This document shows, in pieces, positions 1 through 50,451 of a stretch of 50,451 nucleotides of DNA. The notes beneath the pieces are model-generated. The model worked only from the letters and a program-made list of their open reading frames with translations. It searched no databases and was not told where the DNA came from. Every line of letters starts with the position of its first letter. Within the stretch, counting starts at the first letter, position 1. Both the position numbers and the translations under genes were made by a program. Source of the DNA: an uncultured Oscillospiraceae bacterium (lineage in GTDB: Bacteria > Bacillota > Clostridia > Oscillospirales > Oscillospiraceae); the NCBI GenBank assembly GCA_944385795.1, contig CALWYP010000048.1, forward strand, positions 1-50,451, in the 5' to 3' direction.

Positions 1-206
1 GCGCCGGAAAGCCGAGCCTGCTCCGCCGCCTCGAGCCGGGCGCGCAGCTTCAAGGTCTCCTCGCGCTGCTCGAAAGCCTCGATGCTCATAACGACCAGAT
101 CGCCCTCGCCGTTTTTGGTGATGTATATGGGCTCGGCCTCGGCGTGAGCCAGCTCGGAAATAGTGCCGTAATCGTTGCGCAGCGCAGTAGACGACTTAAT
201 GATCAT
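1..206 (-). CDS. Phd/YefM-family antitoxin, partial (3' end outside window)
   Basis: The reverse strand reads from ATG at 206 without a stop to base 1, giving about 68 residues that begin MIIKSSTALRNDYGTISELA and continue with a YITKNGEGDLVVMSIEAFE segment. This is the usual N-terminal DNA-binding fold of Phd/YefM antitoxins, which neutralise a RelE/ParE/Doc-type toxin and repress their own operon. The family is recognised from the ordered S-x-ALRN..I...A..EPI.ITKNG..D.VV pattern. AGGAGG lies 8 bases before the ATG, so the start is secure. The toxin gene would lie beyond the left edge and cannot be seen. It sits next to integrative-element relics, a common place for toxin-antitoxin pairs. The call of the family is firm; the identity of the toxin is unknown. 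Confidence 0.85.
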   Translation of the reverse strand, partial: MIIKSSTALRNDYGTISELAHAEAEPIYITKNGEGDLVVMSIEAFEQREETLKLRARLEAAEQARLSG

Positions 207-215
207 GCCTTGCAC

Positions 216-258
216 CTCCTATATAATTCTATGATTATTCTAACAGAATTATTCTTAA
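216..258 (-). promoter_or_regulatory. AT-rich promoter/operator region of the antitoxin gene
   Basis: This 40-base stretch is strikingly AT-rich against its surroundings and lies directly upstream of the antitoxin ribosome-binding site. On the minus strand it contains AATAATTCT, a GTT spacer and AGAATAATC, an imperfect inverted repeat with 7 of 9 positions matching, plus several possible -10 hexamers. Antitoxins of this family normally bind such repeats to repress their own promoter; that this one does so is inference. Confidence 0.4.
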
Positions 259-271
259 AGTGCAAGAGGCA

Positions 272-751
272 TTACCTCGCCCCCTTATCCCGGTTTTTGA
301 CCTTCACCGCGCTCTTGTCCGGTTCGGGGGCTTTCTCGCGCAGGGCTTTAAGCACCGACGCGCGGGGCTGGGCGGTGCGTTCGTACTCGCCGAGGACGGC
401 GGCGTTTATGGCTCTGCGCATCTCTGCGGTGGTCGGGAAGCAGACGTCGTGGAATTTGCCCTTCGCGTCCTTGCGCTGCGGCATCGAGACGAACACGCCG
501 TTCTTGCCCTCGCGCACCTGTATGCCCTGCACGGCGAAGCAGCCGCCGAGCGTCACGCTGGCGGTCGCCAGCAGGCTTTTGCCGTGCGGCGAGATCTTAG
601 TCAGGCCCGCGAGGGTGTAGTCCCAATCGTCGCGCAGCGTGAGCATGGTTCCGAGCAGGCCGCGCCCCTTGAATGAGAGCCGCATATCCCGGAACGGATA
701 GTTTGGCATGATAGTGAAGTCGCTGTTTTTCTCAATACGGAATACCGCCAT
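272..751 (-). CDS. Chimeric protein: replication-type HTH N-terminus joined to SpoVG-like domain
   Basis: The 159-residue product has two parts. Residues 1-54 (MAVFRIEKNSDFTIMPNYPF onward to LAGLTKIS) match the start of the helix-turn-helix proteins of Clostridial integrative elements, where the usual text is FRIEK..DYT.M...LRD..LS.KAKGLL..ML.L...WDYT..GL. Residues 62-122 (ATASVTLGGCFAV...GVFVSMPQRKD..GKFHDVCFP.TAE.R) are the body of a SpoVG-like nucleic-acid-binding domain lacking its first strand. The C-terminal 35 residues are charged and low in complexity. The HTH is cut before its recognition half and SpoVG starts late, so the gene looks like an in-frame deletion product. It has its own strong SD (GGAGGAAACACAA before ATG). 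Whether it is functional is unknown; it could be annotated as SpoVG family by automatic tools. Confidence 0.7.
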   Translation of the reverse strand: MAVFRIEKNSDFTIMPNYPFRDMRLSFKGRGLLGTMLTLRDDWDYTLAGLTKISPHGKSLLATASVTLGGCFAVQGIQVREGKNGVFVSMPQRKDAKGKFHDVCFPTTAEMRRAINAAVLGEYERTAQPRASVLKALREKAPEPDKSAVKVKNRDKGAR

Positions 752-791
752 TTGTGTTTCCTCCTATATGCGCCCGCGTGTTTTGCGAGCC

Positions 792-1403
792 TCAGTATGT
801 TATTTCAGTGCCTCCGAGCTTTAGCACGTCGGAACCATAGTTGGCTATGAGCAGGGCATTGATGATGAGCCGGAACGCTGCATCGTCAACAATCTCGGCG
901 TCAGCCAAGTCTTCAAGCTCCAGCCCGGAGCCGTTGCCGGTTATGGCTTTCGCCGCCTGGATAAGCGTATAGTCGTGCGCAGATACGCCGCGCATGACCA
1001 TATAGCCTGGCTCAAAACCGCCGGGCAGACAGGCGTTCCACGCCCGCTTCATAAGCCCACGGTTGGAGCCGAGCAGGTACAAGGTAGCAAAAAAGCGCGG
1101 ATCTCTCCACGCTCCATAGCCCACGCTTCTCAGCAGCAGGCGGGTATTAAATTCGTGCTCGCGGTCGAGCCAGAACGAGCCGCGAAAGTGCAGCACCAGC
1201 AGCCCGAGCCGGGCAATGAACGCTCCGTCCGCAACGCCGCCGAACAGCTCGCGCACGGCAGAAGCATAGCTCACAACGCCTGCCTCGATGCGCTCAGCGA
1301 GCCACGGACAGCCGATCACACGGCACCGCCGCCTGCGGCTGTTGACACAGTATTCGCAGGATACGTCAGCAGGTTTGTAGTGGTACGATGGTTTCACCTC
1401 CAA
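792..1403 (-). CDS. Integrative-element hypothetical protein with N-terminal Cys cluster
   Basis: A 203-residue soluble protein that I know only as a recurrent hypothetical of Clostridial conjugative elements, usually coded just after ParB. Visible features are a short basic, Cys-rich N-terminus (CEYCVNSRRRRCRVIGCP, four cysteines within residues 16-33, a possible zinc site) followed by AERIEAGVVSYASAVRELF and a mostly helical remainder without membrane segments. The gene lies 34 bases after the parB stop and 40 before the HTH-SpoVG gene on the same strand, so the three probably form one transcript. Isoleucine is coded mainly ATC/ATT here, unlike the AUA-rich chromosomal genes to the right, which supports a foreign origin. 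No function can be assigned. Confidence 0.65.
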   Translation of the reverse strand: MEVKPSYHYKPADVSCEYCVNSRRRRCRVIGCPWLAERIEAGVVSYASAVRELFGGVADGAFIARLGLLVLHFRGSFWLDREHEFNTRLLLRSVGYGAWRDPRFFATLYLLGSNRGLMKRAWNACLPGGFEPGYMVMRGVSAHDYTLIQAAKAITGNGSGLELEDLADAEIVDDAAFRLIINALLIANYGSDVLKLGGTEITY

Positions 1404-1437
1404 TGAAAAAGCCGGGATGGAACCCGGCGTAGTTAAA

Positions 1438-2340
1438 TTACCGCTCAGCCTCCCGCCGGCGCTTCTGCTGCTTCTGCCACTGTTCCAGCAGCTGTATAAT
1501 CGTCTCCTCCATGCGCTTCGGCGTGTACGAGGCCGGAAAATACTTGCGCAGCGTGTCTCCTTTGAGCGTAACGCGCTCGACCTCCTTTTTCTCCTCCGAC
1601 ATAATGGCGCGCATGACCACAGCGTCCAGCTCGCCGCGCTGGGAAAACTGCTTTAGCCGTTGAGCCTGCGAGAGCGACGGCGTGGCTTGCTCGCTGTCTA
1701 TGGCGTCGAGCAGGAGCTGCTGCTCGTCCCTGGTGAGAAAGGACAACTCGTAAGCGGGGTTGAGCGCGATTTTGCGCTCGTCCACCATATCCAGCAGCGG
1801 CGGGATAAGCTCGGTGAGGCGGATGTAGCGATGTACTTGGTTGCGGCTATCTCCTGCGTCTTGGCCAACAATGTCCAAGGCTTGCAACTTCATCCCAACT
1901 CGGGATGAAGTTAAATCTGTGCGCTCACCTTGGTGCCTGACGGCCTCCAGTTTCAGCTTATACGCAAACGCCCTCTCGCTCGGCAGCAAGTCCTCTCGCT
2001 GCAAATTGCTGTCCACGACGAGAATTGCCGCCGCGTCATCGTCCAGTTCGCGTACAATGACCGGCATAGCATCCAGCTCAGCCAGCTCACACGCCCGTTT
2101 ACGACGGTGGCCTGAGATAAGCTCATATCCACCGTCGGGCATAGGACGCGCGATTGCGGGAGAAAGCACTCCGTACTGCATGATGCTCTCGACCATATCC
2201 CGCATCGCCTCATCGTCCCGCACTTTGTATGGGTGCTTACTGAACGGGTGCAAATCCGATAAAGCGAGCGTTACGAGCTCGCCGCCAGCAGCCGCTTTTC
2301 CACCTGAATTTGTGTCAAGTTTACCGCCCGTTTGAACCAC
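1438..2340 (-). CDS. ParB/RepB/Spo0J-family partition protein of an integrative element
   Basis: About 300 residues. The N-terminal ParB nuclease-like/CTPase domain shows HPFSKHPYKVRDDEAM, the box II motif SGHRRKRACE and the segment DSNLQREDLLPSERAFAYKLKLEA; a central KorB-type HTH follows (RNQVHRYIRLTELIP) and the basic C-terminus ends in QKQQKRRREAER. Such proteins bind parS-like sites and work with ParA to hold excised elements. An open frame reaches back to GTG 2415, but homologues begin near the TGGKLDTN segment and a hairpin sits at 2359-2383, so I chose GTG 2340; no good SD decides this. No parA precedes it, where one is normally found, suggesting the element has been cut here. Codon use matches its left neighbours, not the chromosome to the right. 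Confidence 0.85.
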   Translation of the reverse strand: MVQTGGKLDTNSGGKAAAGGELVTLALSDLHPFSKHPYKVRDDEAMRDMVESIMQYGVLSPAIARPMPDGGYELISGHRRKRACELAELDAMPVIVRELDDDAAAILVVDSNLQREDLLPSERAFAYKLKLEAVRHQGERTDLTSSRVGMKLQALDIVGQDAGDSRNQVHRYIRLTELIPPLLDMVDERKIALNPAYELSFLTRDEQQLLLDAIDSEQATPSLSQAQRLKQFSQRGELDAVVMRAIMSEEKKEVERVTLKGDTLRKYFPASYTPKRMEETIIQLLEQWQKQQKRRREAER

Positions 2341-2358
2341 CTCCGAGGCATAAGAATA

Positions 2359-2383
2359 GGGCGCTCCAAAACATGAAGCGCCC
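2359..2383. other. Hairpin 5' of parB
   Basis: GGGCGCT at 2359-2365 and AGCGCCC at 2377-2383 form perfect 7-base arms around an 11-base loop. It lies just upstream of the preferred parB start, and on the plus strand it is followed by CAAAA rather than a T run. It could be a relic of the element boundary or a leader structure. Confidence 0.35.
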
Positions 2384-2415
2384 CAAAATGAGCCCTTGAA
2401 AAACGGTTTTTGCAC

Positions 2416-2583
2416 TAAAACGCCACTTGCCGAATGCCCAAAAACCTAGTAATTACGGGCTTTTTTGCTCAAATGCTGTAAGAACACTCGCACCACGTCG
2501 GAGCAAAGTCCGCTCAACTCCGTTTCCGGCATCAGGCTTCGCCTTTTGCCGAAAACTGCGTTCGCTACCTTGCGCCTCCTTTC
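2416..2583. other. Non-coding junction with a REP-like palindrome (2522-2556)
   Basis: No credible gene is seen between parB and the aminotransferase. GTTTCCGGCA (2522-2531), AGGC (2534-2537), GCCT (2541-2544) and TGCCGAAAAC (2547-2556) fold into a long imperfect hairpin around a TTC loop, the shape of an intergenic palindromic repeat. This is also where the integrative-element sequence ends and ordinary chromosomal genes begin. Whether the element repeats elsewhere in the genome cannot be told from the window. Confidence 0.35.
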
Positions 2584-2622
2584 AAAATCGCAACCGCTTT
2601 GCTGGGTTGCGATTTTGTTTTT
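2584..2622. terminator. Rho-independent terminator, aminotransferase side
   Basis: Arms AAAATCGCAACC (2584-2595) and GGTTGCGATTTT (2605-2616) pair perfectly over 12 bases, followed on the plus strand by GTTTTTT. It lies 30 bases past the aminotransferase stop on the minus strand and can serve it through the TTTT at the stem foot. The same layout, with the identical TTTTGTTTTTTG flank, recurs at 4671-4707. Confidence 0.75.
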
Positions 2623-2646
2623 TGGGAGCGGCGGGGCTCGCCTGGG

Positions 2647-3834
2647 CTATTGCAGCGCGTCCACCGCGGCGGCGATACGGTCCAGCGCCTCGGCCAGGCG
2701 GGCCCGGGAGCACGCGAAGTTGAGCCGCTGGAACCCGTCGCCTTCGCCGCGGAGGCCGAACATGGGGCCGTTGTCGGTGGCGACCCTGGCCTTGTGAATC
2801 ATGAGGTCCCACAGCTCCCCGTTGCTCAGGCCCAGGGCGCGGAAGTCCAGCCAGGCCAGGTAAGTGGCCTCGGGGACGCGGTACTTTACCTGGGGCATAC
2901 GCCGGGACAGGAATCCGGCCAAGAACTCCGCGTTGCCCTTCAGGTAGGCCAGCAGCTCCTCCAGCCAGTCCTCGCTCTCATTGTAAGCGGCGATCTGCGC
3001 CACGGCGCCAAAGTTGCCCGGCCAGAGGTAATAGGGCTCCATCTTCTCCAGAAAGGCGGCGCGGATGCCGTCGCTGGGGATTATGATGTCGGACACCAGC
3101 AGGCCGGCCAGGTTGAAGGTCTTGGAGGGGGAGGTGCAGACAATGCAGTGCTGGGCGAACTCCTCGGAGATGGAGGCGAAGGGGATGTGCCTGCGGGGTG
3201 CGTAGACCAGGTCGGAGTGGATCTCGTCCACGGCAATCATGACGCCGTTATCTATACAGATCCGTCCGACCCTCTCCAGCTCCTCCCTCGTCCAGGCCCG
3301 GCCCACCGGGTTGTGGGGGCTGCACAGCAGCATGAGCTTGTTCTTGGGATCTCCGGCCAGTTCCTCCAGCTGGGCAAAGTTGATCTCATAGCGCCCGTCG
3401 TGATTTATAAGCTCGTTGAGCGCGATCCTGCGCTTGGTCTTGTTGACATAGTCGTAATAGGGGTAGTAGACGGGGGACTGGATGATGACGCCCTCCCCCG
3501 GCTGGGCATACATCTCAATGGCGCACACCAGGGCCATGTTGACGCCCGGGGTGAACACTATCCAGTCCGGCTGGATCTCCCAGCCGTTGCGGCGTTTCTG
3601 CCAGCCGGCGCAGGCCTGGAGATATTCGCCGCTGGGATAGCTGTAGCCGTATGTCTCATGGGCGGCCCGCTTCCTGACGGCCGCGGCTATCGCGGGAGAC
3701 ACCTTGTAGTCCATGTCCGCGATGCCCATGGGGATAATATCGCTCTCCCCGAACATCCGCATACGCTGCTCGGCGGACCACTTAATGGAGATGGCCTGGG
3801 TGCGGTCGATCATGCCGTCAAAGTCGTACTTCAT
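2647..3834 (-). CDS. PatB/MalY-type PLP-dependent C-S lyase (aminotransferase class I/II fold)
   Basis: 395 residues, the normal length for MalY/PatB cystathionine beta-lyases, which cleave cysteine-S conjugates or cystathionine to thiol, pyruvate and ammonia. Seen in order: the family start YDFD..IDR..(S)IKW, PMGIADMDYKVSPAI, the SYPSGEYL segment, CSPHNPVGRAWT, DEIHSDLVY and the PLP Schiff-base lysine K238 in TSPSKTFNLAGL. The frame is open to 3858, but AGGAGG stands 8 bases before ATG 3834, so the shorter start is chosen. It is transcribed away from an XRE-cupin regulator with about 250 bases between, the usual arrangement for a regulator and its target. The beta-lyase versus aminotransferase choice cannot be settled from sequence; in this family lyase activity is commoner. 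Confidence 0.85.
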   Translation of the reverse strand: MKYDFDGMIDRTQAISIKWSAEQRMRMFGESDIIPMGIADMDYKVSPAIAAAVRKRAAHETYGYSYPSGEYLQACAGWQKRRNGWEIQPDWIVFTPGVNMALVCAIEMYAQPGEGVIIQSPVYYPYYDYVNKTKRRIALNELINHDGRYEINFAQLEELAGDPKNKLMLLCSPHNPVGRAWTREELERVGRICIDNGVMIAVDEIHSDLVYAPRRHIPFASISEEFAQHCIVCTSPSKTFNLAGLLVSDIIIPSDGIRAAFLEKMEPYYLWPGNFGAVAQIAAYNESEDWLEELLAYLKGNAEFLAGFLSRRMPQVKYRVPEATYLAWLDFRALGLSNGELWDLMIHKARVATDNGPMFGLRGEGDGFQRLNFACSRARLAEALDRIAAAVDALQ

Positions 3835-3854
3835 GCTGCTGTCCTCCTGTAAAA

Positions 3855-3886
3855 TCATTATATCGCTACATTCATGTCATTATATC
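3855..3886 (-). promoter_or_regulatory. Direct repeat in the aminotransferase promoter region
   Basis: The ten bases TCATTATATC occur at 3855-3864 and again at 3877-3886, exactly 22 bases apart, about two helical turns. On the minus strand each copy contains TATAAT, so one or both may be the -10 element of the aminotransferase gene. The same-face spacing suggests tandem sites for a regulator, most simply the XRE-cupin protein coded divergently; that is inference. Confidence 0.45.
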
Positions 3887-3955
3887 GTCCTGCCGCGCCA
3901 AAAAATATAAGCGGGCGGGCCGTCTATCAGGCAATGCCCAGGAGCGGGCCGCGGG

Positions 3956-3984
3956 TTGAAAATCCCCCGCGGATACGCTATAAT
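3956..3984 (+). promoter_or_regulatory. Sigma-70-type promoter of the XRE-cupin regulator
   Basis: TTGAAA (3956-3961) and TATAAT (3979-3984) are separated by exactly 17 bases, a near-consensus vegetative promoter. It lies 100 bases upstream of the preferred regulator start at 4084. Confidence 0.75.
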
Positions 3985-4083
3985 ATTTGCGCCCACCGGG
4001 CCGTATAATCGCGGGATATGGCACGCCACAGTGCAATATAATAATATGATTTGAGCAATATATTGTCAAGGAGAAAATTCGGC

Positions 4084-4635
4084 TTGGACACGATTAACCT
4101 GATTGTTTCTAAAAATATCAAGCAGGCCAGGCAGGAGAAGGGGCTCAGCCTGGAAGAGCTGGCCCGGCTCAGCGGGGTGAGCAAATCCATGCTGGCCCAG
4201 ATCGAGCGGGGCAGCGGCAACCCTTCCCTGACGACGCTATGGAAAATCGCCGATGGGATGAAGGTGCCCTTCAGCCGTTTGGTCACCCGCCCGCAGGCCC
4301 CCTATGACGTCGTCCGCATCTCGGAGCTGGACCCCATTCTGGGAGACGGGGGGAAGCTAAAAAACTACGCGCTGTTTCCCGACGGCGGCAACCAGCGCTT
4401 CAGCGTCTATTATATAGAGGTAGAGCCCGGCTACGGCTGGGCCGCAGAGCCCCATGTGCGGGAGACCGTTGAGTTTATCACCGTTTTCAGCGGCGAGCTG
4501 GAGCTGCGCATCGGCGAAAACGCTTTCCGGCTCAAGAGGGGGGAGAGCATCCGCTTCAAGGCCGACCTGCCCCACAGCTACCGCAACGCCGGCGGGGAAG
4601 CCCTCGTCTTCCACAACATCCTCTATAACCCCTGA
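4084..4635 (+). CDS. XRE-family transcriptional regulator with C-terminal cupin domain
   Basis: 183 residues from TTG 4084. Residues 8-62 form a Cro/CI-type HTH (IKQARQEKGLSLEELARLSG, then VSKSMLAQIERGSGNPSLTTLWKIADG). After a short linker the C-terminal half is a small cupin barrel (PHVRETVEFITVFSGELELRI, RGESIRFKADLPHSYRN). Proteins of this build sense a small molecule in the cupin and usually control a neighbouring amino-acid or sulfur-metabolism gene. AAGGAG at 4069-4074 stands about 10 bases before TTG 4084; an in-frame TTG at 4051 has no SD, so I prefer 4084. The divergent PatB/MalY-type lyase is the likely target. The ligand is unknown. Confidence 0.85.
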   Translation: MDTINLIVSKNIKQARQEKGLSLEELARLSGVSKSMLAQIERGSGNPSLTTLWKIADGMKVPFSRLVTRPQAPYDVVRISELDPILGDGGKLKNYALFPDGGNQRFSVYYIEVEPGYGWAAEPHVRETVEFITVFSGELELRIGENAFRLKRGESIRFKADLPHSYRNAGGEALVFHNILYNP

Positions 4636-4670
4636 ACCGCCGTCCCCGCCCATACCCGTTCCTAAATATC

Positions 4671-4707
4671 AAAACCGAAGCCAAACTCGGCTTCGGTTTT
4701 GTTTTTT
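4671..4707. terminator. Bidirectional Rho-independent terminator between convergent genes
   Basis: AAAACCGAAGCC (4671-4682) pairs with GGCTTCGGTTTT (4689-4700) around a six-base loop and is followed by GTTTTTT. It sits 36 bases after the XRE-cupin stop and 25 before the pucR-like stop on the other strand, so it can serve both. Confidence 0.85.
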
Positions 4708-4731
4708 GCGGCGGCGGGGCATCAGCCGCGC

Positions 4732-6408
4732 TCACGCTTCGTCCCGGGCGCTGCAGCCGATCAGCACTGATAAATACAGCAGCGCCCTGTCCGCGCTGCT
4801 GTTCAGGTTGACTGCCAGCAGCTCGCTTATCGCCTGCATACGGTAGCAGGCGGTGTTATAGTGGATAAACAATTTCGACGCCAGCTTACGCATATTACAT
4901 TCACACTCAAAATAGCTGCGCGCGGTCAGGACATATTGGGTGTTGTAATCGCTGTCGTGCTTTTGAAGCGGCGTAAAATATCTTTGCGTGAGCCTCTCCG
5001 CCTCGCTTTTGCTTATGCTGTTGATCAGGCTGAATATGCCCAGGTCTTCAAAGAAGAGGACCCTTTTGTCGTGCAGATAGGTTTTCTTGATTTTCAGCGC
5101 GATTTTTGCCTCTTCATAGGTTTCCTTGATATCCAGAAGGTTCCTGCGGTATATCCCGGAGAACGCGCAAAGCTGGCTCGGATACAGCGCGTCGATATCC
5201 TGGATTAATTGCCCGGCGATCTGCTTGAGCATTTTGGTGGCCTTTGACGGGGCTGTAGACTGCGGGAGCTGGACGATCAGCACCATATTACTGCCGACGT
5301 TGCCGGTGTAATGCGCAGGGCACATTTTTTCTATGGAGTTTTTAACGGCGCGCTTTATGTTTTCGGTGTGCAGGTACGCTTTTGACAGGTCCTTTTCCGA
5401 CGTGTGAAAAAGGAGGTCCGCGCTTGGGTCGGCCAGAATAAGCAGGCCGACATCGGAGCGGATATTCCAGCCGATCGCCTCTAAACGCTGCCTGAGCGTG
5501 CCGTCGCTCAGTATTTTTCCCGAAAACCAGTCCGACAAAAACTCCGAACAATATCTCGTTTCAACGTCTTTGAGATTGCGCTGGTTGTAGAAAATCAGCG
5601 CAATAGTCATTGTGGCGTGCTCCAGGGATTTGAGATACTGCTCGGAAGGCAGGCCGTCGTTGCATTTCGTAATTAAGAAGCCGTTGTTTAAGCCGCCGGT
5701 TTGTATGGGGACGACGACTAAATATTGGCCGGGAGAAGCATACTTGTGTATAAGCGACTGCTTGGAGCTCAGGACCCTTTTGAATATGCCGTTTTCGTTC
5801 AAATAGTCCGTCAGCTCCTGGGGGGAGGCGCCTGCGTCCTGAGGCGACAAGCTGTATTCCAATATATCCCGGCAGTTGTCGCCGACAATAAGGACGCTGT
5901 GCTTGAAGGAGTCCTGCAGCATGTTGCAGACTTCTTTGAAGCTGCCCCCTTGTATCAGAAGATTCATCATGATTTGATGCTGCCGCTCGGATATGAGCAG
6001 CAGCTCGTTTTGTTTTTTTGTAAAAGCCTGATGTATCTCGTTGATTACGAAGGGATGCGACAGATGCGCGGGCATTTCAATAAGAGGGAAATCATAGCGG
6101 TTTGCGGCCGTAACCATTGTGTCCGGCAGCTCGGATAAAAAGCGCGGCACCTTGACCACCAGGCCCGCCAGCTTCTTCTCGGCCAATTTGGGGATTAGGG
6201 AGTCGAGGGCTTCCTTGTCGTCCTTGATGGAATACGCGGTCGTAAGAAGGAGCTGGCCTTCGCTCACCCAGCTCTCAAAATCCGGGACCTCCATGACGTT
6301 GATGTTGCTGACCTGCCGTTTCATACCGTTTTTACCGGCGACAAGTTTCAAATCCTTCAGGGAATCGAGAGCCAGTATTTCTTCTACTGTAAGTTCAAGA
6401 GGGCTCAT
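4732..6408 (-). CDS. PucR-family transcriptional regulator (purine-catabolism type)
   Basis: 558 residues. The N-terminal PucR domain (about residues 5-125) shows LTVEEILALDSLKDLKLVAG, the conserved V..I.VMEVPD..SWV..G.LLLTT and IPKLAEKKLAGLVVK. A long central GGDEF-like/linker region follows, and the last 60 residues are the HTH_30-type helix-turn-helix (ARSYFECECNMRKLASKLFI, HYNTACYRM..I). Known members such as B. subtilis PucR activate or repress purine and ureide degradation genes in response to a pathway intermediate. The frame is open to 6447 but GGAGG precedes ATG 6408 by 8 bases. It is divergent from the 12-gene ureide cluster at 6760-20005 with a 350-base intergenic region rich in symmetrical sequences, so control of that cluster is the natural inference. 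Confidence 0.88.
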   Translation of the reverse strand: MSPLELTVEEILALDSLKDLKLVAGKNGMKRQVSNINVMEVPDFESWVSEGQLLLTTAYSIKDDKEALDSLIPKLAEKKLAGLVVKVPRFLSELPDTMVTAANRYDFPLIEMPAHLSHPFVINEIHQAFTKKQNELLLISERQHQIMMNLLIQGGSFKEVCNMLQDSFKHSVLIVGDNCRDILEYSLSPQDAGASPQELTDYLNENGIFKRVLSSKQSLIHKYASPGQYLVVVPIQTGGLNNGFLITKCNDGLPSEQYLKSLEHATMTIALIFYNQRNLKDVETRYCSEFLSDWFSGKILSDGTLRQRLEAIGWNIRSDVGLLILADPSADLLFHTSEKDLSKAYLHTENIKRAVKNSIEKMCPAHYTGNVGSNMVLIVQLPQSTAPSKATKMLKQIAGQLIQDIDALYPSQLCAFSGIYRRNLLDIKETYEEAKIALKIKKTYLHDKRVLFFEDLGIFSLINSISKSEAERLTQRYFTPLQKHDSDYNTQYVLTARSYFECECNMRKLASKLFIHYNTACYRMQAISELLAVNLNSSADRALLYLSVLIGCSARDEA

Positions 6409-6759
6409 CGCGCCAGCCTCCGTGTGATAATTTGCGCCTGCATCCACCGCCCGTTATTGTTGCCGGACTATGGCGCAATTATAACATGTTATCAGGTGTC
6501 AAGACAATCCAAAGGCCGGGGAGTCCGGCATTATTGTCGTGTTGTCGGGGTTAAATAACGAATCATTGTGCAATATATATAATAATTTTGCAAATTCCGC
6601 GAGATAGCAAACTAAAACTAAGCGCGCATTTTATGATGGGTTCACAATGACAAGCGGCATACCAAAAAGATATACTGATATTAAAACCGGAGGAGTTTAA
6701 GCAGGCTTCTGCCTTGCTGATTCGAGCTCAAACTGTACGGCGTATAGGAGGATTGCCAA
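6409..6759. promoter_or_regulatory. Divergent control region between pucR-like gene and the ureide cluster
   Basis: About 350 AT-rich bases without a gene. Seen: arms ATAATTTGCGCC (6427-6438) and GGCGCAATTATAA (6472-6484), an inverted repeat with one extra base; the perfect 12-base palindrome ATAACATGTTAT at 6481-6492; nested inverted repeats GACAAT/ATTGTC (6503-6508, 6533-6538) around GCCGG/CCGGC (6515-6519, 6525-6529); and a TATAAT at 6578-6583 on the plus strand with no recognisable -35 at the right distance. A weak -35 plus upstream symmetry fits an activator-dependent promoter. Which element binds the PucR protein is not known. Confidence 0.55.
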
Positions 6760-7830
6760 ATGGAAAAATGTAAGTCTATGGTTCTGGAAAAGCCCTTTAC
6801 CATGCGCATGAAGGAATTTGACATTCCGGATGTCGCGGCGGAAGATATGCTGCTCAAGGTCGATATGGTAGGCATATGCGGCGGCGACCCTATCGAATAT
6901 GAGGGGCGCAACAAGAAGGTGCATTACCCCTTGATCCTGGGGCATGAAATGGTGGGGCGAATAGCAAAAATCGGCTCGGAAGCTCAAAAACAGGGCTTTG
7001 CGGTAGGCGACCGGGTAACTGTCGAGCCATACATTGTGTGCGGCAAATGCGAATACTGCCTCAACGGGCTATATCAGTTCTGCGAAACCTCCCGGGCCTA
7101 CGGCGTCAACATTTCATGCAACCGCCCCCCTCATTTGTTTGGAGCTTATGGGGAGTACATGTATGTAGAGCGCGGGTCCAAGGTTCACAGGATCGCCCCG
7201 GAGGTCCCGGACGAGGCGGCGTGCATGTCCTCGGTGCTGGGGAACGGGGTCCGCTGGGTGAGGACGCTGGGGCAGGTGAAATTCAGGGAAACCGTCCTTG
7301 TGCTGGGCCTGGGGGCCCAGGGGCTTGTGAGCGTCATCGCCGCGAAGGAGGCGGGCGCCGGGCCGATAATAGTGGCCGGAAAGACGCGGAATAATACAAA
7401 ATGGGAGCTGGCGAAGGAATTCGGGGCCGATTACCTGATCGACATTGATAAGACCGACGCGCTTGAAGCTATAGCAGATATCACCGGCGGGAAAATGGCG
7501 GAAGTGGTCATTGAAACCACAGGGGCAAACGCCATGATGGAGCTGGGGATAAGCGCGGCGAAGATTGCGGGCAGACTGGTTATGGCGGGCACCTGCGGAT
7601 ATGCGCAGAATTCGCTGACGACGGACCTCATTGTATTCAAGGAGCTGAAGGTCCTGGGCGGCCTCGGCCAGTCCTGGGATACGGAGATAGCCGTCGATAT
7701 AATCAACTCAAGAAAGTACCCCATTGAAAAAATGATCTCCCAGGTATTCCCCCTCGAGCGGGCCGACGAGGCCATGAAGTTCTATATGACGGAAAAGAGC
7801 AAGACGATCAGGGTCGCAATCAAGCCTTGA
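6760..7830 (+). CDS. Zinc-dependent medium-chain alcohol dehydrogenase (MDR superfamily)
   Basis: 356 residues, full length for NAD(P)-dependent Zn alcohol/polyol dehydrogenases that oxidise an alcohol to a carbonyl in the cytosol. Catalytic zinc residues are visible as C40 in VGICGGD and H62-E63 in GHEMVG; the structural zinc is held by C94, C97, C100 and C108; the Rossmann motif GLGAQG is at 183-188. AGGAGG precedes ATG by the proper distance. It is the first gene of the PucR-associated cluster, 104 bases ahead of the transporter genes. In that setting it probably oxidises a hydroxylated intermediate or reduces a carbonyl one. E. coli ureidoglycolate dehydrogenase (AllD) does an analogous step but belongs to a different family, so if this enzyme acts on a ureide it would be a non-homologous replacement. 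The substrate is unknown. Confidence 0.88.
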   Translation: MEKCKSMVLEKPFTMRMKEFDIPDVAAEDMLLKVDMVGICGGDPIEYEGRNKKVHYPLILGHEMVGRIAKIGSEAQKQGFAVGDRVTVEPYIVCGKCEYCLNGLYQFCETSRAYGVNISCNRPPHLFGAYGEYMYVERGSKVHRIAPEVPDEAACMSSVLGNGVRWVRTLGQVKFRETVLVLGLGAQGLVSVIAAKEAGAGPIIVAGKTRNNTKWELAKEFGADYLIDIDKTDALEAIADITGGKMAEVVIETTGANAMMELGISAAKIAGRLVMAGTCGYAQNSLTTDLIVFKELKVLGGLGQSWDTEIAVDIINSRKYPIEKMISQVFPLERADEAMKFYMTEKSKTIRVAIKP

Positions 7831-7933
7831 CCTGTTTCCGTGGAGGCAGGCGCCCGGAGCACAGCGTTATGGGTGGGATTTACGGCGCATAACCGCAGAG
7901 AAAGACTTTGTATTAAGAGAGGAGAAGTGAAAA

Positions 7934-8572
7934 ATGTCTGGTCACAATGACACCAACGCCACGGGCAAGAAGAAGGTATTCCAAAAATTCACCACTTCCG
8001 AGCTGGTCATCATGGCAGTTATCGGCATTGTATTCGGCGTCTGCGGAACTCCCATCGTTTTTGTAGGCAGGTTTTTCATGACCGCAATGGGCTCGGTCGG
8101 CTGGATAGGCTTTGCCGCCGTCCTCGGCTGGTTTTATCTCGCCGGCGTCCTCGGCGCGTACATCACCCGGAAGCCGGGCGCGGCGATAATCGCCGAGGTG
8201 ATAAGCGGCGTCGCGCAGATACTTTCCGGCAATCCGAACGGAGCGATCGTGCTGATCACGACCTTCCTGCAGGGCCTGATGGCGGACGCCGCCTTTGCCG
8301 TCGGCGGCTACAGGAAGTGGACCATGCCGTTTGTGTGCCTCTCGGGCGCCTCCAGCGCCCTTCTCGGGTATTGGGTTGACGCCTACTTCTTCGGGATCAC
8401 GGAGACGACCACCGCCCTCATACTTGGGGCCATCGCAGTGAGGATGCTCAGCGGCGCGCTCTTCGGCATCCTGGGCGTCGCTATATTCAAGGCCGTCGCA
8501 AAGTCGGGCGTCCTCAGAGGCACCGCCCTCGACAAGGAGGTCAGAGGGGACAAGGCCCGGCCTGCAAAATAA
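7934..8572 (+). CDS. ECF transporter substrate-binding (S) component, YkoE-like
   Basis: 212 residues with about five or six hydrophobic helices (for example around residues 27-50, 55-75, 85-105, 112-135 and 150-185) and charged tails. The pattern FTTSELVIMAVIGIVFGV near the start and the GAAIIAEVISGVAQILSGNP segment resemble YkoE (ABC_cobalt-type) S-components, best known for hydroxymethylpyrimidine/thiamine precursors. It is followed by an ATPase and a T component, giving a dedicated ECF importer. No TPP riboswitch motif is seen upstream and no thiamine gene is nearby; the location within a hydantoinase/transcarbamylase cluster suggests a heterocyclic ureide or pyrimidine-like ligand instead. 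That ligand assignment is inference; the fold assignment is fairly sure. Confidence 0.8.
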   Translation: MSGHNDTNATGKKKVFQKFTTSELVIMAVIGIVFGVCGTPIVFVGRFFMTAMGSVGWIGFAAVLGWFYLAGVLGAYITRKPGAAIIAEVISGVAQILSGNPNGAIVLITTFLQGLMADAAFAVGGYRKWTMPFVCLSGASSALLGYWVDAYFFGITETTTALILGAIAVRMLSGALFGILGVAIFKAVAKSGVLRGTALDKEVRGDKARPAK

Positions 8573-8605
8573 GCGGCAGCAGCTTTGCGCGGCGCCAACG
8601 GCTCA

Positions 8606-8647
8606 AACCGGGCACGGATTTTTCCACGCCTGCGCATGTGCCCGGTT
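8606..8647 (+). other. Intercistronic hairpin between S component and ATPase genes
   Basis: AACCGGGCAC (8606-8615) and GTGCCCGGTT (8638-8647) are perfect 10-base inverted repeats around a 22-base loop. No T run follows, so it looks like an mRNA-stability or processing element that could set S:ATPase stoichiometry rather than a terminator. Confidence 0.45.
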
Positions 8648-8717
8648 CCGGCTGTGCCATATGGCGCGGCCGCCGCGGGCCGGGCGTTCCGGCAGATACA
8701 TTTTCAGGAGAGTAAAT

Positions 8718-10475
8718 ATGAAGCCTATCATTGAAATGAAAGACGTAACGTTCACCTATCTGGGAGAGACTGAGCCGGCGCTCATCGATATCAATCTCGA
8801 GATAATGCAGGGGGATTATGTGCTCATTATGGGCCCCAGCGGCTCGGGCAAGAGCTCGCTCCTGAACATGATGAACAGCTCGGTTCCCAACATATTTGAC
8901 GGCAAGCTGGATGGGACCGTATTAATCGACGGAAAGAACAGCAAGGAATACCCTCTTGTTGAATTCGCAAAAACAGTGGGAATGGTGTTTCAGGACCCGG
9001 ATTCCCAGCTTGTAAACGTCTTTGTGAACGACGAGATATACTTTGGACCTGAAAACCTCTGTATGCCGAGGGAGGAGATACTCGCGCGCGCCGAGGACGC
9101 CATAAAGCTCACAGACATAGGCGATTTCCTGGACCAAGAGGTGTTTTACTTGTCGGGAGGCCAGAAACAGAAGCTGGCCCTGGCCGCGGTTTTGTCCATG
9201 AACCCGAAGGCGATACTCCTGGATCAGCCGACGGCCAATCTGGACCCCAAGACAAAGCTGGACGTCTTTAACCTCTTGGCTAAGCTGAACCGGGAGAAAG
9301 GGCTTACCGTGGTCGTGATTGAGCATGACGTCGACGATATAGCCGATGTGGTAAACAAGGTCGTAATAATGGACAAGGGCAGGATCGCCCATGTAGGCCC
9401 GCCGCGGGAGGTTTTTTCAAACAGCGATACGGAGTTTTCGCAAAGCCTGGGGCTTTGGGTCCCTCAGATTTCGGAGCTCGCCCTGGCGATGAAGGGCGAA
9501 ATCGATTTTGACCCTTTCCCGATAACGCCGGGAGAGGCGCTGGAGGGCTTTGCGAACAAGATCAACCAGCTCGGCGGCATGGTAGACGATCTGCCCTACG
9601 TCCCGGTCTTTGAAAGGGTAAACAGGGACGAAACGCCGCTTATCGAGGTGAAGCACCTGGACTTTTCCTACGGGGCAAGCGAAAAGAAGGCCCTCTCGGA
9701 TATAAATTTCAAGATGTATCCGGGTGAATTCCTGGCCATCCTGGGCAAAAACGGCTCGGGCAAATCCACGCTCGCCAAGGCCCTGATGAAGATAAACAAG
9801 GTCCCCAACAACAGCGTGTTCATAAACGGGAAGGACATCAACAAAATATCCCTGTATGACCTCACGAAGGACATAGGCTATGTTTTCCAGAGCCCGGACC
9901 ATCAGTTCGTTGCGGATACAGTATACGACGAGGTGGCGTACAGCCTCAGGGTCAGAGGGATGGGCGAGGAAAGCGTAAGGGAAAAAGTGGAGCCTATGCT
10001 CGAGATGTTCGGCCTCAGCGAGTTCGTAGACGTCTCCCCCTTTGCGCTCAGCATGGGGAAAAGGCGGCTGCTCAGCGTCGCCACGATGCTCGTAGTCGAG
10101 CAAAGGCTCATCATCCTTGACGAGCCCACGATCTCGCAGGACCAGGTCAGCTCCAACCTCCTTATGGGATACCTGAAAAAGCTCAACGACGCCGGGACAA
10201 GCATAATAATTATTTCCCACGATATGCGCCTCATCAGCCAGTGGGTGGACAGGGCGTATGTAATGTCAAAGTCGCGCATGCTGTTCGACGGGGACACGAG
10301 GGAAGTGTTTAACTCACCGGAGCTTCTGGAACGCGCGGCGCTGCTGCCCCCGCCGCTGTCCTCGCTCATGTGGCAGCTTAAAGACAGGGGCGTCACGGTC
10401 CCTCACACGGTGTTCACCGTTGAGAGGTTCATGGAAATCTACGAAAAGGAGAAAGCTAAGAAGTGGACGGGTTGA
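8718..10475 (+). CDS. ECF transporter fused double ATPase (YkoD-like)
   Basis: 585 residues with two ABC ATPase domains in one chain, powering the neighbouring S and T components. Domain 1 has Walker A GPSGSGKSS (39-47), signature LSGGQ (145-149) and Walker B LLDQP, in which the catalytic Glu is replaced by Q170. Domain 2 has Walker A GKNGSGKST (343-351), a degenerate signature LSMGK (444-448), an intact Walker B with E469 and an unusual D-loop SQDQ. Thus the composite site formed by Walker 1 plus signature 2 is degenerate in both halves, while Walker 2 plus signature 1 looks canonical. AGGAGAG precedes ATG 8718; an upstream frame extension to 8661 has no SD. It overlaps the T-component gene by 13 bases. 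Confidence 0.9.
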   Translation: MKPIIEMKDVTFTYLGETEPALIDINLEIMQGDYVLIMGPSGSGKSSLLNMMNSSVPNIFDGKLDGTVLIDGKNSKEYPLVEFAKTVGMVFQDPDSQLVNVFVNDEIYFGPENLCMPREEILARAEDAIKLTDIGDFLDQEVFYLSGGQKQKLALAAVLSMNPKAILLDQPTANLDPKTKLDVFNLLAKLNREKGLTVVVIEHDVDDIADVVNKVVIMDKGRIAHVGPPREVFSNSDTEFSQSLGLWVPQISELALAMKGEIDFDPFPITPGEALEGFANKINQLGGMVDDLPYVPVFERVNRDETPLIEVKHLDFSYGASEKKALSDINFKMYPGEFLAILGKNGSGKSTLAKALMKINKVPNNSVFINGKDINKISLYDLTKDIGYVFQSPDHQFVADTVYDEVAYSLRVRGMGEESVREKVEPMLEMFGLSEFVDVSPFALSMGKRRLLSVATMLVVEQRLIILDEPTISQDQVSSNLLMGYLKKLNDAGTSIIIISHDMRLISQWVDRAYVMSKSRMLFDGDTREVFNSPELLERAALLPPPLSSLMWQLKDRGVTVPHTVFTVERFMEIYEKEKAKKWTG

Positions 10476-11266
10476 TATTCCAATACAGAAAAGGCGACTC
10501 GTTTGTGCACAGGCTGGACGGGGTGACAAAGGCCCTGGCGCTGTTTGCAATATCTATTATTGTGTTTGCAAACTTCATCCTTTGGTTCCAAGTCCTAATA
10601 TGCGGGCTTTGTCTTATAATCGCCTTTTTCTTTGCAAAGCTGTCGCCGAGAGAGGTCTACCGTGGGACAAAGTGGCTGATCGTCGCCTGCATGTGCTTCT
10701 TTGTCGTCCAGACGCTGCTCCTTAATATGGACGGCGCGTCAATAGTGCTCTTTTATTTGTTCAACAAGCCCATATACTACGAGGTGGTTGATTACACGGC
10801 CGCGGTGTCAATACGCATTTATACGATATTCCTTGTCTCGTTTATCTTTATCAGGACGAGCCATCCCCGCGACCTGGTGGTGTCCTTTGTGGAGATCCTT
10901 CACATTGGCTACAGGATACCCTACGCGTTTTTTATCGCGCTGAGGATAGTCCCCATAATAGAAAACGAGGGGAGATGTATCAACGAGGCCCATATGGTCC
11001 GGGGCATCGGCAGGAAGAAGGGGCTTAAAAACGCCCTGGAGGAGCTCAAAAGGTACACCATTCCCCTGCTTATAAGAAGCCTCAGAAACGCGTCTGTTAC
11101 GACTCATTCGATGGAAAACCGCGCTTTCGGCGTATATCCGACCAGGACCTATGTCAACAGCGTAAAAATGACCACCGCCGGAAAGCTCATCTGCATATTC
11201 TTCACCCTGGCTGTGATAGGCGTATATGTGCTTGTTTTCACCGGCATCCTGCCTTTCCAGTATTAG
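10463..11266 (+). CDS. ECF transporter transmembrane (T) component, EcfT/YkoC-like
   Basis: 267 residues from GTG 10463, overlapping the ATPase gene by 13 bases, so translationally coupled. It shows the EcfT layout: an N-terminal FQYRKGDSFVHRLDGVTKAL segment (typical ..S..H.LDPR.K), hydrophobic helices at about 28-50, 55-85, 105-130 and 240-262, and the cytoplasmic coupling helices carrying MVRGIGR and SMENRAFGVY, the latter matching the A-R-x-F-G-type motif that contacts the ATPases. It completes the YkoE-type importer of this cluster. Function as T component is firm; ligand as discussed for the S component. Confidence 0.88.
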   Translation: MDGLIFQYRKGDSFVHRLDGVTKALALFAISIIVFANFILWFQVLICGLCLIIAFFFAKLSPREVYRGTKWLIVACMCFFVVQTLLLNMDGASIVLFYLFNKPIYYEVVDYTAAVSIRIYTIFLVSFIFIRTSHPRDLVVSFVEILHIGYRIPYAFFIALRIVPIIENEGRCINEAHMVRGIGRKKGLKNALEELKRYTIPLLIRSLRNASVTTHSMENRAFGVYPTRTYVNSVKMTTAGKLICIFFTLAVIGVYVLVFTGILPFQY

Positions 11267-11342
11267 CGCGCCGGCGCCCAAAGCGCGGCTAATGCCGGCA
11301 AAAGCATCAACAATTAATAATTGAATGGCAGTGGGAGACGAA

Positions 11343-12872
11343 ATGATTAAAAAAATCTATATAAAGCACAACACATATCAGGATTCCGTTGCGCTTATGA
11401 GGCTGTCGGGGGCCGCGGCCAAAATGGACGGCGTCAACAGGGCGAGCGTTATGATGGGAACGCCGCTGAACAAGACCGTCCTTGAGGAAGTCGGCCTGGA
11501 TACGCCGGAAATATATGAAGCGCAGCCGTCGGATCTTATGATCGTAGTTGAAGCGGGCGAAGAGGCGGCGGCCGACGCCGCCATTGAAAGCATCAAGTCC
11601 GAGCTCAATAAGGAGGCGGAGCTTGAGAGCGCGGAAGAGACGGACAGCATAAGCAGCGTGGACGAGCTTCTTACCAAGGATGCCGGCTACAATATTATCG
11701 CAATCTCGGTGCCGGGCGCTTTCGCGGCCGCGGAGGCCCGGAAGGCCCTCCGGAACGGGCTCAACGTTTTCCTGTTCAGCGACAACGTCTCGGAAGACGA
11801 CGAGCTGGAGCTGAAGCGCTATGCGCATGAACGGGGGCTTTTGGTGATGGGGCCCGACTGCGGCACCTCCTTCCTCAACGGAGTCCCCCTGGGATTTGTA
11901 AACAATGTCAGGCGGGGCAATATAGGAATCGTGGGCGCGTCCGGCACGGGCATACAGGAGGTCATGTGCAGGATACACCAGCTTGGCGGGGGCGTATCGC
12001 ACGCCATAGGCACGGGCAGCAGGGATTTGAGCGCCAAAATCGGCGGCATAAGCATGCTTGACGGCCTGAAGCTGCTGGCCCGCGACCGCCAGACGGAGGT
12101 AATCGTCCTGATCTCCAAGCCGCCCGAGCCCGGCGTCGCCAAACGGATATGCGAGGAGGCCTGCAAGTGCGGCGTCCCGGTCGTCGCCTGTTTCATCGGC
12201 GCGCCGCCTATGGGCGGGGAGTACGGCAACCTGCATACGGCGGACACGCTTGAGAATGCGGCCAGGATGGCCCTCGCGCTCGCTATGAAAAAAGAATACA
12301 TCCCGCCTGCATACGCCCAGGCCGAAACGGCCTTCCCCGAGGGAGCCTATTTGCGCGGCCTATATTCGGGAGGGACGCTGGCATACGAGGCGATGTCGAT
12401 TTGCCGCAAACACGGTATGAAAGTTTATTCAAACACCCCCCTGGACAAGCCGCTGCTTTTGGAAAGCCGCCTTGAAAGCAGGGAGAACACTATCATAGAC
12501 ATGGGGGACGACAAGTTCACCCAGGGGAAGCCCCACCCCATGATCGATTACACGGACAGGCTGGAAAGGCTGAAAAAAGAGGCCTCCGACATGGACGTAA
12601 AGGTGATACTTATGGACGTCATAACGGGCTATGGCAGCAACCTCGACCCCATTGGGGACATGGCCCCGGTTATCGGGAGCATAAAGCGCCGGAGGCCCGG
12701 CCTGGAGATAGTCGTCCATATTTGCGGGACCGGGAACGACGCGCAGTCTACAAATGACATCGCGGAGAAACTCGGCGATATGGGCGTCAGGGCCGAATTC
12801 AACCATGAAGCCGCTGTCGAACTGGCCTGCCGGCTGCTTGGCGGCTGTTCTGCCGGAGGAGGTGCCGCGTGA
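11343..12872 (+). CDS. fdrA: FdrA-type transcarbamylase subunit (acyl-CoA synthetase-like fold)
   Basis: 509 residues. The sequence follows E. coli FdrA closely in layout: N-terminal FIKK/IYIKHNTYQDSVALMRLS with SVMMGTPLNK, then a succinyl-CoA-synthetase-like domain with GLNVFLFSDNVS..DE..LK, GLLVMGPDCGTS, GNIGIVGASGTGIQE, GTGSRDLS..IGGIS and ISKPPEPGV, then GLYSGGTLAYEA and HPMIDYT. In E. coli, FdrA with YlbE and YlbF (AllFGH) is oxamate carbamoyltransferase, which phosphorolyses oxalurate to oxamate and carbamoyl phosphate. Here the acceptor is unknown. ATG 11343 has GGGAG 5 bases upstream; ATG 11325 is an alternative. The gene overlaps ylbE (TGATG). It lacks the last 40-odd residues of the E. 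coli protein; that module begins the next gene. Confidence 0.88.
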   Translation: MIKKIYIKHNTYQDSVALMRLSGAAAKMDGVNRASVMMGTPLNKTVLEEVGLDTPEIYEAQPSDLMIVVEAGEEAAADAAIESIKSELNKEAELESAEETDSISSVDELLTKDAGYNIIAISVPGAFAAAEARKALRNGLNVFLFSDNVSEDDELELKRYAHERGLLVMGPDCGTSFLNGVPLGFVNNVRRGNIGIVGASGTGIQEVMCRIHQLGGGVSHAIGTGSRDLSAKIGGISMLDGLKLLARDRQTEVIVLISKPPEPGVAKRICEEACKCGVPVVACFIGAPPMGGEYGNLHTADTLENAARMALALAMKKEYIPPAYAQAETAFPEGAYLRGLYSGGTLAYEAMSICRKHGMKVYSNTPLDKPLLLESRLESRENTIIDMGDDKFTQGKPHPMIDYTDRLERLKKEASDMDVKVILMDVITGYGSNLDPIGDMAPVIGSIKRRRPGLEIVVHICGTGNDAQSTNDIAEKLGDMGVRAEFNHEAAVELACRLLGGCSAGGGAA

Positions 12873-14326
12873 TGGCAACAATGGAAAGCCTGCTGTTTGA
12901 AGACCTCAGGGTCATTAATATAGGCCTTAAATCCCTGGGTAAGGACACCTCGGGTTATGCGCCGACAGCGCTGCTGTCGTGGAGGCCCCCGGCCTGGGGG
13001 GATTCCGAGGCCGCGGCCTGCATCTCCTATTTGCACCCCGACGGCGCCGGGGACGGCATAGGGCAGAGGATCGAGAGCGCCAACAGGAGGGCTTTCGAGG
13101 CCCTGACGTCGGCGGAGCCTGTGGCGGTCGACATGCTTCCGGCCATCGACGTAATACCGGGCATGGACAAGCACACGATCCTCCATGCCGGGCCTCCCGT
13201 GGAGTGGGACGATATGTGCGGGCCTATGCGGGGCGCCGTCAAAGGGGCCATACTGTATGAAGGGCTGGCGGCAGATGAAAAAGAGGCTGAGCTGGTTGCG
13301 GCGACAAAGATAAAATACGCCTCCTGCAACGACTGCTGCGCGGTCGGGCCTATGGCGGGCATAGTTTCCGCCTCGATGCCGATGTGGGTCATTGAAAACC
13401 AGAACGACTCCAAGCGCGCGTATGTCACCATAAACGAGGGCTGGGGGCGGACCCTGCGGTTCGGCGCTTTTGATGAGGCGGTAATAAGCCGGCTGCACTG
13501 GATGGAGAAGACCCTGGCGAAGGCCCTGAAACTGACAATCCATGCTATGGGCGGGATCAACCTCAAAAGCATAATAGCGCAGGCCCTGCAGATGGGAGAC
13601 GAGTGCCACAACAGGGACATCGCAGCTACAAACCTATTCTTCAAAATGGTAACGCCGTACATATTCCACTGCGGGGAGCTGACGGAGCGGGAGAAGGGCG
13701 AGGTCATAGACTTCCTGGGCAAGCATGAGCACTTTGTCCTAAACCTTGCCATGGGAGCCTGCAAGGTTTCCCTCCTCAGCGCCTCCGACATACCCTACTG
13801 CACCATGGTGACCGCCATGGCCAGGAACGGCTGCGAAGTTGGGATAAAGGTGAGCGGGCTGGGCGACCGCTGGTTTACAGCCCCGGCGCACGTTGCGGAC
13901 GGGCTGTACTTCCCCGGATTCGGCCCGGAGGATGCGAACCCGGACATAGGAGACAGCGCCATAACCGAAACGGGGGGCATCGGAGCGTTCGCCATGGGCA
14001 CGGCGCCGGCTATAGTGCAGTTCGTCGGCGGCTCGACCGCCCAGGCGGTCAAATATACAAAGGATATGTGGCGTATTACTCTGGGCAAGCATCCGGTATA
14101 TAAGATGCCGAATCTGGCCTTCCTGGGCACCCCTGTGGGGATAGACATCAGGAAGGTCTGCGATACCAATATCCTGCCCATGATAAACACCGGCATAGCG
14201 CATAAGGAGCCCGGGCACGGCCTGGTGGGCGCCGGCATAGTCCCGGCCCCAAAGGAGTGCTTCCAGAAGGCGGTAAAAGCGTTTTGCGAGAAGTACTCTG
14301 TGGGAGGGGAGGACAAAGATGCCTGA
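12872..14326 (+). CDS. ylbE: YlbE/AllG-like DUF1116 transcarbamylase subunit
   Basis: 484 residues. The DUF1116 core is clear: LHAGPPVEWDDMCGPMRGA, AVGPMAGIVSASMPMWVIEN, NEGWGRTLRFGAF, MGDECHNRDIAATNLF, SGLGDRWFTAPAH, ANPDIGDSAITET and a C-terminal MINTGIAHKEPG..LVGAGIV. In E. coli its homologue pairs with FdrA and YlbF in oxamate carbamoyltransferase. The first 50 residues (FEDLRVINIGLKSL..., LLSWRPPAWGD) correspond to a segment that ends FdrA in E. coli, so the domain border between the two subunits is shifted. ATG 12872 overlaps the fdrA stop (TGATG) with GGAGGAGG upstream; GTG 12869 is in frame just before. It overlaps the peptidase gene by 8 bases. Confidence 0.88.
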   Translation: MATMESLLFEDLRVINIGLKSLGKDTSGYAPTALLSWRPPAWGDSEAAACISYLHPDGAGDGIGQRIESANRRAFEALTSAEPVAVDMLPAIDVIPGMDKHTILHAGPPVEWDDMCGPMRGAVKGAILYEGLAADEKEAELVAATKIKYASCNDCCAVGPMAGIVSASMPMWVIENQNDSKRAYVTINEGWGRTLRFGAFDEAVISRLHWMEKTLAKALKLTIHAMGGINLKSIIAQALQMGDECHNRDIAATNLFFKMVTPYIFHCGELTEREKGEVIDFLGKHEHFVLNLAMGACKVSLLSASDIPYCTMVTAMARNGCEVGIKVSGLGDRWFTAPAHVADGLYFPGFGPEDANPDIGDSAITETGGIGAFAMGTAPAIVQFVGGSTAQAVKYTKDMWRITLGKHPVYKMPNLAFLGTPVGIDIRKVCDTNILPMINTGIAHKEPGHGLVGAGIVPAPKECFQKAVKAFCEKYSVGGEDKDA

Positions 14327-15377
14327 AAACCTGGGCGCGCTGCTGCGCCGGCTGTGTATGCTCCGAGGGATATCGGGGCAAGAGCAGCAAGTGGCCAAAG
14401 CGATCCGCGGCAGCCTGCGGGAAACGCGTCCGGACATACTGCGCGTTGACAGGCTCGGCAACCTCTTTGCCACAAGAAGGGGAAACGGGAGCGCCCCGTC
14501 GCTCATGCTGGTGGCGCATATGGATGAAGTCGGCGCAATCGTCAGCGAGGTCTGCCCCAACGGCTTGCTGAGGTTTAAAACCGTAGGCTGTGTCAACGCT
14601 TCCACGCTGCCTTCAACCAGAGTGCGCGTAGGCGATGCCGCAGGTACGTTTACAGCCCCTCCCGCCCATACGAGCCGGGGCGGGATCTCTCCGGACGACG
14701 TTTTTGTAGACATTGGGGCGCAGTCCGATGAAGAGGTTTTCTCTATGGGCGTGAATGTCGGCAGCCAGATTACATACGACGCCCCGTTCACCCAGCTCAG
14801 TGAAAACAGGTTCTGCTCCAGGACGATAGACGACCGTATTGGTTGCGCAATACTGGTAAAGCTCTTTGAGACGCTGGGCTTTACGCCGGACGGAGACGTC
14901 ACGGTGGCCTTCAGCGTTCGGGAAGAGACGTCCATGACGGGGGCGGAGGCCCTCGCCGAACAGGTGAAGCCGGACTGGATAATAGCCGTCGACACGGTGC
15001 CGGTGAAGAAAATTGGGGCGGGCGGCCGGAGCATAGACATAGGCAAAGGCCCGGTGATCCAGCTGGGAGAGGGGGTCATGCAGGCTTTCGTAGGAAATTT
15101 TGCGACGCCCCCTGTTAAGGACGCCCTGCTGCGCGCGGCGCGGGAGGCCGGAATACCCTATCAGCTCTGCGCGGAAGTCGGCGACTGGACTACGGACGGG
15201 GCGGCCCTTCACAGGGGCAACGGCGGGACCCCCTGCGGCTATGTATCCATACCGCGGCGAAACGCCCACTCGGCGTCCGAGGTCTTCGATATACGGGACG
15301 CCATCTATGCCCTGGATCTGCTTGTAACCCTGATAACCGATATGCGCCATGTCAACCTGGACTTTGTTGGGGAATGA
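14319..15377 (+). CDS. M42-family metallo-aminopeptidase-like hydrolase
   Basis: 352 residues, the standard M42 length. Visible dinuclear-metal and catalytic positions are H67 and D69 in LVAHMDEVG, D171-D172 in RTIDDRIGC, the E202-E203 pair in REETSMTGA, D225 in IIAVDTV and a C-terminal H in RRNAHSASE. M42 enzymes are cytosolic aminopeptidases or glucanases, often tetrahedral dodecamers. The gene overlaps ylbE by 8 bases and precedes the hydantoinase by 38, so it belongs to the catabolic unit rather than general proteolysis. By position it parallels the M20 peptidase-like YgeY of urate clusters, so it may cleave an amide or ureido bond of a pathway intermediate. That role is inference; fold is firm. 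Confidence 0.87.
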   Translation: MPENLGALLRRLCMLRGISGQEQQVAKAIRGSLRETRPDILRVDRLGNLFATRRGNGSAPSLMLVAHMDEVGAIVSEVCPNGLLRFKTVGCVNASTLPSTRVRVGDAAGTFTAPPAHTSRGGISPDDVFVDIGAQSDEEVFSMGVNVGSQITYDAPFTQLSENRFCSRTIDDRIGCAILVKLFETLGFTPDGDVTVAFSVREETSMTGAEALAEQVKPDWIIAVDTVPVKKIGAGGRSIDIGKGPVIQLGEGVMQAFVGNFATPPVKDALLRAAREAGIPYQLCAEVGDWTTDGAALHRGNGGTPCGYVSIPRRNAHSASEVFDIRDAIYALDLLVTLITDMRHVNLDFVGE

Positions 15378-15415
15378 TGCCCGCAGCGCTTTCCTTTTAG
15401 GTAGGAGGAACGATA

Positions 15416-16732
15416 ATGTTGGATGTATTGATCAAAAACTGCAAAAAAGTGGAGCATGACGGCGTCACCGAGTGTTCCATAGGCGTCAAGGATGGAGTTG
15501 TCGCGGCCCTGTACGGCGTCAAGGAGATACTGCCGGACGCCCGCACGGTCATAGACGCCCAGGGGCGGTATGTCCTGCCGGGGGCGGTCGACAGCCATTC
15601 CCACATAGGCCAGCTGCCTGGCAGCGGCCAGCCCAGGCCCCAGACCCAAGAGGAAAATTTTGAGAGCGAGAGCCTGAGCGCCCTTTTTGGCGGCACCACC
15701 ACCGCCATGAACTATATCTTTACCCAGGGCTCAATCTGCCGGGAGCTGGACAGGCATCGCGCCATTGCAAAGGAATACTCCGCGCTGAGCATGTTTTTCC
15801 ACGGCGCGTTGATGAATGAAGCCCATTTGCACGAAATACCGGAGGCGGTGCGGCAGGGCGTCCGGTCTTTCAAAATCTTCCTTCCGTACAAAGGGGAGGA
15901 GGCGCTCAAGCTGGGCGGCCTAAGCAGCCTTAACGACGGGCAGCTTATAAACGCCTTCGAGCTGCTGGCAAGATATTCGGCGCTGCCAATAGTCCATGCG
16001 GAAAATCCCGAGCTCATAGACTATTATATGGAGAAATTCGAGGGGTTCGACAGGCAGGATATGGCGGCCTGGGAAGCGACGAGGCCTGGGATCGTGGAGG
16101 GCGAAGCGGTCAACAAAACCATTTACCTTGCCAAAAAATCCAAGTGCAGCGTTTGCATAGCCCATGTCAGCTCCAAAGAAGCCGTCGAGCTGATCGAAGC
16201 GGAGAAGGGCTCCGTGCTGCTTGAAACCACGCCCCACTACCTGACGCTTACGGCAGAGGCTCAAATCGGCAGCCTCGGCAAGGTCAGCCCTCCCGTGCGG
16301 CACGAGGCGGACCGGGAGAGCCTGTGGGCCTACATCGAAAAAGGCCTTCCCGTGGTCATAGGTTCGGACCACAACGCCTGGCAAAAGCAGCACAAGCAGG
16401 ACATGTGGCAGGGGCTCGCGGGGCTTCCCGGCAACGCCTATATCCTGCCCATTCTGATAAGCGAAGGGGTATACAGGCGCGGCTTGAGCTGGGAGGACGT
16501 CGTAAGGCTGACCAGCTATACCGCGGCGTGCCGGTTCGGGCTCTATCCGGGAAAGGGGACGCTGCAGGTCGGCGCCGACGCGGACCTCGCAATAATCAGC
16601 ACCGGCCTCAGCAGGAAAGTCGCCCCTCAGGAGACGGGCTCGATAGTGGACTATTCGCCTTACGCAGATTACAGTTTCTGGGCGTGGCCGGATACGGTGA
16701 TGTGCGGAGGCAGAATTTGCCGGGCAAATTAA
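15416..16732 (+). CDS. Hydantoinase/dihydropyrimidinase/allantoinase-family cyclic amidohydrolase
   Basis: 438 residues of the amidohydrolase superfamily that opens cyclic ureides (hydantoin, dihydropyrimidine, allantoin) to N-carbamoyl acids. All binuclear-zinc ligands are present: H61 and H63 in DSHSHIG, the carbamylatable K153 in SFKIF, H194 in PIVHAEN, H250 in CIAHVSS and D318 in GSDHNAW. The TTPHYLTL and VSPPVR segments are family hallmarks, and the C-terminal GTLQVGADADLAII follows. SD TAGGAGG precedes ATG. It lies between the M42 gene and the 4Fe-4S gene in tight order. It probably performs the ring-opening step that makes the ureido substrate for the FdrA/YlbE/YlbF enzyme. Which ring is opened cannot be told from sequence. 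Confidence 0.9.
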   Translation: MLDVLIKNCKKVEHDGVTECSIGVKDGVVAALYGVKEILPDARTVIDAQGRYVLPGAVDSHSHIGQLPGSGQPRPQTQEENFESESLSALFGGTTTAMNYIFTQGSICRELDRHRAIAKEYSALSMFFHGALMNEAHLHEIPEAVRQGVRSFKIFLPYKGEEALKLGGLSSLNDGQLINAFELLARYSALPIVHAENPELIDYYMEKFEGFDRQDMAAWEATRPGIVEGEAVNKTIYLAKKSKCSVCIAHVSSKEAVELIEAEKGSVLLETTPHYLTLTAEAQIGSLGKVSPPVRHEADRESLWAYIEKGLPVVIGSDHNAWQKQHKQDMWQGLAGLPGNAYILPILISEGVYRRGLSWEDVVRLTSYTAACRFGLYPGKGTLQVGADADLAIISTGLSRKVAPQETGSIVDYSPYADYSFWAWPDTVMCGGRICRAN

Positions 16733-16760
16733 AACAAAAACTGCGCTTTGGAGGTAAATA

Positions 16761-17483
16761 ATGATAGTTAACGACAGCTTGTGCGTCGGGTGCGGCGCCT
16801 GCGCCCCGTATTGCCCCATGGGCTGCATGCGCCTCAGCGGCGGGAAGATGACGATAGACCAGGACGAATGTGTGGAGTGCGAAATTTGCAGGACGATAGA
16901 CGTCTGCCCGGTAAACGCCCTGGAAATGCCGGAGCTGGGCTGGCCAAGGAGCCTGAGGAACCAGTTCTCCAACCCAACGGTGCCGCACCCGAAGACAAAC
17001 GTGCCGGGACGAGGCACCGAGGAGATGAAAACGAACGACGTCACCGGACGCTTCAGGCGCGGCCGCGTCGGCATGGCGGCCGAGCTCGGCCGGCCCGGCA
17101 CCGGGACGTTCTTTACGGACGTTGAAAAGGTAGCCATGGCCGTCGCCCCACATATCCTGGGCTTTGAAGAGCTGAACCCCGTGACGGCGCTGATGGCGGA
17201 CAAGAAGACCGGCAAGTTAAGGGACGACGTGCTCGGGGTCAAGTCGCTGTCGGCCATAGTTGAGTTCGAGGTCCTGCCGGAAAAACTTCCCGCCGTTTTG
17301 TCGGCCCTTGACGCTGTGAAAGGGCAAATTGACACGGTTTTCAGCCTGGACCTGGCCTGCCGGCTGGAAAAGGACGGTTCAAATCCCGCCGCGGACTTTG
17401 TGCGCGGCCTGGGATACTGGATCTCCCCGAACGGGAAAACCTGCGTGGGCCTTGGCAGGCCGCTGTTTAAGGAGGAAGAGTAA
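16761..17483 (+). CDS. Two-cluster 4Fe-4S protein with unrecognised C-terminal domain
   Basis: 240 residues. Residues 1-50 form a bacterial-type ferredoxin domain: C8-x2-C11-x2-C14-x3-C18-P, then C37-x2-C40-x2-C43-x5-C49-P; the second motif has five residues rather than the usual three before the last cysteine, and C22 is extra. Residues 75-240 are a separate domain that I do not recognise, with the segments NVPGRGTEEMKTNDVTGRF, RVGMAAELGRPGTGTFFTDV and VRGLGYWISPNGKTCVG. No membrane segment. It follows the hydantoinase by 28 bases and its stop overlaps the next start (TAATG), so it is probably a partner of the Cys/His-rich protein downstream. It may pass electrons to a reductive or radical step, but this is only inference. 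Confidence 0.75.
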   Translation: MIVNDSLCVGCGACAPYCPMGCMRLSGGKMTIDQDECVECEICRTIDVCPVNALEMPELGWPRSLRNQFSNPTVPHPKTNVPGRGTEEMKTNDVTGRFRRGRVGMAAELGRPGTGTFFTDVEKVAMAVAPHILGFEELNPVTALMADKKTGKLRDDVLGVKSLSAIVEFEVLPEKLPAVLSALDAVKGQIDTVFSLDLACRLEKDGSNPAADFVRGLGYWISPNGKTCVGLGRPLFKEEE

Positions 17484-18112
17484 TGTCGCATACGCTGCAC
17501 CGCAGAGGCACCGCTGAAAACCTCAAAAACGATTACGTCGTATTTGCCATCGCCGCGCAATCCGTAAACGCCGCAGGGTCTATACCCAAATTTGCGCGTT
17601 TTTTTGAAATGGCGCGCAAGTATTATCCCGAGCATATATCATCCCTGGGGGATATGAAGACAGGGAACGTGTTCCATGTGGGGCTCGAGGCGATAGAAAA
17701 AGGGTTTCGGGAAAACAGCATCGTACACGCTGTGTTTACAGACCCGGAACAAGTGGCGTCGTTCCTGTCCGAGCTGAAGGATGAGGACCTGGGGCTGTCC
17801 ATTGTGGTCTCGGGCCTGATGGAGCAGACCGCGGAATGTTGCGGGAAAAGCGGGATTATGCCTCACACCCAGGAGCACTCCATGGGGATTTGGGGCAAGA
17901 CCTCCAGGCTTCCGGAAGAAAATGTGCTTGAACTGAGCACAATGTGTGGCCACGGCATGATTTCGTTCGGAATAATAAAAAAGCAGGTCGAGCTGGTGAA
18001 GTCGGGAAAGGCAAGCCCTGAAAAAGCCGCCGCCGCCCTTGCCAGGCTCTGCCATTGCGGGGTGTTCAATCCGCAAAGGGCCGTTGAGATAATCCGGCTC
18101 ATGGCGGAATGA
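17483..18112 (+). CDS. Unrecognised Cys/His-rich cytosolic protein of the ureide cluster
   Basis: 209 residues, no signal or membrane segment, and no family I can name. The first half is alpha/beta-looking (NDYVVFAIAAQSVNAAGSIP, AVFTDPEQVASFLSELK). The second half concentrates candidate metal or cluster ligands: C119-C120, H128, H132, C155 with H157 in STMCGHGMIS, and C190-H191-C192. It starts on the last base of the preceding ferredoxin-like gene's stop (TAATG overlap), so equal, coupled expression is likely; the two may be subunits of one enzyme. Its place between hydantoinase and transcarbamylase genes points to a step in ureide breakdown. It is the least explained protein of the cluster. 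Confidence 0.7.
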   Translation: MSHTLHRRGTAENLKNDYVVFAIAAQSVNAAGSIPKFARFFEMARKYYPEHISSLGDMKTGNVFHVGLEAIEKGFRENSIVHAVFTDPEQVASFLSELKDEDLGLSIVVSGLMEQTAECCGKSGIMPHTQEHSMGIWGKTSRLPEENVLELSTMCGHGMISFGIIKKQVELVKSGKASPEKAAAALARLCHCGVFNPQRAVEIIRLMAE

Positions 18113-18149
18113 CGTAGGACGTGGGCGCCCCGGCTTCGGTGGATGATCC

Positions 18150-19064
18150 ATGAGAATAGTTGAAGCTGTTTCAATAGGTCCTGAGAGCCGGAAAAGCCTG
18201 CCCGCTGAAGGCCGCCTCTGCGGAAGCGTTGTCGGGGCATACAGCAGAGGGCTATATTACCAGCTTGGGAGCGGGACATATATGATACATGACCGGCGGG
18301 ATGGGCGGGTCCCCTTTGGGATTGAGCTGGACGGGTTCGCCCTGGCCGTGCCCCCCTGCCGGTGCCGGGAAGGCGACCCCGTCATGGTATCCCCGTGGCG
18401 GGTACAGCTGGGGCGAAACCCCCTCGCCATTATCGTGCGGGACGAAGGGTGCGCGCCTTCAAGCGGCAAAATGCTGTCGGGACCGGATGAAATGATGGAG
18501 CGGGCGCGCGAAATGCAGGGCTTTCTCAACGCCGGCCGCGGCGGCTGGTTAAACGCTTTGCGCCGCGAGGAGCGGGGCCCCGGAAAAGGCGGTTCGGGCC
18601 TTCTACGCCGGATAGAGAGGGAGAAGGCCCGGCTCCTCGGCGGCCTGGCCTCCGGCAGGGCGGAAGAGGTGCGGCTTGCTCTCAGGGGGCTGATTGGCCT
18701 TGGGATAGGGCTAACGCCTTCTATGGACGACTGGCTGGTCGGGTTTGTGTACGCTCTGAGGAGGGCCCCGTCAAGCGGGCGGGAAGCCGAACTGCTGAGC
18801 GGCTCCATATTGCGCGCCTGCCTGGAAGGCCGCACCAACCTAATAAGCAGCGCGTATCTCCAGGGCGCAGCCGGAGGAGGGTATTTTGAGCGGCTGGATC
18901 TATGCCTTAATGAAGGCGGCCGGCATAGCATGGAGTCCCTGTCAAGGATAGGCAGCAGCTCCGGCATGGACATGCTGGAAGGGATGTGCGCGGCGTTGAA
19001 ATATGCGATTAACGCTTCGCTTGGGAAAAACGCGATATTGGACGATTGGGAACAAAGCATATGA
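18150..19064 (+). CDS. ylbF: YlbF/AllH-like DUF2877 transcarbamylase subunit
   Basis: 304 residues. The DUF2877 marks are GLGIGLTPSMDDWLVGFVYA (usually GLGPGLTPSGDDFL.G) and IGSSSGMDMLEGM near the C-terminus. In E. coli the homologue is the third component of oxamate carbamoyltransferase with FdrA and YlbE. Here it is separated from those two by the peptidase, hydantoinase and Fe-S genes, but it stays on the same transcript and its stop overlaps the carbamate kinase start (ATGA). The start at ATG 18150 has only a weak SD (GGTGGATGATCC), so initiation may be low. Short basic low-complexity stretches (RREERGPGKGGSG) mid-protein are not typical. The family call is good; the role follows from the operon. 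Confidence 0.82.
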   Translation: MRIVEAVSIGPESRKSLPAEGRLCGSVVGAYSRGLYYQLGSGTYMIHDRRDGRVPFGIELDGFALAVPPCRCREGDPVMVSPWRVQLGRNPLAIIVRDEGCAPSSGKMLSGPDEMMERAREMQGFLNAGRGGWLNALRREERGPGKGGSGLLRRIEREKARLLGGLASGRAEEVRLALRGLIGLGIGLTPSMDDWLVGFVYALRRAPSSGREAELLSGSILRACLEGRTNLISSAYLQGAAGGGYFERLDLCLNEGGRHSMESLSRIGSSSGMDMLEGMCAALKYAINASLGKNAILDDWEQSI

Positions 19065-20005
19065 GTGGAAAGAAGATTGTAATTGCCTTAGGCGGCAACG
19101 CGCTGCAGCCGGCCGGAGAAGAGCTTAGCGCAGAAACCCAGCTGCGGGCGCTTGAAAAGACTTGCCGCAGCCTGTCAGAGATATGCGCTTTGGGCTATAG
19201 AATAGTTATCGTACACGGGAACGGGCCGCAGATCGGCAGAATAGTCCAGGTCGAAGAGGAAGCTGAGCCGTGGACCTCCCCGATGCCTTTCGACGTATGC
19301 GGAGCAATGAGCCAGGGATATATAGGTTATCAGCTCCAGCAAATGCTTGATAACGAAAACCTCCTGCGCGGGATCGACGTCCCGGTGTCAACAGTAATCA
19401 CGCAGGTGGTGGTGGACAGGGACGATCCAGCCTTTCTGCATCCGACCAAGCCGATAGGGGCGTTTTATTCGCCTTGCGCGGCGCGCCGGCTGGCCGCGGA
19501 AAAGGGCTACGAGATGGCGGAAGACTCGGGAAGGGGATGGAGGAGGGTAGTCCCTTCCCCGCGCCCCATAAAAATAGTGGAGTTGGACTCGATACGGGAA
19601 TTGAGCGAAAAGGGCGTTGTTATCGCCTGCGGAGGCGGCGGGGTCCCAATTATTGAAGGCTCTGCACACGGCTACCGCGGTATTCCGGCGGTGATTGATA
19701 AGGACCACGCCGCGAGGCTGTTGGCGGACGAGCTGGACGCCGATATTCTGCTGATCCTGACGGGAGTAGAGCAGGTGTGCCTGGATTACAACACGGAAAA
19801 GCAAAAGGCGCTGTCCAGGCTCGACCCGGCGCAGGCGGAAAAGTACATAGAGGAGGGGCAATTCGCGCCGGGGAGCATGCTTCCCAAGGTGCGCTCCGCC
19901 GTGGATTTTGTCCGCAATAAACCCGGAAGGAAGGCCGTGATCACTTCGCTTGACCGGGCCCTGGACGCGCTGAACGGAACTGCCGGAACAGTCTTTGAAG
20001 GCTAG
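19061..20005 (+). CDS. arcC: Carbamate kinase
   Basis: 314 residues, the regular length. It shows the amino-acid-kinase fold marks IVIALGGNAL at the start, VIVHGNGPQIG, PVSTVITQVVVD, ACGGGGVPI, VIDKDHAARLLADEL and a C-terminal AVDFVRNKPGRKAVIT. The enzyme converts carbamoyl phosphate plus ADP to ATP, CO2 and ammonia. ATG 19061 overlaps the ylbF-like stop by ATGA; the frame's earlier TTG 19046 is not favoured. As last gene of the cluster it provides the energy payoff for the FdrA/YlbE/YlbF transcarbamylase, as AllK does in E. coli allantoin fermentation. No arginine deiminase genes are nearby, so a role in arginine breakdown is unlikely. Confidence 0.93.
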   Translation: MSGKKIVIALGGNALQPAGEELSAETQLRALEKTCRSLSEICALGYRIVIVHGNGPQIGRIVQVEEEAEPWTSPMPFDVCGAMSQGYIGYQLQQMLDNENLLRGIDVPVSTVITQVVVDRDDPAFLHPTKPIGAFYSPCAARRLAAEKGYEMAEDSGRGWRRVVPSPRPIKIVELDSIRELSEKGVVIACGGGGVPIIEGSAHGYRGIPAVIDKDHAARLLADELDADILLILTGVEQVCLDYNTEKQKALSRLDPAQAEKYIEEGQFAPGSMLPKVRSAVDFVRNKPGRKAVITSLDRALDALNGTAGTVFEG

Positions 20006-20119
20006 CAAGCCCTGTCCCCGCGGCCCCGCGAGGCGGACGGAGCCTTCCTTGCTTCCGGCATGGCCCTGATTTCAGGCAGCGGAAACTGAACATGCGTGTA
20101 TTTCGCTCCTTCATGACAA

Positions 20120-20157
20120 TACCCCCTGGCGCAGCCTGTTTCCTGCGCCAGGGGGTA
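20120..20157. terminator. Perfect 15-base-pair hairpin between convergent genes
   Basis: Arms 20120-20134 (TACCCCCTGGCGCAG) and 20143-20157 match perfectly around an 8-base loop. It lies between the carbamate kinase and trpB stops, the place for a shared terminator, but neither side has a proper T run. The other bases between 20006 and 20210 show nothing coding. Confidence 0.5.
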
Positions 20158-20210
20158 CTTTGCCTGTTGTCCTGTTTTACCTGGGCCGCTCATATCCGGC
20201 GGGCTTGTTT

Positions 20211-21584
20211 TCAGCCTATTTTGGGCAATTTTGCGAAGCTGGCCTGGAGCTCCTCGTCCGTGGGGATGTAGTCGTCCATGACGCCGTCGTTGAACTTCTG
20301 ATAGGCGTAGAGGTCGAAGTAGCCCGTGCCGGTGAGGCCGAAGAGGATGGTCTTCTCCTCGCCCGTCTCCTTGCACTTTATGGCCTCGTCGATGGCGACG
20401 CGGATCGCGTGGCTGCTTTCGGGGGCGGGGAGTATGCCCTCGACGCGGGCGAAGTACTCGGCGGCCTCGAAGACCTTCGTCTGCTCGACGCTGCGCGCCT
20501 CCATGAGCCCTTCGTGGTAAAGCTCGCTGAGCACCGGGCTCATGCCGTGGTAGCGGAGCCCGCCGGCGTGGTTGGCCGAGGGGATGAAGCCGCTGCCCAG
20601 GGTGTACATCTTGGCGAGGGGGCAGACCTTGCCGGTGTCGCAGAAGTCGTAGGCGAAGACGCCGCGGGTGAGGCTCGGGCAGCTCGCGGGCTCGACGGCG
20701 ATAAACTCATAGTCGCGCTCGCCGCGCAGCTTTTCGCCCATGAAGGGGCTTATGAGCCCGCCGAGGTTCGAGCCGCCGCCGGCGCAGCCTATTATCATGT
20801 CGGGCACGACGCCGTATTTGTCGAGGGCGGTCTTGCACTCCAGGCCGATGACGCTCTGGTGCAGCAGGACCTGGTTGAGCACGCTGCCGAGGACGTAGCG
20901 GTAGCCCTCGTGGGAGGTCGCGTCCTCGACGGCCTCGCTTATGGCGCAGCCCAGGGAGCCCGTGGTCTCCGGGTCCTCGGCGAGTATCCTGCGGCCCGCC
21001 TCTGTGGTCATGCTCGGGCTGGGCGTGACGGAGGCGCCGTAGGTGCGCATGACCTCGCGCCGGAAGGGCTTCTGCTCATAGGAGCACTTGACCATATAGA
21101 CCTTGCAGTCCAGGCCCAGATAGCCGCAGGCCATGGCGAGGGCCGTGCCCCACTGGCCGGCGCCCGTCTCGGTAGTGACGCCCTTGAGGCCCTGGTTCTT
21201 GGCGTAATAGGCCTGGGCGATCGCGCTGTTGAGCTTGTGGGAGCCCGAGGTGTTGTTGCCCTCGAACTTGTAGTATATCTTCGCCGGGGTGTCCAGCTTC
21301 TCCTCGAGGCAGTAGGCCCTTACCAGCGGGCTGGGGCGGTACATCTTGTAGAAATCGCGTATCTCCTGCGGTATGGGGATATAGCGGTCGGTGTCGTTGA
21401 GCTCCTGGGCCACCAGCTCGCCGCAGAAGACGGCGCCGAGCTCTTCGGCGGTGCAGGGCTTCCCCGTCGCCGGGTTGAGCAGCGGCGCGGGCTTCACCGG
21501 CATATCGGCGCGGACGTTGTACCACGCCTGAGGCATCTCGCTTTCTTCAAGATAGATTTTGTAGGGGATCTTGTTCTCGGTCAT
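20211..21584 (-). CDS. trpB: Tryptophan synthase beta-like protein, TrpB2 type
   Basis: 457 residues, longer than canonical TrpB and matching the TrpB2 class, with the extra N-terminal region (PQAWYNVRADMP.KPAPLLNPATG). PLP lysine K117 lies in NNTSGSHKLNSA; other marks are TETGAGQWGTALAMA, GCAGGGSNLGG and a C-terminal GLTGTGYFD. TrpB enzymes join indole and serine to make tryptophan; TrpB2 forms often act alone, for indole salvage. No trpA or other trp gene is beside it, which fits salvage. A tryptophan-specific T-box leader precedes it, so expression rises when tRNA-Trp is uncharged. GGAGG stands properly before ATG 21584. Confidence 0.92.
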   Translation of the reverse strand: MTENKIPYKIYLEESEMPQAWYNVRADMPVKPAPLLNPATGKPCTAEELGAVFCGELVAQELNDTDRYIPIPQEIRDFYKMYRPSPLVRAYCLEEKLDTPAKIYYKFEGNNTSGSHKLNSAIAQAYYAKNQGLKGVTTETGAGQWGTALAMACGYLGLDCKVYMVKCSYEQKPFRREVMRTYGASVTPSPSMTTEAGRRILAEDPETTGSLGCAISEAVEDATSHEGYRYVLGSVLNQVLLHQSVIGLECKTALDKYGVVPDMIIGCAGGGSNLGGLISPFMGEKLRGERDYEFIAVEPASCPSLTRGVFAYDFCDTGKVCPLAKMYTLGSGFIPSANHAGGLRYHGMSPVLSELYHEGLMEARSVEQTKVFEAAEYFARVEGILPAPESSHAIRVAIDEAIKCKETGEEKTILFGLTGTGYFDLYAYQKFNDGVMDDYIPTDEELQASFAKLPKIG

Positions 21585-21639
21585 GATGACAACCTCCGTT
21601 TAAATATTTGAACCCTTTCCGGGGATCCAGCGCTTTTTG

Positions 21640-21860
21640 GCAACAAAAAAGCCCCAAAGACCACTCGGTCTTTGGGACAGGAAATATCCTGCGGTGCCAC
21701 CCAAATTGGCTCTCGCCCACTCATGGCGCGCCGTCACGCGCCGGGCGCTTTAACGGGCGCCTCCCGGGAGTTAGCTTCGCTCCCCTCACGAGTCCATTCC
21801 CCGGTCCGTCCGCCGCGACGCTCGCACCAAACGCGCCGCTCTCTGAGGTTTCTCGCCCCG
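21640..21860 (-). promoter_or_regulatory. T-box riboswitch leader, specifier UGG (tryptophan)
   Basis: Reading the minus strand downward from 21860: the stem I AGAGAGC element is at 21844-21838, followed by GTTTGGTGCGAGC of the apical region; the specifier region GGAATGGACTC contains TGG at 21796-21794; the T-box core TTTGGGTGGCACCGC lies at 21706-21691; and a terminator with arms at 21677-21668 and 21662-21652 ends in TTTTTT at 21650-21645. This is the full order of a transcriptional T-box. The Trp specifier matches the downstream TrpB2. Uncharged tRNA-Trp should stabilise the antiterminator. Confidence 0.92.
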
Positions 21861-21895
21861 GGTACTCTTCTCGTTCATCGGTTTAACGTGGCTCA

Positions 21896-21925
21896 AGCAT
21901 AACACCGTCGGGCGGAGTTTGTAAA
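21896..21925 (-). promoter_or_regulatory. Promoter of the T-box-trpB transcript
   Basis: On the minus strand TTTACA (21925-21920) and TATGCT (21901-21896) are 18 bases apart, about 50 bases ahead of the stem I AGAGAGC element. Spacing and position fit a vegetative promoter for the leader. Confidence 0.6.
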
Positions 21926-22166
21926 GACCGCAATTTGCACAAACCGGGAGCTTGCGCTTTGGCGGTTTCGCCGGAATGGGCCGGCGGCAGGCCGGGCGGG
22001 GAAGGGCCGTTCCCCCTTCGCGCGCGTATAATTGTTCCAAATGCCCGCCCTATACGCGGAAAAGGGCGGGCGGCCTTGGGTGCTCAAACAAACTTTTTGG
22101 CCATATTGTTCAATTTAGCAGAAGTTACTTGTGCGCAACAGCCAAAACTTTAGGTATTTAAAACAG
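21926..22166. other. Intergenic region between trpB leader and liv operon
   Basis: No gene is supported here. GCCCGCCC (22043-22050) and GGGCGGGC (22064-22071) form an 8-base-pair hairpin; a TATAAT at 22027-22032 lacks a matching -35. The remainder is featureless to the eye. Confidence 0.4.
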
Positions 22167-22195
22167 TTGACAGTCACAGGCTAAAGCGCTATAAT
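22167..22195 (+). promoter_or_regulatory. Consensus sigma-70-type promoter of the liv operon
   Basis: TTGACA (22167-22172), a 17-base spacer and TATAAT (22190-22195): both hexamers match consensus exactly. The predicted transcript start near 22203 gives a leader of roughly 255 bases before the binding-protein gene. Confidence 0.88.
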
Positions 22196-22202
22196 GCAGC
22201 TA

Positions 22203-22459
22203 CAGTGCAAAGGCGTACTGCAACACAGGTTCGAGAGAACGGATTGAGAAGCATACCGCGCCCTTGCGCCTTTTTCTTAAAATGTTACTTCCATTTTATT
22301 CCACGGGTGGACTGCGCCCAGCGGCAGGATTGGCAATAACCGGCCGGGAGGCCGTTATTGATCCCGGAATGGGAGCCGGGATTCGGCGCGTGTGGGAAAC
22401 GCGCCGCGAGAAAAGTTTCCTTGGATATGGGAACGAATTGGACAAAAGGAGGAACAAGA
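22203..22459 (+). promoter_or_regulatory. Long structured 5' leader of the liv operon with three stacked hairpins
   Basis: Three perfect or near-perfect hairpins follow each other: CAATAA-CGGCC (22334-22345, one extra C) with GGCCGTTATTG (22350-22360) around GGGA; ATCCCGG (22361-22367) with CCGGGAT (22376-22382); CGGCGCGT (22384-22391) with ACGCGCCG (22399-22406). A C-rich-to-T5 sequence at 22258-22276 could terminate early. The binding-protein SD (AAAGGAGGAAC) lies 45 bases after the third hairpin. I match it to no riboswitch class that I know; a ligand- or protein-controlled attenuator is possible. Confidence 0.55.
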
Positions 22460-23671
22460 ATGAAGAAGAAACTGCTTGCGCTTTTACTTGCGCTCACGAT
22501 GGCCTTCACGCTGGCCGCCTGCGGAAGCGGCGGCGAGGGCGGCGGGGACGAAGCCTCCGGCGACAGCATAAAGGTCGGCCTTATCGGGCCCGTAACCGGC
22601 AACAACGCCTCCTTCGGCAACGCCATGGTCGAGGGCGCGCGCCTGACCGTGGAGCAGATCAACGCCGCCGGCGGAATACTCGGCAAGCAGGTCGAGCTCA
22701 TCGAGGCCGACGACCGCGGCGACCCGACCGAGTGCATGAACGCCTTCAACAACATGGTCGCCGAGGGCGTCAAGTACATAATCGGCTCCGCCACCTCCGG
22801 CGCCACCGCCGCGATTACCAGCATGGCCAACGAGGAGGAGATAGTGCTGATAAGCCCCAGCGCCACGGCGGACGACATTACCACCGAGGACGATTACGTC
22901 TTCAGGGCCTGCTTCAAGGACTCGCTCCAGGGCGACATCGCCGCCGCCTGGGTCGAGCAGCAGGGCATCACCAAGGTCGGCACCATCGAGTGCTCGGCGG
23001 ACACCTACTCCTCCGGCCTTGTAAAGAGCTTCACCGCCGCCTGCCAGGCGCGCGGGATCGAGGTAGTGGCGGCCGAGAGCACCGCCACCATGGACGCCCA
23101 GGACTTCACCAACCAGTTCACCAGCATGGTGAACGCGGGCGCCGAGCTCGTCTACGCCATATACTACTACGACGCCGTGGGCGCCTTCCTGGTGCCCCAG
23201 GCCCGCGCGGCCGGCTTTGACGGCGTTATCATGGGCGCGGACGGCTTCGACGGCACCCTCGACTACGTCTCCGAGGGCACGGACTACAACGTCTTCAACA
23301 ACGTGGTCTACACCAACCACTACGACGCCACCGACTCCGCCCCCGTCGTCGCCGAGTACGTCGAGGCATACCAGGCCGAGTACGGCTCCATGCCCCTGTG
23401 CTTCGCGGCCCTCGCCAGCGACTGCATGATGATGCTCCAGAAGGCCATCGAGGCCGCCGGCAGCGCGGACGACGCCGCGGCCGTGCGCGACGCCCTGGCC
23501 GACACCTCCGTCACCTACGAGGGCGTCACCGGCACCTTCAGCCTCGACGAGAGCGGCACCCCGGTCAAGGGCGCGGCCGTGATCGAGTTCACCTACGACG
23601 CGGCCGTGGGCGGCGCCGAGGGCCTCGGCACCAAGCTCGTCACCACCATCTCCGCCGGCGACCTCGCGTAA
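22460..23671 (+). CDS. livK: Branched-chain/hydrophobic amino-acid ABC transporter substrate-binding lipoprotein
   Basis: 403 residues from ATG 22460, which has an excellent SD (AAAGGAGGAACAAGA). A lipoprotein signal peptide is plain: MKKKLLALLLALTMAFTLAA before C21, then a Gly/Glu/Asp-rich linker. The mature part is a type I periplasmic-binding fold of the LivJ/LivK kind (KVGLIGPVTGNNASFGNAMVEGA, INAAGGILGKQVELIEADDRGD, GSATSGATAAI, DGFDGTLDYV). It captures the ligand outside the membrane for the LivHMGF transporter coded next. GC is very high and Ala/Gly-rich. The actual amino acid or amide carried is not known. Confidence 0.92.
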   Translation: MKKKLLALLLALTMAFTLAACGSGGEGGGDEASGDSIKVGLIGPVTGNNASFGNAMVEGARLTVEQINAAGGILGKQVELIEADDRGDPTECMNAFNNMVAEGVKYIIGSATSGATAAITSMANEEEIVLISPSATADDITTEDDYVFRACFKDSLQGDIAAAWVEQQGITKVGTIECSADTYSSGLVKSFTAACQARGIEVVAAESTATMDAQDFTNQFTSMVNAGAELVYAIYYYDAVGAFLVPQARAAGFDGVIMGADGFDGTLDYVSEGTDYNVFNNVVYTNHYDATDSAPVVAEYVEAYQAEYGSMPLCFAALASDCMMMLQKAIEAAGSADDAAAVRDALADTSVTYEGVTGTFSLDESGTPVKGAAVIEFTYDAAVGGAEGLGTKLVTTISAGDLA

Positions 23672-23720
23672 AGCGCTTCAAGCGCCGGGTTAAAAGCTAT
23701 AAAGCTCCCATCCCTATCCC

Positions 23721-23749
23721 GGGGAGACGCCCAATAAAGGCGTCTCCCC
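23721..23749 (+). terminator. Attenuating hairpin between livK and livH
   Basis: GGGGAGACGCC (23721-23731) and GGCGTCTCCCC (23739-23749) are perfect 11-base arms around a seven-base loop, followed by AACTTATTT. Its place right after the binding-protein gene fits partial termination or 3' protection, giving more binding protein than permease. Confidence 0.65.
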
Positions 23750-23789
23750 AACTTATTTCCAGAACCGACTACAGAAAGGCGGAAAACCT

Positions 23790-24686
23790 ATGGGAGAATT
23801 CCTGCAAACCCTATTTGTGGGCCTGAGGCTGGGCAGCGTCTACGCGCTGATAGCGCTCGGCTACACGATGGTCTACGGCATCGTCAGGCTCATAAATTTC
23901 GCCCACGGCGACTTCATCATGGTCGGCGGCTACACGCTCATCTTCACGGTGCCGCTGATGACCGCGGCGGGCCTGCCCGCCTGGCTGGCCGTTGTTATCG
24001 CCGTCGCGGTCTGCGCCCTCGTGGGCGTGCTCGTGGAGTTCATAGCCTACCGGCCCGTGCGCCGCAAGGGCACGAACATGACCGCGCTTATCACGGCCGT
24101 GGCCATGAGCCTTTTCCTAGAGAACCTGGCCCAGGCCATACCCGCCATAGGCCCCAACCCGATAATCGCGGGCCAGTTCTTCGCCGGCGGCGGGATCCGG
24201 GTAGCGGGCGTCACGCTCGACTACATAACCATCTACACCATAGCCGTGAGCGCGGTGGTAATGCTGCTGCTCTACGCCTTCACGCAGAGGACGAAGCTGG
24301 GCCGCGCGATGCGCTGCGTCAGCGAGGACAAGAGCGCCGCGATACTCATGGGCATCAGCGTCAACAAGACCGTCCTCGCCACCTTCGCGCTCGGCAGCGG
24401 CCTGGCCGCCGTGGCCGCGCTCATGTACGTCGCGCAGTACCCCAAGGTCTACACCACCATGGGCTCGCTGCTGGGCCTCAAGGCCTTCGTGGCGGCCGTC
24501 GCCGGCGGCATAGGCATAGTCCCGGGCGCAATGCTGGGCGGCGTGCTCATCGGCCTTGTCGAGAGCTTCACCACGAGCTATATCAACTCCAGCCTCACGG
24601 ACGCCTTCGTGTTCCTGATACTCATAGTAGTGCTGTTGATAAAGCCCGCCGGTATCCTCGGAAAGAACGTGGGTGAAAAAGTATGA
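23790..24686 (+). CDS. livH: LivH-type ABC transporter permease
   Basis: 298 residues, almost wholly hydrophobic with about eight helices. Family marks are the N-terminal GLRLGSVYALIALGYTMVYG and RLINFAHGDFIMVGGY, the cytoplasmic EAA-like loop LGRAMRCVSEDKSAAILMGI, and the GLKAFVAAVAGGIGIVPGAM segment. With LivM it forms the membrane channel of the hydrophobic amino-acid transporter. GAAAGGCGG serves as SD. The stop overlaps the livM start (ATGA). Confidence 0.93.
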   Translation: MGEFLQTLFVGLRLGSVYALIALGYTMVYGIVRLINFAHGDFIMVGGYTLIFTVPLMTAAGLPAWLAVVIAVAVCALVGVLVEFIAYRPVRRKGTNMTALITAVAMSLFLENLAQAIPAIGPNPIIAGQFFAGGGIRVAGVTLDYITIYTIAVSAVVMLLLYAFTQRTKLGRAMRCVSEDKSAAILMGISVNKTVLATFALGSGLAAVAALMYVAQYPKVYTTMGSLLGLKAFVAAVAGGIGIVPGAMLGGVLIGLVESFTTSYINSSLTDAFVFLILIVVLLIKPAGILGKNVGEKV

Positions 24687-25846
24687 AAAAGACTGTCAAA
24701 CGCGGATATATCGTCAATTCAGCCGTCATCGCGGCGGCCTACGCGCTCTTCTGCGTGCTGGCGGCCACGCTGGGCCAGGACGGCGGCTTCAAGCTCATAA
24801 TCGCCCCGAGCGTCTGGCAGTGCTGCTACCTCGTGCTGCTGGCGGCCAGCCTGAACCTGGTGCTGGGCTTCATGGGCCAGCTCTCGCTGGGGCACTGCGG
24901 CTTCATGGCCATCGGCGCCTACACCGCGGCCCTGATGAGCCTCGCCTTCGAGCGCGCGGGCGCCTATGACGACAAGAGCGGCCCCGTCTTCCTCGCCATA
25001 CTCTTCCTGTGCATTATCTGCGCCGGGCTGCTCGCGGCCGCCTTCGGCGTCCTGGTCGGAATACCCGCCCTGCGCCTCAAGGGCGACTACCTCGCCATCA
25101 TCACGCTGGGCTTCGGCCTCATAATCGTCAACGTCATAAACAACCTCCCCTTCGCGGGCCAGAACGGCCTCGCCGAGGGCAGCGCCGCCGCCTCGCTCTA
25201 CGCCACGGGCCTCGGCTTCGGCTCCACTGACCGCGTGACCTACCTCTGGGCGGGCGTGGGTGTCACTATAGCCTGCGTGGCGCTGATGTTCATGTTCATC
25301 CGCTCCAAGTACGGCCGCGCCGTGCGCGCCATACGCGACGACGAGATAGCGGCGAGCGCCTCGGGCATCAACACCGGCTACTACAAGGTGCTGACCTTCG
25401 CCTTCTCCGCCTTCTTCGCGGGCATAGCCGGCGCGCTCTACGCCTGCTGCAACGCCTCGCTCTCCACGGCGAGCTTCTCCTTCACTAACGGCTCCATACT
25501 CAACTCCACCTTCGTTGTGGTCATGGTCGTCCTCGGCGGCATGGGTTCGCTCACCGGCAGCGTCATAAGTGCGGCGATAATGTTCCTGCTCAACTACCAG
25601 ATAGCCAACGGCGCCTGGGTCGACGCCCTGCCCGGCTTTATCCGCGGCGCGTTCACCTATCCCATGCTGGTCTACGCCGTGGTGCTTATTATCATCATCA
25701 TGTTCCGGCCCAAGGGCATCTTCGGCAGCTACGAGTTTTCCATACTCCGCACGCCCAAGGACATAGCCCGCGCGATGGGCAAGCGCAGGGCCGCCAGGGC
25801 CGCCAGGGCGGCCGGGAAAGCAGGAAAGGAGGCCGCGGCGCAATGA
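24683..25846 (+). CDS. livM: LivM-type ABC transporter permease
   Basis: 387 residues. Helices span most of the chain; family marks are AASLNLVLGFMGQLSLGHCG near residue 50, the long GIPALRLKGDYLAIITLGFG segment, the coupling loop KYGRAVRAIRDDEIAASASG and the final FRPKGIFGSYE. The last 30 residues are a basic Ala/Arg/Lys tail (GKRRAARAARAAGKAGKE) of no evident function. It overlaps livH and livG by 4 bases each (ATGA), so the permeases and ATPase are translationally coupled. Confidence 0.93.
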   Translation: MKKTVKRGYIVNSAVIAAAYALFCVLAATLGQDGGFKLIIAPSVWQCCYLVLLAASLNLVLGFMGQLSLGHCGFMAIGAYTAALMSLAFERAGAYDDKSGPVFLAILFLCIICAGLLAAAFGVLVGIPALRLKGDYLAIITLGFGLIIVNVINNLPFAGQNGLAEGSAAASLYATGLGFGSTDRVTYLWAGVGVTIACVALMFMFIRSKYGRAVRAIRDDEIAASASGINTGYYKVLTFAFSAFFAGIAGALYACCNASLSTASFSFTNGSILNSTFVVVMVVLGGMGSLTGSVISAAIMFLLNYQIANGAWVDALPGFIRGAFTYPMLVYAVVLIIIIMFRPKGIFGSYEFSILRTPKDIARAMGKRRAARAARAAGKAGKEAAAQ

Positions 25847-26655
25847 ACGGAACCTTACGCTCCGGTTCCCCGGTCCTGGAGACCAGGGGGCTCGGCATAT
25901 CCTTCGGCGGCCTGAAGGCCGTGCAGGACTTCAACCTCAAGCTCTATCCCGGCGAGCTGGCCGGGCTTATAGGCCCGAACGGCGCGGGGAAAACCACCGT
26001 TTTCAACCTGCTGACCGGCGTGTACGTCCCCACCGAGGGCAGCGTCCTGCTGGAGGGCCAGGTACTGAACGGCAAAAAGACCCACCAGTTTGTGGCCGCG
26101 GGCGTGGCGAGGACCTTCCAGAACATACGCCTCTTCAAGCAGATGAGCGTCATAGACAACGTCAAGGCCGCCTTCGCAAAGGACGTAAAGTACCGCATGG
26201 GCGCGGCGCTCTTCCGCACGCCGGGCTTCTGGCGCGCCGAGGCCGAGCTGGAGGAAAAGGCCCTCGGCCTGCTGGACATCTTCAACCTGAAGGGCTGCGC
26301 GGACGACCTTGCGAGCAGCCTGCCCTACGGCCAGCAGCGCAAGCTGGAGATAGCGCGCGCCCTCGCCACCGACATGAAGGTGCTGCTCCTCGACGAGCCG
26401 GCCGCCGGCATGAACCCCACGGAGACGGCGGAGCTCGTGGACTGCATAGGCATAGTGCGCGAGCGCTTCGGCATAGCCATACTGCTCATAGAGCACGACA
26501 TGAGCCTGGTTATGAAGCTCTGCGAGCGCATAACCGTCCTCGACTACGGCCAGACCATAGCGGAGGGCGGCCCGGAGGAGATAGCCAACAATCCGCGCGT
26601 CATAACCGCCTACCTGGGCGAGAACGGCGGGGAGGAGGATGAACGCCTTGCTTAA
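25843..26655 (+). CDS. livG: LivG-type ABC transporter ATP-binding protein
   Basis: 270 residues with Walker A GPNGAGKTT, the LivG insert around RTFQNIRLFKQMSV, the signature LPYGQQRKLEIARAL and Walker B VLLLDEPAAGMNP, followed by LLIEHDMSLVMKLCERITVLDYG. These are complete, so an active ATPase is expected. It pairs with LivF to power LivHM. It overlaps the livM stop (ATGA) and runs 17 bases into livF. Confidence 0.94.
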   Translation: MNGTLRSGSPVLETRGLGISFGGLKAVQDFNLKLYPGELAGLIGPNGAGKTTVFNLLTGVYVPTEGSVLLEGQVLNGKKTHQFVAAGVARTFQNIRLFKQMSVIDNVKAAFAKDVKYRMGAALFRTPGFWRAEAELEEKALGLLDIFNLKGCADDLASSLPYGQQRKLEIARALATDMKVLLLDEPAAGMNPTETAELVDCIGIVRERFGIAILLIEHDMSLVMKLCERITVLDYGQTIAEGGPEEIANNPRVITAYLGENGGEEDERLA

Positions 26656-27352
26656 AATTGAAGACCTTTACGTCTCCTACGGGGCCGTCCGGGCGATCAA
26701 GGGCATATCCCTCGAGGTCAACGACGGGGAGCTGGTCAGCCTCATCGGCGCCAACGGCGCGGGCAAGACCACGACGCTGCACACGATAAGCGGGCTTGTG
26801 GGCGCGCAGCGCGGCAGCATAACCTTGGACGGGAAGGACCTGCGCAAAACGCCGCCGGAGAAGATAATAGAGCTGGGGCTCGCCCACGTCCCCGAGGGCC
26901 GCCATGTGTTCGCCCGCATGACCGTCGAGGAGAACCTGCTCATGGGCGCGTATATAGAGCGCGACAGGGCAAAGATACGCCGGCAGCTGGAGATGGTCTA
27001 CGCCCACTTCCCGCGCCTGGCCGAGCGCACGCGGCAGCTGGCCGGCACGCTCTCCGGCGGCGAGCAGCAGATGCTGGCCATGGGCCGCGCGCTCATGACC
27101 GCGCCTAAGATGCTGCTGCTGGACGAGCCGAGCATGGGCCTCTCCCCGCTGCTGGTCAAGGAGATATTCTCCATGATAAAGGGCCTGCATGCCGACGGAA
27201 TAACCATCCTGCTCGTCGAGCAGAACGCCAAGATGGCCCTCGCCATTTCCGACCGGGCCTATGTGCTGGAGACGGGCACGATATCCATGTCCGGCCCGGC
27301 GCAGGAGCTGCTGCACGACGACAAGGTGCGCCGCGCCTATCTCGGCGCGTGA
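26639..27352 (+). CDS. livF: LivF-type ABC transporter ATP-binding protein
   Basis: 237 residues with Walker A GANGAGKTTTL, GLAHVPEGRHVFARMTVEENL typical of LivF, signature LSGGEQQMLAMGRAL, Walker B LLLDEPSMGLSPLL and the closing LLVEQNAKMALAISDRAYVL. The start ATG lies inside the end of livG, with GGGGAGG just upstream. It completes the transporter; the cytidylate-kinase-like gene follows by 19 bases. Confidence 0.94.
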   Translation: MNALLKIEDLYVSYGAVRAIKGISLEVNDGELVSLIGANGAGKTTTLHTISGLVGAQRGSITLDGKDLRKTPPEKIIELGLAHVPEGRHVFARMTVEENLLMGAYIERDRAKIRRQLEMVYAHFPRLAERTRQLAGTLSGGEQQMLAMGRALMTAPKMLLLDEPSMGLSPLLVKEIFSMIKGLHADGITILLVEQNAKMALAISDRAYVLETGTISMSGPAQELLHDDKVRRAYLGA

Positions 27353-27371
27353 AACGAGAGAGGGGTATACG

Positions 27372-28016
27372 ATGGCAGACAACTACGTTATCACCATTTC
27401 CCGCGAGCACGGGAGCGGCGGCAACCGCATAGGCCAGCTCACCGCCGAACGCCTCGGCATAGGCTTCTACGACTACAAGCTCATACGCCTGGCCAGCGAC
27501 CGCAGCGGCATCAACGAGGCGCTGTTCGGCGCGGCGGACGAGGACGTACACCGCCGCAGGCTCTTCAACGCCGCGAGCAAGGTGTACACCGGCAAGCTCA
27601 TCCCGCCCGACTCCGGCGAGTTTACAAGCGACGTCAACCTCTTCACCTACCAGGCGGAGATAATCAAGGAGCTCGCAAGCAGCGAGAACTGCGTGATCGT
27701 CGGCCGCTGCGCCGACTACCTGCTGCGCGACCGGCCCAACGTCCTGCGCGTCTTTATACACGCGCCCTTTGAGGCGAGGCTCAGGCAGCAGATGTACGTC
27801 CTGCCCCAGAAGAGCGAGGCCGAGGTGCGCCGCCACGTCCTGACCGTGGACAAAAAGCGCGCCGACTACTACAGGCGCTACACCGGCACGGACTGGCGCG
27901 ACGCCGCCCACTTCGACATCAGCGTGGACACCTCCATGCACCCCGAAGAGGAGGCCGTGGATATAATCGTGAACTCGCTCGAGGTGATGTTCAAGATTAA
28001 CGCGAAAAAGAAATAG
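27372..28016 (+). CDS. Cytidylate kinase-like family protein
   Basis: 214 residues from ATG 27372 (SD GAGAGAGGGG). The P-loop is ISREHGSGGNRIG, followed by LGIGFYDYKLI; further marks are CVIVGRCADYLLRD and VFIHAPFEARLR, then DKKRADYYRRYTGTDW. This is the Cytidylate_kin2 class common in Clostridia; it resembles CMP kinase but true specificity is not established. It is probably the last gene of the liv operon transcript, though the tie may be accidental. The upstream frame to 27261 is only livF read in another frame. Confidence 0.85.
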   Translation: MADNYVITISREHGSGGNRIGQLTAERLGIGFYDYKLIRLASDRSGINEALFGAADEDVHRRRLFNAASKVYTGKLIPPDSGEFTSDVNLFTYQAEIIKELASSENCVIVGRCADYLLRDRPNVLRVFIHAPFEARLRQQMYVLPQKSEAEVRRHVLTVDKKRADYYRRYTGTDWRDAAHFDISVDTSMHPEEEAVDIIVNSLEVMFKINAKKK

Positions 28017-28035
28017 CCCAGCGCAATAAAGGGGC

Positions 28036-28057
28036 CCGGGAATCAGCGGATTCCCGG
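28036..28057. terminator. Shared hairpin between cytidylate-kinase-like gene and cls
   Basis: CCGGGAATC (28036-28044) and GATTCCCGG (28049-28057) pair around AGCG, flanked by further GGGGCC/CCCCCC. It lies between convergent stops at 28016 and 28079. No T run follows on either side, so terminator strength is uncertain. Confidence 0.55.
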
Positions 28058-28078
28058 CCCCCCGGCCTGTACGGCGGC

Positions 28079-29611
28079 TCACATGAGCGGGGCGAAGACG
28101 CGAAGGAGGCTCTGCCCCAGGCGGACGTACCAGGGGCGCCTGTAGTTCTCCGCCGTGATTTCTTGGCTCTTGGAAAGCGCGTCCAGGAAGGCGGACTTCA
28201 TGTCTGCTACGGCGGAGGATTTGTACATCCAGACCGCGCACTCGTGGTGGAGGAAGAGGCTGCGGTAGTCGAGGTTTATCGTGCCGCAGATGCCGTAGAG
28301 GTCGTCGCACACGAAGGTTTTGGAGTGGATAAAGCCGGGCGTGTACTCATAGACGCGCACGCCGGCGCGCAGGAGCGGGGCGTAATAGCTGCGCGTGACG
28401 AGGTGGACGTACCACTTGTCGGGTATGTGCGGGCAGATCATGCGCACGTCCACGCCGCACTTGGCCGCGCTGGTGAGGGCGTTCATGATCTCGTTGTCCA
28501 CGACGAGGTAGGGCGTGCAGATGTAGACGTATTTGCGGCTGCGCGAGACGAGGTTTATGTAGGCCGTCTCGCCCACGGGCTCCTCGTCGCTGGGCGAGTC
28601 GCAGTAGGGCTGCACCACGCCGTCGGAGGCTATGCCCTCCAGGGCCGCGGAATCCGGCCGGAAGGCCACGGGGTCGTCGGCCTCTTCGCGTATATAGTCC
28701 CACATGGCGAGGAACATGAGCGCGAAGGAGTAGGCCGCGCGGCCGTGCAGCTTTACGCCGCAGTCCAGCCAGTGCCCGAAGCGCTCCACGCGGTTTATGT
28801 ACTCGTCGGCGAGGTTGACGCCGCCGGTGAAGGCCGTGACGCCGTCTATGCAGCATATCTTCCTGTGGTCGCGGTTGTTGAGCGTGCCCGTGGGTATGGG
28901 CTGGAAGCGGTGGAAGGTGCAGCAGCGTATGCCCAGGGCCTCCATGCGTTCGGGGTAGTCCTTGGGCAGGCGCATTATGCAGGCCATGTCGTCGTATATC
29001 AGCCTCACGTCCAGGCCCTGGGCGGCCTTGAGCTTCAGGATTTCGAGTATTGAGTCCCACATCTCGCCGGGCTCTATTATGAAGTACTCCATGAAGATGT
29101 ACTTTTCCGCCTTGCCGAGCTCCTCGAGCATGGCGGGGAAGAGCTCGTCGCCCAGGGCGTAGTAGGCCGTCTCCGTCTGCGTGAAGGCGGGGGAGCCGGC
29201 GCAGTTCTCGAGATACGCCGACTGAAGCCGCGCGTCCCCGTCCTCCTCGGCGTCAGCCGCGCCGCTGCCCAGCAACGGGCGCATCGCCTCCTGATAGCGC
29301 ATGGACATGCCGTTTATCCTCTCGCGCAGGCGCTCGGGCACCCGTTTCTTGCCGAAGAAGAAGTAGAGCGGGATGCCGAAGAGGGGCATGAAGACTATGG
29401 GCAGTATCCAGGCTATCTTGAAGGCCGAGGAGCCCTCCTGGTTGACGATAAAGAGCACGGCGATTATGGCCAGCACGGTGAACACCGTCTGCACCTGGGC
29501 GTAGATGTCCTGGAAGTAGTAGAGCGTCAGCACCAGGACGGCGACCTGGAAGACGATGAACACCCCGCCGAAGAACAGCCGGGAGAACAGCAGCTTAAAA
29601 AGTTTTTTCAA
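28079..29611 (-). CDS. cls: Cardiolipin synthase (phospholipase D family)
   Basis: 510 residues. Two N-terminal membrane helices (about 14-32 and 37-58) and a third hydrophobic stretch near 65-85 (PIVFMPLFGIPLYFFFGKK) anchor it. Both HKD motifs are present: HRKICCIDG with NNRD before it, and HSKTFVCDD. The enzyme condenses two phosphatidylglycerols to cardiolipin at the membrane. The start is TTG 29611 with AAGGGGGG about 10 bases before. It has its own promoter at 29679-29708 with a palindrome on the start site. Confidence 0.93.
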   Translation of the reverse strand: MKKLFKLLFSRLFFGGVFIVFQVAVLVLTLYYFQDIYAQVQTVFTVLAIIAVLFIVNQEGSSAFKIAWILPIVFMPLFGIPLYFFFGKKRVPERLRERINGMSMRYQEAMRPLLGSGAADAEEDGDARLQSAYLENCAGSPAFTQTETAYYALGDELFPAMLEELGKAEKYIFMEYFIIEPGEMWDSILEILKLKAAQGLDVRLIYDDMACIMRLPKDYPERMEALGIRCCTFHRFQPIPTGTLNNRDHRKICCIDGVTAFTGGVNLADEYINRVERFGHWLDCGVKLHGRAAYSFALMFLAMWDYIREEADDPVAFRPDSAALEGIASDGVVQPYCDSPSDEEPVGETAYINLVSRSRKYVYICTPYLVVDNEIMNALTSAAKCGVDVRMICPHIPDKWYVHLVTRSYYAPLLRAGVRVYEYTPGFIHSKTFVCDDLYGICGTINLDYRSLFLHHECAVWMYKSSAVADMKSAFLDALSKSQEITAENYRRPWYVRLGQSLLRVFAPLM

Positions 29612-29654
29612 TCCGGCCGGACCCCCCTTCCAAAAACGGCCGCCCGCCGCTAAA

Positions 29655-29675
29655 ATTTGTACTAAACGTACAAAT
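29655..29675 (-). promoter_or_regulatory. Palindromic operator candidate over the cls transcription start
   Basis: ATTTGTAC (29655-29662) and GTACAAAT (29668-29675) are perfect 8-base arms around TAAAC. On the minus strand the palindrome begins 4 bases after the -10 element, so a bound protein would block initiation. The shape fits a TetR- or GntR-like dimer site. No such regulator is coded close by. Confidence 0.6.
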
Positions 29676-29678
29676 CAC

Positions 29679-29708
29679 ATTATAGCACAGCCGCCGCGCA
29701 GTTTGCAA
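29679..29708 (-). promoter_or_regulatory. cls promoter
   Basis: TTGCAA (29708-29703) and TATAAT (29684-29679) are 18 bases apart on the minus strand, about 70 bases ahead of the TTG start. Confidence 0.72.
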
Positions 29709-29709
29709 C

Positions 29710-29738
29710 TTGCGCGGCGGGCCCGTTTGTGAGATAAT
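29710..29738 (+). promoter_or_regulatory. CoA-transferase gene promoter
   Basis: TTGCGC (29710-29715), 17 bases, GATAAT (29733-29738) on the plus strand. Its -35 lies one base beyond the -35 of the divergent cls promoter, so two polymerases would compete. Confidence 0.55.
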
Positions 29739-29800
29739 GGGGTCACAGGCCCGGCGGGAGGGAGAGCCGGGGAGAGATTTAAGCACAAGGAGGCAGCTCA

Positions 29801-31138
29801 ATGGACTATCTCAGCGAGTATAAAAGCAAACTGCGCAGCGCCGGCGAGGCCGCCGCGCTGGTCAAGAGCGGCGATTGGGTAGAGTACGGCACGGGCGTGG
29901 CTTTCCCCAAGCTCTGCGACGAGGCGCTGGCCAGGCGGCGCGACGAGCTCACGGATGTAAAGATACGCGGTATGCTCTGCTACGGCCCGATACAGGCCGT
30001 GGAGTGCGACGCGGAACAGCGGCACTTCACCTATAACTCCTGGCACCTCACCGGCTACGACCGCAAGCTGGCCGACCGCGGACTCTGCTACTACCAGCCC
30101 ATGCTCTACCGCAACCTGCGCTGGTACTACGACAACTTCCTGCACGTCAACGTCGCCTTCATCGGCGCGGCGCCCATGGACAGGCACGGCTACTTCAACC
30201 TCTCCATCGCCACGGGCAACTCCCGCGCGTATATAGAGAACGCGGACATAGTCGTTATCGAGGTGCTCGACGGCCTGCCCCGCGTCTTCGGCGGGCAGGA
30301 GGAGTGCGTGCATATCTCCGAGGTGGACGCGGTGGTCGAGGGCGAGCACGCCCAGGCCATACAGCTGCCCAGCCGCGCGCCGAGCGAGACGGACGCGAAA
30401 ATCGCCGCTAACGTCATACCCTACCTCTGCGACGGGGCCACGGTGCAGCTCGGCATAGGCGGCGTCCCCGACGCCCTGGGCGCGATGATCGCCGAGAGCG
30501 ACCTCAAGGACCTCGGCATGCGCACCGAGTTCGCCACCGACGCCTTCTACAAGCTCTTCGCCTCCGGCAAGCTCACCAACCGCCGCAAGACCATCGACAA
30601 GGGCAAGGCCGTGTTCGGCATAGGCGCCGGCACCCAGGACCTCTACGACTGGGTGGACCAGAACCCCGGCGTCGCCGCCTACCCGATAAGCTACGTCAAC
30701 AACCCCGACGTCATCGCCGAGCTCGACAACTTCGTGTCCCTCAACAGCTGCGTCGGCATCGACCTCTACGGCCAGGTGAGCTCCGAGAGCGCCGGCACGA
30801 GGCAGATAAGCGGCACCGGCGGCCAGGTGGACTTCCTCACCGGCGCCACCAAGAGCAAGGGCGGCAAGGCCTTTATCTGCATGTCCAGCACCTTCAAGGC
30901 CAAGGACGGCACGACGAGGAGCCGCATATCCCCCTACTTCAACTCCGGCGACATCATCACCAGCCCGCGCAGCCAGGCCTTCTACGTCGCTACCGAGAAC
31001 GGCGTGGCCAACCTCGCCGGGGCCAGCACCTGGGAGAGGGCCGAGAAGCTCATAGGCCTCGCCGCGCCAGAGTTCCGCGAGGAGCTTATAAAGGCGGCGG
31101 AGCAGCAGAGGATCTGGCGCAGGAGCAACAAGCTCTGA
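29801..31138 (+). CDS. Butyryl-CoA:acetate-type CoA-transferase (acetyl-CoA hydrolase/transferase family)
   Basis: 445 residues. The family is clear from YKSKLRSAGEAAALVKSGDWVEYG, APMDRHGYFNLS, LQLGIGGVPDALG and, above all, YGQVSSESAGTRQISGTGGQ, where E329 is the catalytic glutamate that forms the CoA thioester, followed by VDFLTGATKSKGGKAFI and a closing QRIWRRSNKL. This set matches But enzymes, which move CoA from butyryl-CoA to acetate in the last step of butyrate formation; 4-hydroxybutyrate and propionate CoA-transferases are close relatives and cannot be excluded. AAGGAGG precedes ATG 29801. It stands alone with its own promoter and terminator. Confidence 0.87.
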   Translation: MDYLSEYKSKLRSAGEAAALVKSGDWVEYGTGVAFPKLCDEALARRRDELTDVKIRGMLCYGPIQAVECDAEQRHFTYNSWHLTGYDRKLADRGLCYYQPMLYRNLRWYYDNFLHVNVAFIGAAPMDRHGYFNLSIATGNSRAYIENADIVVIEVLDGLPRVFGGQEECVHISEVDAVVEGEHAQAIQLPSRAPSETDAKIAANVIPYLCDGATVQLGIGGVPDALGAMIAESDLKDLGMRTEFATDAFYKLFASGKLTNRRKTIDKGKAVFGIGAGTQDLYDWVDQNPGVAAYPISYVNNPDVIAELDNFVSLNSCVGIDLYGQVSSESAGTRQISGTGGQVDFLTGATKSKGGKAFICMSSTFKAKDGTTRSRISPYFNSGDIITSPRSQAFYVATENGVANLAGASTWERAEKLIGLAAPEFREELIKAAEQQRIWRRSNKL

Positions 31139-31167
31139 GCGCGGCGCGGATAAGCGCATGTAAAAAG

Positions 31168-31200
31168 GCCCGGGAGCCAAAAGGTTCCCGGGCTTTGCTT
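31168..31200 (+). terminator. Terminator after the CoA-transferase gene
   Basis: GCCCGGGAGCC (31168-31178) pairs with GGTTCCCGGGC (31183-31193) around AAAA, followed by TTTGCTT. It is 30 bases past the stop and also close to the opposite-strand stop at 31207. Confidence 0.75.
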
Positions 31201-31206
31201 ACGCGG

Positions 31207-32913
31207 TCAGCAGACCGCTTCCGCGGCCTGCCAGACGCCGCCGTACATCACGAAGACCACGGTATAGGCGGTGGAGACGTCCTCCCCGCCGTCTTCGGCG
31301 GGGGCGTAGTCCACGTCCACGGTGCAGACGTAGCAGGTCGAGCCGATGGGCACGAAGCTGCCGGAGCGGACGGAGACCTTTTCCACGCTGAGCCCGTTGG
31401 GCTCATAGCCGGCGCTGAGCCCGGCGAGCTCGGCGTCCAGGGCGCTGCCGTCGAGCACCTTGGCCTGGAGGGCGGTATAGTCCGCGTCGCCGGCCGCCTC
31501 GCCGCTGAGGTAGTTGACGTAGGCGGTGACGAATTCGCGGGCCTCGGAGCTGTGCGCGCCCTCGGTGACGGAGTCGCCGGGGCCGAAGAACACCAGCTCG
31601 CCGCCGTCCACGGCGCAGCCGCCGAGCGCGGACCCGTCCGCGGCCTCGGCGCTTATTTCCGGCTCGGCGTGCAGGCCCTCGATTAGCCAGAGCTCCAGCT
31701 CGGGCAGGGCCCCGTAGGCGTCAAAGCCCTCCAGCAGGGCGGGCACGACGGTGTCGCCCGTATTGTAGCTCGCGCCGAGCTCCACGCCGTTTACAGAGAC
31801 GCTGCTCCCGGCGGGGACGAGGATGCGGTAGCTGAGGCCGCCCTCGCCCAGGGGGAAGGACACGCTCGCGCCCTCGGCCTCGCCCTCGGGCTCCAGGGCC
31901 TCGCCGTCTATGCCGGCGGCGACCTCGACCGGGGCGTAAATGCCGCCGATGCGGTAGACGGTCATTAGCTCGCCGGCGAGGGGTTCCTCGAGCTCGGAGA
32001 GGCCGGAGGACTCAACCTCGGCTTCGGCGTCTATGTACTCGTCCGTGACGGCGACGCCGTTTACGAAGACCTCGGCGTCCGCCGGGGCGGTTATGCTTAT
32101 CTCGTGCGACTCGGGCGCGGTGAAGCCGGCCAGCAGCTCGACCCGGGTGACGGCGAGGTAGGTGAAGCCGAAGCCGGCGTTCCCACCCTCGCTCACCGGC
32201 TCCAGCGTGACGCGGCAGACGTCGCGGCCGCCGGCGGAGACCAGGTAGACCATGTTGGACTCGCTGTAATCCGCGTCCTCGCGGTATTCGAGCGGGTTGT
32301 CGCGCAGCACGCCGAGGCAGAGCTCCTCCATGAGCTCGTCCCTGTCCTCAAAGGGCGTCTCGCCCACGGTGAAGGAATCCTCCAGCGCGCTGGCCCAGTA
32401 GTCCTCGCCGGCGAGCTCAGTGAACTCGTCCATCACGCCCTCGGGCCGCGTGGCCTCGTAGGCGTCGAGGTAGAACCAGAGCACGGCGCAGGCGGCGGCG
32501 AGCAGGAGGAAGAGCACGGCGGTATATATGCCGAAGGCCAGGCCGAAGCGGCCGCGCCTTTCCTGCTGCTCCTCCTCGGGGCGCACGACCTTTATCCTCT
32601 CGCGCTCGGGCGGCATGGGGCGCTCGGCCTGGGCGGCCTTCATCCTCGCCCTGGCCTCTTCCACGTCGCGCTTGGTGATGGCTCCCGCGCCCTGCGGCCT
32701 GGGCTGGCGCAGCTGGCGGGCCTGTGGGGCCGCGGCCCGGACGGGCCGCTCCGGCGGGATTTCGGGCTCCGGGGCGGCCTCGTCCTCCGCAATGGAGGGG
32801 GCCGCGGCCTCGGGCGAGGCCTCGCCTATATCGCGCCTGACGCTCTCCAGGAGCTTTTCAAGCTCCTCGTCGCCGGAAAGGCCCTTGAAGTCAAGATTCA
32901 GATCCCCGCTCAT
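31207..32913 (-). CDS. Single-pass membrane protein with large extracellular repeat region, function unknown
   Basis: 568 residues. Residues 1-120 are acidic, then Pro/Arg/Gln-rich and presumably cytoplasmic; one helix lies at about 125-148 (FGIYTAVLFLLLAAACAVLW); the remaining 420 residues would be outside. The outer part holds at least two short similar segments, ITAPADAEVFVNGVAVTD and VPAGSSVSVNGVELGA, like the small beta modules of TcaA-type or PEGA-like surface proteins, and an acidic composition. Its start overlaps the preceding gene's stop (ATGA). It is the last gene of the thiI operon. A cell-envelope role is probable; nothing more can be said. Confidence 0.7.
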   Translation of the reverse strand: MSGDLNLDFKGLSGDEELEKLLESVRRDIGEASPEAAAPSIAEDEAAPEPEIPPERPVRAAAPQARQLRQPRPQGAGAITKRDVEEARARMKAAQAERPMPPERERIKVVRPEEEQQERRGRFGLAFGIYTAVLFLLLAAACAVLWFYLDAYEATRPEGVMDEFTELAGEDYWASALEDSFTVGETPFEDRDELMEELCLGVLRDNPLEYREDADYSESNMVYLVSAGGRDVCRVTLEPVSEGGNAGFGFTYLAVTRVELLAGFTAPESHEISITAPADAEVFVNGVAVTDEYIDAEAEVESSGLSELEEPLAGELMTVYRIGGIYAPVEVAAGIDGEALEPEGEAEGASVSFPLGEGGLSYRILVPAGSSVSVNGVELGASYNTGDTVVPALLEGFDAYGALPELELWLIEGLHAEPEISAEAADGSALGGCAVDGGELVFFGPGDSVTEGAHSSEAREFVTAYVNYLSGEAAGDADYTALQAKVLDGSALDAELAGLSAGYEPNGLSVEKVSVRSGSFVPIGSTCYVCTVDVDYAPAEDGGEDVSTAYTVVFVMYGGVWQAAEAVC

Positions 32914-33323
32914 GCCTGCCCCTCCTCTCCGTCCGCCTCCGGCTCTTCGCCCGCGGCGGGGGTTTCGCCCGCTTCGGGCTCTTCGATCTCCTCCGGCGCC
33001 CCGCTTGCGGCGGGCAGGCTGTCCGTCACGACGATGAGCGGCGCCTCGCCGCCCTCCGCGCCGTCCTCTTCAGGGGCGTTTTCGCCCGGGACGTCCGCCA
33101 TCGCGGCCAGCTCCTCCTGGGAGAGGAAGACGCCCGCGACGGGGCCCAGGCCGCGCTCGGACGCCCAGCCATACACGGCCTCGCGGGCGCTCGCGCTCGG
33201 GCCCTTGGTGGCGATGAAGAGCGCCGCCGCGGCGGCTATGACGAGCAGCAGCAGCGTCACGCCTATATAGGCCAGTACATGCAGCGCCGTCTTGCCTCCG
33301 GCGCCGCGGCCTTTAGATTCCAT
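32910..33323 (-). CDS. Small single-pass membrane protein with acidic tail, function unknown
   Basis: 137 residues from ATG 33323, chosen because AGAGG stands 7 bases before it; ATG 33329 is also in frame. One helix (HVLAYIGVTLLLLVIAAAAA) follows a basic N-terminus, so the C-terminal hundred residues would lie outside. The tail is rich in Glu, Ala and Pro (EEPEAGETPAAGEEPEADGE), a disordered spacer. It overlaps the next membrane-protein gene by 4 bases, so the two may act together. No family is recognised. Confidence 0.65.
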   Translation of the reverse strand: MESKGRGAGGKTALHVLAYIGVTLLLLVIAAAAALFIATKGPSASAREAVYGWASERGLGPVAGVFLSQEELAAMADVPGENAPEEDGAEGGEAPLIVVTDSLPAASGAPEEIEEPEAGETPAAGEEPEADGEEGQA

Positions 33324-33351
33324 ATCCATACCTCTTTTCAGCCTTCCGGCG

Positions 33352-33933
33352 TTATTTGTTGAAGTATTTTAGCTTGAACGGGCCCTGGGCGTCGTCCGCG
33401 CAGCTCCAGCAGCCCTGCTCGTACCAGAAGCGCCTGACCGCGCCGTCGGGCAGCTCCAGCAGCGCGGCGGTGGCGGCGGCCAGGGGCCCGGCGTGGGCCA
33501 CGACCAGCGTGTCGAGCCCGGAGGCGGTTATGTCCGCTATCGCGCCCTCGACGCGCGCGCGCACGCTCGGGAAGCCCTCGCCCCCGGGCGGGACGACCAG
33601 CGTCCAGTCGTCGAGCATGTCGCTTATCCGCTTGTCCCCGCTGTTGAGCATGTCGAGGAAGGGGACGTTCTCCCACTCGCCCATGTCCTGCTCCATCAGC
33701 CTCGGGTCGTATTCGACCTCCAGCCCCAGCGCCCCGGCGATTATCTTAGCCGTATCCGACGCGCGGAGCAGCGGGCTCGCCACGCAGCGCGCTATATGTT
33801 CGCCGGCGAGCTTGCCGGCGACGGCGAGTGCCTGGGCCCGGCCGTTGTCCGTGAGGGCGCAGTCGGTGCGGCCGTATAGCATACCCTTTACGTTACATTC
33901 GCTCTCGCCGTGGCGCACAAGGTAAACTCTCAT
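33352..33933 (-). CDS. Histidine phosphatase family protein (phosphoglycerate mutase-like)
   Basis: 193 residues. The phosphohistidine motif is LVRHGESE (R7, H8, E10); the second arginine lies in SPLLRASDTAKII, the acid residue in MEQDMGEWEN and the second histidine in LVVAHAGPLAA. Such small enzymes dephosphorylate sugars, alpha-ribazole phosphate or other metabolites; specificity is not evident from sequence. The start overlaps the cinA stop by 4 bases. Confidence 0.88.
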   Translation of the reverse strand: MRVYLVRHGESECNVKGMLYGRTDCALTDNGRAQALAVAGKLAGEHIARCVASPLLRASDTAKIIAGALGLEVEYDPRLMEQDMGEWENVPFLDMLNSGDKRISDMLDDWTLVVPPGGEGFPSVRARVEGAIADITASGLDTLVVAHAGPLAAATAALLELPDGAVRRFWYEQGCWSCADDAQGPFKLKYFNK

Positions 33934-35198
33934 ATATCCGCCGCCGCCTCCATATCCAGGCCCTGTATCCTGCGCCGGAGCATGTCGAAGGCGTGCTGGC
34001 AGGCGTAGAGCCGCACCTGGGCCCTGCCGCGCCGCGCGAGCTGCTTCTCGCGCACCCAGACCCGGTCCTTATCCGCGAGGGAGACGAACACCGTGCCCAC
34101 CTCGTGGACGCCGTCGCCGTCGGGGCCGGCGAGGCCGGTTATGCCGACGCCAAAGTCGCTGCCCATGAGCTCCCGCACGCGCCGGGCGAGCTCCACCGCG
34201 ACCTCGTAGCTCACGGCGCCCTTTTCCTCTATAAGCCCGGCGGGCACGCCGAGCAGGCGGGCCTTGGCCTCGTTGGTGTACACCACCACGCCGCCCTTGA
34301 GCGCCGCGCTGGCCCCGGGCACGTCCGTGACGGACTTGGCGAGCTCGCCGCCGGTGCAGCTCTCCGCCGTGGCGAGGGTGACGCCCTTTTCAAGCATCAG
34401 CTTCGTCGTGAACTCCGCCAGCCCCGGCGTGTCCATGCCGTAGGCGAGGTCGCCGAAGAGGCCCCTGACGCGCTCTATGACCGGGGCCATCATCGCCTCC
34501 GCCTCGTCAGGCCCCGGCGCGCTGGCCGTGACGCGCACAAGGCACTCGGCGTTCTTCGCGTAGGGCGCGAGCGTGGGGTTCGTGAGCGAGTTCATATAGC
34601 CGCGGAGCTTGTACTCCATCTCGCTCTCGCCTATGCCGAAGAAGTGTATGGTGTGCGAGGCGATAACGCCGTCGGAGAGCGAGGCGAGTATGGGCCTCAC
34701 GCGGTGCTCCAGCATGGGCCTTATCTCCCGCGGGGGGCCGGGCAGCATGATGACCATGACGCCCTCCGCCCTGAGGACGCAGCCGGGCGCGGTGCCCCAG
34801 TCGTTCCTGAGCGGCTCGGAGCCCTCGGGCAGCATGACCTGCTGCAAATTGTTGGGGGTTATCTCAAGGCTCGTATAATGCCGCTCGCGCCAGAGCTCGC
34901 GCAGGTGGCGCTCCTCCTCCGCGTTCAGCACGAGCGGGAGGGAGAAGGCCTCGGCTATGGCGTTCTTCGTGAGGTCGTCGCAGGTCGGGCCGAGCCCGCC
35001 GGTGGTGATTATGATGTCCGCGCGGCCCTTGGCCCGGCGCACGGCCTCCATGACCCGGCCGGGGTTGTCCCCGACCACGGTCTGCCAGTACACGTTTATG
35101 CCGTACTCGCTCAAAAGCAGCGCGACGTCCGCCGCGTCGGAGTTTATCGTGGTGCCGAGCAGCAGCTCGGTGCCGACGGAGATTATCTCAGCCTTCAA
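33930..35198 (-). CDS. cinA: CinA family protein (nicotinamide-nucleotide amidohydrolase/competence-damage protein)
   Basis: 422 residues, full length for two-domain CinA. The N-terminal MoCF-type domain (1-170) shows EIISVGTELLLGTTINSDAA, ITTGGLGPTCDDLTK and PGPPREIRPM; the C-terminal amidohydrolase domain shows TAESCTGGELAKSVTDVPGA, GGVVVYTNEAK.RLLGV and GVGITGLAGPDG. CinA proteins deamidate nicotinamide mononucleotide in NAD salvage, and the N-terminal half has ADP-ribose pyrophosphatase activity in some. It overlaps thiI by 11 bases. Confidence 0.94.
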   Translation of the reverse strand: MKAEIISVGTELLLGTTINSDAADVALLLSEYGINVYWQTVVGDNPGRVMEAVRRAKGRADIIITTGGLGPTCDDLTKNAIAEAFSLPLVLNAEEERHLRELWRERHYTSLEITPNNLQQVMLPEGSEPLRNDWGTAPGCVLRAEGVMVIMLPGPPREIRPMLEHRVRPILASLSDGVIASHTIHFFGIGESEMEYKLRGYMNSLTNPTLAPYAKNAECLVRVTASAPGPDEAEAMMAPVIERVRGLFGDLAYGMDTPGLAEFTTKLMLEKGVTLATAESCTGGELAKSVTDVPGASAALKGGVVVYTNEAKARLLGVPAGLIEEKGAVSYEVAVELARRVRELMGSDFGVGITGLAGPDGDGVHEVGTVFVSLADKDRVWVREKQLARRGRAQVRLYACQHAFDMLRRRIQGLDMEAAADI

Positions 35199-36366
35199 GG
35201 TCTATCCATATCCTTTCCACCCCGTCCACGGCTTCGCGGACGAGGGAATCTATATCCAGCGCGGCCTCGGCGGCCTCCACGTCCTTGAGGCGCGGCTTCG
35301 TGCGCGGGTGGCGCGGGGTAAACACGGTGCAGCAGTCCTCATACGGGAGTATTGACGTCTCAAAGGTGCCGATGTTCCGCGCGCGGCGGATGATCTCCTC
35401 CTTGTCCATGCCCACCAGGGGCTGCAATATGGGCTTTTGCGTGACGGCGCGGGTGACGGCCATGGCCTCCATGGTCTGGCTGGCCACCTGGCCCAGGTTT
35501 TCGCCGGTGACTATGGCCTTGCAGGAGTTCTCGTCGGCCAATATGTCCGCTATGCGCATCATGAAGCGCCGCATGACGAGGGTGAAATACTCCTCGGGGC
35601 ACTTCATGCGCATCTCCTCCTGTATATGCGTGAAGGGCACGACGTGCAGGCACATGGGCCCGCAGCTCGGCGCCAGCAGCCGCGCGAGCTCTATGACCTT
35701 CTCCTTTGCCGCCTCGCTGGTGTAGGGGAAGGAGAAGAAATGCACCGGCACGAGCTTTACGCCGCGCCGCGCTATCATGTAGCTCGAGACGGGGGAGTCT
35801 ATCCCGCCGGAGAGCAGGGTGACGGCCCGGCCGTTCGAGCCCACGGGCATCCCGCCCGCGCCCGGCGCCGGGGCCGCGTGGACGTAGGCCGCGTAGTCGC
35901 GCACCTCCAGGTGTACCACGAGCTCGGGGTGGTGTACGTCCACCGCCGTGCCCGGGAAGGCGTCCGCCAGAAGCCCGCCGACATACTGGCTCAGCTGTAT
36001 GCTGGTCATGTGGAAGCTCTTGTCCGAGCGGCGCGTCTCCACCTTGAAGCTCTTCGCGTTCTCCATGTCCTCGCGGAGGTATTCGCGCGCCTTTTCAAAG
36101 ATCGCGTCCTCGTCCTTCTCGCAGGCCGCCGCGCGCGTGAGCGCGATTATGCCGAAGACCTGGCGCATGGCCTCGAAGGCCGCGTCCATGTCGGCGCCCT
36201 CGTCCTCCGGCTCGACGTATACCGTGGACTGCACGCAGTAGACGCGGAAGCTGCCCAGGGGCTTGAGCCGCTTGCGGATGTTCGTGAGCAGCTTCTGCTC
36301 GAAATACCGCTTGTTGAGGCCCTTGAGCACGACCTCGCCCTGCTTGAGTAGTATAATGTCCTTCAA
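35188..36366 (-). CDS. thiI: tRNA 4-thiouridine synthase ThiI
   Basis: 392 residues. N-terminal ferredoxin-like and THUMP domains (LLKQGEVVLKGLNKRYFEQK, then KVETRRSDKSFHMTSIQLSQ) are followed by the PP-loop ATPase with LLSGGIDSPVSSYMIARRG, ..IVTGENLGQVASQT, and C-terminal PILQPLVGMDKEEI, PYEDCC. There is no C-terminal rhodanese domain, as is usual in Gram-positives, so sulfur would come from a partner cysteine desulfurase. Start is TTG 36366 with AGGTGA upstream. First gene of a five-gene operon through to 31207. Confidence 0.95.
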   Translation of the reverse strand: MKDIILLKQGEVVLKGLNKRYFEQKLLTNIRKRLKPLGSFRVYCVQSTVYVEPEDEGADMDAAFEAMRQVFGIIALTRAAACEKDEDAIFEKAREYLREDMENAKSFKVETRRSDKSFHMTSIQLSQYVGGLLADAFPGTAVDVHHPELVVHLEVRDYAAYVHAAPAPGAGGMPVGSNGRAVTLLSGGIDSPVSSYMIARRGVKLVPVHFFSFPYTSEAAKEKVIELARLLAPSCGPMCLHVVPFTHIQEEMRMKCPEEYFTLVMRRFMMRIADILADENSCKAIVTGENLGQVASQTMEAMAVTRAVTQKPILQPLVGMDKEEIIRRARNIGTFETSILPYEDCCTVFTPRHPRTKPRLKDVEAAEAALDIDSLVREAVDGVERIWIDLEG

Positions 36367-36404
36367 AATATCACCTGTATCGACTTATATCGTGTTATCG
36401 TGCC

Positions 36405-36433
36405 ATTGTATCACAGGCGGCGCAGAAACGCAA
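36405..36433 (-). promoter_or_regulatory. Promoter of the thiI operon
   Basis: On the minus strand TTGCGT (36433-36428), 17 bases, TACAAT (36410-36405), about 40 bases ahead of the thiI start. Confidence 0.7.
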
Positions 36434-36462
36434 CCGGAGGCGGGCCCCCGCACGCAGGCAAT

Positions 36463-37983
36463 TTATGTTATTTCCTCGCTCAGGTCGGTGGCGCGGTACT
36501 GTATCGCCTCGGCCAGGTGCTCGGGCCGTATATCCGGCTCGCCGGCGAGGTCGGCTATCGTGCGGGCAACGCGGAGTATGCGGTCGTAGCTGCGCGCGGT
36601 GAGGCCCATGGCGTTATAGGCCTGCTCCATGAGCTCACCGCACTCGCGCGAGAGGGCGCAGAAGCGCTCCATCTCGGCCTGGCCCATATGGGCGTTGCAG
36701 CTGGCGCCGGAGCCGGCGAGGCGGCGGTGCTGTATCTTCCTCGCGGCGTCGACGCGCCCGCGTATATCGCGCGAGGGCTCGGCCCGGGTCCGGCCGGAGA
36801 GGGCGGAGTATTCCAGCGCGGGCACCTCCACCACTATGTCGATGCGGTCCAGGAATGGGCCGGAGACGCGGGCGCGGTATTGCCTGACCTCCCGCTCGGT
36901 GCAGGTGCAGCGGTGCGTGGGGTGGCCGTACCAGCCGCAGCGGCAGGGGTTCATGGCGCAGACCAGCATGAAGCGGCTGGGGTACACGGCCGTGCCCGCG
37001 GCGCGGGACACGGTGACGATCCCGTCCTCAAGCGGCTGGCGCAGGGCCTCGCGCACGTCGCGGCGGAACTCCGGCAGCTCGTCGAGGAAGAGCACGCCGT
37101 TGTGCGCCAGGCTCATCTCGCCCGGCTGGAGCTGCGCGCCGCCGGACATGGCCGCGGCGGAGACGGTGTGGTGCGGCGAGCGGAAGGGCCGCTGCGCGAC
37201 TATGGGCGACTCGGGCCCCGTCAGGCCCGCGACGGAGTAGATCTCCGTGGCCTCGAGCATCTCGGCCCGGCTCATCTCGGGCAGGATGCCGGGTATGCGC
37301 TTTGCGAGCATACTCTTGCCGGCCCCCGGCGGGCCTATCATGAGCACGTTGTGCCCGCCCGCGGCGGCGACCTCCAGCGCGCGCTTGGCGTAGTGCTGGC
37401 CCTTGACCTCGTCGAAGTCCGGGCCCGCGTATACAAATGCGGCCGGGTCGCGGGCCTCGGCGCGGCTGAGCTCCCTCTGGCCGCGGAAATACTCCAGCAG
37501 CTCGGCCACGGAGCCGGTGCCGTACACCTCCACGCCCCCGGCGAAGGCGGCCTCCTCGGCGCAGCCGGCCGGCACGAACAGGCGGCGTATCCCCGCCCGC
37601 CCGGCGGCCAGCGCCATCGGCAGCGCGCCGCGCACGCTGCGCAGCTCGCCCGCCAGGGAGAGTTCGCCCACAAAGGCGCAGTCGCGCGGCGGCTCGCGTA
37701 TCACGCCCGCGGCGGCGAGTATGCCCAGCAGCACCGGCAGGTCGTAGCCCGTGCCGGCCTTGCGCGTGTCCGCCGGGGCCAGGTTTACCGTGATGCGGGA
37801 GACGGGGAAGCTCAGGCCGCAGTTCTTCACCGCCGCGCGCACCCGGTCCCGCGCCTCCTTGACCGCCGCGTCCGGCAGCCCGACTATGCTGAAGTCCGGC
37901 AGCCCCTGCGCCGTAGAACACTCCACCTCTACCTCGTAGCCGCCTATGCCCTTCAGGCCCAGCGTGCGTATCCGCGATACCAT
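36463..37983 (-). CDS. yifB: YifB/ComM family Mg-chelatase-like AAA+ ATPase
   Basis: 506 residues with the complete layout: an N-terminal S5-like/Lon-type domain (VEVECSTAQGLPDFSIVGLPDA, VNLAPAD..K.G..YDLP), a Mg-chelatase AAA+ core with Walker A GPPGAGKSM, FLDELPEF for Walker B and the CAMNPCRCGW segment, and the C-terminal helical domain (RSYDRILRVARTIADL). ComM homologues drive branch migration in recombination during transformation; the role in Clostridia is less studied. It stands alone, with a short gap to the next upstream minus-strand gene's hairpin at 38009. Confidence 0.94.
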   Translation of the reverse strand: MVSRIRTLGLKGIGGYEVEVECSTAQGLPDFSIVGLPDAAVKEARDRVRAAVKNCGLSFPVSRITVNLAPADTRKAGTGYDLPVLLGILAAAGVIREPPRDCAFVGELSLAGELRSVRGALPMALAAGRAGIRRLFVPAGCAEEAAFAGGVEVYGTGSVAELLEYFRGQRELSRAEARDPAAFVYAGPDFDEVKGQHYAKRALEVAAAGGHNVLMIGPPGAGKSMLAKRIPGILPEMSRAEMLEATEIYSVAGLTGPESPIVAQRPFRSPHHTVSAAAMSGGAQLQPGEMSLAHNGVLFLDELPEFRRDVREALRQPLEDGIVTVSRAAGTAVYPSRFMLVCAMNPCRCGWYGHPTHRCTCTEREVRQYRARVSGPFLDRIDIVVEVPALEYSALSGRTRAEPSRDIRGRVDAARKIQHRRLAGSGASCNAHMGQAEMERFCALSRECGELMEQAYNAMGLTARSYDRILRVARTIADLAGEPDIRPEHLAEAIQYRATDLSEEIT

Positions 37984-38008
37984 CTTACCCCTCCGTTCCT
38001 AAGCGAAA

Positions 38009-38037
38009 GGCCCGCCGTTAAAGCCAAACGGCGGGCC
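38009..38037 (-). terminator. Terminator after the HpcH/HpaI aldolase gene
   Basis: GGCCCGCCGTT (38009-38019) and AACGGCGGGCC (38027-38037) are perfect 11-base arms; on the minus strand TTTCGCTT follows. It lies 7 bases beyond the aldolase stop at 38044. Confidence 0.75.
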
Positions 38038-38043
38038 GTATAA

Positions 38044-38817
38044 TCAGTTGAGCGCGATACGGCAGACGTCCCGGAAGGCGCCTGCGAGCACGTCTATGTC
38101 CAGGGACATGGCGACGGAGTCGAAGCCCTGGGCGAAGTAGCCCTTCGCGGCCTCGACCGTGCCGCAGAACATGACGGCGGGCTTGCCATGGCTGTGGCAG
38201 GCCTCCAGTATGCGCGCGACCGCGGCTATGTGCCGCTCGTCGCCGAACTGCCCGGGTATGCCCAGGGCGATGGAGAGGTCGTAGGGGCCTATGAATATCC
38301 CGTCCACGCCCTCGAGCGCGCAGATGGCGTCGATATTCTCAAGGCAGGAGGCCGTCTCGCACTGGGGCAGGAGCAGCGTGTTCGCGTTGGCCCGCTCCAT
38401 ATAGCCCGTGAGGCCCTCGGAATAGCACTCGGCCATGCCCCAGCCGCCGTCGCGCGTCGGGCAGTAGCCGCGGTTGCCGAGAGGGGCGAATTTCGCGTAC
38501 TCCACAAGCCGCTTCGCCTCCTCGGCCGTCTCCAGGCCCGGGACTATCAGCCCCGCCGCCCCGGCGTCGAGCATCTTCAGCACCGGGCTGCGCTCTATCG
38601 CGTCCACGCGCACAAAGGGCGCGAGCCCTGCCCCGGCCGCCACGCCGACGAGCTCCGCCGCGTGCTCCGCCGCTATCGGGCTGTGCTCCATGTCGATTAT
38701 GACGTAGTCCAGCCCGGTGTAGGCCAGGGCCTCTATCGCAGGCGCGCTGAGCAGGTGCGTGAACGTGCCCAGGCTCTTGTCCCCTGAATGGAACTTCTCC
38801 AGTACCCGGTTTTCCAT
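38044..38817 (-). CDS. HpcH/HpaI family aldolase
   Basis: 257 residues, the right length for class II pyruvate aldolases such as HpaI, GarL and RhmA, which split 2-keto-3-deoxy sugar acids or related compounds to pyruvate and an aldehyde. Seen: LGTFTHLLSAPAIEALAYTG, YVIIDMEHSP with the acidic/His pair, PFVRVDAIERSPVLKMLDAG, GLIVPGLETAEEA, PLGNRGYCPTRDGG, PQCETASCLENID (metal Glu) and DGIFIGPYDLSIALGIPGQ. It stands alone between yifB and aspS, with no sugar-acid genes nearby, so the substrate is open. Confidence 0.9.
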   Translation of the reverse strand: MENRVLEKFHSGDKSLGTFTHLLSAPAIEALAYTGLDYVIIDMEHSPIAAEHAAELVGVAAGAGLAPFVRVDAIERSPVLKMLDAGAAGLIVPGLETAEEAKRLVEYAKFAPLGNRGYCPTRDGGWGMAECYSEGLTGYMERANANTLLLPQCETASCLENIDAICALEGVDGIFIGPYDLSIALGIPGQFGDERHIAAVARILEACHSHGKPAVMFCGTVEAAKGYFAQGFDSVAMSLDIDVLAGAFRDVCRIALN

Positions 38818-38946
38818 GCCGTACCCTCCAAACCCCGCTTGTTAGGCGTATTTACCGCAATTCTACCACGGCCCGCCCTCCCGCGTCAACCGCCGCCCCG
38901 CGGCCGGGGCCGGACGCGCGGGCCGGACAGGCGGCGCCGCGGGCGC

Positions 38947-40722
38947 TTATTCTTCCTTTTCCCCGACGATGGCGATGTGCAGCTCGTCGAGCTGCTTCTG
39001 CGTGACCTCGCCGGGCGCGCCCATCATGAGGTCCTGGGCGTTCTTGTTCATGGGGAAGGGGATTATCTCGCGTATGGAGTCCTCGCCGGCGAGCAGCATG
39101 ACCATGCGGTCCACGCCCGGGGCTATGCCCGCGTGCGGTGGCGCGCCGTAACAGAAGGCGTTGTACATGGCGGGGAACTTGGCCTTGACGTCCTCCTCGC
39201 CGAGGTTGACCATCTCGAAGGCCTTTATCATTATCTCCGGGTCGTGGTTGCGCACCGCGCCGGAAGAGAGCTCCACGCCGTTGCAGACGAGGTCGTACTG
39301 GTCGGCGGTGATCGTGAGCGGGTCGATTTCGCCCCTCTCGGCGGCCAGCAGGGTCTTGAGCCCGCCCTTGGGCATCGAGAAGGGGTTGTGGCAGAACTCC
39401 ATCGCGCCGCTCTCCTCGCCTATCTCGTACATGGGGAAGTCCACTATCCAGCAGAAGGCGTACTGCTCCGCGTCCATGTGCCCGGGGCAGAGCGCGCCCA
39501 GGAGCTTTATGAGCGCGCCGGCGGTCTTCTGCGCGGCGGCGAGCTTGCCCGCGGCGAAGCAGACCAGCGTGTCGGGAGCGAGGCCCAGGGCGGAGATAAA
39601 GGCGTCCTTCATGGGCGCGAGGAACTTGGCTATGCCGCCCACGAGCTCGCCGCTGCCGTCCACGCGCACCCAGTAGGCCTTGTTGCCGCTGACGACCTCG
39701 GCGTCGGCGCAGAGCTTGTCTATCTGCTTGCGCGTGCCGGCAAAGCCGCTCACGGGCACGGCCTTGACCACGGCGCCCTCGAAGGGGCCGAAGCCGCAGC
39801 CCCCGACGAGCGGCGTGACGTCGGTGGCCGTGAGGTCTATGCGCAGGTCGGGCTTGTCCGTGCCGTATTTCTCAAGCGCCTCGGCGTAGGGTATGCGCGC
39901 GAAGGGCGCGCCGCTGGCGCGTTTATACTTGCCGAACTCGGCGAAGATGGGCGGCAGCACGTCCTCGAGCACTTCAAAGACGTCCTCCTGGCTGGCGAAG
40001 GCCATCTCCATGTCGAGCTGGTAGAATTCGCCGGGGGAGCGGTCGGCGCGCGCGTCCTCGTCGCGGAAGCAGGGGGCTATCTGGAAATAGCGGTCGAAGC
40101 CGCTGGCCATCAGGAGCTGCTTGAACTGCTGCGGGGCCTGGGGCAGGGCGTAGAACTTGCCGGGGTGGTTGCGCGCGGGCACAAGGTAGTCGCGCGCGCC
40201 CTCGGGGCTCGAGACCGTGAGTATGGGCGTGGTTATCTCCATAAAGCCGTGCTCCGTCATGCTCTTGCGCAGCGCGGCGACGACGTTGGAGCGCAGGATG
40301 ATGTTTTTCTTGACCTCGGGGTTGCGCAGGTCGAGGTAGCGGTACTTGAGCCTCGCGCTCTCGTCGGCCTCGCGGGAGCGGTTTATCTGGAAGGGCAGCT
40401 CGTTGTGGAAGCACTTGCCGAGCACCTCGACCGACTCCGGCACGACCTCAATGTCGCCGGTGGGCATGTTCGGGTTCTTGCTCGCGCGCTCGCGGACTAC
40501 GCCCTCGACGCTTATGGTGCTCTCGCGGGTGATGGCCTTGAAGCGCTTGACCATCTCCTCGCTCTCGGCTACGACCTGGGTGGAGCCGTAGAAGTCGCGC
40601 ACCACGACGAAGGCCAGGGCGGCGGAGACCTCCCGGACGTTCTCCATCCAGCCGCAAATCTTTACTTTTTTCCCTGCGTCGGCGGCGCGCAGCTCGCCGC
40701 AGGTGTGAGTTCTTGACTGCAT
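38947..40722 (-). CDS. aspS: Aspartyl-tRNA synthetase
   Basis: 591 residues, typical of bacterial-type AspRS with the GAD insertion. Seen: the anticodon-binding OB fold (KVKICGWMENVREVSAALAF), class II motif 2 FRDEDARADRSPGEFYQLDM, the SPGEFYQ segment, the GAD domain in the middle (KFLAPMKDAFISALGLAPDT) and motif 3 GIAPGVDRMVMLLAGEDSIR followed by EIIPFP. It charges tRNA-Asp, and possibly tRNA-Asn; which of the two cannot be told by eye. It follows hisS by 18 bases, the common Firmicute hisS-aspS pair. Confidence 0.96.
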   Translation of the reverse strand: MQSRTHTCGELRAADAGKKVKICGWMENVREVSAALAFVVVRDFYGSTQVVAESEEMVKRFKAITRESTISVEGVVRERASKNPNMPTGDIEVVPESVEVLGKCFHNELPFQINRSREADESARLKYRYLDLRNPEVKKNIILRSNVVAALRKSMTEHGFMEITTPILTVSSPEGARDYLVPARNHPGKFYALPQAPQQFKQLLMASGFDRYFQIAPCFRDEDARADRSPGEFYQLDMEMAFASQEDVFEVLEDVLPPIFAEFGKYKRASGAPFARIPYAEALEKYGTDKPDLRIDLTATDVTPLVGGCGFGPFEGAVVKAVPVSGFAGTRKQIDKLCADAEVVSGNKAYWVRVDGSGELVGGIAKFLAPMKDAFISALGLAPDTLVCFAAGKLAAAQKTAGALIKLLGALCPGHMDAEQYAFCWIVDFPMYEIGEESGAMEFCHNPFSMPKGGLKTLLAAERGEIDPLTITADQYDLVCNGVELSSGAVRNHDPEIMIKAFEMVNLGEEDVKAKFPAMYNAFCYGAPPHAGIAPGVDRMVMLLAGEDSIREIIPFPMNKNAQDLMMGAPGEVTQKQLDELHIAIVGEKEE

Positions 40723-40740
40723 TTCGCTTCTACCCCTTTT

Positions 40741-42099
<1,359 letters not shown>

Positions 42100-42152
42100 G
42101 GGCGTTCCTCCATTGCTATGCCGTTTGCGGCCCCGCGGGCCGCGCGCAAAGA

Positions 42153-42173
42153 GGCGGCGGAGATCCCGCCGCC
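42153..42173 (-). terminator. Hairpin after the MgsA-like gene
   Basis: GGCGGCGG (42153-42160) and CCGCCGCC (42166-42173) pair around five bases; on the minus strand TCTTTG follows. It may lower read-through from the MgsA-like gene into hisS. Confidence 0.5.
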
Positions 42174-42181
42174 TAGTGCAT

Positions 42182-42583
42182 TCAGTTTTTCTTCGGGTTT
42201 ACGATGTCCCGCCAATCCAGGTCCCCGCGCCGGAGCCCCTGTATCAGCACCTCGGCGGTCGCCACGTTCGTAGCCATGGGGATGAGGTACTGGTCGCAGA
42301 GCCGCGCGAGCTTGTTCACGCTTTCAAAGCCGTCGGGATTCGCGGGGTCGCAGAAGTAGAGCACCAGGTCAATCTCGTTGTAGGCTATCCTGGCGCCAAT
42401 CTGCTGCGCCCCCTGCTTGTCGTGCAGGTAGAGCGTTATGGGCAGGCCGGTAGCCTCGCTGACTAGCTTGCCCGTAGTATTGGTCGCGCAGAGCTTGTGG
42501 TCTGAGAGTATGCCGCAGTACGCGATGCAGAACTGCACCATCAGTTCCTTTTTCCCGTCGTCGGCCAGCAGGGCTATATTCAT
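42182..42583 (-). CDS. Methylglyoxal synthase-like protein lacking catalytic residues
   Basis: 133 residues aligning over their length with methylglyoxal synthase (MNIALLADD..., LCATNTTGKLVSEATGL, QQIGARIAYNEIDLVLYF, IPMATNVATAEVLI). The true enzyme turns dihydroxyacetone phosphate into methylglyoxal using Asp and His residues. Here the GGDQQ-type motif reads GAQQ with A59 in place of the catalytic Asp; the H..D pair of the PHDPDV-type loop is replaced by DGFESV; and the first HD reads DD. The TNTTG phosphate loop is kept. So it may bind a phosphorylated ligand without catalysis. SD GGGAGAAACAG precedes ATG. It leads the hisS-aspS stretch. Confidence 0.78.
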   Translation of the reverse strand: MNIALLADDGKKELMVQFCIAYCGILSDHKLCATNTTGKLVSEATGLPITLYLHDKQGAQQIGARIAYNEIDLVLYFCDPANPDGFESVNKLARLCDQYLIPMATNVATAEVLIQGLRRGDLDWRDIVNPKKN

Positions 42584-42649
42584 CTGTTTCTCCCTTCCCG
42601 GGCCGCTCCACCGCGGGCGAATCCCGCGTCACCGGCGGCCCGATAGTTT

Positions 42650-42678
42650 ATTATATCCCCCGCGGGCGAAAACTGCAA
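42650..42678 (-). promoter_or_regulatory. Promoter of the MgsA-like/hisS/aspS stretch
   Basis: On the minus strand TTGCAG (42678-42673), a 17-base spacer and TATAAT (42655-42650), 67 bases ahead of the ATG at 42583. Confidence 0.75.
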
Positions 42679-42840
42679 CAATATTATTGCTTCCGGGGCA
42701 AAAAATTCGACGGTTTCCGGCATGGCGGCCGCCTTTGCCCGCCCCCGGCGCCGCGGCCCGGGAAAAAGCGCCGTCCGGCACTGGCGCGCCGGCCCGGGAT
42801 GTGGTACAATGGACGGGAACCACATAAGAGGGAGGATGGC

Positions 42841-43821
42841 ATGTATACCCAGATTGAAGGCAACGTCTACACGATACCCGTCCCGCTTCCGGACAACCCG
42901 CTCAGGAACCTCAACAGCTACGTCATCAAGGACCCCGGCCGCTCGCTGGTCATAGACACGGGCTTCCGCCGCCCGGAGTGCCGCGAGGCGCTGTCGGCCG
43001 GGCTGGAGGAGCTCGGCATAGACATGGCGAGGGCGGACGTATTCCTCACGCACATGCACGCCGACCACAGCGGCCTCGCCGCGGAGCTGGCCGGGCCGGA
43101 CTCGAAGATCTATATAAGCCGGGCGGACGGCGAGCTCCTCGCCCGAAGCCTCACAAGCGGCCTCGGCCGCGTGGACGAATACCGCAGCTACGGCTTTTCG
43201 GAGGCCGAGCTCGCCTGCTTCTGGGAGAACCCCTCGATGAAGTACCAGCAGGAGAGCGCGCCGGGCTTCACCTACGTCGCCGGCGGCGACAAGCTCAGCT
43301 ACGGCGGGCATACGCTCCTGGTCATAGAGACGCCGGGCCACACGCCCGGGCACGTCTGCCTCTACGACAGGGCGCGGGGCATGATGTTCCTCGGCGACCA
43401 CGTCCTCTTCGACATAACCCCGAACATCACCACCTGGCCGGGCTTCTCCGACCCGCTGGGCCACTACGTCCACAGCCTGATGGACATAAGCATCTTCTCG
43501 GTGCGCGTGCCCCTGCCCGCCCACAGGGGCGTGAAGGGCTCCACGGCGGAGCGCGTGGGCACGATCATAGAGCACCACGGCCGGCGCATACGCGAAATGC
43601 TCGACGCCCTGGACGCCAGCCCGGGCGCGACGCCCTATGAGCTCTCCGGCATGATGAGCTGGCGCGTGCGCGGCAAAACCAACTCCTGGGCCGACTTCCC
43701 GCTCGGGCAGAAGTGGTTCGCCGTCGGCGAGACCGCGGCCCACCTCGAATACCTGCTCTGCCGCGGCCGGGTGCGGCGCGAGTTCACAGGCGGGGTATGG
43801 CGTTACTATACGGACAATTAA
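42841..43821 (+). CDS. MBL-fold metallo-hydrolase
   Basis: 326 residues from ATG 42841 (SD GGGAGGATGG). Metal-binding pattern: THMHADHSG (HxHxDH), then ETPGHTPGHVCL, the bridging Asp in FLGDHVLFD and the final His in PLPAHRG. A helical C-terminal part (AERVGTIIEHHGRRIREMLD) ends in a winged-helix-like stretch. This is the class often labelled hydroxyacylglutathione hydrolase-like or beta-lactamase-domain protein; the substrate is unknown. The upstream frame to 42799 has no SD. A possible -10 (TACAAT at 42805-42810) precedes it. Confidence 0.87.
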   Translation: MYTQIEGNVYTIPVPLPDNPLRNLNSYVIKDPGRSLVIDTGFRRPECREALSAGLEELGIDMARADVFLTHMHADHSGLAAELAGPDSKIYISRADGELLARSLTSGLGRVDEYRSYGFSEAELACFWENPSMKYQQESAPGFTYVAGGDKLSYGGHTLLVIETPGHTPGHVCLYDRARGMMFLGDHVLFDITPNITTWPGFSDPLGHYVHSLMDISIFSVRVPLPAHRGVKGSTAERVGTIIEHHGRRIREMLDALDASPGATPYELSGMMSWRVRGKTNSWADFPLGQKWFAVGETAAHLEYLLCRGRVRREFTGGVWRYYTDN

Positions 43822-43858
43822 CGTTATCAAGCATATCACAAGCGTCAAGGAGGATAAT

Positions 43859-44479
43859 ATGAAAGTATTGCTTTTGAACGGCAGCCCGAACGCGAAGGGG
43901 AACACCCGCGCCGCGCTTGAGGAGTGCGCCGCCGAGCTGGGGCGCTGCGGGGTGGACAGCGAAATAGTAGACGTCGGCGCGCAGCCCGTCTCCGGCTGCC
44001 GGGCCTGCAACGCCTGCGCGAAGCTCGGCCGCTGCGCCGTCGACGACGGCGTGAACGCCTTCGCGGAAAAGCTCGCCGCCGCGGACGGGCTCATAGTCGG
44101 CACGCCCGTACACTACGCCTCGCCCGGCGGGGCGGTGATAAGTTTCCTCGACCGCCTCTTCTACAGCCGCCAGGGCCAGTGGGCGCACAAGCCCGCCGCC
44201 GCCGTGGCCGTCGCCCGCCGCGCGGGCAGCGTGGCGAGCATAGACGTGCTCAACAAGTACTTCACCATAGCCCAGATGCCCGTGGTGTCCTCCACCTACT
44301 GGAACGACGCCTTCGGCGCGGCCCCAGGCGAGGCCGCGCGGGACGCCGAGGGGATGCAGACCATGCGCAACCTCGCGCGCAACATGGCCTGGCTGCTCAA
44401 GTGCATAGAGCTCGGCAGGGCCGCCGGGGTGCTCCCGCCGGAGAACGACCGCTCCGTCAGCACTAATTTTATAAGGTAA
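43859..44479 (+). CDS. NADPH-dependent FMN reductase/flavodoxin-fold oxidoreductase
   Basis: 206 residues. N-terminal LLLNGSPNAKGNTRAALEE is the FMN phosphate loop; GCRACNACAKLGRCAVDD is the Cys-rich insertion typical of the iron-sulfur flavoprotein-like subgroup; DGLIVGTPVHYASPGGAVISFLDRL completes the flavin site. It probably transfers electrons from NAD(P)H to quinones or other acceptors. AAGGAGG precedes ATG 43859, 37 bases after the MBL gene, so both may share a transcript. Confidence 0.9.
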   Translation: MKVLLLNGSPNAKGNTRAALEECAAELGRCGVDSEIVDVGAQPVSGCRACNACAKLGRCAVDDGVNAFAEKLAAADGLIVGTPVHYASPGGAVISFLDRLFYSRQGQWAHKPAAAVAVARRAGSVASIDVLNKYFTIAQMPVVSSTYWNDAFGAAPGEAARDAEGMQTMRNLARNMAWLLKCIELGRAAGVLPPENDRSVSTNFIR

Positions 44480-44497
44480 GCGCGTATAAACCGGACG

Positions 44498-44529
44498 CCT
44501 CGGCGCAAACTAGCGCCGAGGTGATTTTT
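44498..44529 (+). promoter_or_regulatory. Hairpin overlapping the SD of the small coat-like gene
   Basis: CCTCGGCGC (44498-44506) and GCGCCGAGG (44513-44521) are perfect 9-base arms around AAACTA, followed by TGATTTTT. It resembles a terminator for the FMN reductase gene, but the SD (GAGGTGA, 44519-44524) of the next gene lies partly inside its right arm, so it could also hold translation back. Confidence 0.6.
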
Positions 44530-44703
44530 ATGACCACGAAGGAGAGCCTTTATCTCGACGACGCCCTCGGCCACGCCCAGTTCCTGGCCAAGCAGTGCCG
44601 GGAGGCGGCGGAGACGCTCTGCGACGCGAATCTGAAAAGCTGCGCCGCCAAGCTCGCCGAACAGCACAGCCAGATGTACGCAAGATTCTACGACCAGATC
44701 TGA
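44530..44703 (+). CDS. Small spore-coat-like hypothetical protein
   Basis: 57 residues from ATG 44530 (MTTKESLYLDDALGHAQFLA...). It is all-helical in appearance, ends YARFYDQI and is followed after 11 bases by a CotF-like gene. Short paired genes of this look are common in Clostridia as part of the CotF/coat group. Expression would then be in the mother cell during sporulation, though no sigma-E or sigma-K promoter is clear. Homology is not strong enough for a firm name. Confidence 0.6.
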   Translation: MTTKESLYLDDALGHAQFLAKQCREAAETLCDANLKSCAAKLAEQHSQMYARFYDQI

Positions 44704-44714
44704 GGAGGCGCAAG

Positions 44715-44969
44715 ATGGACGACCGCATGATTATGGAGAACCTGCTCAACACCGCCAAGGGCGCCTGCGACCTCTACATGCACGGCGCGATAGAGTCCTG
44801 CACGCCGAACGTGCGCCAGGCCTTCGCCACCGCGCTCAACTTCGAGCTCGGTATGCAGGAGGAGCTCTATTCGCAGATGCAGCGCAAGGGCTGGTACGCG
44901 CCCGAGCAGGCCCCGCAGCAGCAGACAAGGCAGCTCAAGCAGAAGCACGCCCCGTCCTGCCCCGGCTAA
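44715..44969 (+). CDS. CotF-family spore coat protein-like
   Basis: 84 residues from ATG 44715 with GAGGAGG ahead. The helical segment MIMENLLNTAKGACDLYMHG, TPNVRQAFATALNFELGMQE, ELYSQMQRKGWYAPEQAP is typical of CotF-type coat proteins, where the ending MxxKGWY.. is a strong mark. The Gln/Lys tail is disordered. With the preceding gene it forms a small pair, presumably assembled into the spore coat. It supports a spore-forming host. Confidence 0.8.
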   Translation: MDDRMIMENLLNTAKGACDLYMHGAIESCTPNVRQAFATALNFELGMQEELYSQMQRKGWYAPEQAPQQQTRQLKQKHAPSCPG

Positions 44970-44976
44970 TTCGCTC

Positions 44977-45005
44977 TTGCCAAAAAGCGCCTGGCGCGGT
45001 ATTAT
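44977..45005 (+). promoter_or_regulatory. Promoter of the small membrane-protein group
   Basis: TTGCCA (44977-44982), 17 bases, TATTAT (45000-45005), 70 bases ahead of the first gene. GCGCC/GGCGC repeats lie within the spacer. Confidence 0.6.
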
Positions 45006-45074
45006 TCTTGTATACGCGCCGGGCCTACATACGCGGCGCGCAGGAGCATATCAACCTTTCCAGGAGGCGTACAT

Positions 45075-45359
45075 ATGAACGGCAAGCATCAGGAGGAGTA
45101 TAAGCCCGGGGCGGCCGACCACCCCGTCAAGATCCTCAAATACTGCACCATAGCGATGGCCGTGCTCTTCGCCGCGGGCCTCGCCGTGCTTTTCCTGGGC
45201 AGCGCGGTCTACGGCATCGTGCTCATGTCCGCGGGCATCTGCTGCGACGTGCTGGCCATCACCGTGTTCTGGCGCTGCCCCAGGTGCGACGAGCAGCTCC
45301 CGGCCAAGGTCATATTCGGCGAGAAGGTCTGCCCCTACTGCGGCGGCAAGCTCGACTGA
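45075..45359 (+). CDS. Small membrane protein with C-terminal zinc ribbon
   Basis: 94 residues; AGGAGG precedes ATG. Two adjacent helices (ILKYCTIAMAVLFAAGLAVL and GSAVYGIVLMSAGICCDVLA) are followed by a zinc ribbon with CPRC and CPYC knuckles (CPRCDEQLPAK, KVCPYCGGKLD). A similar layout recurs two genes on, at 45589-45843. The set is probably one transcript. Function unknown; zinc-ribbon membrane proteins of this type often serve in assembly or sensing. Confidence 0.7.
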   Translation: MNGKHQEEYKPGAADHPVKILKYCTIAMAVLFAAGLAVLFLGSAVYGIVLMSAGICCDVLAITVFWRCPRCDEQLPAKVIFGEKVCPYCGGKLD

Positions 45360-45371
45360 GGGGGGACGGAT

Positions 45372-45563
45372 ATGCAGCGGCTTACCGAACTGCTCGCCGC
45401 CCACGGGCGGGCCGTGCGTATCGCCTGCCGCGTCATAAGCGTGCTGGCCTTCGTCCTCGGCGCGGCGGCGGTGCTAAACGACTGGTGGATAGCCGGCGCG
45501 GCGGCCATAGCCGTGCTCGCCGTCACCGAGGTGCTGGTGCCCCGCGCGCTGGACAAACGCTAA
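45372..45563 (+). CDS. Small two-helix membrane protein, unknown function
   Basis: 63 residues, starting 12 bases after the preceding stop with GAGGGGGG as SD. Two helices fill most of it (ACRVISVLAFVLGAAAVLND, IAGAAAIAVLAVTEVLVPR). It lacks the zinc ribbon of its two neighbours but shares their membrane part. No family recognised. The overlapping antisense frames are shadows. Confidence 0.6.
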   Translation: MQRLTELLAAHGRAVRIACRVISVLAFVLGAAAVLNDWWIAGAAAIAVLAVTEVLVPRALDKR

Positions 45564-45588
45564 CCCTATCCCAAGGAGGTACATATAA

Positions 45589-45843
45589 ATGAAAAACCGC
45601 ATCCCGCCGCGCGCCGCGGCCCTGGTCTGCTGGATAATGTCCATCTTCGCCTTCCTGCTCGGCGCCATCGGCCTCATCAACCGCGCAATGGGCACCTTCT
45701 ATATCGCGCTCATCCTAATCGTCATCTTCATGATAGTCCTGCCCAAGATATTCTGGCGCTGCCCCCACTGCGGGGCGACCCTGCCCGTGAACGGCATGCT
45801 GCGCCTGAAGATTTGCCCCTACTGCAGCAAGCCGCTGCTGTGA
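45589..45843 (+). CDS. Small membrane protein with C-terminal zinc ribbon (paralogue-like)
   Basis: 84 residues with AAGGAGG ahead. Two helices (ALVCWIMSIFAFLLGAIGLI, FYIALILIVIFMIVLPKIF) lead into a zinc ribbon (WRCPHCGATLPVNGMLRL, KICPYCSKPLL) much like that of 45075-45359 (WRCPRCDEQLPAK, VCPYCGGKLD). The two seem related by duplication with the 63-residue gene between them. Unknown function. Confidence 0.7.
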   Translation: MKNRIPPRAAALVCWIMSIFAFLLGAIGLINRAMGTFYIALILIVIFMIVLPKIFWRCPHCGATLPVNGMLRLKICPYCSKPLL

Positions 45844-45916
45844 GCGGCCAGGAAAAACGCAGTCCGCGCCCCGCCGCAAGGCAGGACGCGGATTCTTATA
45901 ACCAGAGAGGTACGCT

Positions 45917-46576
45917 ATGAAAACATGTTATATAGTCGGCGCGGCGGACTTCGCGCCCGCGCGCTTCAGGCCCGCCGCCGGCGAGCTCATAATCGCCGCC
46001 GACGCCGGGATACTGCACCTGGACGCCCTGGGCGTGAGGCCCGGGCTCATACTCGGCGACTTTGACTCCCTGGGCAGGGTGCCGGACTTCCCGGACGTGG
46101 AGGTCTGCCCCGTGCGCAAGGACGACACGGACTCCATGATAGCGGCCCGCCGCGCCGTGGAGCGCGGGTACGGGCGGCTGCTCTTCTTCGGCTGCCTGGG
46201 CGGGCGGCGGCTAGACCACACTATCGCCAACCTCCAGACCATAGCCTGGTGCTGCGCCCAGGGCGCGCAGGCCTTCCTGGTGGGCGAGGGCTGCTGCCTC
46301 GCCGCCCTGGGCCCGGGCGGGAGCCTGCGCTTCGACAGGCGCTACAGGGGCGATTTCTCCGTGTTCTGCCTGGGCGAGGACGCCCGCGGCGTCACGGAGC
46401 GCGGGCTGAGCTACACGCTTGAGGACGCCGTGCTCACCTCATCCTTCCCCCTCGGCGTCAGCAACTCCTTTACCGGCGAGAGCGCCTATGTCTCGGTGGA
46501 GCGCGGCACGCTCCTGGTATATTGGCAGGACGACCCGGCCCTGCCGCTCCCGGAGGCAGAGTACCGCCGGGGCTGA
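45917..46576 (+). CDS. thiN: Thiamine pyrophosphokinase
   Basis: 219 residues. Seen: CYIVGAADFAP, IIAADAGILHLDALGVRPGL, ILGDFDSLG, the KDDTDSMIAARRAVERGYGR motif and GCLGGRRLDHTIANL, then a C-terminal beta domain with SYTLEDAVLTSSFPLGVSN. The enzyme transfers pyrophosphate from ATP to thiamine to give TPP. Start ATG 45917 with AGAGG upstream. In many Firmicutes thiN follows rpe/rsgA; here it stands alone and the downstream gene is convergent. Confidence 0.93.
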   Translation: MKTCYIVGAADFAPARFRPAAGELIIAADAGILHLDALGVRPGLILGDFDSLGRVPDFPDVEVCPVRKDDTDSMIAARRAVERGYGRLLFFGCLGGRRLDHTIANLQTIAWCCAQGAQAFLVGEGCCLAALGPGGSLRFDRRYRGDFSVFCLGEDARGVTERGLSYTLEDAVLTSSFPLGVSNSFTGESAYVSVERGTLLVYWQDDPALPLPEAEYRRG

Positions 46577-46577
46577 A

Positions 46578-47795
46578 TCAAAGTATAAGGCCGTACTTTT
46601 CGGCCAGGGGCAGCAGGACGGCGTCGGAGAGCGGGCCGGAGTACACGGCCCGGCCCTGCCAGGCGCGCAGCGCGGCCTCCAGCGCTTCGGCGTCGCCGCT
46701 CTCTATGGCCAGCGGGACCCTCACGGCGTACTGGGCGTCGGCGAAGTCCTCGGCGTCTGCGAGGCTCTCCACGCGCACGGCTATCATTTCCGCGCCCTCG
46801 TCCTGGGCGTCGGCTATGTCGTCGGCCAGGTCCGCGGAGCACGCGAGCGGCTCGGGCAACTCCGCCGCGCCGTCGAGCAGGAAGGCGTCCTTTTCCGTGG
46901 CGACGGGTATCTTCCCGCCGAAGTCCGGCGCGGGCGCGGCGGTGGCCACGCCCTCAAGCGCCTCCCGGAGCGCGGCTATGTAGCGCTCGTCCGTGCCGCA
47001 GCAGCCGCCGAAGAGGCCAACGCCGGCCGCGGCGAAGTCCCGCGCGCAGGCGGCGAAGCCGTCCGGCGGGCAGTCGTACACCGTCTTCCCGTCCACGACC
47101 TGGGGCAGGCCCGCGTTGGGCTTGGCCATCAGGGGTATCTCCGCCCAGGGGCGCAGGCGCCCTATCTGGGCGAGTATGTCGCGCGGGCCGGCGGAGCAGT
47201 TCAGGCCGAAGGCGTCCGCGCCCATGGCCTGCATCACGACGAGGGCCGCGGCGGCGTCCGTGCCCGTGAGCGTGCGGCCGTTGGCGTCGCAGGTGAAGCT
47301 CACAAAAACCGGCTTGCGGCTCACGTTCCTGACGGCCAGCAGCGCCGCGCGCGCGTCGGAGAGGGTCATCATCGTCTCTATTACGAAGAGGTCCACGCCC
47401 GCGGCCTCGAGCGCCGCGGCCTGTTCGGCGTATATTTCCACGAGCTCGTCGAAGCCCGCGGAGCCGAGCGGGGAGAGGAAGAGCCCGGTCGGGGCCATGT
47501 CCCCGGCCACCAGGGCCCGGCCGGCGGCCGCCTCCCTGGAGAGGGCGGCGAGGCGGGAGTTGAACTCGGCGACGCGGTTGAAGTAGCCGTTAGCCTCGAG
47601 CTTCACGCGGTTCGCGCCGAAGGTGGGCGCGTAGATTATCTGGCTGCCCGCGTCTACATAGCGGCGCTGCAGGTCGAGTATGGCCTCGGGGTGCTCCAGC
47701 GCCCAGGCCTCGGCGCAGCCGCCGCCGGGGTAGCCGCGCTTCACGAGCTCCGTGCCCGTCGCGCCGTCGAGCAGCGCGGGGAAATAAAGTTCCAT
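46578..47795 (-). CDS. Homocysteine S-methyltransferase family protein, MetH N-terminal-like
   Basis: 405 residues from ATG 47795 (SD AAGGGAG). The zinc site is visible: C in GLNCSAGPRD and the CC pair in FGGCCGTDERYI; also DGATGTELVKRGYPGGGCAE, YAPTFGANRVKLEANGYF and KPNAGLPQ. Residues 1-290 make the homocysteine-binding barrel. The last 100 residues (ADLADDIADAQDEGAEMIAV, then ..ALRAWQGRAVYSGPLSDAV..) look like a shortened piece of another barrel rather than the full pterin and B12 domains of MetH. It probably methylates homocysteine from a methyl-corrinoid partner. It is downstream of and co-directional with the RACo-like activator. Confidence 0.85.
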   Translation of the reverse strand: MELYFPALLDGATGTELVKRGYPGGGCAEAWALEHPEAILDLQRRYVDAGSQIIYAPTFGANRVKLEANGYFNRVAEFNSRLAALSREAAAGRALVAGDMAPTGLFLSPLGSAGFDELVEIYAEQAAALEAAGVDLFVIETMMTLSDARAALLAVRNVSRKPVFVSFTCDANGRTLTGTDAAAALVVMQAMGADAFGLNCSAGPRDILAQIGRLRPWAEIPLMAKPNAGLPQVVDGKTVYDCPPDGFAACARDFAAAGVGLFGGCCGTDERYIAALREALEGVATAAPAPDFGGKIPVATEKDAFLLDGAAELPEPLACSADLADDIADAQDEGAEMIAVRVESLADAEDFADAQYAVRVPLAIESGDAEALEAALRAWQGRAVYSGPLSDAVLLPLAEKYGLIL

Positions 47796-47818
47796 AATTT
47801 TCTCCCTTCTCCCGGCGC

Positions 47819-49345
47819 TCAATCGCCGAAGGACATGGCGTCCACAAAGGCGCCGCTGAAGTCCGGCTCGCCGGAGAGCTCAATGTATTCGCAGAGGTTG
47901 CGTATGTATAAGAGGTCGTCGAAGCCGCCCGGCTCGCACAGGGCCTTCTGGACCCCGTCCAGCGCGGCGTTGCCTATGCCCCTGGCCTTGGCCGCGAAGC
48001 CGGCGGGCAGCATACCGATCGCCTCGGCGCTCGCGGGGTCTATGCGCGTGCCGAAGCCGCCCGCGAGCAGCACCTCGTCCACGTCCTCCGGGGCTAGGCC
48101 GGAGCGGGAGAGGAGTATCTCGATCCCCGCGCGCACGGCGGCCTTGGCGAGCTGCAATTTCCTCACGTCGGCGGCGGTGAACACGACGCCCGGGGCGAGG
48201 GTGAAGACGCCGAGGCCGTTTTCGTCCTCGCTTATATAGGCGCGCACGGCTTCCGGGGCCTCGCCGCCCGTCAGCAGCAGCCCGCTCCCGTCCACGGCGC
48301 CGGAGGCGACAAGCGCGGCCATGAGGTCGACTATGCCGCTGCCGCAGATGCCGCGGGCCTCGCCGCTCACCGTCTCATAGCTGAAGGCGCGGCCGTCCCA
48401 GGCCACGCGGCAGACCGCGCCGGGGCCGGAGCGCATACCGCTCGTGAGCTCCGCGCCCTCGAAGGCCGGGCCGCAGGCGGCCGAGCAGGCGGTAAGCCGC
48501 CCGTCCCTGGCCAGGGCCATTTCACCGTTCGTGCCTATGTCCAGCAGCAGCCGCACCCCGCCACGCGAGGGCTCGCCCGCGGCATAGAGCGCCGCGACCG
48601 TGTCGCCCCCGACAAAGCCGGAGACGCAGGGCGCGAGGCTTATGTCCGCGTAGGGGAAGGGCTCTATGAAGCCGCTCCCGCCGTCGTCGAAGCGCGTAGC
48701 CGGGCGGTAGGGCGCGCGGCCTATGCTCTCGGGCGACACGCCGGCAAATATGTGCTCCATCGTCGTGTTGCCGGCGAGCATGACGGCCTCGACCTCCTCG
48801 TTGGCTATGCCGGCCACGGCACAGGCGTCCATCATGAGCCCGCCGACCTGGTTGCGTATCTTGCGCTCAAGCGTCTCCAGCCCCTCCGGGGTGGAGGCGT
48901 ATTTTATACGGCTTATCACGTCCGCGCCGTAGGGCAGCTGGCCGTTCCAGGCGGCGGAGTGGGCGAGCTCCTCGCCCGTGGAGCGGTCTATTATGCGCGC
49001 GGCGAGCGTGGTCGTGCCGAGGTCCACGGCGGCGGCGTAGCCGCTCAGGCCGCGGCCGGCCCCGCCCATTGCGCCGGAGGACATTATGTCCCCGCCTTCG
49101 CCGCCCTCCGGCGGCACTATGGTGTCGCCGATGACGTCCTCGCAGTGGGTCTGGCAGGCCAGGACGCGCTCGAAGTCGCCGTAATCCGTGACCAGCGTCA
49201 CGGCGCACTTGCCGCAGACGCCCAGGCCGCCGCAGGGCGCGTCGGCTATGAGCCCCGCCCCGCGCAGGGCCTCCAGGACCGTTTCGCCGGGCAGGTATTC
49301 TACCTCCCTGTCCTCGCCGGACACCCGTACCTTGATAGTTGACAT
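47819..49345 (-). CDS. RACo/RamA-like corrinoid protein reductive activator (2Fe-2S + ASKHA)
   Basis: 508 residues from ATG 49345 (SD GGGAGGGG). The N-terminal 2Fe-2S domain has C38, C44, C47 and C64 ([18 protein letters not shown]). After a linker come the DUF4445/ASKHA ATPase parts: [59 protein letters not shown] and [12 protein letters not shown]. Such proteins use ATP to drive reduction of inactive Co(II) corrinoid proteins back to Co(I) in methyltransferase systems. It stands 23 bases before the homocysteine methyltransferase gene and near UroD-type and DUF2284 genes, which fits that role. Confidence 0.9.
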
Positions 49346-49380
49346 GCGGGCCCCTCCCATTTATAATTTAAACAATCTTA

Positions 49381-49409
49381 ACTATACTATGCTTTTCGCC
49401 TTTTCGCAA
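49381..49409 (-). promoter_or_regulatory. Promoter of the RACo-like gene
   Basis: On the minus strand TTGCGA (49409-49404), 17 bases, TATAGT (49386-49381), 36 bases ahead of the ATG at 49345. The region is divergent with the DUF2284 gene. Confidence 0.65.
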
Positions 49410-49446
49410 GCGTTAACGCGCCTGCGGGCGTATGGGGGGTGCGCGC

Positions 49447-49971
49447 GTGGAGCTTATAACTCTCGCCCGGGACATAGGCTTCGACTTTGCCGGCCGCTTC
49501 GACGCTGGGCGGCTTGAGTTCCGGGAGGACGTGCGCGCCATGTGCGCCGGCGGGCGCTGCCAGCGCTACGGCAGGAGCTGGAGCTGCCCTCCCGCCATAG
49601 GCCCGGTGGAGGCGCTGGAGGCGAAGGCGAGGGGCTTTTCCCGCGGCCTGCTGGTGCAGACGCTGGGCGCGCTTGAGGACGACTTCGACGCCGAGGGCAT
49701 ACGCGCCGCCGGCGAGGAGCACAAGCGGCGCTTCGGCGCCTTGGCGCGCCAGGCGCGCCTGGCCTTGGGCGGCTGCCTGCCCATGGGCGCCGGGAGCTGC
49801 ACGCTCTGCGTCAGATGCACCTACCCCGCGCGGCCGTGCCGGCATCCGGAGCGGGTCTACCCGTCCATGGAGGCCTGCGGCCTGCTGGTGGCGGACGTGT
49901 GCCGCCTGGCCGGGCTGGACTACTACCACGGCCCCGGCACGATAACGTATTCAGCCTGCATATTGTACTGA
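49447..49971 (+). CDS. DUF2284 family predicted metal-binding protein
   Basis: 174 residues from GTG 49447, chosen for the G6 stretch about 8 bases before; ATG 49432 is in frame but has no SD. Twelve or so cysteines: MCAGGRCQRYGRSWSCPPAIG in the first half and GSCTLCVRCTYPARPCRHPE, MEACGLLVADVC in the second, the DUF2284 signature. A metal or Fe-S site is likely, but the family has no settled role; it is often found with corrinoid-methyltransferase genes. It precedes the UroD-type gene by 14 bases. Confidence 0.85.
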   Translation: MELITLARDIGFDFAGRFDAGRLEFREDVRAMCAGGRCQRYGRSWSCPPAIGPVEALEAKARGFSRGLLVQTLGALEDDFDAEGIRAAGEEHKRRFGALARQARLALGGCLPMGAGSCTLCVRCTYPARPCRHPERVYPSMEACGLLVADVCRLAGLDYYHGPGTITYSACILY

Positions 49972-49985
49972 CAGGGGGTATAAAC

Positions 49986-50451
49986 ATGTCCACTCCGCGC
50001 GAAATCTTCCTTGAAACCATCAAGCCCGACGGCAGGCCCGAGCGCATACTCGACCAGTACGAGGCCCTCGCCGTGCTGCTGGGCGACCCCATCAACGGCT
50101 TTGTCCGCGGCGGGCGGCGAAGCGGCTCCACAAGCGTTGACAAGTGGGGCGTCACCATCTCTTTCCCCGCCGGGGCCCCCGGCCCCATGCCGCTGACCGA
50201 CGGCGGCAGGAAGGTCCTGAAGGACATCACGCATTGGCGCGACTATGTCCACGCGCCGGCTATCGAGGCCAACTGCCAGGAGGGCTGGGAGGCGGTGCTC
50301 GCCCAGGCCGGGGCCGCCAGGGGCGAGAAGCTCGTCACCGGCTTCATGGGCACGGGCATGTTCGAGCAGTGCCACTTCCTGATGGGCTTTGAGGACACGG
50401 TCTCCAACCTCTACGAGCACCCGGACGAGATGCACGAGCTCATAGACTACA
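49986..50451 (+). CDS. Uroporphyrinogen decarboxylase-family methyltransferase, partial (cut at right edge)
   Basis: ATG 49986 opens a frame that runs to the window end without a stop, 155 codons (MSTPREIFLETIKPDGRPER..., KWGVTISFPAGAPGPMPL, LKDITHWRDYVHAP, then FEQCHFLMGFEDTVSNLYEH). It is missing from simple ORF lists because it is open-ended. The sequence follows UroD-fold corrinoid methyltransferases (MtaA/MtbA-like group) common in Clostridia, which pass methyl groups between a corrinoid and a thiol or other acceptor, rather than true heme-pathway UroD. SD GGGGG precedes the ATG. The neighbouring RACo-like and DUF2284 genes support that reading. Confidence 0.83.
   Translation, partial: MSTPREIFLETIKPDGRPERILDQYEALAVLLGDPINGFVRGGRRSGSTSVDKWGVTISFPAGAPGPMPLTDGGRKVLKDITHWRDYVHAPAIEANCQEGWEAVLAQAGAARGEKLVTGFMGTGMFEQCHFLMGFEDTVSNLYEHPDEMHELIDY

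Follow-up and report, generated by a model that had tools for sequence, protein, structure and literature searches.

The region from position 4732 to 20005 of the window (the whole 50,451-nucleotide stretch of DNA that was analysed) carries a conserved, apparently undescribed gene set of an anaerobic bacterium; no published description of this cluster was found among open-access PMC papers. We favor, tentatively and at rather less than an even chance, its interpretation as a conserved anaerobic catabolic pathway for a cyclic ureide of the pyrimidine or hydantoin type, distinct from the routes known for allantoin and for urate. The window is a single contig of a draft MAG whose completeness is 87% and contamination 5.2%. 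The layout given in the preliminary description, a PucR gene divergent from 12 co-directional genes, proved accurate for all 13 genes in position and strand. The remark that these genes mostly overlap holds for five of the 11 junctions among the 12; the other six are gaps of 28–103 nt. The gene families named there, FdrA, YlbE and YlbF included, agree with Pfam, NCBIfam and phmmer matches, and are as follows.

4732..6447, minus strand: PucR-family regulator, divergent (PF07905, 120.1 bits, E 8.1e-35; HTH_30, E 3.4e-16)
6760..7830, plus strand: Zn-dependent MDR dehydrogenase, ZnDH (ADH_N and ADH_zinc_N)
7934..8572, plus strand: ECF S component, YkoE type (PF09819, 90.8 bits, E 9.5e-26)
8661..10475, plus strand: ECF double ATPase (two ABC_tran stretches)
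10463..11266, plus strand: ECF T component, CbiQ-type (PF02361, E 2.1e-21)
11325..12872, plus strand: AllF (FdrA) (NCBIfam FdrA NF004760, 492.7 bits, cutoff 433)
12869..14326, plus strand: AllG (YlbE) (PF06545, 290.5 bits, cutoff 27, E 9.5e-87; window-type clade, 100/99)
14319..15377, plus strand: M42-family metallohydrolase (PF05343, 224.9 bits, E 1.5e-66)
15416..16732, plus strand: cyclic amidohydrolase of the hydantoinase/dihydropyrimidinase/allantoinase fold (PF01979, 77.5 bits)
16761..17483, plus strand: P2, a 2x[4Fe-4S] ferredoxin domain plus a ~180-aa domain with a GRGTEEMKTN motif
17483..18112, plus strand: P1, orphan partner of P2, with three invariant cysteines (C155, C190, C192)
18150..19064, plus strand: AllH (YlbF) (PF11392, 60.4 bits, cutoff 25, E 3.2e-16)
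19046..20005, plus strand: carbamate-kinase-like gene (amino-acid kinase PF00696, 96.4 bits, E 2.9e-27)

The YkoE-type ECF set is complete in the window, with a PF09819 S component, ATPases and a CbiQ-type T component; thiamin-pyrimidine is the substrate ascribed to transporters of the YkoE type in general. The true start of the double ATPase may be another in-frame ATG, near 8718. The carbamate-kinase label reflects phmmer scores of 195.1 bits to E. coli AllK and 303 bits to the gene at the E. coli YqeA place. A PucR-family gene adjoins the cluster in relatives too (L024, 280 bits; L156/L201, 157; L193, 289).

The preliminary description had staked its reading on the genes occurring together, and they do. 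Six loci, from Bacillota and Chloroflexota, have in common AllF, AllG, the M42 enzyme, the cyclic amidohydrolase, P2-P1, and an SDR, a ZnDH or both. The window gene set is not a chance neighbourhood. Among the 59 AllG stretches of our phylum sample—three of the window-type clade and 56 others—a close hydantoinase (at least 300 bits), EcfT (at least 45) and SDR (at least 300) accompany 3/3 of the former vs 0/56 of the latter, and an M42 gene (at least 100 bits) accompanies 3/3 vs 1/56. ZnDH is the best-conserved gene relative to the window (59–68% identical in L024, L193, L063 and L068), and SDR identity, with L129 as reference, is 58–69%. The hydantoinases are only 30–33% identical between the phyla, and E. 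coli AllB and HyuA are no more distant.

All three subunits of oxamic transcarbamylase, AllF, AllG and AllH, are encoded together in the window; AllFGH has reportedly been known as an oxamate enzyme only since 2024. The AllG proteins of the six window-type loci form one clade (100/99) with E. coli AllG outside it, so that the transcarbamylase stands apart from the E. coli enzyme, in support of the preliminary reading. E. coli AllG itself pairs (100/100) with the AllC-linked AllG of L145, from the window's own order. Two genomes (G643 and G659) carry both window-type AllFG and an XDH-linked paralogue, and the substrates of the two types therefore probably differ. Since the separate AllFG clade keeps company with another conserved set of enzymes, the AllFGH family probably serves several acyl-urea substrates; if it does, genomes annotated 'oxamate carbamoyltransferase' are being misread as allantoin users. 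Against the earlier idea of ATP recovery, the kinase lies inside the cluster in the window only, one of the six loci; the relatives have the gene elsewhere in the genome or lack it. AllH occurs in three of the six (the window, L129 and L149) and was not found in L156, L063 or L068. Together these counts are a weak point of the energy story.

The window hydantoinase scores about equally against allantoinase models (245.2 and 231.8 bits, below the cutoffs of 631 and 357.85) and dihydropyrimidinase models (250.5 and 240.5 bits; cutoff for the latter model, 393.25), and falls below the cutoff of every NCBIfam model among the 25 listed. Its residues H61, H63, K153, H194, H250 and D318, which we take to be the metal ligands of the fold, occupy columns kept in seven of seven aligned rows. 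The L068 homologue passes the 393.25 cutoff as a dihydropyrimidinase (400.3 bits), one of the hints of a pyrimidine or nucleoside link.

P2 and P1 belong to no Pfam or NCBIfam family apart from the P2 ferredoxin domain; neither Pfam, searched up to E 1, nor NCBIfam had a match to P1. In alignments, P2 (94 rows) has eight invariant cysteines together with invariant G83 R84 G85 T86, E88 and K90, and P1 (96 rows) has three invariant cysteines (C155, C190 and C192). The AF2 models have pLDDT values of 90.5 (P2) and 94.8 (P1). P1 lies directly 3' of P2 in 96 of 101 P2 matches. In many anaerobes the pair adjoins genes for tricarboxylate (TctABC) and TRAP transporters and CO-dehydrogenase-like, AOR and hydroxyacid genes, as labelled for families common to at least four loci. 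We rejected P2-P1 as a ureide-specific partner: the seven window-type pairs are not one clade, requiring five label changes on a tree built by a quick method with SH-aLRT only, at least two of them forced by starred branches. Four of 500 shuffles gave as few as five changes, and the window-type label is thus partly clustered. The preliminary description had counted an Fe-S protein and an orphan among the genes of the ureide cluster; because they occur in many other contexts and their window-type members are not one clade, they are not ureide-specific but a widespread, general two-gene module of anaerobes. These contexts supply concrete candidate substrates for a widespread anaerobe enzyme pair.

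Fold searches of the PDB returned for P2, in the best 50 matches listed, mostly ferredoxin domains (best E 0.0033) and a few weak alpha/beta domains, including aspartokinase regulatory (ACT) domains at E about 0.1; for P1 the best match reached only E 0.061. Sequence profiles compared with solved structures gave one match for the second domain of P2 (putative glycerate kinase 2b8n, E 0.011, 56 columns) and, for P1, a best E of 0.17 (XPA). From the three invariant cysteines of P1 we would guess at an open-site cluster. The idea that P2-P1 is a split 6-hydroxynicotinate reductase arose from PF01979 amidohydrolase and HIBADH neighbours in L028, L044, L049, L053 and L075, and is not supported overall. 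The one amidohydrolase tested (L028) has an Xaa-Pro dipeptidase entry as its best solved relative, with no enamidase named among the 19 matches listed (E <= 1e-10); the one HIBADH tested (L053) has 2-hydroxymethylglutarate dehydrogenase as first match, weak support for the idea.

In the pathway that we favor, the YkoE-type ECF transporter would import the ring and the hydantoinase-fold enzyme, judging by its family, would open it to a ureido compound. ZnDH here, and SDR or both in relatives, might then oxidize the ureido-bearing carbon to an acyl-urea, much as AllD acts on ureidoglycolate. By analogy with E. coli AllFGH, which convert oxalurate to carbamoyl phosphate according to PMC11326118, AllF/AllG/AllH would split the acyl-urea by phosphorolysis, giving carbamoyl phosphate and an amide; the carbamate kinase of the window cluster would form ATP, and the M42 enzyme may hydrolyse the amide. 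P2-P1, as a general two-subunit Fe-S enzyme, would, from its other contexts, act on the leftover small acid or another common intermediate. In some relatives the ring may enter as a nucleoside-like sugar conjugate, with PfkB/SIS/BtpA/DeoC or uridine phosphorylase handling the sugar. The order of these steps is one that we infer. In a bolder version, which we consider rather doubtful, a pyrimidine-type base or a modified nucleoside base would be fermented in a way not yet described, bypassing the aerobic (barbiturate) route as well as the reductive (dihydropyrimidine) one: the ring would be opened and an NAD-linked oxidation would lead to an acyl-urea, AllFGH of new specificity would yield carbamoyl phosphate, and P2-P1 would represent a new class of Fe-S enzyme for small organic acids across anaerobes, in which the two-cluster ferredoxin domain would feed a three-cysteine (open-site) cluster.

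The main rival is the allantoin pathway with non-orthologous replacements, in which the hydantoinase stands for AllB, the M42 enzyme for AllC and ZnDH/SDR for AllD, ahead of an ordinary oxamic transcarbamylase and carbamate kinase. The enzyme types do match AllB-AllC-AllD-AllFGHK step by step, the hydantoinase leans no more to dihydropyrimidinases than to allantoinases, and M42 metallopeptidases share a clan with those of M20. Against this, window AllG lies outside the E. coli and AllC-linked clades, the three AllC-bearing stretches of the AllG sample keep a recognisable AllC (L145, L158 and L163; 246, 242 and 237 bits), and the sugar and nucleoside genes of some relatives are ill-suited to allantoin. 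When 22 E. coli proteins of allantoin and urate metabolism were compared with the window (phmmer, E <= 1e-8), only AllB, HyuA, AllF, AllG and AllK found matches; AllA, AllC, AllD, AllE, Gcl, YgfK, SsnA, YgeX, YgeY, YgeW, XdhB and XdhD had none at this threshold, in a test that is not very deep because E. coli AllH itself misses the window AllH. At that sensitivity, the earlier claim that the known allantoin and urate genes are missing from the window is upheld. Elsewhere in the genome, which is 87% complete, E. coli AllC likewise had no match. We regard replacement within the allantoin route as unlikely. A single Ldh_2 gene, of the AllD family, is present on a different contig of the window's genome and lies ~5 kb from genes that, judged by eye, resemble 2-oxoacid:ferredoxin oxidoreductase.

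Some relatives carry sugar and nucleoside genes, which point to a pyrimidine- or nucleoside-linked ureide as candidate substrate. PfkB, SIS, BtpA and DeoC lie inside the G659 gene run, which otherwise has the cluster set without carbamate kinase; L063 has PfkB-like, SIS (GlmS-like) and BtpA/SgcQ genes upstream and a uridine phosphorylase (281.3 bits, cutoff 280.3) downstream; DeoC, as scored in L129, reaches 274.1 bits (cutoff 117.3); and a sugar-type ABC transporter follows the L068 cluster. The sugar of a glycosylated ureide or modified nucleoside might even be the main prize, the ureide branch merely removing the base, which we think quite improbable: such genes are absent from the cluster in the window and L015/L156, and BtpA, present in four genomes, is by the cluster in only two (G659 and L063), on other contigs in G643 and the L068 genome, and not found in G000 (the window's genome) or G777. 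Open-access PMC papers on BtpA/SgcQ/SgcX, and on sugar deglycases with hydantoin, yielded no function. A reductive pyrimidine route, with P2-P1 as ferredoxin-linked ring reductase, the hydantoinase opening a dihydropyrimidine and AllFGH phosphorolysing an N-carbamoyl beta-amino acid directly, would suit the ferredoxin domain of P2; a ferredoxin-dependent dihydropyrimidine dehydrogenase is described from a Clostridium (PMC7332683), and ferredoxin is the proposed donor for urate reduction in C. difficile (PMC12507026). Many P2-P1 loci, however, have no ring hydrolase among the labelled families (those common to at least four loci), window-type pairs are not one clade, and no role is left for ZnDH, SDR or M42; we find this route decidedly improbable. 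Least credible by far is an ordinary patchwork of neighbouring genes with different functions, or a mis-binned contig. The MAG is a draft with 5.16% contamination, and P1 occurs in just four of the 101 family-sample genomes, the window's own included, and was not found in the same-genus genome G051 of that sample. The conservation of the set in two phyla, the monophyly of AllG and the strong contrast with other AllG stretches nevertheless argue against it.

Riboflavin ring breakdown was considered and set aside: PMC12934955, a preprint on anaerobic riboflavin degradation, mentions neither FdrA nor hydantoinase, carbamate kinase, YkoE or oxamate. AllFGHK also occurs outside the full allantoin pathway in nitrifiers, with biuret genes (PMC12625717). 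There the neighbours are biuret/triuret hydrolases, the word hydantoinase being absent from the text of that paper, and in some archaea a FAH-family gene lies nearby, as in L063. The reductive urate cluster of E. coli and Clostridia (XdhD, YgfK, SsnA, HyuA, YgeW, YgeY and YgeX) shares with the window a ring hydrolase, a metallohydrolase, a transcarbamylase and a kinase; its transcarbamylase, YgeW, is however an OTCase-like protein (PF00185) of a family unrelated to window AllFGH, and the window has no match to XdhB, XdhD, YgfK, SsnA, YgeX, YgeW or YgeY (E 1e-8). E. coli allFGHK with allBCDE resembles the window in AllF, AllG, AllH, the carbamate-kinase-like gene and a cyclic amidohydrolase earlier in the logic, whereas the window has AllG of a separate clade, no match to AllC, AllD or AllE, and instead an ECF importer, M42, ZnDH/SDR and P2-P1. 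In the same phylum we also saw clusters of the type PucR-AllH-AllF-AllG-carbamate kinase-XDH, which share PucR, AllF, AllG and often AllH and carbamate kinase with the window; where the window has ECF, hydantoinase, M42 and dehydrogenase genes, they carry subunits of the molybdenum-hydroxylase type and in many cases a XanQ-like permease, and their AllG proteins fall in other clades.

Gene calls and family matches recovered, as stated, all 13 genes of the layout claimed for 4732-20005 in the preliminary description. AllF, AllG and AllH denote FdrA, YlbE and YlbF.

4732-6447, minus strand: PucR, divergent from the cluster
6760-7830: Zn-dependent MDR dehydrogenase (ZnDH), first gene opposite PucR
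After ZnDH, in order: YkoE-type S component, double ATPase, T component, AllF, AllG, M42
After M42, in order: cyclic amidohydrolase (hydantoinase), P2 (two [4Fe-4S] motifs), P1, AllH, carbamate-kinase-like gene (end 20005)

Intergenic gaps are 28-103 nt and gene overlaps 1-19 nt. P2 joins a ferredoxin domain to a second domain; its partner, P1, was assigned no family in family profile searches. Just past PucR lie an HTH_3-cupin regulator (4051-4635) and a class I/II aminotransferase (2647-3858, opposite strand). A PALP enzyme, TrpB-like by eye (20211-21584, opposite strand), separates the cluster from an apparently complete branched-chain-type ABC importer (22358-27352, same strand, ~2.3 kb downstream), the binding protein of which is PF13458 and the permeases and ATPases of which were judged by eye. 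The window is a single contig from a draft MAG; another contig of this genome, C81, carries a partial gene (L202, 14885-15287) that by eye resembles the window's ParB-like gene (1438-2415), a mild hint that the window's contig is not mis-binned.

The gene set described as one cluster does recur, at least in part, across genomes, in 5/79 P2 loci and 3/59 AllG stretches. For the former, a named-genome collection was searched with the second domain of P2, and the best 80 of at least 248 relatives (at least 593 candidate stretches) gave 79 loci. P1 is present in 78 of these (the exception is L065); window genes beyond P1 and weak dehydrogenase or ATPase matches were found again in five:

L015: YkoE, EcfAA, EcfT, SDR (a second dehydrogenase type), AllF, AllG, M42, hydantoinase, P2, P1
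L024: P2, P1, ZnDH, YkoE, EcfAA, EcfT, hydantoinase, PucR
L020: P2, P1, ZnDH, AllF start at contig end
L063: SDR, ZnDH, AllF, P2, P1, AllG, M42, hydantoinase, then an FAH-family gene and uridine phosphorylase
L068: SDR, hydantoinase, P2, P1, ZnDH, AllF in two frames, AllG, M42

In L068 AllF (5905-7457) is read in two overlapping frames of 121 and 396 aa, which reflects either a sequencing error or a split gene. L043 (6067 bases) has P2 and P1 coordinates identical to those of L009 (G023:C94, from the window's family).

PF06545 (AllG) matches occur in 60/398 genomes of the phylum sample, presumably Bacillota, the window's genome counted. Of the other 59 genomes, 54 supplied sixty AllG stretches of at most 20 kb, six giving two each and G481, G528, G652, G684 and G835 being left out; in L175 AllG was not detected in the scan, and 59 were kept. 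Three are window-type (L129 in G659, L149 in G643, L156 in G777); the other 56, of which 52 are at least 10 kb, include some close relatives. Hydantoinase (at least 300 bits), EcfT (at least 45) and SDR (at least 300) each occur in 3/3 window-type stretches versus 0/56 others, M42 (at least 100) in 3/3 versus 1/56 (L132), and any HYD/AllB/HyuA match (at least 100) in 3/3 versus 2/56. Xanthine dehydrogenase (XDH) subunits occur in 0/3 versus 26/56, carbamate kinase in 0/3 versus 29/56, and PucR in 2/3 versus 42/56. Inside the stretches ZnDH (at least 300 bits) is found in 0/3 versus 0/56 and P2-P1 in 1/3 versus 0/56. Looking past the bounds, an extension given to the window-type stretches alone and not to the 56 others, shows P2-P1 of G659 (C1:701278) upstream of the stretch start (703200) and that of G643 (C54:49913) just beyond the stretch; ZnDH of both genomes is likewise beyond (in L193 and L024). 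Both searches returned G643 (L024/L149) and G777 (L015/L156), and G659 came through AllG. L063 and L068, from Chloroflexota hosts, came solely through P2, so their P2-P1 content is biased.

A common cluster among L120-L179 is PucR-AllH-AllF-AllG-carbamate kinase with xanthine-dehydrogenase-type subunits, often with a XanQ-like permease (18/56 non-window-type stretches). In L158 and L163 two AllG genes stand side by side next to AllF and share the stretch with allB- and allC-like genes, which makes these clusters allantoin-type, with AllG duplicated. Because G643 and G659 each carry a second, XDH-linked AllFG (L148 and L128) besides the window-type one, the two kinds appear to serve two substrates.

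Relative to the window, identities are 59-68% for ZnDH (four relatives) and, across five relatives, 52-60% for AllG, 40-48% for AllF, 37-47% for M42, 47-58% for P2 and 41-59% for P1. SDR, for which L129 is the reference because the window has none, gives 58-69%. The hydantoinase gives 57-59% within Bacillota, 30-33% to Chloroflexota and 30% to E. coli proteins. By these identities AllG and the dehydrogenases seem to make up a stable core, and the ring-opening enzyme differs between the two phyla. AllH is present in the window, L129 and L149 and was not found in L156, L063 or L068; among the six window-type loci, carbamate kinase is in the cluster in the window only.

P1 lies immediately downstream of P2 in 96/101 P2 matches in the stretches examined (median spacing 4 nt). 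The exceptions are L030 and L076 (truncated by the stretch end), L065 (479 nt remaining, no P1 match), L059 (an additional partial P2) and L007, where an opposite-strand 402-aa gene, transposase-like by eye, splits minus-strand P1 and P2 (11422-14425). In 94 rows of P2, eight Cys, as would fit two [4Fe-4S] sites, are invariant, and so are G83 R84 G85 T86, E88 and K90; in 96 rows of P1 the invariant Cys are C155, C190 and C192, which fall in a (T)(M)CGH motif and a CxC pair. The AF2 models are confident (pLDDT 90.5 for P2, 94.8 for P1), and a fold search with them found no clear solved fold except the ferredoxin domain. The most frequent neighbour families in 82 stretches are TctA (26), TctC (24), MDR dehydrogenases (16), CooF-like ferredoxins (15), TctB (15), pyridine-nucleotide reductase (14), prismane/CODH-family (12), GntR regulators (12), AOR (12), DctM (11) and HIBADH-family dehydrogenases (11). 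In a tree of 95 pairs, 5 label changes are required to place the seven window-type P2-P1 pairs, and starred branches force at least 2 of them; as few as 5 arose in 4/500 shuffles. We interpret P2-P1 as a general enzyme that has been recruited repeatedly.

In 12 loci (L009, L025, L029, L045, L052, L054, L067, L073, L082, L084, L087 and L088) a CooF-like ferredoxin and a prismane/CODH-family protein join P2-P1, with pyridine-nucleotide reductase in 11/12 and a Tct transporter gene on 4/12 stretches. A PanB-family gene (ketopantoate hydroxymethyltransferase) shares the stretch in L028 (PF02548, 340.9 bits), L036, L075 and L085, adjoining P2-P1 in L028 and L075 and, for one of its copies, also in L085.

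The single-strand run in G659 (L193 and L129 joined by coordinates) reads PucR, P2, P1, ZnDH, a hydrophobic protein, EcfA, EcfA, EcfT, PfkB, SIS, BtpA, DeoC, SDR, AllF, AllG, M42, AllH, hydantoinase; carbamate kinase is absent from it. The hydrophobic protein, without a Pfam match, is taken for the S component. DeoC is above its curated cutoff (274.1 versus 117.3 bits), the L063 uridine phosphorylase narrowly so (281.3 versus 280.3), and the L068 ring hydrolase exceeds the dihydropyrimidinase cutoff (400.3 versus 393.25). Going by sequence, these three matches point to a pyrimidine or nucleoside. PfkB-like, SIS and BtpA/SgcQ genes also lie upstream in L063. The sugar part is not universal, since BtpA is absent from the window's genome (G000) and G777 and, in 2/4 BtpA-bearing genomes (G643 and that of L068), sits on other contigs than the cluster. 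In the L068 genome, short contig C44 (L196) carries PfkB-like (199 bits), uridine-phosphorylase-like (211), YgeW-like carbamoyltransferase (156) and BtpA (140) genes.

We propose that ring opening would yield a carbinol-urea, which ZnDH or SDR would oxidise to an acyl-urea; this would then undergo AllFGH chemistry by analogy with oxalurate, and M42 would supply an amidase step. The E. coli enzyme interconverts oxalurate plus Pi with oxamate plus carbamoyl phosphate (PMC11326118). Such a scheme would give hydantoinase, ZnDH/SDR, AllFGH and M42 one role each. Its closest rival is an allantoin route, with M42 replacing AllC and ZnDH or SDR replacing AllD. Five of 22 E. coli reference proteins match the window (phmmer, E <= 1e-8): AllF (308.0 bits), AllG (372.0), AllK (195.1), and AllB (136.5) and HyuA (140.8), both to one hydantoinase-fold gene. 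AllA, AllC, AllD, AllE, Gcl, YgfK, SsnA, YgeX, YgeY, YgeW, XdhB and XdhD have no match at that threshold; the test is of limited depth because E. coli AllH also misses the window, which encodes AllH. Within that depth, the allantoin and urate marker genes are lacking, as had been claimed. AllC occurs in 0/3 window-type versus 3/56 other AllG stretches. A maximum-likelihood tree built from 64 AllG proteins unites the six window-type rows (window, L129, L149, L156, L063 and L068) as one group (support 100/99), and E. coli AllG pairs (100/100) with L145, a locus of the same order as the window and linked to AllC. The reductive urate route follows the logic of the proposed ring-opening scheme with different protein families (PMC12507026, PMC12990295).
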